Assembly (NCBI GenBank): GCA_025330725.1
Contig: JAIWND010000024.1
Location: 310,001-374,000, forward strand
Length of the DNA stretch: 64,000 nt
Direction: 5' to 3'
Origin: Chlamydoabsidia padenii
Taxonomy: Eukaryota > Mucoromycota > Mucoromycetes > Mucorales > Cunninghamellaceae
A model generated the notes under the pieces. That model was not told the DNA's origin. It saw only the letters and a list, made by a program, of their open reading frames with translations, and did no database searches. This document shows, piece by piece, positions 1 through 64,000 of this stretch (its first letter is position 1; every line of letters begins with the position of its first letter). A program made the position numbers and the translations under genes.

Positions 1-697
1 TTTCGCGCCTGGTAAACAAGTAATGTTACATATCCAAACCATGATGATATTAGTGTTTGATGACTTTACCTTGAGATGTCATATACTATCATCACAAAAA
101 AAAAATGCACATGTTAGTGATAATCCCAATATAATGCAATTTTAGTGTACACCTACCTAATAGAGCCCCAGCTGCACCGCGATAGTAGCTCTGTCAATAC
201 GAGAGTTATAAAACAATCAGTAAGACATCATCGTCACTACAGGTCACCCCCCTTTTTTCATCAGTCTTACCTGTGTGATACTTCGGAAGCTTTCTTGTCC
301 AGCCTAAGCCAGATAATGTTAATATAATCAACACAATTCAACTCTCTTTTTTGACTTACTGTGTCCCATATTTGTAGTTTGATTTGCTTGTCGTCCACTG
401 TTATGAATCGTGTTCCGAATTCGACACTATACAAAGAGTTAAAAACAAAAACGAGTTCGCGTTGGAATCTATTGTGTTATCCCTTTTAATATGCATGTAC
501 TTACCCAATGGTCAATTCACGACCAGCATTGAATCGTTTGTCGGTAAATTGTATCAAGAGGCAAGACTACAGTCACCACAAAAAAACGTAAACAATAAAG
601 TCAGTAATGGGTTCACAAACAATAGGGCCCCCGTTTCATTCAGATCGATTGCATACCTTTCCAACACCTTGTATAAACATAAAAGTGTTAATTCATT

Positions 698-722
698 GAG
701 AGAGAGAGAGAGAGAGAGAGAG
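698..722. repeat. (GA)n microsatellite
   Basis: About 12 uninterrupted GA dinucleotides are visible directly in the sequence. No coding role is apparent. Confidence 0.9.
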
Positions 723-981
723 TATGATGTTAGTGAATATCGATTGATTTCTTTCTCTCTACACGTTACCTGAATCACCAACAATGATATACTATGTTAA
801 AAAGTGGAGTAGATATTGTTAGTTATATCAGTTAGTAGTCTTGGGTTGAGTGTTATCACTTTTTACCTTTATAATATAGTTGTAGCTTGACATGATAAAA
901 AGTGAGAGTATAAAAAGATGTTCAAAAGGGGGTTAGAATGGAAGGAAGAGGTGAAAGAAAGACGGCGTTGAAATTTTAAAT

Positions 982-1009
982 GGCGGTATTTAAATATTGA
1001 AATCCCAGC
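982..1009. promoter_or_regulatory. Recurrent GCGGGATTT-type motif, variant pair
   Basis: GGCGGTATTTAAA is followed within a few bases by GAAATCCCAGC, a partial copy in the opposite orientation. It lies about 180-210 bp upstream of the start at 1191 and resembles the motif found upstream of many genes in this window. A promoter role is inferred from position only. Confidence 0.4.
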
Positions 1010-1190
1010 ACCGAAAGAAGGATAATAATGTTACGTTCCTGCGAACAATGGTGCCACTTTTTTTTGCTGACAACTTGGAACCATGGGTTAATTATTCATG
1101 TATATCTTCACATAAAAGAGCTCCATCTTTTCACTTTTTATATACTGTCTCTTCTTTTGTCTGTGAAACTACTCGGTGGTTGATCTCAGC

Positions 1191-2456
1191 ATGGATTCCG
1201 CTGACTATTTAGCTTATAAACCTTTTTCTCGACGTTTGATTGCAATTCGCGCTGAAGAAATTGAAGAATTTACCATGTATAGTGAAAAGTACTTGACCAT
1301 TGAGAAAGAAGCCCGAGCCATCTTACAAAATATAGATGACAAGTCTGTCATGGAAAAGATGATTGATCGCGCTATCCTTTTCACTTACCTCCACTTCCGC
1401 ACCATCATGTCACTCACCGTGCTGTTCCATAGGGTGGAACATAAAGACTGCATTCGTTCTTTATTTTCGAGTGTACTTTATACACGCTCCAAACATCATC
1501 ATCCCATGTTAATTCTCATCCTTCGACGTTTCATGGTAGGGAGGTTTTCGGAGAAGGGAATTTAAACTGATCTTTTTTTTTTTTGGGTAGAATGAAGGGT
1601 TAATTGATGAAATAGACTGTGCCATGAACTTCAATGGTCGGACTTTGAAAGCACTTGATGTGATTCCATGCATGAATTGGTTTGATCGACGTGTTAAGCA
1701 TTGGCAAAAAACGATTAAGTGCGTAAATTCCGAATCCCGCCATCAACTAACGTCTCGTCAAGTCAAAGGTATAACAGCTTCCAATCATTAAGCCATCAAG
1801 CCAAGAGAATAGCTTATCATTACTTATTGGAATCAAGTATTAAGAGTGATAACATTGTTTATGGCTACCTCATTTTACCTCTCACTCAAGTCCTTCAATA
1901 TAGAGAACTTTTCTGCTCCTATCTGCGTTAGTGGAGATCTCTCTCTTTTTCTTTTTCCCCCTTATTAAGTTCTATTTTAGGTATGGGTATCGAGGCATCT
2001 ACGGTATTCCAAGTGATATTAGACTTTTTGATGAATGAAATCGAGCATAATCACTTGTTTTGGCTTCACTTGATTGAACAGTGTAGTGGTGATTTGGCTT
2101 TACCACCTGCGACGTTCATCAAGTTGGTTGGGACGGCACTCCATCAATTGGTCAATAATCGGTACGCCATCAATACCAATGCCTACAAGAAAAGAAAAAG
2201 TACCGCTATGCATGATGAGAGGCTGCGCAAGAAACGCCAGGTTGGTGGATTGCCTGAGGAGAACGATCAGAAAAAGGAGGATGGCCACGAAGATGATAAT
2301 GAACAAAAGAGTACTGACAACAATATTCAGGAAAATAATAATCAGACTGGCGACAATGAAAATAATGAGATCAACAAGAATAGTGTCATTCCTGAGGAAA
2401 AAGAACCTGATGACAAAAAGGAAACGGGAGAAAAGAAAAAAACCTTCTACAAGTGA
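1191..2456 (+). CDS. Unrecognised protein with acidic/lysine-rich C-terminal tail
   Basis: Four exons join in frame: 1191-1535, 1591-1768, 1813-1926 and 1981-2456, giving about 370 residues. All three introns are GT-AG (second only about 44 nt; first and third acceptors T-rich). The start at 1191 (MDSADYLAYK) is preferred; an in-frame ATG at 1176 is also possible. The first roughly 285 residues look helical and hydrophobic-rich, with no signal peptide and no motif I can name. The last roughly 85 residues are low complexity: a basic stretch (residues RLRKKRQ), then long runs of E, D, N and K, as in nuclear proteins. I do not recognise the family and assign no function. The smooth phase agreement across three introns and the loss of compositional bias inside the exons are the evidence that this is a real gene. 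Confidence 0.65.
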
Positions 2457-2899
2457 TCAATTTAGAAAATGAAGAATACAATGTGCATACTGTTTGAAGA
2501 ATCAAGTACCTTGTGATTTTTTTTTTAAAAACAAAGAAACTACATGATAGAATAAAAAGGTGTTAGAAGACAAAGCATTTGCCATATAAGACCAATCCCA
2601 TTTTGCATTAATCGGCGTTTCAATTGAAATCCCGACAATGGAGTTTACAAGAGATGATACACAAGGATTTTATTTAAAAAAGATACAAGAGACACAAAAA
2701 ATTACAATAAAGATTAAATAAAGATAAATTTTCAATTTATGATAAGTATACTATACTAAAAAGTGATCGAATCAAAAAAGAGGGAATCATGATACAGTAG
2801 TCTAAAAAGTGATGATGTACTCAAGAGTAGAATGAGAGTACCATCCAGTCAGACTTGTTAGGTAGATTGCGAATTCCAGCAGCAACCAATAATTATGAT
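2457..2899. other. Intergenic region
   Basis: No gene is visible. The stretch is the 3' flank of the plus-strand gene ending at 2456 and the 3' side of the helicase pseudogene on the minus strand. It includes a partial copy of the recurrent motif (TGAAATCCCGAC, 2625-2635). Confidence 0.5.
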
Positions 2900-4035
2900 G
2901 TCGATCGCATCCAAGAGCATATGCTATGTTTTAGCACCGTCCTTGGTTATAATGGCACCATGTATGTTTGTGCAATCATCGTTCATGACAATGTTGATTA
3001 CCACACTTTTACGACCAAACCATCCTGAGCACCCGATCCTATGGATGTGGTTTTCTTAATTGTCCAGTGAACCATAGTTAAACACACACACACACATATT
3101 AGTTGATGGATGATTAGTTTTATACATTTACTTGATAACAAATGACACTTGTTGCACATCAATGCCATGTGTCCTACGCGTTATTTTTACCTTTCAACTT
3201 GGCTGAATTCATTTATAATAGCATCACATTCCTTTTGAGACATTCCACCATGCATTGCTGATACAGTAAAATTGACTTCCCGCATCTTTTCCGTTAACCA
3301 GCCCACCTATATATATAAAGATAGAAAGAAGAGTTAATATATCCATATGGCTGACTTTTCTTGGTTTTTCTTCTTCTTACCTTTCGGAGAGTATTACAAA
3401 AGGTGACAGCTTGCGTGATAATCGAAGTGTCACACAAAGTATCGAATTTCCATTCTTCTTGTCCTATCGCCACAAACAACTACTTGATGACTTCCAAAGT
3501 CAATTCATCCCGTTTCACCAAGATTCGAATAGGATCTGTCATAAAGTGTTGGGTCAATGTGAGCGCATAAAGTGGCAGATAATACGACGACTTGAGTAGA
3601 GGATGGAAAGTGGCGATAAATGTCATCAATGTGATCCTTTGGAATCCCACGTTGAGTAGTTCGTCGGCTTTGTCCAAGGTCAGCATTTTTGATGTACTGT
3701 GTGTGCGCATACTTTTTTGTCGAACTGTATCGTAAACATGACCAGGTGTACTCGGTTCCACATGTATACCACTTTCCAGTCGACGGATATCTTTGTTTTG
3801 CTTTTGTTTTTTTACCTTTGCCACGTTAAGATCCAGTTCAATGAGTTTCAATAGAGAGTCGGTCATCATCAGTATGACGTCGCCCATTACCACAGAATCA
3901 GTTGCCAGTTGTGAAGAAGACCAGTGGAGGGAGAATCCAAGTTGCGTGTTCATTCGTTTGTTATTGGGATTTGCACAGTTGAATGGCTTGAGACCAGTAG
4001 GGTTTATAATCCATCGTCAGTGATGCAGGATGGTC
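2900..4035 (-). pseudogene. Decayed eIF4A-III/FAL1-type DEAD-box helicase copy
   Basis: The minus strand contains, in family order, pieces of an eIF4A3/FAL1 helicase. These include a degenerate TPGRVYD block (3700s), LDKADELLNVGF in place of the DEAD-box LDEADEML..GF, FMTDPIRILVKRDELTLE (near 3500), [10 protein letters not shown] and TQAVTFCNT (3400s), [19 protein letters not shown] (3230-3310), GIDVQQVSFVI (3150) and HIHRIGCSGWFGRK (near 3020). An in-frame TAG stands where the family has Q (IKQFF), a TAA sits inside the NREN block, part of LYDTL is missing, and motif I (Walker A) is absent. An intron-like GT...AG still separates the RKV and WLTEK blocks, so this is a decayed gene copy rather than a processed one. 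Helicase function is not expected. It shares the odd LDLNV peptide with the second copy at 11.0 kb. Confidence 0.85.
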
Positions 4036-4134
4036 ATAACATCGCCACGTTAAAAAAGAAGAGTGATCAAGAGGAGCGAGTAAAGTTGAAAAAGAGGGAT
4101 AGGAAAGATTTTGATTTTTGTAGCCACCTGTGAT

Positions 4135-4149
4135 TTTTCAAATCCCGCC
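4135..4149 (-). promoter_or_regulatory. Recurrent promoter motif GGCGGGATTTGAAAA
   Basis: Read on the minus strand this is an exact GGCGGGATTTGAAAA, followed by AATCACA. It sits about 100 bp upstream of the 5' end of the decayed helicase copy, on its sense strand. The same extended version occurs upstream of the secreted-protein gene at 29935-29949. Confidence 0.55.
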
Positions 4150-4203
4150 GACTCCCCGGCATACCATGAAGATCTTGACAAAAACGACCAAATTCACACT
4201 TGT

Positions 4204-4381
4204 TCACTTCTTTTGAAAGCCAGAGCACTTCTTTTTCATACAGGTCACTTCTTTTTCAGCTTGGGCACTTCTTTTTGAAAGTCAGAGCACTTCTTTTTCA
4301 TACAGGTCTTTTTTTTTAAAAGTCAGAGCACTTCTTTTTAAAGTCAGAGCACTTCTTTTTCAGCTTGGGCACTTCTTTTTC
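4204..4381. repeat. Interspersed CACTTCTTTT minisatellite
   Basis: Eight copies of CACTTCTTTT lie within about 180 bp. They are separated by a small set of recurring spacers (GAAAGTCAGAG, CATACAGGT, CAGCTTGGG), so the array is a mosaic of two or three higher-order units rather than a simple tandem. No open frame crosses it. Confidence 0.85.
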
Positions 4382-4699
4382 GCATGGTTTCGGAGCGTGA
4401 AAAATCAAAAAAGGCACTGATGAAAAAAAAAAAAATCCTCTCCCCTTTCTTCCCTCACCCCTTAATCCTCTTAATTACTCACCTTCAACATGATGGCTTG
4501 ACTATACTGTATCATTGACGATGGATTAATAAGCCTATTGGTTTCAAGAAATTCACCGTGCGAACCTAATTACTTAACGAATACTCAACTGTGGTGTTCC
4601 TCCACTTATCCTTATGTTAATACGGAGCTTACAATGATTGGAACGTAAAAATAGGCGAAGATGAATGAAATAGATGATGAAGCAACTGGCTCTATGATG

Positions 4700-5115
4700 A
4701 TGCGGGTGGACAAATGTTTTTAATAGCTGATTCAAATTGAAAAAAAAGGTAATATGAGCAAAAAGAAAAGAATTGGGTGGTAAAATAGACTTGGTCATTC
4801 AGTTTGTGGATCAGCACCCTCACCAAGACTTTGGCACCAATACCTTTTCTCTCTCTCTCTCTCTCTCTTTTCTTGTATGTTTAGGTGGAATAAAAGCTAT
4901 ATATCAACTCCTTGTGCTCTGACTGCATATTGGCGATTGGCAAATTTATATTTTGGCTGATACAAACTGGGGAAAAGGTAAAATATGCAAAAGAAAAAGA
5001 AAAAAAAAGCGTGGTAATGTAGACAAGATTAATCTGCTTTTGGATTAATATTCTCATCAAGTCTTTGGTACTGATACCCTATTTTTTTTTCTCTTTTGTA
5101 GGTTTAGGTGTAGGA
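4700..5115. repeat. Diverged tandem duplication, about 230-bp spacing
   Basis: The segments at about 4705-4885 and 4945-5112 align along their length. Both run from GCTGAT.CAAA through an A-rich GGTAA(A)ATATG block, a GTGGTAA.GTAGAC block and a TC.CCAAGNCTTTGG block to a pyrimidine tract and GTTTAGGTG. The two copies differ at many sites, so the duplication is old. Confidence 0.7.
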
Positions 5116-5119
5116 GGAT

Positions 5120-5710
5120 CGATGGTTCAAATACCAGCAAACATAGGCAGTAGTAACAAATACTATTCATCCACAGCTATCCATTTATCTAAAAGCCACG
5201 TGCAGCAATAATTGATACAACCTCCCTTCTCAACATATCTTAAGCATCACGAAATACCACCGATCGTGTTTTTACATGCGAACGGCGCGGTTTCCCTTGA
5301 TGAAAGTAAAATCACATCAACATCCTCAGCGAACAGATTCAATTGGTATGTGCGGGGAAAATTGGAATATCTCATCACTTGACAACCATCACACTACGAA
5401 AACTCTTACCTTCACGAACATCTTATTGACATTGGAGCCTCGACGGATATGAAAATGGCAACATGTCTTTTTTGAGTGATGATCGAATATTGGATTTGGA
5501 TTGTCACAATGAAACATTGTCGGTGATATTGGTCTTTGGCGGCTTCATTGATCTCTCTTCACACATATCTCTGTAGTTTAATTCCTCCCCCTTCCCCTTC
5601 CCCTTACCATAGTATAGATATGGTTCTAGTTTTAAATATAATAAAAAATAATCATCTCTGTATGTAATACTTTATAACAGGACTTTGTGCGATTTGTAGG
5701 ATAGAGAGTG
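5120..5710. repeat. Dispersed sequence related to 39.1-40.0 kb
   Basis: ATACCAGCAAACATAGGCAG (5127) matches ATACCAGCAAACACAGGCAG near 39475. The ATAGTATAGA...ACTTTATA..AGGACTTTGTG end block (5600-5695) matches 39898-40003. Both copies are broken in all frames. They look like remnants of one element or gene family. Confidence 0.55.
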
Positions 5711-6197
5711 ACTATAGAGGCAGGTGTAATATAACATGTCCCCAAACAATCCAATCTTCAAATCCCACCTTCTCATATTTAATACCCGCTTTGCATGATT
5801 TCCCCCTCTCCTTTCATTACACAGAAAGGATGACCATTTGTAGAATCGTAAACATTACATACAATGACAAAAAGTGTATAAACTCCATCAATAAAAACAT
5901 ACCTTTTTATACTACACTACAAAAAAGAATAAAAAAGAGGACAATAGACAGCCTTTATTGTTTGTAAAAATAAAAATAAAATGTAAAGTATAACGCAGTA
6001 ATGAATAGATGGTGGAAGGACAAATGTAACACATAATGGAATAACAAAGGATATAAAAAAAGGGGGGGGGTAAAGTAATCAAGTAAATGTGCTAAAAGTA
6101 TTGGTGATATACTTGGAGGCCACTTCATTCGCAGTACCAAAGAGATATTTCAACCCATCCGCCAATTTTTCGAGTTTTTGGTTCAAATCCACGTTGC

Positions 6198-7504
6198 CTA
6201 GAATAGTAATAGTATCATCATCAGGACCAAAGAGACAAAGGATATCAGCCACCAGTGCTTTAGGTTGCCCGGAGCAGGAGTCATGAGAGTCGTTGTCCAA
6301 AGTCCAGGATATCTTGTTTGGATGGCGGTTGGAGGCATGGATGTCGGTAGAGCAGAGCCTTTGATTTTACCAAATGCTTCACAAAATACATCAACAGGTT
6401 TGGTTCGTCCGTATACTTCAATGGTGTTGAGAATGATTGCTTGATTGTTGCCAGTGTTGATAAGAATTGCACCAGCTAATACCATTGCTGAAAAAAAGCG
6501 AAATTGAGGAAAGAATTCCCAGTCAGAGTTCAGTAAGTTGCAAACGCGTTCCGAGATTTCGACATAGTTTCGTTGAGAGAGTAGGGTGTTGTATGGCGAC
6601 ATGTTGATGAAGTTTTTCAGATCGCTAACCACTTCAGGAAGACACTGCACACACAACGCACCTTTGTCCGCCATATCAGAGTATAATCGTTTTTTGGGGA
6701 TAATCGGCTTGATGTGCTGATGACTGCTGACAAGTTTGTTGATAATATATGGACTTGTGAGGGCATTATGTTCAATACCTTGACTATCAGTGATTGCAAT
6801 TGGTTGTAAGGCAAGACTTTCCACAATACACATTGACTTGATTTTTTCTTCCTGGGATGCGTGTTCTTGTTGACAGCAGTACAATACAGCTTCATCATAG
6901 TTTCGTGGTGTCTGTGTTGTTGTTGTTGGTGGTGGTGTTGTTGTTGCTGATGATGTTGGTGCTGCTGCTTGTGTTGTTGCTGTTGTTGAGGCTGGTGTTG
7001 GTGTTGACGATTGTGTTGATACCAGTGTCTGTGTTGATGTTGGTGCTGCTGCCTGTGTTGTAGCGATATCGGCGGAACCAATGGTAAATACTACGTCCGG
7101 TAGAAGGATTGGAGACTCCACAATATCATCACTGTAACATACAAACGAAAAAAAAAAAAAGGAAAGGTTAGTCTGGAAAAATAAACAAGAAGGCAGAGAA
7201 GGATTGCTTACCTGTTTTCTATATCATTGGGAATGTGGAGGCCAACATGATCTTTCAGTTCAGAGAGAGAGTTGTAGTGCTCCGTACAAGAAGAACACAG
7301 GAATCGGATTTCGGTTGCGTCCCTTTCGTGAGCAACAAACACGTCAGATCCATGGGCTTTGGGTCGTGCGCCGCGTATGCCTATAGGAAGGGTAAGGTCA
7401 TGGGAGATTCGTAGATGATCACGAACCTTACTTTTGCTGGAGGAAGTTTGTTCACAACCAACGTAAAAGCAACGAAGTACTAAAAACAGTGCCCGACAGG
7501 TCAT
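6198..7504 (-). CDS. C2H2 zinc-finger protein with Thr/Ala/Pro-rich linker
   Basis: Exon 1 (7504-7212) and exon 2 (7131 downward) join in phase 2 through a GT-AG intron. Exon 1 encodes two zinc-finger-like units: CFYVGC followed by HLRISH (C-x4-C...H-x4-H), and FLCSSC followed by HVGLH (C-x2-C...H-x4-H). A low-complexity linker follows, rich in TTQAAAPTS repeats, then about 230 residues of ordered sequence with no domain I can name. The likely role is DNA binding or an unknown function in the nucleus. The frame stops at 6198 with a hydrophobic tail. However, a different frame at 6300-6079 continues with a protein-like sequence (LVADILCLFGPDDD...), so the real C-terminus may lie there, reached by an unseen intron or lost by a frameshift. 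A 70-base A run on the plus strand begins 15 bases before the ATG. Confidence 0.6.
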
Positions 7505-7511
7505 ATATGTA

Positions 7512-7518
<7 letters not shown>

Positions 7519-7588
<70 letters not shown>
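7519..7588. repeat. 70-base A homopolymer
   Basis: An uninterrupted A run on the plus strand (T on the sense strand of the zinc-finger gene) ends 15 bp upstream of that gene's ATG. Its exact length is likely unstable and subject to sequencing error. Confidence 0.9.
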
Positions 7589-7591
<3 letters not shown>

Positions 7592-7648
7592 AGAAGTGGA
7601 AGGGCAATAAAAACTCTGCTGTCTCCTGGGTCACCATAAAATGTAAAT

Positions 7649-7662
7649 GACGGGATTTAAAA
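7649..7662 (+). promoter_or_regulatory. Recurrent motif, GACGGGATTTAAAA
   Basis: This is a near-match to the consensus, about 145 bp upstream of the zinc-finger gene but on the opposite strand to it. A second copy (TTGAAATCCCGC) lies at 7906-7917 and a third (TCGGGATTTAAAA) at 8207-8220. Confidence 0.4.
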
Positions 7663-9623
7663 TATCTTTTATTGATTGGTTGAAAAATCGGAATGGATCA
7701 AAGTCAACAACGCAGTAATGAATTACTTTTAAGACTTATCAATTCATAAAGGAGGGGAAAAAAGAAGCTTCGTCATGCGTGCCCCGATTTCACCTTTTTT
7801 CGCAATATTAAAATAAATAAATAAATAGTTAACACAATTTGAATCGGTTTATAAAAGCGAAAAGAGGGGTTGTTGTTATCGGGTTTTAAACATTTGTTAT
7901 GCATATTGAAATCCCGCTTTCCTTGGTCATTCTTCATCCATCTCCTCATCAAAAGGGGAAAAAAGAATAAACATTAAGTTGACATTAATTGGATAGCTTA
8001 GGAATTTGAAAAAATGTCTTTTGGCATGAGCACATCCATTTTTTTTCTCAGAAACAACCGTTTGACTTGATTTAGATTTCTATAGACGCAGAATTCAAAT
8101 CCATTGACACTAACAGGTTTCTTTTTCTCAAATTACATTAATCAATACCGAGGAAAGTGGTAATAACTGAAAGTTTACAATGAGAGAAAATGACGCAGGG
8201 AATACTGTCGGGATTTAAAAGTATATATTTTTTGATCCCCCTTTTTTTTTTCCTACGCCTTCTCTTTTCTTCTTCTTTTTGATACATTTGCATCGCTAAC
8301 ACCAACATCAAAAACAACAACATAGCAGTTTACAGGTAACTCAAAAGGTATGTTGTTTAAAGTTGTAGTTTGTTATAATATCGACGCGATAGCTAACCTT
8401 ACTTTTTTAGTATGTGATAGAGAAAAGGCGAAACCCCTATTCAAGCGACATGGGTAACACGATGACTGGTAAAATTTGGGTTCTGTTTACCACTCACCAT
8501 TAACAAAACTACTTCTTCTCTCAAGCAACAATAGTAGGGGTTCGTCAAACGTGGTGGGTACCCTTCAACGTCCCATACACTTCTCCGCATACACTCAACA
8601 ACGGGTATTAGTATAAAGTACAAGCAAAAAACAACTGGTGATTAACACATTTGTCTCTTTTTACCTGTTGGTTGGCTGTCTTGACAATTAGAAACTATCA
8701 ACAACTTGAACACTTTACACCTATTGACTCATGAATCAAAAGCTCCAAGTTATAAAAAAGGGGTTTTACACGCACAAGGACAATTACAATACAAGATATA
8801 TTTAAACGGGCATCAAACTAGCATACTCCAAGGTAACATGAAAATAAAAGCAATAACAATGTAATAATACTCAACTTGATTATGTATAGAGTGTATGCAG
8901 GGAACATGAAGGCAGTGGGTGGATTCTATTTATGGCAACAAAAAAAAAAAAAAGAGCCTTCTTCTTTTACAATGACGCCGCAAACATCACCAACTACATA
9001 ATCGCATGTATTGATGGAAGGGACTCTTCACCAACAGATAAGTAAACTATACAATTAAAGATATATACTGACCCTTCCCACTTTTTTGTTTTGCCAGGTA
9101 CCTCTGATCGGCGGGCACAACGTTATACTCTTTTGGTCATTATTATACAAGTCATCCTCTACGATCAATAATTCTATGAAAAAGATGAATCTCAGGATTG
9201 CTGATACTATGTCGACTCAACATCAATACTGGGCTTCTCATCGAACTGGTACAACAATGCAGCACTACACCCTTTAACAATAATCATCAATGGTTGCAGT
9301 AACAAAGACAACATTGATTTCCCCAACAAATAAGATCATCCAATCAAGACAGGAACCTCTCGATAGGAAGTTTTCAGCAAATAACTTTCTCTCTTGACGA
9401 TAAACAACATTAGAAGAAACCGTAGCAGGACGTAGGCGACATCGTGTCTTGTTCCAAACCTGGATCTGCTAGCGAATGGGTTGTGCTGGTAAAGCGGGAT
9501 ATCTGGTATGTTGAAGCATTATTGTGGATCTACCTATTCTCAAGCTTGTTGCATTCGCCACCAGTTACGGCGCTCCATTTGATTCTTGGGGATGGATCAT
9601 GATGAACAATGTTTATGGGTACT

Positions 9624-9862
9624 TTATTGTAAGTAAAGAAAAAAAAAACATGAAAAGACAATGTTACTAATCACCCTTCTTGTTCTTGTTGAAGGCTTGT
9701 CTTCATGCATTATGGTTGGGCTTTCTTCCTTAATTGTTGTCTCTGGTGTTTTGTGATCTCTCTTTGTTTCTAGTACGTGAAGTAAGTAAAGAAAAAGAAA
9801 AAACAAGAAAAGACAAGGTTATTAATCACATTTCTTCTGGTTGTAGGCTTTGGCTTCTTGTT
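9624..9862. repeat. Tandem duplication of an intron-like segment
   Basis: GTAAGTAAAGAAAA, A-rich sequence, AAAAGACAA.GTTA.TAATCAC, TTCTT...GTTG.AGGCTT occurs at about 9629-9696 and again at about 9781-9855. Each unit begins with a perfect donor (GTAAGT) and ends with an acceptor-like AGG, so an intron and its flanks appear to have been duplicated. The surrounding exons are not recognisable. Confidence 0.65.
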
Positions 9863-9991
9863 GGTTGTTGCATACTTGTTTTATGTAATGTGACAAGGAA
9901 TGACGTAAATGACAAGATCTTCTCCAACACCTACTTGGAACGACGACGACGGATAAGATTTCCAACTTTTGCAATGCAAGCACAGTAATGG

Positions 9992-10141
9992 ATGGCAAGA
10001 TACGAATCTCTGGATGGATTCTTTGGCTACGCTCCTCTGGAAATGGTGGAAGAACTACAAGCTGTATTGGAAGGGCAAGCTTTTAGTTGGTATACTCGGC
10101 TAGAACGTACTATCAAGATGGACTGGGTGGCACTGAAATAG
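9992..10141 (+). pseudogene. Possible retroelement gag-like fragment
   Basis: A 49-residue frame (MARYESLDGFFGYAPLEM, then LEGQAFSWYTRLERTIKMDW) resembles Ty3-type gag in its pattern of a short helix, an LxGxAxxWY block and a following charged helix. The frame upstream is closed by a stop directly before it. No reverse transcriptase or LTR is recognised nearby. The family call rests on this pattern only. Confidence 0.3.
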
Positions 10142-10517
10142 ATGCATGTTATGGCGGCTGTTGACGAATTCAAGTTAATCCAAACAAGAAAAAATGGCAA
10201 TTGGTGAACTGACTTTATTATATTATTACTATAGTGTTTATTATATTGTCAAATCGTGTTGGTTATTATCCCATATCTCTCCATAGACCATTTATTATGA
10301 ATATCTAATAAAATCACTTATCTTATTCACTACCCTTTACTGTCTTATAACGTGACAGGACTGATGAATTTTTGACGTACAACAAATTACCCAATTAACT
10401 AACATGGTTTTTTGCTGGGCTTCTCATTCCCATGTATGGATTTGAAGACTTTTTAATATATGTATACAATATCATAACCTTTATGCATCTATATGTTTTG
10501 ACTCCATCTGCACGTCT

Positions 10518-10588
10518 TGATTTTATCTGTATGTCTTTTATTAATCTATGTCTTAATTTTATCTGTATGTCTTTTGTTGATCTATGTG
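10518..10588. repeat. 36-bp tandem repeat, also present near 56.4 kb
   Basis: Two copies of a unit with the core TTTTATCTGTATGTCTTTT are followed by a GTGTACTATATGTGTTGCTACTGCC-like stretch. Single-copy versions of both parts occur in the same order at 56432-56525, which shows a shared dispersed element. Confidence 0.75.
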
Positions 10589-10796
10589 TGTACTATATGT
10601 GTTGCTACTGCCTCTGCCGCCTGTGTTGCCCTGTCACCATTGTTTATATGTACACCTTGGTGGCACCAATATCGGATCTATACACATTTCGACATTGTGG
10701 TATTGACCTGTAGCCACCCATAACCACTATATCCATCTATGTAGACAAAAGTCTATTTGGGATGAAATAACGGCGCCCGATTCATGCAAACAAGAA

Positions 10797-10810
10797 GCGG
10801 GATTTGAATA
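10797..10810 (+). promoter_or_regulatory. Recurrent motif GCGGGATTTGAATA
   Basis: An exact GCGGGATTTGAA on the plus strand, at the 3' end of the second helicase pseudogene. No plus-strand gene follows it closely, so its meaning here is unclear. Confidence 0.4.
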
Positions 10811-10889
10811 TCAAAATGGCGCTCTTTTTTAAAAAGACAAGAGACATGTTTTTAAAAAAATGATTTATTATCAAGTTCGTTTAAACAAA

Positions 10890-11503
10890 GAAAAATATAG
10901 TTTAGTTTACTACATGCAATAAAAACGGCTATCATTAAGTATAAGGCCACCACCAAGTGGTAATTGCTTGAGAGATTAACAAGATGAGTTCGGATACCAT
11001 TCGTCAAGGAGTACCTATCAAGATATGTTTGCCCATCATTGCATAATTCCCTAAAAAAAACATGCGTTGGTTCCACCAATAAATGCATGACAGTGCACGT
11101 TTAGATCCAGGGCTACGCTGTGGATCTTTGTTGCTAGTTCGTATGTGGGTGAGATACTTATTGCCTGAGTTTCCCGTCCTACTGTATCGATTGGTCGTGA
11201 TAATGGTGAGGTGGTGATGGGTACAATTGCTAGTTTATTAAAGGATACGTCAAGTTAGTAGGTTTCCATCCAATCGTTTTCTTTTTTTCTTTTCACTTAC
11301 CTCGTTTTAGAATGGCTGAGGGTGTTTTAAAGTTGTACGCATAGATACCATAAAGTAAGTCTTCTTTTGAACCAATAACATTAAACATAAGGATGACCTT
11401 AACCTACCATATAAAACAAGTTGTAAGGTTAGTTTTCCACCCATACTTATATACAACAATAACATACGTTACCAGAGGTTTCAACGGCAAGTTTGTTATC
11501 CAT
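10890..11503 (-). pseudogene. Second decayed eIF4A-III/FAL1-type helicase copy
   Basis: The minus strand begins with MDNKLAVETSG, then after an intron VKVILMFNVIGSKEDLLYG and IYAYNFKTPSAILKR, matching the eIF4A3/FAL1 N-terminus ([33 protein letters not shown]). After a second intron come AIVPI, RETQAISISPTYELATKI (family RETQALILSPTRELA) and NVHCHAFIGGTN (QCHACIGGTN). The segment between AIVPI and RETQA, which carries Walker A in active helicases, is missing. Homology fades after RELCNDGQ near 11050, so the DEAD box and the whole second RecA domain are absent. Introns are still present, so it arose from a genomic copy. The recurrent promoter motif lies 57 bp upstream. Confidence 0.85.
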
Positions 11504-11559
11504 TGACAATTTTTGGTGGAAGAGAAGAGTGACCCACCATTGAAGGTGAGGCTTGATAT

Positions 11560-11571
11560 AGTTCAAATCCC
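11560..11571 (-). promoter_or_regulatory. Recurrent motif GCGGGATTTGAA upstream of pseudogene
   Basis: Exact match on the sense strand of the second FAL1-like copy, 57 bp before its ATG. Confidence 0.55.
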
Positions 11572-11580
11572 GCATAAGTT

Positions 11581-12045
11581 TTATTTCGTTTCAAAAATGT
11601 CATGAGAAGGAGTAGAAGTAAGACTAGTAAAACTAACCGGTTGATGGCGGTACCGACTAAAAGGTTGATTAGGATCGAGAGAGACGTAGCCTTGAGTCGA
11701 GTTGGATGAAGTTGATGGAGGTATGCCGGAATTGCTGGGTAACATTATAGAGGAGAAGCCAAAATAGGTGTTTGGCAAAAAAGAGGTATAAGCTGGAGCA
11801 TCCCCCCAACCTTCTTCATCCGAGTTGGCCACTGTCGGTGAACTCATTTGCCAAGAAGGTAATTGTGATATAGACTGTGTTGGTAAGGTGGAAGTCCAAG
11901 TCGCTGTATGATCATTAGACCGCTGTTGTTGAGAAGAGGGCTTGGATAAATGGGTGCTGTTTAGTTGTCTTGATAGAGATTCATCCAACGTTCCAATAGT
12001 AACATGAGATAGTAGTGTTGTTAGTTTGTCTTCGTCGTTCACCAT
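11581..12045 (-). CDS. Unrecognised Ser/Thr/Gln-rich protein
   Basis: A single open frame of 154 codons starts at the ATG at 12045 (MVNDEDKLTTLL) and stops at 11581. The composition is rich in S, T, P, Q and N, with one acidic patch (NSDEEGWGDAP) and no domain I recognise. It probably encodes a disordered regulatory protein, or is one exon of a larger gene. It is divergent from the DYRK kinase gene and shares a promoter region of about 490 bp with it. Function is unknown. Confidence 0.45.
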   Translation of the reverse strand: MVNDEDKLTTLLSHVTIGTLDESLSRQLNSTHLSKPSSQQQRSNDHTATWTSTLPTQSISQLPSWQMSSPTVANSDEEGWGDAPAYTSFLPNTYFGFSSIMLPSNSGIPPSTSSNSTQGYVSLDPNQPFSRYRHQPVSFTSLTSTPSHDIFETK

Positions 12046-12533
12046 TTTCAAAGCAAAAATAAAAAAGTGAAAGAGGAAGAAGAATTAGCTTTTTTTTTTT
12101 TTTTTTTTTTTTTGGTGGATGGGTTTAAATTTTGTCTCGGACATTGCTTGCTCAAACGACATCGGAGTTGGAATCGATAACTAGGGAGAAGGTAAACAGA
12201 TTATGCCAAGAATACATTTGTGCGTAGTCATAAATAAGGGGAAATAAGGGGGTAGAGAGCAGCATCTTCATAAAATGATGTATTTGATTGAACAATGATA
12301 TATCATCGAGAAGATGGCATTAAATGAGATGGTATGTCAAACGACCTTGAATTAAAACTATCAGATCAAGCTGGTTAATCAATTGAAAGTCCGACAATTA
12401 AATCTATCTTGGCCCTCTTTTTTCATTTTTCACTTTTCCCTTCTTCTTTCTCCGTTTTACTTTTTTTTTTATCTTGGTTTATCATTCCTTTACATCTATT
12501 GTGAAAGGTAAACTACTTTTATTACTTGAAACT
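12046..12533. other. Divergent intergenic/promoter region
   Basis: This is the shared upstream region of the minus-strand gene ending at 12045 and the plus-strand kinase starting at 12534. It contains a T run (12090-12113) and a pyrimidine-rich stretch just before the kinase start. No exact copy of the recurrent motif was seen. Confidence 0.5.
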
Positions 12534-16899
<4,366 letters not shown>

Positions 16900-17702
16900 T
16901 TAGTTATTAGCTCCCCTTTCCCTTAATGTTTATAGACTACTCTCTCTCTCTTTTTTTTTTTTTTGTTTCAAATAAAACTATTTGTTTATAATATCTTCGG
17001 AATGACGGAGCCGACATTGTTTTCTGTTTCGGTACGTTAGTATATACTTCCCCAGCTCATTCACCGGACCCATAACAACTTTTTTTTTTATTTTTATACA
17101 TGATCTGGTGGTCACAAGGATTGGTGTTGATCTCTTTTTTAGGGAGGTCAATAAAGTTTTAACATGGTACTATAAACTGGATAGGTACAATCATCTATCT
17201 CGGAAGTAAATATTTAGGAACCATCCGTTGTTGTTGTTTTCGCTCCCATGAACATCCCCCTTTGCACTTCCATTTTTCAAATCCGTTTCCCACATGTTTT
17301 GTCTATTCTTTGAAAAACTACACAAGGCATGTACATGGTAAAAGAAATTGGACAAGGATCGACACCTTCAAGGTACCTTTCGGAGTTTCAAACGCATGAA
17401 TGAGGTATAGAAAGTGCACAGACAACTTTTAGTAAAGAGTAGGAGGCGAAAAGAGTTGGGGAATTTGATCATGGGGTTTCATGTACGACTCTATTTATTT
17501 TGATTTGAAAAAACCTTCTTCCGTATCTGAATTTATTGTCACTTGTGGTGTTTTCATTGTGAATTTATCTTTGGATGCCATGCCTCTTGTTTCGTTCGAT
17601 TTTCAAACACCGGGGTGTGTAACCTTTTTAAAAAAAGACAGCGTCCACTCGGGACTATAAGAAAAAAAATCATTAGGGGCTTCTTTCTTTCTTCTCCGTT
17701 TC

Positions 17703-17706
<4 letters not shown>
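16900..17706. other. Intergenic region
   Basis: No gene is recognised between the kinase and the zinc-cluster gene. A near-copy of the recurrent motif (TTTTTCAAATCCGTTTCC) lies at about 17274-17290. Confidence 0.5.

Positions 17707-17761
<55 letters not shown>
17707..17761. repeat. 55-base T homopolymer
   Basis: An uninterrupted T run ends 26 bases before the ATG of the zinc-cluster gene. The arrangement mirrors the T run on the sense strand before the C2H2 gene at 7504. Confidence 0.9.
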
Positions 17762-17765
<4 letters not shown>

Positions 17766-17787
17766 GCACCATCAAGACGACCTAATC

Positions 17788-18955
17788 ATGTCTCCACCTA
17801 CCATTAACAGCAACAATTCAAAACCTTCACCCGGTCGTCATTCATCTGTTGACCGATTCTCCACCCTCCGTACCTGCGACCCATGCCGACGACGAAAAAG
17901 ACGATGCAATGGACAAAAACCATGTTTAACTTGTAAACCTAGTGAATGTGTCTACTACAGCGTTATCCCTGACCAACCTCGTGGTGTGTTTTCCATCAAT
18001 CCAGCACGTCGACTCAGTTCTGGGTCAGCCTGTGAAACTTGCCGACGACGGAAAACGAAATGTGACGGAAGTAATCCTTGTGCCTTTTGCGCTGCCAACC
18101 ATTTAAAATGTGTCAACAATACCGAACGTAGAAAACGAACCAGTATCTCTGCTACACCAGATCACGAGGCCATGGATCGTATTGAAGATCGACTCAGACG
18201 TATCGAACAACTCATGACCGTCTTTTCACCAAGTCCACTCTCACAAAGCTTTGTGCGTCAACAACGTCATTCGGTCCAAGGCATCACGGTGGCAAAAGAA
18301 CAAATCGAACTACAGCTGGCTAGAAGAGGTAAGTATGTGTTATCTTTTCTTGGTACTTTTTTTTTTTTTTGCTAACTTACATAAAAATAAAAAAGCCATG
18401 TCATCATCACCACCGCAATCTGGTCATTCTTCTTCGGATCAGCTTTATCATGCAGGGGCATATATCACACCTCCAAACAGTGGTGGGAAAAAACATCAAC
18501 CATCACCTCCACCTACTACGATGATTCGACAAGTATCAAATCAATCTCAACCACTCTTATCATCCATGCTGAATCTCACACTCTCACCTTCCTCTTCCAC
18601 CTCTTCCTCTTCATCATCAATGCATTTACCTCAATCTTCTTTATCAACTCCTCTCTCGGATCAAATTAATTACTCTCAACAAAGGCAACAACGTTATCAA
18701 CAAAGGGACTTTTATGCGTCGAATCCACTGCCACCAATGCCAAGTTTAATGGGTAAGGAAAGAAGAATGAGAGTTATATATTTGATGACTAACTATTGTT
18801 TTATTTTTATTTTTATAGATCAATTATCAAATAGAACATTTATTACTAGTCAATCGGATTATCCTGTTAGAAGCTCTTACCCTATTTACCCACTTTGTCC
18901 CTCTCCACCTGCACCACCCACTACCACATTTGCTGAAGCGTCCTTCTCACCTTGA
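17788..18955 (+). CDS. Transcription factor with two Zn2Cys6 clusters
   Basis: Three exons (17788-18328, 18396-18752, 18819-18955) encode about 344 residues. The N-terminal 120 residues hold two fungal zinc binuclear clusters in tandem: CDPCRRRKRRC with CLTC and a sixth cysteine (PSEC), and CETCRRRKTKC with CAFC and LKC. Each has all six cysteines. A short acidic/basic helix follows (MDRIEDRLRRIEQLM), a possible coiled coil of the kind used for dimerisation in Gal4-type factors. The rest is Ser/Pro/Gln-rich. The usual fungal-specific transcription factor middle-homology domain is not seen. It is probably a nuclear DNA-binding regulator; target and pathway are unknown. The start is the first ATG after the T run. 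Confidence 0.88.
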
Positions 18956-19097
18956 AACCCATATTTTACCTCTATGTTACTTACCTTGTATTCTTTGTTA
19001 ATATTAATACCTCTTATTATTATATATCTTACTTAAATAAAAATAGCATTCATTTTACCATCATGTCTTCATGTCAAATGATCAGGGGGAAAAGGGG

Positions 19098-19109
19098 GCG
19101 GGATTTGAA
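19098..19109 (+). promoter_or_regulatory. Recurrent promoter motif GCGGGATTTGAA
   Basis: Exact match on the sense strand, about 82 bp upstream of the tRNA ligase-domain gene, preceded by GGGG. Confidence 0.6.
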
Positions 19110-19190
19110 TTATGATTTCCGTCAAAACCGTGATCTTTTTTTTTTTTTTTTCTTTTTCCCTTTCCTTTTTACTTATCGACTTTTGTTCAT

Positions 19191-20423
19191 ATGATGGTGG
19201 AAATTGAACCTTTTAACTTGGATTGGGAAGAACAGGATAATCAGGTGATTCAAGCACTCTACGATCTTGAAAAGGACAAACCCAAGGAACTTCGGCACAA
19301 GATCTTTAGTGTGAATGGAACAGACTGGACCAGCTGGACGATGCGTGACCACCTCTACAAGAAGAACAGATACCCTACCCAAGCTCGTGGTTTATTCACT
19401 AGTCGTCGATCCGATGGAAAATATACCGTTCAAGTACGTGGTTATGACAAATTCTTCAACATTAATGAAACCGAAGCGACTCAGGTAAACAATACAACAT
19501 TAACAACAACTCTTTACTGACTTTACATCTTCCAGTGGCATATATTAAACAAACAAGTACAAGGACCATTCGAAATCACAGCCAAGGAAAATGGGTGTAT
19601 TATTTTTATCACGGCAGACACACCTACTCAATTACTTGCAACGTCGAAACACACAATTCCAGCACCTCGCGATGATAGCACCAGTCATGGCGGCATGGGT
19701 TATCGCTGGCTGATGACCCATCTTGAAGCCTCTCACCAATCACCCACGGATCTGGCGGCATGGCTATACAAACACCGCGTGACTCTAGTGGCCGAACTCT
19801 GCGATGATGAATTTGAAGAACATGTGGTGCCTTACCGGGAAAAACGAGGACTCTACTTACACGGGATCAACTACAACACGACCACATTACGTACGTTACC
19901 TATCAAGACAGTCCATGAAGTGGCACATCACTATGGTTTTCTTACGGTGGAATCGAAACAAGTGGAGGATTGGGCGGAGGTACGACGGTTGGCCGATACC
20001 ATTCAACAAAACAGCACAACAAGTCTACCTTGGTCAGTGGATGAACAAGGGAAAGAATCTGAAGGTCTCGTCATTCGGTGTCGACGACAGGGTGATGATT
20101 TCTTCTTCAAGGTCAAAAATGATATTTATCTGGTTTACCGTGAATACAGGGAAGTCACCAAGGCGTTGCTCAAGGTGAATGGATCGCTGGTGACACTGGC
20201 TTGTTTAGACAAGAAACCAAAGATCAGGTATGAAAAGACGTTGTATTATGTGTATTGGCTCCAGGAACGCATTGTGAATCATCCCGAATGGTTTTATCAT
20301 TACTTGGACAATAAAGGGGTGGTGGCAGTACGACAAGCATTCGAACAGGACTGGAATAATGGATTACTGGTGGGATTAGATAGTGATCATTTAGATAGGC
20401 TAGTAGACAGGGATAGTAAATAA
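19191..20423 (+). CDS. TRL1: Trl1-type tRNA ligase, adenylyltransferase domain only
   Basis: Two exons (19191-19484, 19536-20423) give about 393 residues. The sequence matches the N-terminal ligase domain of fungal tRNA ligase Trl1: VRGYDKFFN upstream and the nucleotidyl-transfer motif AKENGCIIFI, whose lysine falls at about residue 115. Further conserved blocks are ESEGLVIRCRR (motif IV-like) and FFFKVKNDIYLVYREYRE (motif V-like). Trl1 joins tRNA exon halves after splicing and, in yeast, HAC1 mRNA exons. Family enzymes in well-studied fungi are about 800 residues, with kinase and cyclic phosphodiesterase domains after the ligase. Here a stop follows directly after the ligase domain and no healing domains follow before the convergent mL59 gene. 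Either the activities are split between genes, or this is a partial paralogue. An alternative start is the next codon (19194). Confidence 0.85.
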
Positions 20424-20625
20424 TAATGATAGACCTATTGGATTTAAAAAGAAAAAAGAATAAAGATGATCCATTACTTGGTTTACATATATTGGTTTAA
20501 AATGTTGTTTATTTATTGAATATGATATGATTGATATATAAATAATCTATTGTATTTAATGTGTGTGTGTGTGGTGTCAAGCATTTACAAAAAGGAAGAA
20601 GGGCATGTAAAAGGTGAGAATGGGT

Positions 20626-21075
20626 CTAGAATGGCATGGAGGTCTTTTGCTTGGCGAGTTCCTTCATCTTGTCCTATAAAAAGTATAAAGTAAATTGAGT
20701 AAAAGTCCCTACACATAACATCCCTTGTCTTACCTCTTTCCAGGCTTGAATGGTCTGTGGCATCTTTTCGAGGTTCTTTTGAATGTTGCTTTGTCGTTCA
20801 GCCCGCATACGTTCGTGTTTTTCCAATTTGTTGGGTTTATAACGTAAAGGTTTGGCGGCAGTAACAGGTGGTAAGCCAATAGTGCTGGGGTCGACATTGT
20901 ATTGGATACAAGCTTTTCGTAAATCGTTTTGAACTCGTCGTGATACTTGAGCGGGGCGCCAGAATCCTTTTTGTTTGCTGTTGTTAAAGACAAAGGTGGG
21001 AGTCACATCAGCCTCTGTTAATGGTTTAGCTAATCGGTTTATAAACTTTTGTGAGAAGAAGCGTTGAGTCGACAT
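20626..21075 (-). CDS. MRPL25: Mitochondrial large ribosomal subunit protein mL59-like
   Basis: Exon 1 (21075-20734) and exon 2 (20673-20626) join in phase 0 to give 129 residues. The N-terminus (MSTQRFFSQKFINRLAKPL) is basic and lacks acidic residues, as expected for mitochondrial proteins. The core has PTFVFNNSKQKGFWRPAQVS followed by a charged helix, then LPP, then K/R-rich helices ending in MKELAKQKTSMPF. This is the pattern of mL59/MRPL25, with a WRPP-type turn before a helix. The protein is predicted to sit in the mitoribosome large subunit. It is convergent with the tRNA ligase gene, and a copy of the recurrent motif lies 88 bp upstream. The family assignment is moderately sure. Confidence 0.65.
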
Positions 21076-21161
21076 TATATTTGTGTAAAAAAAGGAGAGA
21101 AGGAAGGTCGTCCCTTGGGAAATCAAAACAAAGAAAAAATTATATGTGACTCCAAGACAGA

Positions 21162-21174
21162 TTTTAAATCCCGC
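21162..21174 (-). promoter_or_regulatory. Recurrent promoter motif GCGGGATTTAAAA
   Basis: Exact core on the sense strand, about 88 bp upstream of the mL59 start. Confidence 0.6.
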
Positions 21175-21487
21175 ATGTGTCTATTACCTTGACAGGTCTA
21201 TAAATGGTAACTTGTTGAATTCTGGATGGTCTGCCATGTAGGCTATTCATGCATATGGTTCTTTCCCCCACTTTATCTTTCATCCTATATTGACAGACTT
21301 CACAATGATTGGCATAATGATTGTTATGTACCCAAATCCTTGTATGTTAATTTTAAACCCCGTCGACCGATTTGGTTCTGACATGTCTTGCATATACAAA
21401 ACATTCATCTACTACAATTACATGGTATAAAAAATGAGAGATTTATTGGGTAAAACAGTTTATATAAAAAAGATACTACTAATCTAT

Positions 21488-22452
21488 TCAAAACAACTTT
21501 GTCCAAATGATCAACACAATCAAAGCAACCAAGACGAGAATGATGACACCAATGATGATCTTGTTCGTGGCCATACTACATGATGATAAGAATAAAAATA
21601 AGAGTTAGGTGTGTAAGAAGATAATCAAAGGTGTAAATATAATCTTACCGACGAGCCATTACTTTAAGTGTTCTAGAAGATTTGTCAATATAAGAATCGG
21701 CTTCTCCCAAAGTATCCCTAGTGCGTAACAAAGTTTCCCGTTGACCTTTTAAAGTACTAAGGATGTTGACCCCGATACTTTCAGTTTCCAGAGCCAAACG
21801 ATGACTGCCTTCTAAACGACGACTGGATTCCCCTAAGCGATCTGTCCCATTCAATAAACGTTGTCGTTGATCTATTGTCGAAGCGTCAAGGTCAGGTTCC
21901 GCTGTATCCATGGTTAAAAGGAGATCTTCTCGATCTTGGTTTACCAAAGGAGATAATGACGCACGTCGCTGGTAAAAAAATAAAAGAAGGTCAGAGTGCT
22001 TGCATCATTGTTTATCAATGTATATTCAACTTACCAAATCCCGCTTCATCTTTTCACTTTCAGACTTTAATAATCTGAGTCTAGCTTGTAGTCTTACACG
22101 AGACGGCGTAGGGGCGTTCATGAGTTCCCTTTCCATTTGCACAATCTATTATGAAGAACAATGAGATAATAGTAATAATAAAATGAGTTAAACACCACAC
22201 CCCTTTTTGACCAATACCTACAATGTCGTTGGCTTCACCGAGTTCTTGTTCACCGTTTTGAATGGCAGTCTTTCTTTTATCTAATCATCATACCAGGTTA
22301 GTTACAATGTATCGAGTCAGTCATTAATAGGGCTTACCTGTGGTGGGTGCAGACGAGACTGACTCTACTGTTTTAGCAAACCCATCCCTTAAAGAGTAAA
22401 AGTCCTGTTCATAACCACCAAAGTTATCAATGTCGTTACTGTTAGTTGCCAT
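21488..22452 (-). CDS. VTI1: v-SNARE Vti1
   Basis: Five exons (22452-22338, 22280-22222, 22145-22035, 21968-21649, 21575-21488) give 230 residues. The N-terminal half is an alpha-helical V-SNARE domain. The SNARE motif follows as a heptad region (RQRLLNGTDRLGESSRRLEG through SYIDKSSRTLKVMARR), with the glutamine of a Q-SNARE near its centre (TLKGQRETL). The C-terminus is a single membrane anchor (IIIGVIILVLVALIVLIIW) with a very short lumenal tail, typical of a tail-anchored SNARE. Vti1 acts in Golgi-endosome-vacuole fusion. The start MATNSNDIDNF is the only in-frame ATG of the first exon. The match to the recurrent motif at the end of exon 3 (KRDL) is coding and likely coincidental. Confidence 0.92.
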
Positions 22453-22560
22453 GAGTATGGTTATCAATTATATTGAGGGAAGAAAGAGAGACGACGAGGA
22501 AAAAAAAAAAAAAAGTCGGATCCTAACCTTCCTGGTAAATGAATATGATTGGACTTAAAT

Positions 22561-22576
22561 GTCGGTATTTGAAATT
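22561..22576 (+). promoter_or_regulatory. Variant of the recurrent motif (GTCGGTATTTGAAATT)
   Basis: Lies about 110 bp upstream of VTI1, on the opposite strand to it. G-to-T change at one position. The 22453-23033 interval otherwise shows no gene. Confidence 0.35.
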
Positions 22577-23033
22577 AAGTCTTACAAAGAAGCGCACCCT
22601 GTACTAATGAGCATGCTTTCACTTTGGACATGTGTGTATGTATATAATATAAAAAAAAATCAGATCACTTGCACATGTATGATTTTAATACTGCTGATGG
22701 TTTGTCAATGAACATGGCAAGTGGATTACTCATTATGGTCAGGTCCAATGCCTTCACACCATGGATTACACACCCCGCCATCCCCACTAAATCGTCTTCC
22801 TTGTCTTTTGATAAGTATCCTACTATTCTACAATAAACTGAAGATATGTAAGATCAAATGTAAAAACAACTCTTGTTCTACAAAATATTATTTACAGTAA
22901 TCCTTTTCGATAAGAAAGAATACAAACACGCTTTTGCCTTGTCAGAGTGGTGGATGAGCGGCGATTGAAAATAATAATAAACACAACTTGCCGATCTTTC
23001 TCTTCTTCCCACTTTCATAATCGACCTACTACA

Positions 23034-23849
23034 ATGGCAGGAAGACGATCGGTAAACTTTTATCAACTCTAAATTTAAAAGCTTTTGTTTTTGACTTGTT
23101 TTAAACTCTCTTTGAATTAGATATGGAGTCTTGCTGAGGATGACGTCTTGTTAACAAGTAAATTAATAGAGATCTAATAAAAAAGATGGTTAACTTTTTA
23201 CTCTCTTTTTGGCTTGACATGTCCTTGTAGGCTTGACAGTGATTCCAGCCATGTCTACGTACCGAGCAATGAACGGCAAACGAGTTGGTAAGTACTCAAA
23301 TTGGTGCTTGTGATGAACTGATTCTCTCTCTCTCTCTTTTTTTTTTTTAATAGGACGTTACACTTTACTATCTGAATACTTATCTCATGAAATTGGCGTC
23401 TATCGCACCAGTGCACAGGTTAGCAATCGACTCGCTACTTTAAATAAATTCACATCGTATGATCTTAAAAGTAAATAAATCTCACAAAGAAAAAAGGAAA
23501 TGGGTAGAGTGTTGACTAACCGAGACTATGTCTAGACTTGTTGACAGAAGAACAAGTAGAAGTGGTCAAACAAGAAGTCAAAAACTACTGGGCTAATCTA
23601 AAACCACCACTCTTTGATACCATCACCAGTCAACAGGACTCGTCAGAACCACCACAGGGATCACCGACACCATCATATAAAACATCATCTTCCACCACTC
23701 CAGAACCATTCTTCGATGACATCACTTGGCAACAGGATTTCCCAGTAGCACCACAGACAATCACTACACCATCACTCTCCCACTCGAATCTTGGTTTATT
23801 ATGTCCATTAATATGCCTTTGTACTCTTGTATTATATTATAGCTACTAG
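23034..23849 (+). CDS. Myb/SANT-like protein with hydrophobic C-terminal tail
   Basis: Five exons (23034-23051, 23121-23157, 23231-23287, 23354-23470, 23536-23849) give about 180 residues. The first exon has only six codons (MAGRRS). Residues about 7-70 (SIWSLAEDDVLLTSL, ending QVSNRLATLNK) fit a Myb/SANT-type helix-turn-helix: a tryptophan plus acidic helix, and a recognition helix with QV.NRL. The middle is Ser/Thr/Pro-rich with two related repeats (DTITSQQDS and DDITWQQDF). The last about 20 residues are almost wholly hydrophobic (LGLLCPLICLCTLVLYYS), which looks like a tail anchor. A membrane-tethered DNA-binding protein is one reading; a hydrophobic transactivation or degradation tail is another. 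An alternative donor after SAQ would not keep the frame. Confidence 0.65.
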
Positions 23850-23940
23850 TTTGATTTTATTTAAATAAAAACCTGTTGTTGGTTTACATTTGATCTTTGC
23901 TCTATCCAACATAACGGAATTTGAAAAAAAAAAATTTATT

Positions 23941-24125
23941 CCCCGATCCGCATGAATTTGACATACACTGGGTACTACACAATACAATAACACAAGTCGG
24001 ATGGGCAATAGTGATTAAAATATCTTTATTAATTAGAGTAAGTATAATAGTGTATAAAAGATGGTTTCAATAACGAAGGGGATAATGAGGATAATATGTA
24101 CAAGAGGGGAGGAGATAAATAATAT
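23941..24125. repeat. Dispersed repeat, copy 1 (with 63094-63266)
   Basis: The segment starts CCCCGATCCGCATGAATTT and includes ATAGTGATTAAAA.ATCTTTATT.ATTAGAGTAAGTATAA and AAAAGATGGTTTCA.TAA. The same blocks in the same order are found at 63094-63266 with about 80% agreement by eye. It lies just downstream of the FYVE gene's stop codon. Confidence 0.8.
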
Positions 24126-24167
24126 AAATATAAAAGGGGAAACAATAGTATAATGCCAATCTATTAA

Positions 24168-26067
24168 TTAATAAATGGAAACAGAGTTGATAAGGTAGAT
24201 GAAGCAAGTGTCACAGATACGGTACCATTCACCTTTGCCCTGATCAATATAACCGGTCTTGAATAATGGCAAGCGATTACCACTATGTTTCTGACAAATG
24301 ATTTTCCCACATCTAAATAGACGAAATAAAGTTGGTTAATACAATTACAAGTAGTTGTGTAATTCTATTCTGTTTACATGCCTTCGACAATGATGTTTCC
24401 GTTGAAACAAGTTAAACTGAGTTGTGCATTGCTTCGACAAGGGACTATCTTCATTATGTTGACATTGATCCACAAAGAGATCAGGAATCCATTGGTGTTT
24501 AGGCAAAAGGACAAAGAGTTTGATTCGGTCTTGAGTTGTCAAATGTAGTTGGTATCGGTAGAGGGTCATTGTAGTATGTTGTGAGGATAATTTAGTGGTG
24601 GTGTAAATACAGTTCTACAGGAAAATAAAGTTGGTTTAGATTCACACAAATGATCACTCTACTGTCTTTTTTTTATTATTATTACCTGATTTGATCTAGT
24701 GATGGCAGCACTATCATTATCATCGACAATAATCCCAGATCCAGAGACAATCATTTCAAACCCTTTTTTAGCCGAGTAAATAATATCACCTGTTCCTACA
24801 TCTGATCCAAACAACATGCCAACATTCCACCTAGCCTTGTGGACAAACGAGGCACTTTTCACCAAAGACGTGGATGATTGTGTTGATTTTGCATCCATAT
24901 CAGTCACGAGTTGATCCAAAGTGTCCAGCATTATGGATTGTCGCTGACCTGCCGCATCGAATTCTTTTAATCGTTCTTGATAGTGCTTTTCCCGTTCGTA
25001 GAATTGTTCTTGTACAGTGGAAGCCAATGATAAGAGTGATCGGACATGATTTTCAGCGTCAAGGATTTCCGTTGATAAGTATTCCAGGTGTTCAGATTGT
25101 TGGATTAATGATGCCATCAGAGTCATAAAATTTTCATGCCAAATAGTATCGTTGTCGTCGTCATCTTCATCGTCGTCATTGTCTTTTATAGTGCCATTGT
25201 TCATTGCCGAAGTATCGGATATTGAATTCAAAGGGTTCCACAACTGTTGGATCGTCGCAAATGAGGAAGGCGACAACGTGATACAGGTGGGTTTCATAAG
25301 CGAAGCACTATTCCCATCTTGTTGTTGCTGCTGCTCTGCCAAGTCTAGTTGTAGAGTATTCTTCATTGACAAGTGATAATGATGATGGTAATGGTGGTGG
25401 TGATGTTGTTGTTGAGCCAAATGTGCATTATCGGTAATAAGAGTAGACCAACCAGAAGAGTGAGTCGCCACGTGTTGATCAGGTGCAATAACCGTGCGTT
25501 GTCGTTTCCGTTTCTTGGCTTCTTTCGTATTGACTTGGTCCCAGAATAATTCACGTACGTGAAACGCTTGCATCGTCCTTGTGATCCTTGTAATATGAGT
25601 GCGTACCGAGTCACCAGATGGATCATCCCAGATCAGAGTATGAGACTTTCCATTTTCGTCCTTCTTGGTGTGCCCATCTATTGTGTTTCGTCCCTTTGTT
25701 GTGTTTCTAATGCCATTTTTGTCGATAGCCAGCGTGTGTTGATCATAAGATGAGATAGTAGGAGAGATATTAAAGGTACTTTTTGGTGTGAGAGGTTCGT
25801 CGTCTGATAGTGTCGATCGAGTTAATAGGCTGAGTCGATTGACTCCTTTGCGTGGGTTAGCTAAAGGTGATATTAGAGTTGTGTTTGATGCTTTGGTGGA
25901 GATTCGTTGAGGACGTCGAGTACAGGTAGAAAAAAACTATGGTTTTATTAAAATATGTTAATACAACGTAAAATAGTTTTTTGTTATTTACTTACTGAAG
26001 TTGCTTCAAGGTCGACATCACTAAGTAAAGGGTTATTCAAGGAGAAGGTATAAAAGTATGACTGCAT
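24168..26067 (-). CDS. FYVE zinc-finger protein
   Basis: Four exons (26067-25996, 25936-24686, 24614-24382, 24312-24168) give about 566 residues. The N-terminal part is disordered, with histidine, glutamine and aspartate runs (an HHHHYHHHYH stretch and a D-rich patch). A central helical region (LASTVQEQFYEREKHYQERL) could form a coiled coil. The C-terminus is a FYVE domain: WIPD-type opening, C-x7-C, the signature RKHHCRRCG, CQKHS, LPL, and the last pair CDTCF. FYVE domains bind phosphatidylinositol-3-phosphate on endosomes. The intron splitting CRR and CGK appears to be GC-AG: only a GCATGT donor at 24381 restores RKHHCRRCG; the nearby GT gives an early stop. The CysX7Cys spacing of the first pair is wider than the usual two residues, so zinc binding by that pair is uncertain. 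Confidence 0.82.
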
Positions 26068-26332
26068 CAAATAAGTAGGAGTTGTAGAAGGGGATGTATA
26101 AAGTGAGTCAATGTAATTGAAGGGTGTAAAAATAGATAAATGGTATGAGTGATAGATATTATACTATACATATGTATATATATAGAATAATGACTTCAAT
26201 AAAGACTAAGGTTTATGAAGATAGGATATGAATGGGAAAACATCACGGTTTGTGATAATATAAAGGGAAAAGAAAAGAAGAAAGCCCTTTTAAAATAAAA
26301 TAAAAAAGGTCTCCCTTTTTCAATCTTTCCCT

Positions 26333-26348
26333 GGGCGGGATTTCAAAT
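26333..26348 (+). promoter_or_regulatory. Recurrent motif GGGCGGGATTTCAAAT in divergent promoter
   Basis: Located between the FYVE gene (start 26067, minus) and DCAF7 (start 26564, plus), about 215-265 bp from each. Its strand fits DCAF7. A T run (26374-26392) follows. Confidence 0.55.
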
Positions 26349-26563
26349 CAGATAAGGCGGAAACCTTCTCTCTTTTTTTTTTTTTTTTTTTTCCCTTCTT
26401 TCTTTTACTTTTCCCCACTTGTTGGTTGCCCCTCTTTTTTATTTTTTTATATTCATCATATTCTACCTTTACCTCATATATCCACCTCATCTTTGACATT
26501 TTGAACATCATACCAACTTTGTGAACACCATACCTTTTTGCACTTTATACAACAAGCCTAATC

Positions 26564-28350
26564 ATGACAACACGAAATGGACGACAAACTGAAAAAGAAG
26601 TCTATCAATACGATGCTCCTTGGCCCGTCTATGCGATGGATTGGAGTAAAGCCACCACTGAAAAAGAAGGTTACCGATTGGCTCTAGGTAGCTTTATGGA
26701 AGAACATACAAATAAGGTAAAATATATATAAAAAAGGACATTGTTATTACATTTGTTGAAAGGGAAGTAATAATCTTGTACTCATTAACTAACCATTGAC
26801 CCTCTTTTATGTTTTTTTTATATATATGATATATCTCATGCTAATGCGTTTTACTCGACTGCTGCTACAATAATCCACGTTTGTCTCTTTAATGGGTTTC
26901 CTCTCACTCTTGATTTGCTTGTACACGTATATCCTCTTGCGGTCGGTTCATTCGGTGGGTACGTGGACTATTTAGATGCAGGTGGTGACACGAGGTGATT
27001 TGGCTGCATTGGATGAAATGGAACGTACAAGACGTGACTATTATGATTCGACTAAATATGATCAAGACTTTGTACCATTAGCCGAAGTGGACTCTTATTA
27101 TCCTATCACCAAGGTATTATGGGAACCTAGAAAGGTAAGTAATGTGAAGGGAAAAAGTGTGAATAATATGATACCAACTAGTCAACATGTTCATTTTTTT
27201 GGGGGGGGTGTAGAATACTAGGGATTCTGATATACTGGTGACCTCCTCTGACTATCTCCGTGTATGGGAATTATCTGATAGTCCAGCAAGATATGATGGT
27301 TCGATCAATACCAGGCGAAGCTATAATGAACCCTTCAAGCAAACCTTGGTGAAAAGATCGGAACTTGTAAATGTAAAGATAAACTTGGTGGGGGTGGAAA
27401 AAGGTGGTTACTAATATACTTTTTTTAAGGTAAAACAAAGCGACTTTTGTGCTCCACTGACATCTTTTGATTGGAACGAAGTGGATCCTTCTTTAATTGT
27501 TACGGCTAGTATTGACACCACTTGTACAGTATGGAATGTGGAAACTGGACAAGCTAAAACACAACTTATTGCTCATGATCGTGATGTCTATGATGTCGCC
27601 TTTATGCATGGAACTGCTGATATCTTTGCCAGTGTAGGGGCAGATGGTAGTGTACGCTTATTTGATTTAAGGTAACAAAAAAAAAAAAAAAAAAAAAAAA
27701 GTCTATAAATAGGGAAATCCTTTTGGTGACATTGACCACTTTTTTATACTAAATAGATCATTGGAACATTCGACCATCCTTTATGAAGCACCTTCGGCAT
27801 CACCAAGTCCTACAGCAAGCAGCAACTTTGCATCTGTTATCAGTGATGGATCTCAACCACTTTTACGCTTACAATTCAACCGGATCAACCATGATTTACT
27901 GGCAACCTTCCGAATGGATTCTGACACTGTACAAATTCTTGATATCCGTTACCCAAGTGCACCTGTTGCTGAACTGACCCGCAGCCACCGCAGTAATGTC
28001 AATTGCTTTAGCTGGTCTCCAAATCATCCTGGTCATATCTGTACAGGAGGTAATACCCCCCCCCTTAAAAAAATAAGGATATGTTGACTGAGCTTATTAT
28101 TATTATAGGGGATGATTCACAAGTACTAGTTTGGGACATCAACAACAAATCACAGGCATCAGGCAATGACGATACATTCAATGGAAACTCACGCCGACAC
28201 CAAAACAATCGACAACATCCACAAGCAGCTAATGGTCCCATCCTACGATATGTAGCAGATTCGGAAATCAATTCACTTAGTTGGAGCCAAAGCTTACCAA
28301 GATGGATTGCTGTTGGATTTGGTCGGACAGTCCAGGCACTTCGTGTTTAA
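26564..28350 (+). CDS. WD40 protein DCAF7/WDR68
   Basis: Six exons (26564-26716, 26976-27134, 27214-27372, 27430-27671, 27757-28049, 28109-28350) give about 415 residues. The sequence tracks DCAF7/WDR68 from end to end: [98 protein letters not shown] and the closing [10 protein letters not shown]. It folds as a beta-propeller adaptor. In animals and plants it scaffolds DYRK/HIPK kinases or MYB-bHLH factors and can act in CUL4-DDB1 ligases. It is of interest that a DYRK kinase and a Myb-like gene lie within 15 kb, though no operon or co-regulation is implied. Intron 1 is unusually long (259 bp) for this window. Confidence 0.93.
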
Positions 28351-28769
28351 AAACCATAGTTTAGTCTTTTTTATTATCCCCAATTGTATCCTTTTACCCA
28401 CGTCTACCCTACCATATACATATTGTTATATCCCCCCCCACACACACACACCTCCTTTAGTTTATATATAAATAAAATAAAATCACTTTTTTATATTGTT
28501 TATCGTCTTTGTCTTATAATAATTATGAATGGTAATACAACACAGTAAGGTATGAAAGTTACACGTAACTTTACATTGGTACATTTGAACTTTCTCTCTT
28601 GGTTTAATCATGATGATTGATGGTTGTACAAACACCAACTCCGCTTTGTCCGTGTAATGCATAAATTTCAACTGTCAGGACATCATTTGAATGGAATACA
28701 AAAGCATCCATTTGATAAAGTCAATACATAATGGTAATAGAGTAATGTACATAGAAAGTACAACAAGAA
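28351..28769. other. Convergent intergenic region
   Basis: 3' flanks of DCAF7 and the secreted-protein gene. A CA tract lies near 28438-28452. No gene is seen. Confidence 0.5.
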
Positions 28770-28896
28770 TTTATTTAAATCATAGTCAATAAGGGGGGGG
28801 AGAAGAAGACAATCTATTGACTAGGTGCCGGGATTTAAATCATAGTCAATAAGGGGGGAGAAGAGGGATCTATTGACTAGGTAGCGGGATTTAAAG
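28770..28896. repeat. Tandem repeat carrying the recurrent motif, ending in a stop codon
   Basis: Two units of about 55-60 bp (ATTTAAATCATAGTCAATAA, G run, AGAAGA..., TCTATTGACTAGGTGCCGGG) lie head to tail at 28774-28882. Each ends in the motif (28827-28840 and 28883-28896). The last motif copy, AGCGGGATTTAAAG, overlaps the TAA stop codon of the secreted-protein gene on the opposite strand. Confidence 0.8.
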
Positions 28897-29472
28897 CAAT
28901 TTGAGCAAGGCTTTAGCACTGGCTGTGGCGTCCAATTCAGCAGTGATCTTGACGGCCAAATCGATACAGGCTTTAACGGCCACATCTATTTGGAAGGTGG
29001 AATTGATTGTGATGGAGAAAAGGAAGGGAATAGCAAATTTCAAATCCTTGATGACGCCATTCACGCTGTTTTTGATGGTTGGCTTGAGATTGGTCACGAT
29101 GGTGGGCAATTCGACCTTGAGTTTGGCATTCAATGTCTTTTCCAATTCAATCAAGATATTCAACAAGTCATTTTGAGAGAGTGCGTTGAGCCCTTTGAGA
29201 AGATTGTTGAGGTCGACTTGAAGAGAGCCATACACGTCATTTTCCAAACTGGCATCAATAGAAGCCGTGATTTTGCCTATATAAATGTGAGTTAAATCAA
29301 GTGTATACTGGGAGGGGGAGGGAGGTGTTCTTACCTTCGATTTGTTTAGCAGCAAAGGTTTGGATAGCATGGAGTTTGGCATCACCTAAAGTGATAATTC
29401 CACCAAAGAGCTTGACCTTGATATCCAAAGAGGTACTGGCCGAGTTGGAGACCTACATAGAGAATTTTAGTG

Positions 29473-29518
<46 letters not shown>

Positions 29519-29813
29519 AGCACCATCATTCAACACGCTAACCACTTACAGAAGCAGAAATTTTAGCAGAGATATCAGTGCTGACTTGACCCTTAATACC
29601 CAACATGATCTTGTTAGCAAGTTGAGCATTCACTGGAAGAGGGAAAATGGCACGTTTGGCCAATTCACCGGAAAGATGGTCAGCAAAGGAGACAGTTTCA
29701 ATGTCACGTTCAGTCAAACCAAGATCAACAGGCATGGCAGCAGGTAAAGCAGAAGTGGTGTGTGCGCAAAGGGCAAGCACAAAAAAGAGGAGACAAGTCA
29801 ATTTCAATTGCAT
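28891..29813 (-). CDS. Secreted helical protein of unknown function
   Basis: Three exons (29813-29550, 29452-29335, 29276-28891) give about 255 residues. The first 22 residues (MQLKLTCLLFFVLALCAHTT, then SA) form a clear signal peptide. A possible dibasic site (AKR) near residue 54 could be cleaved by a Kex2-type protease. The mature part is built of repeated amphipathic segments rich in A, K, I, L and D, with few cysteines (one or two), no repeats and no catalytic motif I can name. Short alpha/beta secreted proteins of this kind are common in Mucoromycota, but I do not recognise a named family. Intron 1 contains a 41-base A run (29476-29516). A strong copy of the recurrent motif is 125 bp upstream. 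Confidence 0.8.
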
Positions 29814-29934
29814 GGTTTGAATAAAAAGGAATGGGTGTTTGTTTGTTCTGAAAAGAAGGAATGAGAAGAAGAAGAGAAGATAAAGATATTTTTTTCGCCT
29901 CCATTGATTTGCTTTTTTATATGCAGCTGTGATT

Positions 29935-29949
29935 TTTTCAAATCCCGCC
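29935..29949 (-). promoter_or_regulatory. Recurrent promoter motif GGCGGGATTTGAAAA
   Basis: Exact match on the sense strand of the secreted-protein gene, about 125 bp upstream of its start, extended by AAATCACAG as at 4135-4149. Confidence 0.6.
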
Positions 29950-30364
29950 AGAGTTCATTTTTCAAGTACCGGCGCCATGTGCGCTTCAGTAACAACAGGA
30001 ATGTCCGGGGAACAACAAATAAAACAACTAAATGAAGAGAATATTTACAATTGTTGTGACACTTTATTAACTATTTGCCATATGACCAAGGGTGGGTCAT
30101 CCTGTGTGAAAATATGTTCTTCTTGTCAAGTATGAAAATTCAGGTACGCTTTGATCGTACATAATTGCTCCAAACTCATGCAGCAGGCTGTATTCCATTG
30201 TATTATCAAGAGAAAAAGATTGATTGAATGAGCTTTCCCCCTCCTACTTTTTTTTTCGTCAATGCATTGATATTGTTCATCCAATCTATAAAAGGACTAG
30301 TTAAACAGTATGTAGCAAATTGGACAATTTACCATTCATCAAAGCATAAATGCGTGATCTGAGA

Positions 30365-30486
30365 GAATCACACTTTGTCTTATTTCCCCGCGTTACACAC
30401 CCAGTATGTTTATTCAGGGCTCTCCACACTTTGTTTTATTTCCCCGCGTTACACACCCGGTATGTTTACTTTTCTCATTCAGGGCT
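30365..30486. repeat. Tandem duplication, about 58-bp unit
   Basis: CACACTTTGT.TTATTTCCCCGCGTTACACACCC.GTATGTTTA occurs at 30369 and again at 30427, each followed by a TTCAGGGCT block. The copies are almost identical. Confidence 0.85.
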
Positions 30487-30581
30487 TCCTACCATTTGTT
30501 GTGAAAGTCAAATGGGTTGATTGAAAAAGAGCATTGAGCGGGCATCGAAACTCTGCCGGTTTTTCATATCCCGCCTTCTTT

Positions 30582-31738
30582 CAAAGAACGAACCTTCCCC
30601 AGAAATCACGTAATGTGAAACCCAGTCAGGCTTGAATTTGAAATAAATGAGAAAGTCCGCCAAAGATTTCCATTTTTGGTTTTGGTTTGCATTTTACTCA
30701 ATAACTAGATAAACAACCATACCCCAAATTTAACATGAATGAAGATACATTTATTGCCTTCCAAATGATGTAAAAATAAAAAAGATCGGTGAATGAAAGC
30801 AAAATGTAGCATAGGGCTTTCACCATCGGGTACTTTGACCAAGTGCTTTTTTCAACTCATTGCTATAAGCTTGAAAATATCAATCAAAGTGCTTCGCTTT
30901 TTTTTTTTTTGATATAAATACTCTTCAAAGCATTTTTAATGACTTTTGTCAGCTATTCATTATATATACTTGTTTGTGTCTTCTTCTAGGCGATGATTTT
31001 CATCAGACCCTGAGATTCTCGATTTGGGTAAAATCGACAAACTGGACAAACAGACCATTTCTCGACTTCATGAATAGTTTTGTAAATGCTTCTTCCAATG
31101 AAAAATAAAGCGCATATCTATAGGAGCAAGCCATCAAAATCCCAGACGAAAAAATGTGATCCAAAGTGGACAAATGACAAGTATGTCTAGTCGGTTGATT
31201 TCACCCCGATCGAGAATCTCAGGGTCTGATGAAAATCATCGCCTAGAAGAAGACACAGACAAGTATATATAATGAATAGCTGACAAAAGTCATTAAAAAT
31301 GCTTTGAAGAGTATTTATATCAAAAAAAAAAAAGCGAAGCACTTTGATTGATATTTTCAAGCTTATAGCAATGAGTTGAAAAAAGCACTTGGTCAAAGTA
31401 CCCGATGGTGAAAGCCCTATGCTACATTTTGCTTTCATTCACCGATCTTTTTTATTTTTACATCATTTGGAAGGCAATAAATGTATCTTCATTCATGTTA
31501 AATTTGGGGTATGGTTGTCTATCTAGTTATTGAGTAAAATGCAAACCAAAACCAAAAATGGAAATCTTTGGCGGACTTTCTCATTTATTTTTGTAGGGGT
31601 CTGTACATCTTTGCACAGGAACAATGGACTATGTAAATACACTCTGCAGCCCACGAATCCTTTGATCGACAAGTGCGATTCCAAGCCTATCTGGGTTTTA
31701 AATTATGTGATTTCTGGAGGAAGGGAAAGTTCGTCCTG

Positions 31739-31740
<2 letters not shown>
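30582..31740. repeat. Long inverted repeat, arms about 450 bp, loop 154 bp
   Basis: The left arm (30582-31038) is the reverse complement of the right arm (31193-31740). The inner 398 bp of each arm (30641-31038 and 31193-31590) pair almost perfectly, with equal length and only scattered differences near the loop. Outside this, pairing resumes (AGAAATCACGTAATGTGAAA against TTTAAATTATGTGATTTCT) only after skipping about 87 bases present in the right arm alone (31591-31677). The loop (31039-31192) is 154 bp. No transposase or long frame is visible. A transcript across it would form a very long hairpin. A 31-base A run (31745-31775) follows the right end. Confidence 0.92.
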
Positions 31741-31778
<38 letters not shown>

Positions 31779-32394
31779 ACTCTCGGGACTAGAATGACCT
31801 TGCATGAATTTGTTCAACCATGTATCTATGCACTATTCATGCAAGGTAGATGGACATCAATCTCCATCAAGTGAAACCGTATATGATATTACTTCATTTC
31901 TTTCGGAGTGGATGTCAAAAGGCGGTATTTGAAAAATATCAAATGCGGGTCCCCCTTTTTCAAACTGTACCTTTTTACAAAGAGACTTTTTTTTCAGTCA
32001 TATCATAGATAAGACAGTACCGTTGACACATGAATGATACGTTGATTTTAAACAGATGTTTCTTTTTTCATTTTTTTTTCTTTGTTCTTTTTCATATATC
32101 AAAAAACTATATCATACCAAATGAACATGAGGTCATTCATTTAATGAGTTTTTCTTTAAACTTGTTCATTTTAGTGCCCCATAGGCTTCAAAATGACCTG
32201 GCGGGAAAAGCGGGGTTTGAAATAATGACATAACTAGAAAAGATCACCTCGTGATGAGTTCTCACCACCCATTTATTCTAACAGTTTCAAACTCCATTCA
32301 ATTTCTTTCCTCTTTCTCTCTTTTCTCTCTTTTTTTTTTTTTAAAAAAAAAATAATCTTACAACTACTTTTTTTACATTTACTCTTTCCTTAAC
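31741..32394. other. Intergenic region upstream of the FHA-RING gene
   Basis: Contains the A run 31745-31775, a small inverted repeat CCTTGCATGAAT/ATTCATGCAAGG (31799-31847), a motif variant GGCGGTATTTGAAAAATAT (31921-31938) and a T/A-rich stretch just before the start at 32395. No gene is seen. Confidence 0.5.
32209..32223 (+). promoter_or_regulatory. Recurrent motif variant AGCGGGGTTTGAAAT
   Basis: On the sense strand about 170-185 bp upstream of the FHA-RING gene and directly preceded by GGCGGGAAA, itself a half-match. Confidence 0.5.
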
Positions 32395-34957
32395 ATGGGT
32401 GATGCTTTGTGTATGATGATGGTCCCTCCAACAACAAATCAAGAAGATATGAATCAACAGGCACCAACAAGTGAACGCTCCAGCTTCCGTAGGTCACTCC
32501 AATTGTCTAATGGTGCCTTTGGTTTACGACGATTCTCAAGGGCTAGTGATACTGGTGATTCAAACAACAACCATTCTAGTCAACGAAGGGCAACCATCTC
32601 CACCACCACCACCACACGACCTATTGGCAACACACTTCATGTCCGTATTGTCCCTCATATTGAAAACCCTAGTCGTAGTTTGATCTTTGACATCTTTGAC
32701 CGTGAACTTCAAGAAGCGGTATATATCAAGATTGGTCGTTTTACTGATAGGTCTCATTCACCTACTCACATGTCCTTCAAGACCAAGGTGGTATCTAGAG
32801 CTCACTGTGAAATATGGATGGAAGATGGAAAGGTAAAAAGCATAAATGACCAGGGGGGGGGAAAGGATAATTGTGTGTGAAAAACAAAAAAGTGATACGA
32901 ACTAATAACCTTGTTTTTTTTTTGTTATTGTTTTTTTAGTTATTCGTTAGAGATACCAAATCATCTTCTGGGACGTTTTTAAACCACATCCGGATCAGCC
33001 CTCCTAATCAAGAAAGTCAACCGCATGAAATCAAGGATGGTGATATTGTGCAGCTTGGTGTGGATTATCAAAATGGCGTAGAAGAAATCTATCGATCGGT
33101 GAAAATGCGATTTGAAGTCAATAAAACCAGACGACAACGACCTTTATCTTTTAACATGACCGCCTTCCAAAACATCCGTAATCTGACTAGCGGTAGTGCG
33201 GATGCTGCTGGAAACCAAATTCAAGAACAAACTGCATCCATTGGTGACTCGACTCCTCCTCTTCCTGTAAATGCTCCTGTGATCCTTGCTCAAGCTAAGC
33301 TCCAATTGGATCCTCAACAACAACAATTGACCAAATCGGCTACCATTGACTCTTCTTGTTGCTCATCATCAAATCCTGAATTAAATCAAGAATCAAATGA
33401 AGTAGAAGAATGTTGCATATGTTTGTAAGTAACAAAAAGAAACAATCCCTTTTTTAGGCAATCAATAGGGGAAAAAAAAGGCGGGCAAAACGTGATATAA
33501 GGAGTAGAAGAAGGGGGTGAATAAAGAAAACTATGCAAACTGACTGTCAACTTTTTTTTATTTTTATCCTAGATATGCATTGGCGCCACTACAAGCACTC
33601 TTCGTTTCACCATGTGCGCATACGTATCATTTCAAATGTATTCGACCTTTACTACAAAGCTACCCTGGTTTCCAATGCCCTATCTGTCGGACCTATTCTG
33701 ATCTGGACGCCAATATTAACTTGGAGTCTCATGAAGTAATGGAAAAGTATGGACTACGACGACAATCAACTGTTATTGATCCTGCCTCAGCATTGACCTG
33801 CATCACTAACACCACCACGGTTACCTCATCTCAACAACAACAACAACAACAACAACAACAAGATGGCAGCTTTTTTAATGCTACTCAGCAACAATCACCC
33901 TCCTCCTCATCCTCCTCTTTATCCAACACTTCTCGTCACAATCACATGTCCACTACACCATCTTCGACACAACCTAATGAAGAAGATCCTGATACAGCCC
34001 CTTTGGCATATATAACTAACAATACTCGTCGCATGCGTAAGTTTTCTAAAAACCAATTAAAATAACCAAATGTGGAATTGAATGGATGGGGGAACTGGGT
34101 TTTCGATGCTGTATTAGATCTATTTTAGATCTACAACGCACATCGAACATGGGCTAAACCTGCTCAACAATTTATTTATACTCACTAAACTTTGATATAT
34201 AGTAACTGAAAGACCGGCAAGGGATCGTCAGACGGTGGTGGAGGATGATACTCTAGTAACACAACGTACCAATAACTCGACAAATGACCTCGAACAAACA
34301 CAACCAACATGGCAATCTGAACGATCGAACAATCACAATGGAGGACGAGATGATCTTATTATGGAACAAAGAGACATGGCAACATCACAAGACCTTCATC
34401 GACAACAACGCTCAGTACTTGTGAATGATAACGTGATGGTGATTCCTGATACAAACATGAATGAAACCAGCCGACCTTTACCTACCAACACCAATGAACA
34501 ACCAAGGCAACAACAACAACAAAGACGACGAGCCAGTACCTCTGGGTTTGTAGAAAAACTCAAAATGGTCTTTTTTGAAAAAAGGAAATCATCTGTTGCT
34601 GTGGTACCACGGGAACGAAAACGCACCAATCGACCTCGCCCATTATCTTATCCCAACTTTTTACGTCGACATGACGATGATGAAGGGGATACTCATGGTC
34701 ACACAGATGGGGAAGACAATTATGATGATACGAACGAAGTAGTACTCCAACGATCAAACATACCACCTTTGCCACCTTTGCCAATACAATACAACAACAA
34801 TAGTAATACATCATCATCATCATCCTCTGCTCCAACAAGTCATAATCTCTCAAGGCAATCAACAACCCACCTGGCTGAAATAGAAGAAGAAGAAGATAAC
34901 GAACAACCTTGGCATCAACACTTTAATCAGTATCAACCCATGTCTGTAGATACTTGA
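32395..34957 (+). CDS. dma1: FHA-RING E3 ubiquitin ligase, Dma1 type
   Basis: Four exons (32395-32832, 32940-33424, 33573-34036, 34203-34957) give about 713 residues. An FHA domain spans roughly residues 80-220: IGRF, the phosphothreonine-binding block SRAHCEIW, and [14 protein letters not shown]3HC4-type RING follows at about residues 300-350 ([23 protein letters not shown]). The FHA-RING order is that of Dma1/Dma2 in fungi and CHFR/RNF8 in animals. These recognise phosphorylated partners and ubiquitinate them in mitotic checkpoint and septum control. The C-terminal 370 residues are low complexity (a polyQ at 33831-33860, Ser runs) and much longer than in yeast Dma proteins. The last donor (ATGC then GTAAGT at 34037) and an acceptor at 34202 keep the frame. 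Confidence 0.9.
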
Positions 34958-35276
34958 TCAATATAATCCTCCTCCTTCTCATGATTATTATGTATACATT
35001 CTTTTTTTTTTTTACACACACACAAACACACACAAACTATGTTAGTATAATATCCTACCTTCTTCCCCCATAATGTATTGTTACTTGTTGCTATCAAAAT
35101 AAAATTATATATCCCTATGTATTCAAACCAATCATTGTCAATCCAATCTATTGTGCGTGGAGTGTCAATCATGCATCAATGTATTCAAAGATGATCCAAT
35201 GATGATAACTGTAGTTTATTTGCATAATACACAATTCTGTTGATAATGGTACATATAAATAAAGGGGGGTTCTATT
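34958..35276. other. Convergent intergenic region
   Basis: Short 3' flanks of the FHA-RING gene and the HD-domain gene, with a T run and a CACA tract near 35001-35035. No gene seen. Confidence 0.5.
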
Positions 35277-36169
35277 CTAGCATTGCATAGTATATTCTTG
35301 ATTGATTTGCTTCAAGAAGAATTCCATAAAGTCGTGGCGTTGTTTTCCCATTTCTTTGCCTTTAGGTGTTCGAAGCATGGATGACAGGCGTAACAGTTTT
35401 TCTACCATGAGAGAATGGATTAGTAAGCTATTGATATTGAGTTATAGCTGTTTCCTTTTTTTTTTATACCATGAAAATGATTGATAGCCGATCCATTCTT
35501 GTTTGCTGCTTGTGCTTCATACTGTTCTTTGGTGATGTTACGGATGGGATCCAAGCTTGGATCATATAATGCGACATTAGTTTTACCACTATAAGCACAG
35601 CACCGCATGATTCCTAGTTGATAAAAAAAAAAATTAGTCTTTCCCCGTGGTTTTGAGTTTGATACCTACCAAACGCACCAATGGCATCTAATTTGTCACT
35701 ATCTTGGACCCTAATAATAAAATAAGAGAGAATTGTTAATCACGACAAGGATAAAACCTCTATCTACTTACACATGTAGTTCAAGGCAGTGGTTCCGCCA
35801 GTCCACTTCAGAAGGGTCATCCTTTGTATCGTTCCAAGCCAGTTCCTTTCGAAAACCAACATGGTCAACGATCCGAGCCACCCATGCCGCCCGTTCAGTA
35901 TCATAACCTTGTTCAGTCAAGAAGGAGCTCACAATATCACCACCCTTGATATCACCTTGATAATACTTGGCATCACCCACATCATGACAGAGTGCTGCCA
36001 ATTCCACAATTTCAAGATCAAGTTGTTCACCACGGTCCAGATAGTCTTGGGCCAATACCATAGCCAGGCCCCGTACACGTTCGATATGATGCACATCATG
36101 AGAAGGATCAAACGACTTCATATAGTCGCTCACCATCTTTTTTGTCACGTTGATAATATCGGTAGGCAT
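35277..36169 (-). CDS. HD-domain phosphohydrolase, YedJ/YpgQ type
   Basis: Four exons (36169-35772, 35710-35670, 35613-35470, 35401-35277) give 235 residues. The HD signature is complete: HDVHHIERV (first histidine), LCHDVGD (HD pair) and VQDSDKLDAIG (last aspartate). The order and length match the bacterial YedJ/YpgQ family and its fungal relatives, metal-dependent hydrolases reported to act on nucleoside triphosphates. The last intron ends at the AG just before AAAAACTG, not at the earlier AG, because only this keeps HEKLLRLSSML in frame. A TACTAAT branch-point-like sequence lies just upstream. The gene is divergent from cbk1 with about 290 bp between starts. The substrate is inferred. Confidence 0.85.
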
Positions 36170-36235
36170 GAGAGGCGTAGTGGAGTGGAAAGAAGAAGAA
36201 AGGGACAGCGCGCGAACCCAAAAATAGATTCTCTA

Positions 36236-36249
36236 GCGGGAATTTAAAT
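36236..36249 (+). promoter_or_regulatory. Recurrent motif variant AGCGGGAATTTAAA
   Basis: Lies in the shared promoter of the HD gene and cbk1, 67 bp from the former and 212 bp from the latter. It carries one extra base compared with the consensus. Confidence 0.45.
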
Positions 36250-36460
36250 TTATGACCCTACTGGATTTTTTATTTTTCTTTCTGTCTTTACCCTTTTTTT
36301 TTTTTTTTTTTTCCATCATCCATCCCCCCTCAACCTACTCTACAACTCCTATATATTGTATTCTTCTTTTATAATATTTTTATTACCTTCCATTATTGAA
36401 AGGACTGGCTGTACTCGATAGACTAGGAAAAATTAGTACAACACACACACTTAAATCATC

Positions 36461-38391
<1,931 letters not shown>

Positions 38392-38641
38392 TAGCCTTCC
38401 TCCTTCACTATCTGTTTTGTTTTATACGATGCATTAGTCATTATTCTCCCTCATCTCTTTAGTGATACCTTTCCCCACCCCTTTGATTTAACTCTTTTAC
38501 AATCAATAAAATTTGATACTTGAACCAATAAAGAAAACAAAATGCATTGTTTTAATGTTGTATATATTTTTACCGTGGCATGATGCACTTTAAAGTGTCC
38601 TCCTCTACTCAGTGTATCGGTGTAGGCAAACGTTTTATGCG

Positions 38642-38657
38642 GGCGGGATTTGAAAAT
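38642..38657 (+). promoter_or_regulatory. Recurrent motif GGCGGGATTTGAAAAT
   Basis: Full consensus match without an evident gene downstream. A second copy, ACGGGATTTGAAAATG, lies at 38798-38813 on the same strand, and a third (GGCGGGATTTGAAAAT) at 40251-40266. Confidence 0.5.
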
Positions 38658-40077
38658 GTGGGTCAGATCCATCCGAATCTCCCACAAGGGAAAGGAGTGG
38701 ATGGATTGGTCTGCAGTCTACCTACGGCTATAGTGATTATGCGGTTTAAATTTGGTCTCCAAGCCATTTTTTGTGTCAAAGGGGCTCAGGGCCAGTTACG
38801 GGATTTGAAAATGGAGATAATGGAATAGGCTTTCTTTCGAAACATTCCCCCCTCTTTCTTCTTCCATTCCCACCTTTCACTTGATTTAACGTAAGTATGT
38901 TACTGGTATGTCTTACTTTACTGATTCACACTTCTTCTTCAACTAGTTATACCAGACACAGCTGTGGGCGATGACTAATCTTTGTTGAAGCGTAGACTAC
39001 TTTACACCAACCCTTAACCAAAGGTAAGAACGATAAACTGCATCTTCGTTCGACTGACTAAACATCTTTTTTTTTATCATGTAGATGACACTCAGGAAGT
39101 CTCCTAAAGCGAATAGATTCAACAGACCAGTAAAATATAGTTATGACATGGTGAACACGAATTCCTCTTTGTAACTTTGACTCTATTGCCCCGGTTTTTT
39201 CTTCCTCATCAATGGTAAATTATTCTGCAATTTAACATAGTAAAACAACAATGACTCACCGCTAAACACTACTTTTTGTTTATTCAAGCAGTTGGTAGCG
39301 CATATAAATGAAAGGTCGGGGTGAACCAACTGACTCTGTGGTAATATGCAGGTGGATAAATCTCTCTTCTGGCAGATACGACAAACTAGGAAGGACGACT
39401 TTGTTTGAATGAATTCTACCAGGCATTGGTGCAAATCGACAGTTATACCTAAAAGGTGAATCGAGTGGCATGAATACCAGCAAACACAGGCAGCAGCAAC
39501 TAGGACCGATCAGTTTATACGGCTCCACCATGATTTATCGACACACTGGACAGCTATTACATACCTTTGGCAAATAAATCCAATTGGGTAGACGCACAGG
39601 TAAATTGTTACATACATCAGCAATCATCAATCATCTCATCTACTTTGCATGAACATCTTAACAAAACTCCGCCTCGGCAGATCTGGGAAAGGTAAAATGA
39701 TCAACTAAATGTGTCTTTATTCAGTATGATTAGATGATCAGACAACAGGAAAGAAAAGAGCAGCTCTCTCTTTTACATTGGATTGGATTAGACGATGAAC
39801 AAAAGTAGTGACGGTCTCTGGCATTCTTTATCTCTCATCCCTTCTTCACTCACATATTTTAGGCTCTCTTTTTATCATCCCCTTCCCTCCTTCTCACTAT
39901 AGTATAGACATAGCTGTAGATATAGTATAGAAATGATTCTTATTTTTGATTGGATGTAATAAAGAAAATCATATGAAACACTTTATACATAGGACTTTGT
40001 GATAACTAAAAAAAGTTTCAAGTAGATGATTGTCTGTTGGTCTATTACATACATTTTTTTTTTTTTTTTGTCTTGTA

Positions 40078-40465
40078 ATGACAGATAAAAGTCACCACAA
40101 GCTTGGACAGACTGACACAAGGGCCATGATGCTTGGCTTTTGCGGTAAAGTATGTTGGGGATAGGCCATAGTGTCCATATCATCACTTTAATCATTAGCA
40201 TCGGTTGACAATTGAGCGAGTAGTGCTCTTCACAAATCTGACCAAGGACGGGCGGGATTTGAAAATGATTTCTGCTTCTGTCTGTAAAAAAACTCTTCGT
40301 CCCTTTTTCTTGCAAATGGCAGGTAAAACTCATTACAAGCTTGGAAGGACTGACACAAGGGTCTTGGTGCTTGACTTTTGCGGTAAAGTATGTTGGAAAT
40401 AGGCCATAGTGTCCACACGGCCACTTTAATCATTAGCATCTGTTGACAAGGGAGCGAGTAGTGCT
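40078..40465. repeat. Tandem duplication, about 238-bp period
   Basis: The segment at 40078-40226 recurs at about 40317-40465: ACAAGCTTGGA..GACTGACACAAGGG, CTTTTGCGGTAAAGTATGTT, ATAGGCCATAGTGTCCA and CACTTTAATCATTAGCATC in the same order. A copy of the recurrent motif lies between the two units. Confidence 0.85.
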
Positions 40466-41193
40466 CTTCCAAAATTCCGGGCCCCTAGCATGGGTAGGAA
40501 ATTACGTGAAATACCGCCACCATTACCGTTACCCCAACATTGATTAACAACTTCACTTGGGTAGCTTTATCCTTTCTATTATTTACTCACACTGATTGAC
40601 GAGGGTGCTCCTTTATCTTATAAAAGGCTATCATTTCTTCTTTATTTTTTCCCCCTTCATCCTCCTCTTCAATTGCCTGGTTCTCCATTCCTCTCCTTCA
40701 AGCTTTTTTTTTTGGCCAGGTGTCTCTTCTCTCTGCCCTCCTCCCTCCACTTCCTGTATGTGTTCTACCGAGGCTTCAACGATTTTCCCAATCAAATATT
40801 AATGAAGACACGTGTTCCATCGGGACTGCATCCGTTTTTATTTTTTTATTACAACTATGACTGGCGAGTTACCTCTCCCCTTACCCTTCACTGCATGAAG
40901 TTGGTAAGTTTTATCATTATCATAATAGACAAAAGAGGCTGATCACATGTACTAACTGACAGTTTGCTTTCTTTTCCATTGTATTATTACTTTTGATTAT
41001 TTCTTTCAGCTACTTTTTAAACATCGTATATTTTATTGTTATTTTTATTTAATAAAACTATAAGTAAAATAATGTAATAATCTAAGTACATGAGTATAGT
41101 ATCAAAAAAAAGAGGGAGAGAGAGAGACATATCTAATACCAAATGCAGCTATTGTAAAAAGGGTAGATAAAGATGCGATAAAAGGGGATACAA

Positions 41194-44297
<3,104 letters not shown>

Positions 44298-44345
44298 TGT
44301 GATTTTAAAAAGGTAGAAGAATAAGAAGGAGAAGCAAAACAAGCT

Positions 44346-44375
44346 GATCGCGATTTTTCAAAGAATCCCATCGCG
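44346..44375. promoter_or_regulatory. CGCGAT inverted repeat in the MCM3/MAPKKK divergent promoter
   Basis: GATCGCGAT and ATCGCG flank a TTTTTCAAAGAATCCC core. The core keeps the two halves of the recurrent motif in rearranged form. It lies about 50 bp from the MCM3 start and 180 bp from the MAPKKK start. CGCG-containing elements drive G1/S genes in fungi (MCB, ACGCGT) and E2F sites are related, so a cell-cycle role is a reasonable inference. Confidence 0.5.
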
Positions 44376-44552
44376 TGGGGAGTCACAATTTCCCAAAAAG
44401 TTTTCGGTTGCACGGGCAAGGTAAATATTGAATGTCCGCTGCACGTTTTTAACCTCTTACTATCTTTTTTTTTTCTTTCTTTTTTATTATATACCTCATC
44501 CTCACTATTGCTATATCATTTTACTCTCTTCCATACCTCTACATTTTATATC

Positions 44553-47500
44553 ATGGCGGTTGGGAGTAGTAAAAATGCCACAACTCCACATAGACCTTCC
44601 CTTGACCCCTCTCTTCACACCGCACCATATCATTATATCAATCATTGGCCTCTTGACCGGGTGTCTCTTTGGCTGGAACGACAAGGATGGCGCTCTTTGA
44701 TTCCCTTTTTCAAAGGTAAAGTACAAGTATATATAAAAAAAAGAAAAGTCGACTTGTACTCTAACGTCATTCTGTCCTTTTCCTAGCAAACGATATTCAA
44801 GGTGAAAAGTTTATTGCCTTGACGGTGAATGACTTGCAGCGCCTGATACCAGAAACTGCTTTGAAACTATCTGAACTACAACGTCTTGCTATGGTCATAT
44901 GTGAACTCAAACTGCACTCGGAACAACAGGTATGTATTGAAAAACAAAAAGTAAATGGTATCAATAATGACCCTCACTTTTTTTTTTCCACTTGTGGCAT
45001 AGATTCATACCACGACGCTCAGTTCCAACAAGTATCAAGAATATATCTCTAATAGACCAAAGCAACATACTCTTGGTTATCAGCCTTTGGATCGACCCTA
45101 CATTCCTATACCACACTCACGAACCACACTACCACATACCACAATGGAGCAACAATCTATGCATTCCTGCACACCTCACAACAGTGGCAGTAATCGCACA
45201 GGGCCAATAATTCCAGAACGAACGACATCTAGCACCACTACTGTTAGCAAACTATTAGAATCATATACCTACAGTAAACCTTCCTTAACAATTCGAAATC
45301 GGGTCAGCAGCAATAATCTCAATACAATTGTTATTCCTGGTCGTTTACCTCAAAGTACGTCTACTCCTACTATCCAACCTACCATGTCACCTGTACCCAT
45401 GGATAGTCCTTCCAACTCACCTAGAAAATTGGCTGGTAAACGTACACATGGTCTTTTGGTAAGATCACATATCTTTGTTGTTGTTGATGATGATGATACA
45501 TGGTCGGTGATGGTACCTTTTTATATTGATTATCCCTTTTTTATCATCTTTATAGGAACAACAACATCATCAGGAATTCCAAATACAGATTACAACAGAC
45601 GCTGAAACATTCTTTGGGCTTGTATTGACTGATATTGGTGATCCCATACACATAAAGCAAGCGATTCTCGAGAAATTTGGTCTGGGGACGGCATATATGG
45701 ATTACTTTTATTACCACGAAAATGGAGACCACCCAGGTAGTCGAGTAGAAGACTCCATGTCATTAGTGAAATTACTAACAAGTCTTTTTTCTCCGTAGAT
45801 ATTCCTTTAGATGATGAATCTTTAATAAACGTGTGCCGAACTTCAGATCACAACATCACAAATCGCTTACTGGTTAAGCCTGTTGGCATACACCATTCTT
45901 CAATGTAAATTGAAATGATCTTGACAATTTACTGCTGCTGACCTACTCGTAACACTTTTTTTTTTGTTTTGATCTAGGCATCATCACGAATACCCACAAA
46001 TGACAAGGGAGGATACCAACACTAACATCCCATTATCTTACCATGCATCATCCGAAACGATTCAAAAATTACAAGGAATGCGACTGATGGATTCACCATT
46101 ACCGACTCCTCCAACGACATCTGCCGACATCCACATTTATGGTCTTGACTCCAAGCGAAGAGCCGAGGGCATCACATTAGAGGACCCGCCAATGATGACT
46201 CCACCAATATCATCATCATCTTCATCCGGAAATACACCTCAACTTGAAGATGATAATATCCAGCATTATCAGCAACAACAAGGTTATTGGTCAACATCGG
46301 GACATGGAACCAGTATAAGCAACACAGAGCAACAAAACGATACTCAGCAAGAAAGCACTCGGGTGGATGACAACGTATGGCAAGAAAGACCTTCTATCGA
46401 ACAACTTTATATGGACATCGACAAATACTTGCCTGATCATGATCTGGACAAGGAAATTGAAGTGGAACGACCTCCAACACCTCGATCAGCCGAAGCTCTT
46501 GCCAAGATGAACAAGCGTGTGTCTATTCGTGCCGTGGCTACTAATGCGCATCTTACTTGGCGCCAATCGCTCAACAGTATCCAACTTAATCAAATGATGC
46601 GCCGTCGGAGTACAAAGCTTTGGGGACATACTTTGCGCCAAGTCAAGCCTGGATCCACACCGTCTGCTGCAGTATCTCCTACTCTGTCATCTCCTTTGGC
46701 ACAACATTCAAGCCATCATCATCATCAGCAGCAGCAGCAGCAACAACGTCATCATCACTTGTCACCAAAAGTGTCTACAACAGAGCCAGTAGATCGACAT
46801 GGTAAGTATTTGCTGTTGTTTGTTGTAAAAGCTAATCATTCTTTATTTAGGGCCAACGAAAATGCAATGGGTACGAGGACGACTGATTGGGAAAGGATCA
46901 TACGGACGGGTTTATCACGCACTGAACGTTGAAGCTGGAGAATGGATTGCGGTCAAACAAGTGGATATCCCTACAAGCACATCGGATTTGCAGAATGGCA
47001 AATTAATGGATTCCATGGAGGCACTCAACCAAGAAATCAAATTACTATCGGATCTCGAACATGAAAACGTGGTGCAATATCTTGGCTATGACATTGATCA
47101 AGAAGAAGATCATTTGTATATCTTTTTGGAATACGTCCCTGGTGGTAGTTTGGCAAGCTCGCTTGGATCAAAAGGCGGATTTGATGTCACTCTTGTCAAA
47201 TTCTTTACTCGACAAATCTTGGTGGGATTGGAATATCTTCATGATCGAAATATACTACATCGGGCAAGTAACATTCTCCATTTTTGACATACAAGAAAAC
47301 AACTAACATAAAACTTTGTTCACATTAGGATATTAAAGGTGGCAACATATTGGTGGATGAAGATGGATGTTGTAAAATCAGTGACTTTGGCTTATCAAAG
47401 ATCAGCAGCCAAGAAGAAGCATATAATCCCAACTCGAACAATTCGATGCGTGGCTCGGTTTACTGGATGGCTCCGGAAATTGTGATTGGGAAAGCATATG

Positions 47501-48019
47501 GGGCAAAGGTGGATATCTGGAGTTTGGGATGTACAGTCATTGAAATGCTGACAGGTACTCATCCATGGGATCTCAATATATTGGCTGTATTATATAATGT
47601 AAGTAGGGGTGGGGGTGAATACTCACTTGATCGTGCTAATACTTTTATATATGAACAGTTGGGTAAACTTCAAGCACCTCCTATTCCTGAAGATATCGAT
47701 GATGATGCCAAAGACTTTATCCAGCGCTGTTTTGAAATGTAAGTAAAAACAACAACAATGAAACATGATACATCTACTCATCTCATCTTCTTTTAACTTT
47801 TAACTTTTTTTTTTTTTTTTTTTTTTTGATTTAGCAACCCCGAAGATCGGCCAACTGCCTCGGACCTGTTAGCCAACCATCCTTTTGTGCGACAGGACCC
47901 TTCATTCCAATTCAAGGTAAGATACAGAATTACAAACTGTCCACGAGATTGCAATTTGACCCTGTTTTATTATCCACACACAGGAATTCATGAAGAGGCT
48001 CAATTTAGAAAAGGATTAA
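44553..48019 (+). CDS. MAP kinase kinase kinase, Bck1/Ste11/Byr2 class
   Basis: Eleven exons (44553-44715, 44787-44929, 45003-45458, 45556-45736, 45799-45904, 45978-46801, 46851-47263, 47329-47598, 47659-47738, 47835-47916, 47984-48019) give about 917 residues. A SAM domain lies at about residues 25-100 (WPLDRVSLWLERQGW...LAMVICELKL). A region near 255-350 (FQIQITTDAETFFGLVL... to VKPVG) has the character of a Ras-association-like fold. A disordered linker with poly-H/Q follows. The kinase domain (about 627-905) has GKGSYGRVYHAL, AVKQVDIP, HRDIKGGNILVD, DFGLSKI and GSVYWMAPEIV. Kinase sequence is closest to Bck1-type enzymes of the cell-wall-integrity cascade, while SAM plus RA recalls Ste11/Byr2. 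The intron inside HR|DIKGGN uses a GC donor (GCAAGT at 47264). Confidence 0.9.
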
Positions 48020-48718
48020 TTAGATGTAACTGTATTTTTATTCTAGTAATGTAATAGTATGTTTGTTTTTGGTTTGGTAATAAAGATTGTATTTTTTATA
48101 TATATATAAAAATAAAAAAAGATTGGTGAAAGGGTCTAGGAAAGGGTTTTGTGCCTCGAGATATCATTGGACCCCTCATGGATTCTCACCGTCTGTATAG
48201 TTGAAACCCCGAAATAGTACAGATTATGTTATCATGCAGAAAAGGCTCACCAATATAATTGGTTGTAGGAATGCAATATCTTTTCCCGAGTTAAAAATTT
48301 TTCCAACCGAATGGAACAAGTAAATGTGTCGGTTCAGATAACTCGTATGATTGACAAGGGGTCAAAGTGGTTCACTCAAATCTAATGAGTTTCCTAAACC
48401 GGTTTTTATTCATGTTGATAGCGCTATAAGACCGGTGGTGAAATTTAATGAAGTGGTATGATACACTTCAGACAAATTATCATGGGTGTTACATCTCATT
48501 GATAAGTAATCCCGTTAATGAGCGGGTCCCAGCGGTCGTAAAGTAATGACAGCAAGTCATTCCAGGGAGATTGGTGTTCTAAATACTCTTTTTCAAAAGG
48601 CAGGATTACTTTAAATCACCTTTTTTTTTTCTGTTGATAAAACAAAGCAAAACTAGGATGGGTGTCAGATGATAGTATTCAGGTACAGGGTCGTGGAACC
48701 CAGGGCTCATTGTGGGAG
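48020..48718. other. Intergenic region
   Basis: No gene is recognised. It is the 3' flank of the MAPKKK gene and 5' flank of the hexosaminidase gene. ACCGGT-type short palindromes occur near 48400-48435. Confidence 0.5.
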
Positions 48719-48734
48719 AGCGGGATTTGAAAAT
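48719..48734 (+). promoter_or_regulatory. Recurrent promoter motif AGCGGGATTTGAAAAT
   Basis: Full-length match on the sense strand, about 142 bp upstream of the hexosaminidase start. Confidence 0.6.
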
Positions 48735-48875
48735 CGGACTTGTATAAAAATGACTCCCCCATTTCTTCCTTTTTACTCCTCTTTTTCTTTTTTCTTCAAG
48801 TTTTACTTTATTCTACCTCCTGTTTTACCACTTGTCTCTTCTTCTTTTTTTTATTTTTTTTATACACTCTTCAAC

Positions 48876-50696
48876 ATGAAGATCTCATTTGCCATTGCAT
48901 CGGTGGCATTGCTGTTTTGTACCATTAATGCCGAAACCTTTCTCTTCCCTGCTCCTCAACAAGTGGAATGGACAGGTCATGCTGCAACATTAGCTCAAGA
49001 TTTTACATTCACTGGTGCTCAAAATGACTTTGTTCGGGATGCCTCTTCTCGATACCTGCGACTGATTCATAAAGAACAATGGACACCGGTGCAAGTACCT
49101 TATGAAAAACCAGCCCCACTTAAAAAAGCCGACCCACTGCGTCACTTGGCGATCAAGGTGATGGATAACAAGGTGAAACTGGACATGGATGTGGACGAAT
49201 CTTATCAACTGGATGTACCTTCTACTGGCGGCTCGGCGATCCTGACGGCACCGACCTGGGTGGGTGCTCTCCGCGGTCTTGAAACCTTTTCTCAACTGGT
49301 GATTGGGAAAAAAGTGCATACGGTGACGATCAAGGACAGTCCCTCTTACAACCATCGTGGTATCTCGTTGGACACGGCTCGCAACTTTTACCCTGTGGCT
49401 GATCTGTTGCGTACCATTGATGCGTTGGCTTACAACAAGATGAATGTCCTGCATTGGCACGCTACTGACTCTCAATCCTGGCCTCTGGTATTCACATCAC
49501 ATCCTGAACTATCGGACAAGGGTGCCTATTCCAAGAAGGAAACCTATTCTCCTCAAGACGTGCAAAAGGTGATCAAGTATGGTCAATCTCGTGGTGTCCG
49601 GGTGTATGTGGAAATCGATATGCCTGCGCATACCGCTGTGATCGGTGAATCCCATCCCGACGTGATGACTTGCTTGAACCAATTCTGGGGTCCTTTGGCC
49701 GCCGAACCTCCTGCAGGTCAACTGAATCCCATCAGCGACAAGGCGCTCACATTGGTACAAGATTTAATCAAGGAAGCAACATCTACATTCCCCGATACGC
49801 TTTATCATACCGGTGGTGATGAAATCAATGGTAAATGCTGGGAACAAGACAAGGCGGTGGGTGATTATCTCAAGGCACACCAATTGACAACGGATGAACT
49901 CTGGGTACAATGGACCAACAAGATTTTTGATTATATCAAACAGCACACCAAGAAACGACCTGTCATTTGGGAAGATCCTGTGAATGCTTCTGGTGGCAAG
50001 TTTGACAAGAATGTGGTGGTGCAGATTTGGAATACTCCTGCTGCCAATTATACTTCTAAAGGTTATGATGTGATTGTGTCTAGTAATGATTATTTTTACT
50101 TGGATTGTGGCAATGGAGGTATGTATGGGATGGAATGGTGGGTTATCGAATCATTAGAGATTATTCACATTCTTTTTTTTTTTTTTTTTAATGTATAGGG
50201 TGGGTAGGTGATGATGAACGATATATCAGTCCCACTCAACAACAGACTCCGGATGATACATTCAACTACGGTGGTGTCGGTGGATCATGGTGTGCTCCTT
50301 ACAAGGTAAATAGAGTGAAGTGATCAAACATTTGGAAACTAACATGTTGATTGATAGACTTGGCAGCGTATTTATACCTTTGATCCTACCTATGGCATTT
50401 CCAAAGACCATCCTGGTAAAGTCTTGGGTGTTGAATTGGCATTATGGTCTGAACAATCCGGTCCTACTGTGTTGGATGGCAAACTCTGGCCTCGTTCTGC
50501 TGCTGGTGCTGAAATATTTTGGTCTGGACCTTATGACAAGAACAACAAGCGTCGTACGTTGGCTGAAGTCCAACCTCGTTTCAATGACTGGGTCTATCGT
50601 CTTCAAGAACGTGGCATTGCCGCCACACCTATACAGCCTAAATACTGTGCGAAACACCCACATGCATGTGATCTGAATGATCCCTCTAAAAAGTAG
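48876..50696 (+). CDS. Secreted beta-N-acetylhexosaminidase (GH20)
   Basis: Three exons (48876-50118, 50199-50305, 50358-50696) give about 562 residues. The signal peptide is MKISFAIASVALLFCTINA. The catalytic domain is complete: HRGISLDTARNF, MNVLHWHATDSQSWPL, VEIDMPAHT, the acid/base pair in HTGGDEINGKCW (D315-E316) and WEDP. GH20 enzymes release terminal GlcNAc from chitin fragments, supporting chitin recycling and wall remodelling. The usual C-terminal blocks are present (GVELALWSEQ, AAGAEIFWSG). Length and signal peptide are normal for the family. Codon use in exon 1 looks more biased (many CTG, GTC, GCC, AAG) than in the neighbours, as for a highly expressed gene. The start is the ATG after a long pyrimidine leader. 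Confidence 0.96.
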
Positions 50697-51677
50697 ATGA
50701 CATTGCCACCATTCCCCATATCCCTTCATTCCTAGTATAGATGCACTTGCCTTGTTGTTATTGTTTATTTTACTTATTTTGATAAAACTGGTACATACCA
50801 AATAAAACAAGTGATTTAAACCCCATATACATCTATTATGCTTTATCAGAATGTTGACCCCTTTTTAGATTTTGCATAATGGATATTCAATCGCCGACAA
50901 TGGTGAAAGATCACCTCCAAAAGATTTCTCCTGTAATAATATCCACAATCCCCATTTTATTAATTTTTTTTAAAAAAAAAAGTAATAAACAACGATAGAT
51001 GTATTTAATTCTAATGTAGGTTTCATATCATTTCTTTGGTGGTAATGACTCAAACGTCTGCATGAGTGTTGGGTGTATGAATCAAGAAGTAGTAAAACAT
51101 CAAATGGTATAAGTAGATTGTCGTGCCCGGTGAAGTGAGTGTTTCTGTTGGAATTGTCAAAAAAAAAAAAAAAAAATGGATCAAAGTCCTTGTGATTGAA
51201 GTGATTTATCTTGGGTATTAGTAGATGATTATTTATATATGCATGTAGCTTATCGGACCTGGGGATAGTACGTTCATGTTGTTCACAAGTAGATAAGCAT
51301 CGCGTATCATTAGGTGCGAGCATTGTTGATTCCCCGTCAAGTTCTTTTTCTTTTTTCTTTTTTTGTTCTTGATCCTACAAGATTACAATAATACAAGACA
51401 GTATTAATAAACTAAAAAGACAGTTTTATTAGCAGAGGAAGTCTACTACTTACACAACCAAAGGCACAGGGATCATTCCATACCTATCACATCACATCAG
51501 CATCCATAACAAAAGGTGTATTCTTGTCGATCGTGTGTATTTATTGACGTCATTGTAAAAAGCTATATCGCTAAGCAGACGTAGAGCTGACATTGGTGAA
51601 GTTGAGTTTCCATGATCAAAGAGGAACTTTTTTTTTGGAATTTCATAATAAGAATATTTTTATTACAACTATCAAAC
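50697..51677. other. Intergenic region with possible minus-strand exons
   Basis: Mostly non-coding. Two minus-strand blocks look exon-like: a 30-bp block at about 51455-51484 bounded by GATAG and GTAAGT (VWNDPCAFGC) and a following frame from 51374 down (DQEQKKKKEKEL...CLSTCEQHE). A plausible start MSALRLLSDIAFYND lies near 51594, but needs a GTCAAT donor. I do not have enough to call a gene. Confidence 0.3.
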
Positions 51678-52072
51678 CTAAGCATAATCAATCACCTTTT
51701 TCGTGTAATAAGCACCAGCCGCCAAAGAAGTAATAGCCAGCACAATGGGTAAAGGCTTCCTTGTCTTGATAGCACGAGGAAGCATGGCACCTGTCAATAA
51801 GACAGAGGTACCAACAGCAAGTTCATGACCATAATTAGCATTTTCTTGAATGAGATAGCCTGCTGCACCATAGAGACCACCAAGACCAACACCTGCCACA
51901 AGTGAAGGCAAAGACCGTGTTCGCGCAAACCCAGCGATTCCCCTAAAAGAAGGTAGATAAAGAATAATAAAAAAGGGGGGTCAATCCATTATTGTTAATT
52001 GTCATTGTTATTTCATTTAACCTACCCAGTGACACAGAGAGCAGACATGGAATAAGCAGTGTGATGAGACAT
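51678..52072 (-). CDS. TMEM14-family small membrane protein
   Basis: Two exons (52072-52026, 51942-51678) give 103 residues, the usual TMEM14 length. The protein has three or four short hydrophobic segments rich in G and A (SLVAGVGLGGLYGAAGYLI, ELAVGTSVLLTGAML, LPIVLAITSLAAGAYYTKK). It matches the family pattern GG..GF...GS.PSL.AG...G and the conserved Y.TKK end. Family members lie in mitochondrial or other intracellular membranes; in animals one has been linked to haem or porphyrin export. The function in fungi is unknown. It is convergent with nothing close, and its start is about 110 bp from a weak motif-like TTTCATTTCCCG. Confidence 0.85.
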
Positions 52073-52449
52073 GATTGTTTAACGGGATGGAGAAAAAGTT
52101 GAAAAAGAAAAAGCCAGGGAAAAGAATGCCGCCCCCCTCCCAAATATAATGAACTACCACTTAAATGTCCAACTCCGCTTTCATTTCCCGACCGGTGGGT
52201 CACACCAAGGTCAAGGTGCTTTTTGGATGCCTTGCTTTATATAAAGTAGGATTTGCTTGGTCAAGCACCCATCATAAACATGTTGTGGATTTGTTTTAGG
52301 TGATATCATTTACTTATCAAAGGTATATAAAAGAACCTACGAGAAAAAAAAAATGAAACTGATTGGCTATAAACAAAAAATGGCTAACACTTGTCGGCAT
52401 TTTCTTTTCTTTTCTTTTCTTTTCACTTTCTTCTCAACTCCTCTTTGCC

Positions 52450-53512
52450 ATGTCCACCGAACATATTCTTCAAAAGACTCTCAATGTACTTGTCTATGTC
52501 TTTTTGATAACTGCTACTGTTTTATCCTTCTCTGGGAAAAATAATTTGGCTGATGTGTTTGCTTCATATGAAACGTAAGTAATATAAAAAAGTATACAGG
52601 TGTTCAGTTTGACTTTTTATCATATGATTAGTTACTTTCATCCAGGTAAAAAACTTGCTTTAAATATATATATATATATATAAAGTGTTGAACTAACATT
52701 ATTTATCATAGCACCATGGGTTTTTACTGTATGGACAGTGATCTACTTTTTGCTTGGTGGGTTTGTGATTTACCAATGGTTTGAACAAGCGCATGAATCA
52801 GCTCTTCATGGTGTTGGTTGGCACTTTATACTTTCTGCTATTCTAAATTCTCTCTGGTTTAGCTTGCTGGTAAGTCGATTACCTTTTTTTATCATTCCCA
52901 TTCTTCTAAAACCCCTCATCTATTTATAGGAAGGTGACCATAAACTATTGGCACTGATGATCTCTGTATTTCAAGTATTCTCACTCTCATTTGTGTTTTG
53001 TAAAGTATAATCAAGAGTACAGAACAAAGAATGTCACTAATTCTTTTTTTTTTTTTTTTTTTTTTCGTTTAGACAAGTTGGAATCCGAGTACCCTGCTAA
53101 TACCTGGTGGGATCGTTTATTCTTACATGCCCCCTTCTCTCTCTGGCATGGCTGGTCTGTGTTTATCGCCGTCGTCACTGCCTTTGTCACTTTTACCGGG
53201 GTCAAAAAGGACGAGCATGGCGTGATCTTGCCGCCAAACACATTCCATATTATCCTGTTTTATATCGGTATTGGCTTTTTGGCATTGACTGCGATTGGGT
53301 ATGTGGAATATAAAGGACAAAAAGGGGATGTGACATCGGCCTGGGTCATCTCATTTGGTTTATGGTCTATTTTTGCCCACCAGCCTTTTACAACTATTCG
53401 TTGGGGTGCCCTTGCCGCCGCTATCATTACTACACTTTGGCCTGCAAAACCTTATATCTTTCGAGCCATGGGAAGATCGACAAGTGGTGAAACCGCTCCT
53501 ATTTTGGGCTGA
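52450..53512 (+). CDS. Polytopic membrane protein with TspO/MBR-like signature
   Basis: Five exons (52450-52574, 52632-52645, 52712-52869, 52930-52999, 53073-53512) give about 268 residues. Exon 2 has only 14 nt (TYFHP junction). About seven hydrophobic segments are visible. The block APWVFTVWTVIYFLLGGFVIYQ followed by HFILSAILNSLWFSLL fits the TspO pattern (PW.F..VWT.IY..., then LN.LW). A second conserved block is FLHAPFSLWHGWSVFIAVV. Related fungal and bacterial tryptophan-rich membrane proteins are of unknown function. ATG 52450 (MSTEHILQ) is the first in-frame start. Earlier in-frame sequence is hydrophobic but lacks an ATG. The exon 4 donor is at GTAAAG (53000), giving VFY-KLESE across the T-rich intron. 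Confidence 0.75.
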
Positions 53513-53772
53513 TTAGGTCTAATCTCTCTTTATTAGGCCACAGCACATATCCCTATTTTTTTTACCATTAGCTGTGGTTGACTAGTCTATTGTTTGATTA
53601 CTTTAATAAAGACATTCTTTTTTTTTTTTTTACCACAAGTATCAATGTCTTTACCTTGTCTTTACATGATGGAATAACCTGTATGGCGTACCTTTGATTT
53701 TGAAGTAATTAGTCGGCGAATGAAAAACACAGCGATAATACGGATATGAGTGGTTCATGCAACTTACCATTA

Positions 53773-54380
53773 CTACCTTACACCTACTTCTCGTAGAAGG
53801 TAGTGACCCATACTCTCTTTCCAAAAAATTTTGCCGCCGAGTAAGTACTTGAATAAAATTTGTGCCGTCATTGTTGATGCTGTTGTTGCTGTTGATGGTG
53901 TAAAAGCTGGGTAATCGATATTGGTCGCCATTTTGTAAATCCCTTTCTTCAAAATGTTTATTGCTGCATTTTGATTCCGCCCTCGCGAAGCAAATCTATA
54001 TTTTCTTCCAATGCAATCAGAGTTGATACAAACCATGATTCCTGAATTCAGTTTGGTGCTATTCCGCCGCCGTGGGTGAACAACTCGGGTATCACAGAGA
54101 CAACATTGTTTCGATGTAAGGTATTCATTAGTTTCATGGACCGTTTCCTTTTCCTTGAGAGATTTTTGTAACTTGGTTGTGCTTTGGCGCTGGTATCCTT
54201 TTATTTTTGAACCATGACCTTGGCCAGCATCCCCATAAAACACAACTGGTTTGACTTGACGAGGTTTCAGCTTGAGATCCACTGGGTTTCATACTAATGC
54301 TTTTGCCGCAGATGCATAGGCCGTGCAGTTTAATCTTTCTACACCATAGTTTTGCTTCTTGATCTATGGAGATTGGTGGT
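53773..54380 (-). pseudogene. Fanzor/TnpB-like endonuclease remnant
   Basis: The minus-strand frame ending at 53773 shows the C-terminal half of a TnpB/Fanzor-type RuvC protein. Present are a RuvC-II-like block VVFYGDAGQGHGSK (family VV.FGDGS....GH), NEYLTSKQCCLC, a zinc ribbon (C-x2-C ... VCINSDC) and the RuvC-III block FASRGRNQNAAINIL. In family members the last block reads R-D-x-N-A-A; here the catalytic aspartate position is N. The frame is closed by a stop just upstream, and related sequence (LWCRKIKLHG) continues in another frame. RuvC-I was not found. A dead copy of a mobile-element-borne nuclease is the best reading. No terminal repeats were recognised. Confidence 0.65.
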
Positions 54381-55042
54381 AGAATATGTGTATAATATGT
54401 CGGTATGCTGACTTTTATGTAAGGTCCCAATGTAAACATGGTGCTGATTGTCTTGGTTTTTATGCACTTGCATTGAAATTGGTTTGCTCCTTTTTTTTTT
54501 TCTCCATGGCATGGCAGTAATAGTCGGTTCTTGAATGGCTACTGATTCTTTGAGCTCGGATATCATTGGAGTGGATCTTCATCAATTTGTGCACTTGCTT
54601 TGCATCATAATTTTCTATTTCTTCTTCCAGGGGTACGTACAAAACAATGAGATTTGATTCATGCAAGTGAAGGCTGTGTTTTAATTTCAGGTTCCGATTC
54701 TGCATGAATTTCCCAATCCAGCAAACCAAGTGTCGTTGCCAGGGGTAGCCTAGGAGAGGAGCAATATACGTTTGAAAAAAAAAACCAGAGTCTTTTCATC
54801 ATGACATGGTTTCCATGGCCTACCCAACAACCCCTGATTATGCAGATTCAAATCCAGATTCAATCAAATTCACCTCTATTTATATGGCCCCCTTTATTAT
54901 ACTTACCCCCAGATCTAGCCCTAACTCTATGCCAAGGTTGTCATTGTTGTTGCCGTTGGTACTTCAGCTGATTGAACAAGTTAAGAGCTGTTTTGAGTAA
55001 AGACATTGTGTAATGAGAGAGAGAGAGAAAGAAGAAGAAAGC

Positions 55043-55088
<46 letters not shown>

Positions 55089-55550
55089 AATGTTTAGATA
55101 TTTTGAATCAGCGGGCTGACAGAGCCACTCTTGGGATAAAGTTTGCCTAACCAACGAAAAATTAAATCCTTGTTTTGAGCCCCAAGGCGGGATTTGATCA
55201 TTGAGAAATAAAGTAGACCCGTATCACTCCTGCCAATGCAAACACTCTCTTTGTCCTTCCGCTGCAAAGCAATACATTCGAGCTATATATAAAGTGAATT
55301 TGAATCACTAGTATTGTTACTATTAGAGAAAACTATAAAGGGAATATCTTTTGCATTAAATAGTGTGGGCGTTGAAGAGATAGACCAACTCACGTCTTGA
55401 CTTTGTGATCAAAACGGTGCAGATCAGTTTCACCTCCTTTATTAATATCGTCTCATATTAGTAGGCATAAAAAGGAAAACAATAATGAATATGACAACTT
55501 TCTTTGATTCCTCTTCCTGGTACTACCTTTGGACTTATAGGATCCTTCGA
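54381..55550. other. Region without a recognised gene
   Basis: Contains degraded frames upstream of the Fanzor-like remnant, a 41-base A run (55047-55087), a GA tract (55015-55027), and the recurrent motif at 55186-55197. No gene is supported. Confidence 0.45.
55186..55197 (+). promoter_or_regulatory. Recurrent motif GGCGGGATTTGA
   Basis: Exact core on the plus strand, about 390 bp before the degraded gene at 55.6-56.4 kb. Confidence 0.45.
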
Positions 55551-55579
55551 CATGCTGGAAACAGACAACGAAAAAAATG

Positions 55580-56330
55580 CATTGATATAATGAACGAAGC
55601 CAACTCAAGCGAAAAAGATACTGATTTGACCACAGGCAGTTTCCTATTCCGCCTGTAAGTAATTGAATCTAATGAAAAATAGATGGTATTGTAAGACTCA
55701 TCAGGTTACCAAATCTTCTCCTTGTCCTTGAAAAGTAATAAAAGTTTTTGCAAAGATACTTTTATACATCATTATCTTGATGACACCATTGACGGTTATT
55801 TTTTCCCAGGAACCGCTATTACAGCAGAAATGGTAAATTCATGCACAATTCAAATCCCGAAAAGTGTTTTTTGGTTTACAGGGCAAATGGATGGTTGACG
55901 ACATCCAAGGAAGAAAAGTCAACAAAGGCACTGAAGTCTGATTGGGTTGCTGTCGTTAAATCATGGATCAACAGGTTTGATCTCGCGGTTTCCTCCCCAT
56001 TGTCTGACTTTGTCAAACTTGGTGTGGAAACGCAGAAAATGTTGATGGCTCTTAGGAGAACGATCGACGAACCCTATGCTCTCGGGATCTTGGTGGAAGG
56101 TAAGTTGTCCATCTCTTGTGTGGCAAGGTCGAAATTAACCTATACCATTGGTTTTCGCATAGGCTTTGAAGTTAAAACCTACTTCATGGATCTCCTCGGT
56201 GAAGGCGTCCTCACCATCCTCACCATCCTCATCCTTATCCTCATCCTCATCAACTTGTCTTCATCTTTATCTTCATTATTTTTTTTTGTGCTTTTAATCC
56301 ACTACCAACATCAACATCTCCAACAAGAAC

Positions 56331-56382
<52 letters not shown>

Positions 56383-56413
56383 TAGCAGAAGTAACAACAT
56401 CAATTGGGGTTAA
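55580..56413 (+). pseudogene. Degraded gene of an unnamed, probably lineage-specific family
   Basis: Exon-like frames include MNEANSSEKDTDLTTGSFLF (ending at a GTAAGT near 55660) and ANGWLTTSKEEKSTKALKSD, then WINRFDLAV, DFVKLGVETQKMLMALRRTI, and LVEG joined by a clean GT-AG intron (56100-56162) to FEVKTYFMDLLGEGV. The last part has the look of a repeated Mucoromycota protein family in which a VxG..V.TY.MDL block recurs; I cannot name it. After GEGV the frame runs into ILTILIL and (SN)n low complexity and stops at 56413, where a normal domain would continue. I read this as a truncated or decaying copy. Between the two parts a motif copy (ATTCAAATCCCG, 55849-55860) occurs in what would be an exon or intron. 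Confidence 0.4.
56331..56382. repeat. (CAACAG)n microsatellite
   Basis: About eight copies of a 6-bp unit, translated as alternating Ser-Asn in the degraded gene. Confidence 0.85.
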
Positions 56414-56429
56414 CCCGGGGGAGACGTCT

Positions 56430-56535
56430 TTATTTTATCTGGGTGTCTTTTATTAATATATATGTGTACTATATGTGTTTCTACTGTCTATATGTATTGC
56501 TACTATCTTTACCGCCTGCATTGACCTGTATTTCA
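56430..56535. repeat. Dispersed repeat shared with 10518-10640
   Basis: TTTTATCTGGGTGTCTTTTA, GTGTACTATATGTGTT and CTACTATCTTTACCGCCTGC follow in the same order as at 10.52-10.64 kb. A recurrent motif copy (AAAATCCCGCC, 56551-56561) lies just after. Confidence 0.7.
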
Positions 56536-56755
56536 AGGCATATTTATTTTAAAATCCCGCCTAATTCAAAATTTAAACTCACCTGCATGGTTGTCGGAGT
56601 GTTGAAATGCAAGATGCATGATTATGCCCCTTACGACGATGAAATCAGATTAGAAAAAGGAAGATAAAAACAATTCTTTTATTCATTTGGATAAACATAA
56701 AGGAGGTGAATAAACTAGTACTTAAAGAGAGTGTGCAGGGGCGAGACAGCTATGG

Positions 56756-58879
56756 CTAGAAGGATAAAAATAGATTCCGGTAAGGATCGCTAACACCAGA
56801 GACACCATATTGATCGTTTGTTTCAGGATACTTGTCAAAGTGACTCGCATCACCATCGCCACGAATAGTTGGAATATAGGGCGCCTTGATTTGTTTTGCC
56901 AGCAAGAGATTAAAGTTCACACCTTCAAACCAAGCGTGTCGTTTGATATCACCACTACCTCCTTTAAGATTCCCATACCGTTTAGACAAGTCGGACGTCA
57001 GTAGTTTTCGTAAAAGAGAGACCGCTGCTGGGTCAAAGTAACTTGGCCAACGAATCTTGCCCACCACAATCTTTTCATACAACTTTAGATGATCATCATC
57101 ATAAAATGGAGGTTGCCTAGTATGTAATGGAGACTGGTCGTTAGTAGATTCCAATCATCCTTCTTTTTTTTTTCTTTTCTTCTTCTTCTTCTTCTCTCTT
57201 TTACCCTGCAAGCATTTCATAGATAAGCACACCCAAACTCCACCAGTCGACTGCCTAATTAAAGACACCCCCAACCCAATTCGAAGGTTAGTGGACAAGA
57301 ATAATAATCCCTAATGAAGCTTACCTTCCCATAACCTTTTGAATTAATCACTTCAGGAGCCAAATAGTCAGGAGTTCCACAAAGTGTCCAAGTAATATCA
57401 GGCACATATTTCGCAAATCCAAAGTCAGTTATCTTGATATGCCCTTGATTATCCAGTAACAAGTTTTCGGGTTTCAGGTCCCTATCAAAAAAGAAAATGG
57501 TATGTTTAGTACACATCTATCTTTTTCCTTTCGTTATACTTTACCTATAGATGATATCCTTTGAATGAAGGTATTCCAAGGCCAAAAGTACTTCACCAGC
57601 ATAGAATTTGGCAACATGATCAGGGAATCGCTATATTTATCAAACTGGTTAATTCGTCCTATCCTGTGCTTTTATCACTATTGTATACTTACATGAGATC
57701 GACGCAAGACAGAGAAGAGTTCACCACCCGCCACATAATCCATGATCATAAACAAATGACTGTTATCTTGGAAAGTTCCCCTATTCAAAAAGAAAAAAAG
57801 CATACATACAAGAGATGAGTACATGACAAGTGAGACGACTTTTAATAGATGTAGGTATTACCAGCAATTGATCAGATAAGGATGAGCCACCGCTTCCATT
57901 ATATGTTTTTCATTGTTAGTATGTTCGACTTGCTTCAAACGTACCACTTCGGATTTCTTGAGTACCTTCATTGCATAATGACGCGCATTGACCCTGGATT
58001 GAATCAGATGGACGCGACCAAAAGAGCCTGTTCCCAAAGTACGCATGATATGAAAGTCCGACAATTTGAGTTGAGGTCTGTTTTGACGATGTTGAAGGAT
58101 CACTTGATCATTGTAAACCGATGTATAATTGCTGTGATTGTTGTTATGAGTGCTTTCGTTACTACTGGCGATCTTGTTATCCCCATTGGTTTGTAAAGTG
58201 GAGTTATTGTCGGAGCGATCATTGGCGGTGATTGTATGCTGTTGATCCTTTTCATAATCCATGTTTCCGTTTGAGTGTTGCGTATTCAGAGTCGAGGATG
58301 ATTGATTGGGCGTTCCTAATAAAATACAGTGGTTATGAGAAGATCGTGATGGAGTCCAATGGGGGATTTACCTTGGCCGTTAGATTCAGAGACTTGATGA
58401 GCGTGATCTATTATATGATTGATTAGTTGATAATTTATATCTAGTTATAGATTACACAATGATTGTAGATGGTTATATTCGCCCAACTCCCCTCTATCTA
58501 TCCCATTATTTTCACAGCAGGTGCCTTCTTTTTACAGAGGTTATATTAAAGAGTAATCTACCTATTCATTACCTTGAGAATTCACGTTCATGGAGCTGTT
58601 ACTGCCGCCACCGCCACCGCCACTTTGTGCATTTGAAGTCGTGGTTGGGAGAGAATGAGTAGTGCCATTGCTGTTGATAATGTTTCCATTACTGTTACCA
58701 TGTTTGTTGCCGTTATCTTGTTGAGAAGGAGAGGACTTGTGTAGCAAAGATGATAGTGAAGCAAAAGTGGAAGAAGACGAAGAGTTGGAAGTAGTAGTAG
58801 TGGTAGTAGTAGATTCCTTGTTAGAAGACGTGCCAGAAGACTTGTTTTTCTTCTCCATCAGTTTGTTTAAAAACGTCAT
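56756..58879 (-). CDS. cAMP-dependent protein kinase catalytic subunit
   Basis: Eight exons (58879-58573, 58407-58372, 58315-57862, 57780-57693, 57630-57545, 57481-57325, 57254-57205, 57116-56756) give 512 residues. The N-terminal 190 residues are low complexity (T, S, N, G runs). The kinase core has [50 protein letters not shown] and the PKA activation loop [15 protein letters not shown] with its phosphothreonine. The C-terminal tail ends in LFLSF, the FxxF pocket motif of AGC kinases. The enzyme transmits cAMP signals controlling growth, dimorphism and sporulation in fungi. Exon 2 is only 36 nt. Long N-terminal extensions are usual for fungal PKA. Confidence 0.95.
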
Positions 58880-60553
58880 TAGAAGAAGTCAAGTAGAGCA
58901 AAGATTGGTGAGTATATATAAAATAGAGAAACAAGGAGAGATGGTGGATGAAGAAAAGGGGAAAGACAGTGAGAGAGACGAGCACCTAATTTTTCCCTCA
59001 CTCTGATTCCAGCGCCGATTAAAATCATTTTTTGTATTTCAACTCATGACATCGCGGCATTTTTTTCTTCTTTGTAACCATCAGCACAGAGATGGATCAA
59101 TGATAACTCTACTTTGGTCTCTTACAAATGTGGCTATAAGCAATCAAATAATCGTCCTAACAAGTGTTACCCTCTTTTGTATTTACTGCAACAGTGGGCT
59201 ACTTTAAACTCTCATATTGGCGATAACACACAAAAGAACACATGTATGAAAAAAAGTAACCTTCTCCATGCATTAACGAACTCTCTTCTTTGGAATGATT
59301 ATATCAAACAAGATACCCACTGTGGTGAAACGGGAAAGGGAGGACGCTACTTTTGATGAAGAAGATCTACATAGGTAATAATAATAAAAGTATGCTTACT
59401 AAAGGTGTATGAAACCAACATGCCTTATTTTATGTTGTCTAGATACCCTCCATCCGATCGAAATTGTCCAACATTCACACTATGTTGAAATCAGGCCACA
59501 CAAGATGATTCTCAATACCTTGACTGCATCATCACACACTCATAAAAAAAAAAGGAATTATAATAATCTTTGCAAACGGATCCTTCTCACCAGTCAAACA
59601 AAATGATACATACGACATGTCCAATAGTGCTTTTGCTGGTAAATGAAGACATGGATACTTATCAAAATTTATGGAGGGGGTCATTAATCTACATCAACGA
59701 ATACCTGACAAGACTACAAGCTACCCAAGACAAGATGGCATCGTCCCTCGACTCGACAGTATTAGAAATAGTTTACTTTGTTATAAAATAACCCCCTTTT
59801 TTTAAATCATACATTATAATAAAAATGACATTCTAAGCTGATTGGCTTGTTACTGGATAATACTTTATGTGATAAATAGTACGACGGGGGTGTTTATACG
59901 ATGAAGTGGGTTTTGCACGGGTAAATTGAGTTTTTCGTCGAAAAGGCAGAGGATGAATTATCAGTTAATATTATGTGGGAAGTATGTGGGTTTCCTTTTA
60001 TTTTTCACTTACCATTGGCCGAAGCCCCGTACCCTTCCCTCTCAAAGGAGGGGTGCCAGCCATAGTCTCATCCAAGAATTGACTGACAAGTTGTTGTTGT
60101 TTGTTAAAGGAAAAGAATTTGAAAAGCTCTTTTATATGGTGTGAAAAAGAGAAAATCAGATGATCAAACCCCATGCATTGTCAAATTATAACAATCTTAT
60201 ACAGGCCACCATAGTTCGCATTAATGAGATGAAGCCTATAGGAAGCCACTTGGGCTAAAGCTTACTCTAATCGACGAAAAATTTTAAATTTACTCGTTCT
60301 GCATGATTGCGGGGTTGGAAATTAGGAAGAGGCACCAACCTAGTCCGACCACATTCCTACAAAAGATAGCTACCATATTTCAAGATGACATATATATAAA
60401 AGGAAACAAAAGGAGTTTTACCTAGTTTTATTGATTCCTATAAAATTACTATAAACAAAACAAATATAAAAAGACAAATGGGAGACTATAAAACAAAATC
60501 AAGTGGAGGGGAAGATAAAATACACAAAAGAGAGGAAGAGGAGAGGGGAGTGT
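58880..60553. other. 1.7-kb region without a recognised gene
   Basis: Short open frames (for example around 59114-59356 and 59570-59791) have no recognisable domain and no consistent splice structure. It may hold decayed sequence. The stretch near 60255-60290 resembles 55135-55170 (GGG.TAAAG.TT..CTAA.C.ACGAAAAATT). Confidence 0.45.
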
Positions 60554-61246
60554 TCAAACGAATTCTATGTAAGATTCAGGCACCAGACCAGTTTCATCAT
60601 CGACATCTGCAATTAACCAACCTGGGCATTGACGATCTTGAATCCATATAACCTGGCCGCATTTCATCGCCACCTCGTCCTTTGTTTCAGGTATAAAGTC
60701 AAATAAGGCCTTGGCATGTCGTCCATTGAATCGTTCGGATGAGAGTGAGATGTTGGACACATTGTCGTTTGGTGGTTGTTTACCATAATGTAAAGGAGAC
60801 GAGTCAGGGTACCCAAAATCACGTATCCATACTGTCGTTTTGTTTTCCGCTGTAGTGTTCACCATCTCCTCCTATCACAAAAAAAAGATTGTCAGTGTAG
60901 TGTTTGTTTGTTTGTTTGTTTGTTTCATAAATGTACCTGTGGAGCTGTTCCCCATTGTTCAATTTTGCTGTCACTGGTGATTTTGCTGGATGGTATATCG
61001 ATAGGATTGTCTTCGTTGCTGGAGCAGGTACTGACGGATACCACATCTTGGTCTTTTACATCTGTGTTCTTTATCTTGGTTGTTGCATGTCTTTGTTGTT
61101 TCCTTGTAGTGATCTTCCTTCCAATCGAGCTCTTCCGTGCCAACTAATATATAAGAAAAAAAAGTGTTAGTGAGATATAGCAACATGTGAGTATCTATTA
61201 CCTTCTTTATTAAGATTGTCAGGTTGGTGAGAGATGACCTATTCAT
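60554..61246 (-). CDS. SH3-domain protein
   Basis: Three exons (61246-61202, 61143-60937, 60871-60554), all in phase 0, give 189 residues. The N-terminal two thirds are charged and disordered (basic SSIGRKITTRKQQR followed by Ser/Asp-rich stretches). The C-terminal about 58 residues form one SH3 domain: HAKALFDFIPETKDEVAM, then WIQDRQCPGWLIADV and GLVPESYIEFV, with the conserved ALYDF-like start (ALFDF), central tryptophan and GLVPxxY end. Such small SH3 adaptors bind proline-rich partners in actin, polarity or signalling complexes. The partner cannot be told from the sequence. A (GTTT)n tract lies just inside intron 2 (60900-60926). Confidence 0.85.
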
Positions 61247-61561
61247 GACAATCAAAGTGGAATATATTATGGAAGAGGTGAAAGACAGGAAGGGGAGAAA
61301 TCAAACAAAGGTGTTATAATAGAATGAAGTGTAGTGATGTAAAAGTAGAGGTGTAAAGACGAAGAAGAGATATAATCCCCACAAGATTTCCTTCTTGAAG
61401 TTCCTCGATTAAAAAAAAAAAAAAAAAAAAAGAGAGAGAGAGAGGGAATTAAGGAGATAACTTTATTATAGAAGTAAGGAGACAGTGGCTCCAGACGGGA
61501 TCTAAAATAGTGGGGTAAATTCTATTATCGCAAAACAATGTCATAGCAACCAAAGAATAAT
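61247..61561. other. Tandem intergenic region
   Basis: Upstream of the SH3 gene and downstream of pyrophosphatase. Holds an A run plus (GA) tract (61411-61444) and a motif variant GACGGGATCTAAAA (61494-61507). Confidence 0.5.
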
Positions 61562-62935
61562 TTATAGGTGAGCCTTGATATGATACCATTTATCATCTTT
61601 GCCTTCAATTCGACTTGGTTCATCTATGTGGTGGGACTATGTATTGATTGAGAAGAACAAGTTTAGTATAGTGATATTATTATTATGGTAGCCTTTTTTA
61701 TTATTATTACCTTTGTGTCGAATGATTGGTGTAACTGAATTTGAGCTTTATAAGGGGAATTGTCGACGGTGAGATTGGTTCTATATATATAAAAAAAATG
61801 ATGATAAGTACATTCATATTAAAAGAAAGTCTTCTTTACTTACACATCAATATCATGGGTGTCGGCTTTACAAGGAATCTTTCCTTCAATCAATCGTTTC
61901 CATGCTTCATGAGTTTCTTGAATGACAGAGTGTGCATAAGCCTATAGCATCACCATAATAGTTAGATCCCCTTCTCTTTCATTGCCATCCTTACTATCTT
62001 TTCTGTTTGTTTTTTTACCTTGTCCTTGCATTGACCATCAAATGCAAAATGATTAGCTGGTTTCCCATCAGGCATCTTATAAATTTGGAACCAATGGTGA
62101 GTGGCGCGGATAAGTTCAGGGAAGTGTGTCTTGACATCCTCAATATCTGAATCAACGAAAAAAGAAGGTGTTATAAAGTGATCAAAGAGTTCATGTTATT
62201 CATAGTCCACTTACCATTTACTACATCTGCCATGGGATCCTTTATATCAATAGCAATCAACTTCCAATCCGTTTCGCCTTCATCCAATAGTGCCATGACA
62301 CCCAAGATCTTGACTTGTTTCACTTGACCAGGATAACCGACCTTTTCTCCAATTTCACATACATCAATCGGATCATTATCCCCTTTAGCCATCGTATCAG
62401 GATTCACATGGGTAGGATCTTCCCAAGTCTATTCACACCATGTCATCAAAACCACGTTAGTCAATCATCCCCCTATCTTTTTTTTATTTTTACCTGAGGC
62501 AGAGCACCATAGTTCCAGATATATCCTTTGTAGGGGAAGCAGTTACGTACAAATCGAAGTTTACCCTTTTTGACGTCTTGTTTCAAAGGATTCAATTTTT
62601 CCCCCGTGGCAATCTATCATCAAATCAAGACAAGATGATTAGTAAAGAAGAGTGAAAACAACAAGGTGTTATACTGACTTCTAGTTTGGCATTAGTCCAT
62701 CGTGGAATTTCCACAACCATATTCACGATCGTCTGTTCCTTGTTGGCGTATAATGGAATGTCGTGGAAGGGTGATATCAGTTGTCCATCTTTTTCTATTT
62801 ACATATGAAAGAAGGAAAGGAAGAATCATGGGGTGAGAATGAAGAAGATAACCAAGTTATATAGAATCCACTTACTGATATAGATACGATAGTCACTGGT
62901 ATATCGTTTTCCAGAGCTGACAATTTCGTACATAT
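61562..62935 (-). CDS. IPP1: Soluble inorganic pyrophosphatase
   Basis: Eight exons (62935-62876, 62794-62679, 62613-62494, 62428-62215, 62146-62019, 61941-61844, 61780-61711, 61636-61562) encode about 293 residues. The family I pyrophosphatase sequence is unmistakable: [37 protein letters not shown] core, the metal-binding block [26 protein letters not shown] and the MPDGKP loop. The enzyme hydrolyses pyrophosphate to drive biosynthesis in the cytosol and nucleus. One oddity: exon 1 ends ...YRIYIS in phase 0 at a perfect GTAAGT, but exon 2 (AAAAAGATGG after TAG) needs one carried base to give EKDGQ. With canonical splicing the frame would break, so a base may be missing from the assembly or mutated. 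The other seven exons are in phase. Confidence 0.93.
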
Positions 62936-63030
62936 TTGTTGTAAGAAAAGGTGAAGGAGAAAAAGAGAAAGGAGCAAATAAAAATAAAAAAAAGATCGGG
63001 GATCTACTTAGTAATCAGAAATCACAAAAA

Positions 63031-63048
63031 GCGGGATCGGAATTTCAA
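63031..63048 (+). promoter_or_regulatory. Recurrent motif variant GCGGGATCGGAATTTCAA
   Basis: About 96-113 bp upstream of the IPP1 start, on the strand opposite to the gene. The two half-motifs GCGGGAT and TTTCAA are both kept. Confidence 0.4.
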
Positions 63049-63093
63049 CTCACATGTGAATTCAGTTGCATGTATAATTATCGAGGCATGGTT

Positions 63094-63266
63094 TCCCGAT
63101 CCGCATGAATTTTGATACTACATAACAAACCAATAAAACAAACTGGATCACAATAGTGATTAAAAGATCTTTATTGATTAGAGTAAGTATAACAGTATGT
63201 AAAAGATGGTTTCAGTAATGTAGGGGATAGTGAGGATAATATCCACAAGAGAGGAGGTAAATAATT
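63094..63266. repeat. Dispersed repeat, copy 2 (with 23941-24125)
   Basis: Begins TCCCGATCCGCATGAATTTT and keeps ATAGTGATTAAAAGATCTTT, ATTAGAGTAAGTATAACAGT and AAAAGATGGTTTCAGTAA in the same order as at 23.94-24.13 kb. It lies downstream of the minus-strand CPA2 gene's stop, as copy 1 lies downstream of the FYVE gene's stop. Confidence 0.8.
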
Positions 63267-63272
63267 AGTTAG

Positions 63273-63325
63273 AATTCACTGGTATATCATTTTCCGATAC
63301 TGACAATTTTGTACATGTTTGTGGT
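63273..63325 (-). pseudogene. Degenerate duplicate of IPP1 exon 1
   Basis: Read on the minus strand, MYKIVSIGK, a stop, then YTSE corresponds to the IPP1 first exon ([15 protein letters not shown]) at 62935-62876. Most bases are conserved, but a stop interrupts the frame. The copy is about 380 bp upstream of the true exon, separated from it by the dispersed repeat. Confidence 0.7.
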
Positions 63326-63454
63326 AAGAGGTGACATATAAATAATCTGAATTTCAGATCACAGGCACAAGTAGTAAATAAAGCAAAGACATTTTTATTC
63401 AAGATATATAAATATAAAAGACAATGATAAAACTACAGATACATAACCTATTAT

Positions 63455-64000
63455 CTAGATTTTGGTAGAGACGAAATCGCTCCATCGTTTGACTTCACTG
63501 GGAAGTTCACCAGATTGTTGATTAGCCGATTCAGCGGTCTTCTTCACATAAGCATCAGCAAAGAGACGGGCCACCTTGGAATCATTCAACAACGGGATAC
63601 CAAAATCAACAGCAGCACGGCGGCAGACATAACCTTGATCGTATTGGTCGGGAGCGCGAATCTTGGCGAGATGCATGACAAAGTCGATATCATGATCCTT
63701 GAATAGAGCATTCAATTCACGCTTGTTGTCCGCCTTTTCAGCCACAGGGAGTACCACCGAGGGGATGTTGGCCTTTTCTTGGAGTACCTTTTTGTCTTGT
63801 TCGGTAGGGACATAAATAGGGTGACCCATCTTCTTGTGGAAGACATCGGCCACATGCAAGTAATCATCCAGATCCGTCACATTGTCACCACCGAGTAAGA
63901 CACCAGCACCAGGAGCAGGGATTCTAAAGTTTTGAGTGGATTGAATCGCCGCCCAGTAGGCTTCGTACTTGTCTTTACCAAAGCATGCCACTTCACCAGT
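63455..64000 (-). CDS. CPA2: Carbamoyl-phosphate synthase large chain, C-terminal part
   Basis: The frame from the window edge to 63455 encodes the last about 181 residues of a carbamoyl-phosphate synthetase large subunit. TGEVACFGKDKYEAYWAA is the end of the second ATP-grasp half. An MGS-like regulatory domain follows (GHPIYVPTEQDKKVLQEK, VVLPVAEK, RRAAVDFGIPLLNDSKVARLF). The absence of a downstream aspartate transcarbamylase part and the immediate stop (KRWSDFVSTKI) favour the arginine-specific enzyme (CPA2) over the pyrimidine multienzyme. It makes carbamoyl phosphate from glutamine-derived ammonia, bicarbonate and ATP. The 5' part lies outside the window. Confidence 0.88.
   Translation of the reverse strand, partial: TGEVACFGKDKYEAYWAAIQSTQNFRIPAPGAGVLLGGDNVTDLDDYLHVADVFHKKMGHPIYVPTEQDKKVLQEKANIPSVVLPVAEKADNKRELNALFKDHDIDFVMHLAKIRAPDQYDQGYVCRRAAVDFGIPLLNDSKVARLFADAYVKKTAESANQQSGELPSEVKRWSDFVSTKI

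Follow-up and report, generated by a model that had tools for sequence, protein, structure and literature searches.

A bipartite CGG-N2-TTTRAA motif in Chlamydoabsidia padenii as a candidate site of a general regulatory factor

Introduction

What could one short DNA word be doing in front of so many unrelated genes? The question is raised by a stretch of 64,000 nucleotides from the Mucorales fungus Chlamydoabsidia padenii (contig JAIWND010000024.1, positions 310,001 to 374,000), hereafter the window, where a first-pass annotation made from the sequence alone had noticed a dispersed nine-base word and read it as a core or proximal promoter element of many genes. To our knowledge, little has been written on how promoters of early-diverging fungi are built, and our literature searches gave no account of the motif among the matches listed. 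We analyzed the word in the window, in a 324-kb sample that includes the window, and in the whole genome of 34 Mb. Gene positions refer to our own HMM predictions, which miss some genes.

Form and Abundance of the Motif

All 15 positions proposed for the word carry exactly GCGGGATTT or AAATCCCGC within 2 bp (Table 1), compared with 0.33 copies expected from dinucleotide shuffles (sd 0.59, maximum 2 in 100); the annotation had likewise expected well under one copy, assuming a GC content of about 38% (measured, 38.7%). A further 18 copies differ by one mismatch, bringing the number to 33 against 9.97 expected. With its 15 exact copies the window is itself rich in the motif, the genome average being 6.7 per 64 kb (Poisson p = 0.004). 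Searches of the window for tRNA genes and Rfam families found nothing. The word had been described as continuing into (T)GAAAAT or (T)TAAAA, which is right as to the AA at the second and third base (13 of 15 copies) and partly the GAA (8 of 15), but exact GAAAAT follows in just three; the extended form GGCGGGATTTGAAAA(A)ATCACAG is indeed present at both 4140 and 29940.

The refined motif reads R[G/T]CGG-(GA)-TTT[G/A]AA[A/T][A/T], that is, two halves with a near-strict spacer of 2 nt, found in either orientation. Genome-wide there are 3,595 copies of GCGGGATTT compared with 64 of a reversed-pattern control, and 11,456 copies of CGGNNTTTRAA compared with 326. The sample holds 40 copies of GCGGGATTT where 1.57 are expected, making it, triplet-type repeats aside, the most enriched of the 9-mers with at least 25 copies. 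The spacing is equally sharp: intergenic CGG-N2-TTTRAA occurs 98 times against 2.1 expected (sd 1.7, 10 simulations), and any other spacing from 0 to 8 only 1–11 times, with 3 copies at spacing 4. CGG and TTT are strict and the spacer is loose when single bases are varied, which is the pattern of a binding site. The base 5′ of CGGG is G in 40 and T in 34 of 88 copies, and among variants of CGGGATTTGAA a C at the Y position of TTYRAA has 0 copies, a C one base earlier 5. The motif is depleted from coding sequence and its copies are almost always non-coding, as had been said of the window, where predicted gene models place 13 of the 15 in intergenic DNA, one in an intron and one in coding sequence.

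Table 1. Motif copies and pyrimidine tracts of the window (window coordinates)
Feature	Position	Strand	Context
Exact copy	4140..4148	-	191 bp upstream of gene 3480-3953(-), sense; tract starts 35 bp downstream
Pyrimidine tract, putative initiation zone of gene 3480-3953	4052..4108	-	Tract start -155, length 57
Degenerate copy ACGGGATTT	7650..7658	+	About 152 bp upstream of gene 6079-7504(-), antisense; 43 bp before its tract
Exact copy	7909..7917	-	409 bp upstream of gene 6079-7504(-), sense
Exact copy	10797..10805	+	Intergenic
Exact copy	11565..11573	-	Predicted intron 1 (11552-11637) of gene 11051-12045(-)
Exact copy	19098..19106	+	89 bp upstream of RNA-ligase (tRNA ligase-like) gene 19191-20423(+), sense; 31 bp before tract
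Pyrimidine tract of RNA-ligase gene	19134..19188	+	Tract start -57, length 55
Exact copy	21166..21174	-	95 bp upstream of mL59 gene 20626-21075(-), sense
Exact copy	22036..22044	-	Predicted coding sequence of V-SNARE_C gene 21488-22452(-)
Exact copy, divergent intergenic	26335..26343	+	225 bp upstream of gene 26564-28350(+), sense; 271 bp upstream of gene 24168-26067(-), antisense
Exact copy	28884..28892	+	3′ ends of two convergent genes; stretch recurs in sample
Exact copy	29940..29948	-	131 bp upstream of gene 28891-29813(-), sense; 57 bp before tract
Degenerate copy GCGGGGTTT	32210..32218	+	About 179 bp upstream of gene 32395-34957(+); 76 bp before tract
Exact copy GGCGGGATTTGAAAAT	38643..38651	+	Intergenic, no predicted gene model
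Exact copy GGCGGGATTTGAAAAT	40252..40260	+	Flanked by two direct repeat units (161 bp each) of a dispersed family
Exact copy GCGGGATTTGAAAAT	48720..48728	+	152 bp upstream of GH20 hexosaminidase gene 48876-50696(+), sense; 29 bp before tract
Pyrimidine tract of hexosaminidase gene	48754..48872	+	Tract start -122, length 119
Exact copy	55187..55195	+	300 bp upstream of gene 55491-56413(+), sense; 53 bp before short pyrimidine tract
Exact copy	56552..56560	-	342-bp convergent intergenic interval

A mobile element might have seeded such a word through non-coding DNA and left it as a remnant. A dispersed family with units of about 238 bp does carry the motif (window 40059-41059, with relatives on C1 and C2), and among 100 places listed for CGGNNTTTRAA, all on C1, several pairs lie 236–244 bp apart. 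We nevertheless hold this origin to be extremely unlikely, given the base tolerance of a binding site, a placement relative to start codons and pyrimidine tracts that is non-random (see below), and the 129 of 143 copies that lie outside repeats detectable in the 324 kb, a scope in which low-copy genome repeats would be missed. That all copies derive from transposons is rejected, since 132 similar flank pairs reduce to 14 of the 143 copies in a few repeats, and the copies do not all belong to one family; for the density, orphan and logo analyses the repeat intervals were widened by hand, so that 16 instead of 14 copies were masked. An adenine methylation site was also discarded: the Mucorales motifs VATB and AAAACA, given in the available text of one report (PMC11258239), differ from ours, and that of another (PMC12695648) held nothing useful on this point.

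Position Relative to Genes

Of 104 genes of the sample, 46 (44%) have the motif no more than 350 bp from the start codon, counted with upstream stretches uncut at neighboring genes and repeats unmasked. Positions were taken with a union form of the motif that had itself been derived from these 324 kb, with location playing no part in its derivation. Its repeat-masked density upstream of starts is 0 at 0–50 bp and 2.65, 2.48 and 2.31 per kb over 50–200 bp, compared with 0.19–0.20 per kb in the first 100 bp past stops. With distance zones picked after viewing the density profile, 41 copies fall on the start side (50–250 bp) and 10 on the stop side (0–200 bp), a ratio of 4.05 (p = 9e-6). The profiles are noisy, reaching 1.91 per kb at 350–400 bp from starts, and 1.41 and 2.09 per kb at 150–200 and 300–350 bp from stops. 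In the window, the promoter-proximal placement that had been proposed holds for 8 of the 15 exact copies, lying 89–409 bp 5′ of the nearest predicted start, but not for five intergenic ones (10797, 28884, 38643, 40252 and 56552) with no predicted start within 1.5 kb; before the FHA-RING gene, also listed as a target of the exact word, stands the degenerate GCGGGGTTT. All eight upstream copies are in sense, as the annotation had seen, but this bias disappears in the sample, where 24 sense and 19 antisense copies lie within 300 bp upstream of starts, leaving a strand-specific core element unsupported.

Promoters are enriched over other intergenic DNA only in part. There is a peak near starts, yet total density is 1.06 per kb in convergent, 1.03 in divergent and 0.91 in tandem intergenic DNA (0.85 convergent vs. 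1.16 divergent after masking). Outside repeats, 56 intergenic copies lie away from predicted starts, more than the 48 in promoters, and short introns contain 6 copies of CGG-N2-TTTRAA in 34 kb. The motif is thus not purely a promoter element, as orphan, intronic and repeat copies occur too. In a blind k-mer screen of promoters against 3′ tails, pyrimidine words led and the motif did not reach the top 18 at word lengths of 6, 7 or 8; the core 8-mer CGGGATTT turns up in 33 of 110 regions upstream of genes and in 28 of 111 tails (500 bp). The 3′ tails in this screen overlap neighboring promoters.

Such figures would also suit a chromosome-wide element outside promoter function, acting in architecture, replication initiation, roadblock termination or insulation, whose promoter peak merely comes from open DNA. 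The similar density in convergent, tandem and divergent DNA, the excess of orphan copies and a logo much alike in promoter, orphan and intronic copies all agree with it. We regard it as unlikely, because density beside stop codons is about fourfold below that beside starts and the link to pyrimidine tracts exceeds distance-matched controls.

Coupling to Pyrimidine Tracts

This link was measured with the pyrimidine tract as a proxy for the initiation zone. Upstream copies lie 20–80 bp before a separately called tract in 33 of 61 cases, a range chosen after seeing the tract profile around the motif, compared with 14.1 ± 3.0 for shuffled offsets (maximum 26 in 5,000). The rise is present for both motif orientations and absent in distance-matched promoters without the motif. 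Tracts with a motif in range are no stronger than those of other promoters (median score 14.6 vs. 17.1). A flanking tract of at least 80% accompanies 25% of the orphan intergenic copies (n = 56) and 7% of random positions. Outside the sample, at seven of eight 15-mer loci (L001–L008, the first 8 of 396 15-mer places, all on C1) pyrimidines make up at least 85% of some 20-bp stretch 30–90 bp off on one side, as they do at 18.7% of random intergenic positions, with a cut-off chosen after viewing the loci. L004 is the miss, L003 reaches 0.85 solely in the 70–90 bp stretch, and L005 resembles the repeat family by eye.

The closeness to the initiation zone of many genes is shared with TATA and initiator elements. 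Unlike these, the motif has no fixed strand, its distance spreads over 20–80 bp, and TATA-like words near it are not co-enriched (18 at 42 copies vs. about 23 expected from controls). A TATA/Inr-type core element, defined by fixed strand and fixed distance, is not supported, and the core or proximal promoter reading of the annotation survives in its proximal part, carried by the peak at 50–250 bp from start codons and the tract link.

Comparison with E2F and CDE/CHR Sites

GCGGGA resembles an E2F half site, and in a second promoter reading an E2F/DP-type site and a CHR would be combined in the motif, as the CDE/CHR element to which DREAM is recruited in animals, and fungal E2F/DP proteins would use it for cell-cycle control. 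CDE/CHR and the hybrid E2F/LIN-54 element of DREAM in human, fly and worm have the same layout, in which a GC-rich half with CGG precedes a same-strand TTTRAA, in a promoter-proximal position with a short fixed spacer. In the sources as far as available, the CHR consensus is TTYRAA (PMC4974476), which TTTRAA fits, though among variants of CGGGATTTGAA the C that it allows at Y has no copies; worm DREAM peaks bear a hybrid E2F/LIN-54 motif (PMC3093354, PMC5683655), and zygomycetes are reported to retain E2F without pRb (PMC4862756). Six E2F_TDP domains score over the cut-off in the genome and show the R[RK]xYD helix; on visual inspection three of them look E2F-like and three DP-like.

We consider the cell-cycle reading quite improbable. 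The T accepted before CGGG conflicts with an SGCG core as E2F has it, there is no enrichment of canonical TTTSSCGC (2 matches in promoter and tail sets of 92 kb), and the 2-nt spacer contrasts with the 4-nt CDE-CHR spacing modeled in the available part of PMC4974476. The 11,456 copies likewise contrast with 1,418 worm DREAM peaks (PMC5683655, as far as its available text goes). TCR/LIN54 (PF03638), DIRP/LIN9 (PF06584) and RB_A (PF01858) gave no genome match even at E 10, though control genomes gave none either and introns may split the domains. The window contains one MCM gene, with no copy of the motif inside 800 bp, and Pfam names of motif genes look mixed rather than like a cell-cycle set. 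SCB sites show no enrichment in promoters, and the MCB word ACGCGT occurs 4 times in promoters and twice in tails, numbers too small to judge.

As to gene classes, 45 of the 46 motif genes were Pfam-scanned, giving 21 with a match and about 3 regulators, compared with 32 scanned, 19 matched and about 9 regulators among 42 motif-less genes. That regulators are rarer among motif genes (Fisher p = 0.04) is only suggestive, as classes were assigned with the results already known and for most genes from a single exon, with the DJ-1, C2H2 and Rua1 matches below the Pfam cut-off.

In an evolutionary variant, this lineage would have retained an ancestral CDE/CHR-like bipartite site after the loss of pRb and the MuvB core. 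With E2F/DP or a successor protein as its reader, the site would then have multiplied to over 10,000 copies in the 34-Mb genome and come to signal promoter opening throughout it. This is a long shot, which we hold to be highly improbable; if true, a well-known cell-cycle switch would have turned into a general housekeeping promoter code.

A Probable General Regulatory Factor Site

The motif is probably the landing site of a widely used gene-control protein, and we favor with fair confidence the candidate reading of a proximal promoter site of a general regulatory factor that would open promoters. Yeast sites of this class (Reb1, Abf1, Cbf1, Rsc3) are alike in that one abundant site stands in many unrelated promoters, here 46 of 104 genes, upstream of the initiation zone, here seen through its tract proxy, and in either orientation; they are unlike it in that our motif is also frequent in convergent DNA, with some copies in introns. 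The Reb1 site is CCGGGTAA and that of Cbf1 is CACGTG, and we know of no familiar yeast site of this class that the motif matches. Such sites turn over between fungal lineages, according to the available text of PMC2897762.

We infer that one abundant, sequence-specific nuclear protein would read the CGG half and the AT-rich half at fixed spacing, so that the motif may act as a proximal, orientation-independent element in many promoters and, by extrapolation, as a functional site in some thousands of promoters genome-wide. Bound 20–80 bp upstream of a pyrimidine-rich initiation or leader zone, the protein most likely keeps the stretch open in the manner of Reb1 or Abf1, and initiation would then take place just downstream. 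Unannotated promoters may account for copies far from predicted starts, in part only.

An abundant and sharply defined site offers a direct handle on its binding protein by pull-down, and removal of the motif would show how far a Mucorales genome depends on it. The motif also bears on the replacement of general regulatory factors across fungi, as well as on the fate of E2F-type sites after the loss of pRb.

Abundance and Two-Part Form

The 9-mer GCGGGATTT occurs in 15 exact copies on the two strands of the window, all of them placed correctly to within 2 bp by the first-pass annotation, while 100 dinucleotide shuffles of the window gave a mean of 0.33 and a maximum of 2 copies. With up to one mismatch, 33 copies are found against 9.97 expected. 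The window covers positions 310001–374000 of contig C17 in an assembly of 34.2 Mb. A 440-residue piece of its hexosaminidase is 100% identical to a Chlamydoabsidia padenii protein over 95% of the query, which points to that species or a near-identical one as the source (Mucorales, Cunninghamellaceae). Assembly-wide, there are 3,595 exact copies of the 9-mer and 64 of the same pattern read backwards, and the 15-mer GCGGGATTTGAAAAT is found 396 times and never reversed. Detailed analysis was carried out on a 324-kb sample consisting of the window, 200 kb of contig C1 and 60 kb of contig C2, where GCGGGATTT is the top enriched 9-mer, triplet-type repeats aside (40 copies, 1.57 expected).

Counts of every single-base variant in this sample give a profile of putative binding-site type, in which a strict CGG and a strict TTT enclose two loose bases, mostly GA; G or T precedes CGG, and [G/A]AA and then A/T-rich bases follow TTT. 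The form CGG-N2-TTTRAA has 98 intergenic copies in the sample (2.1 expected under a third-order model), and spacings of 0, 1, 3, 4, 5, 6, 7 and 8 nt have 1, 3, 11, 3, 6, 7, 3 and 2; the motif is thus bipartite, as the annotation had proposed, with a near-strict spacer of 2 nt. Genome-wide, this form is found 11,456 times (326 reversed) and the form with a 3-nt spacer 1,627 times (389 reversed), a good part of the 100 matches listed for the latter being CGGGATTTTAAA, which includes the 8-mer core too.

Position Relative to Genes

A purpose-written gene finder trained on the sample gave 119 models with a median intron of 70 bp and consistent GT-AG splice profiles. Coding sequence makes up 55% of the sample, yet only 6 of 143 motif copies (either the 2-nt form or [GT]CGGGATTT) are coding, 120 being intergenic and 17 intronic. 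With repeats masked and each base counted with the nearer gene end, successive 50-bp bins upstream of start codons hold 0, 2.65, 2.48, 2.31, 1.29, 0.58, 0.66 and 1.91 copies per kb, with 0.74 at more than 400 bp; downstream of stop codons the values are 0.19, 0.20, 0.69, 1.41, 0.67, 0.75, 2.09 and 0.47, then 1.09 past 400 bp. The zone 50–250 bp before starts has 41 copies versus 10 in the zone 0–200 bp after stops (fourfold, p 9e-6), both zones having been picked after the profile was known.

Of the 104 genes whose models reach 150 aa or more, 46 have the motif within 350 bp upstream. Nameable ones encode an RNA ligase, an Rpb2-type polymerase subunit, a HEAT/importin-like protein, NOL10, OMP decarboxylase, a V-SNARE, a gamma-tubulin complex protein, GH16, GH20 and an ABC transporter; mL59 is also a motif gene, outside the 104 because its model is too short. 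Other words found in the promoter set of the sample and not in 3′ tails are AGGAGTTG/CAACTCCT (10 vs. 0) and ATGAGGT (12 vs. 0), which are present in coding sequence too.

About a tenth of the copies are repeat-borne, mainly in one dispersed family with 238-bp units. Related stretches stand at several sites along C1 and C2, and the family might represent the promoter portion of a mobile element or of a gene family. Its part of about 500 bp carries TATAAAAG and a pyrimidine-rich stretch.

Coordinates of the dispersed repeat and of two local groups of motif copies
Feature	Location	Description
Dispersed repeat family	window 40059-41059	two 161-bp direct repeats, 238 bp apart, then ~500 bp like C1:1157262-1157783
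Copies upstream of gene 6079-7504(-)	window 7650-7660, 7880-7917	three copies, both orientations, at about -152, -381 and -408
Apparent motif tandem (TCGGGATTTGAATATCGGG...)	C1:1066516 (near 6516 of fetched locus L015)	within a 369-bp convergent interval

Link to the Pyrimidine Tract

Promoters in the sample have a pyrimidine-rich leader, a putative zone of transcription initiation. For each gene, the best-scoring pyrimidine segment among the 300 bp ahead of the start codon was called blind to the motif and taken as the tract. Among 61 copies in 500-bp upstream regions, 33 lie 20–80 bp before the tract start, a range picked after the pyrimidine profile around the motif was known; shuffling the offsets among promoters placed 14.1 ± 3.0 there, and at most 26 in 5,000 trials. 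Pyrimidine content is about 0.4–0.6 up to and including the motif and reaches about 0.8 roughly 50–60 bp downstream, whereas in motif-less promoters it remains at 0.59–0.67 through the 150 bp that follow distance-matched positions. Both motif orientations show this rise, so the element probably works through DNA rather than as a signal in RNA. A tract also flanks one side of seven of eight 15-mer loci outside the sample, which had been fetched earlier for the 15-mer, compared with 18.7% of random intergenic positions.

Copies Outside Promoters

The start-side peak at 50–250 bp and the tract link support the promoter element that the annotation proposed, but other results speak against a purely promoter role: the overall density is similar whatever the gene orientation, at 1.06 per kb in convergent, 0.91 in tandem and 1.03 in divergent intergenic DNA (0.85, 1.09 and 1.16 for a wider motif with repeats masked), and intronic and orphan copies occur. 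Introns of up to 110 bp hold 6 copies in 34 kb. The orphans are 56 non-repeat intergenic copies, none within 350 bp upstream of a predicted start, with a logo much as in other copies; 25% of them are flanked by a tract of at least 80% pyrimidine, against 7% of random positions, and therefore some probably mark unannotated promoters, an explanation that covers a minority of the orphans.

Comparison with Known Elements

The combination of CGG and TTTRAA resembles two known elements, CDE/CHR and the hybrid E2F/LIN-54 motif of worms (PMC3093354, PMC5683655, PMC4974476). The genome has six E2F_TDP domains (on contigs C7, C56, C19, C67, C1 and C8; loci L035–L040), each of which carries the R[RK]xYD helix; by eye, three were judged E2F-like and three DP-like. 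A search run without a positive control detected no LIN54, LIN9 or Rb domains. This agrees with the retention of E2F and loss of pRb reported for zygomycetes (PMC4862756); the E2F/DP set is an expanded one, in a fungus with no detected pRb domain. However, the spacer differs from that of CDE/CHR, T is tolerated where E2F requires G, the promoter and tail sets of the sample show no enrichment of canonical E2F sites, and the nameable motif genes are general ones, such as those for RNA ligase, NOL10 and OMP decarboxylase. We therefore do not file the motif as a DREAM element.

Literature matches listed for the motif letters and for promoter motifs of Mucorales or early-diverging fungi gave no account of the element, which is weak evidence of novelty. 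By function, we place it as a candidate among general regulatory factor sites instead of DREAM elements, and it may work like such a site of yeasts; general regulatory factors show turnover among fungi (PMC2897762).
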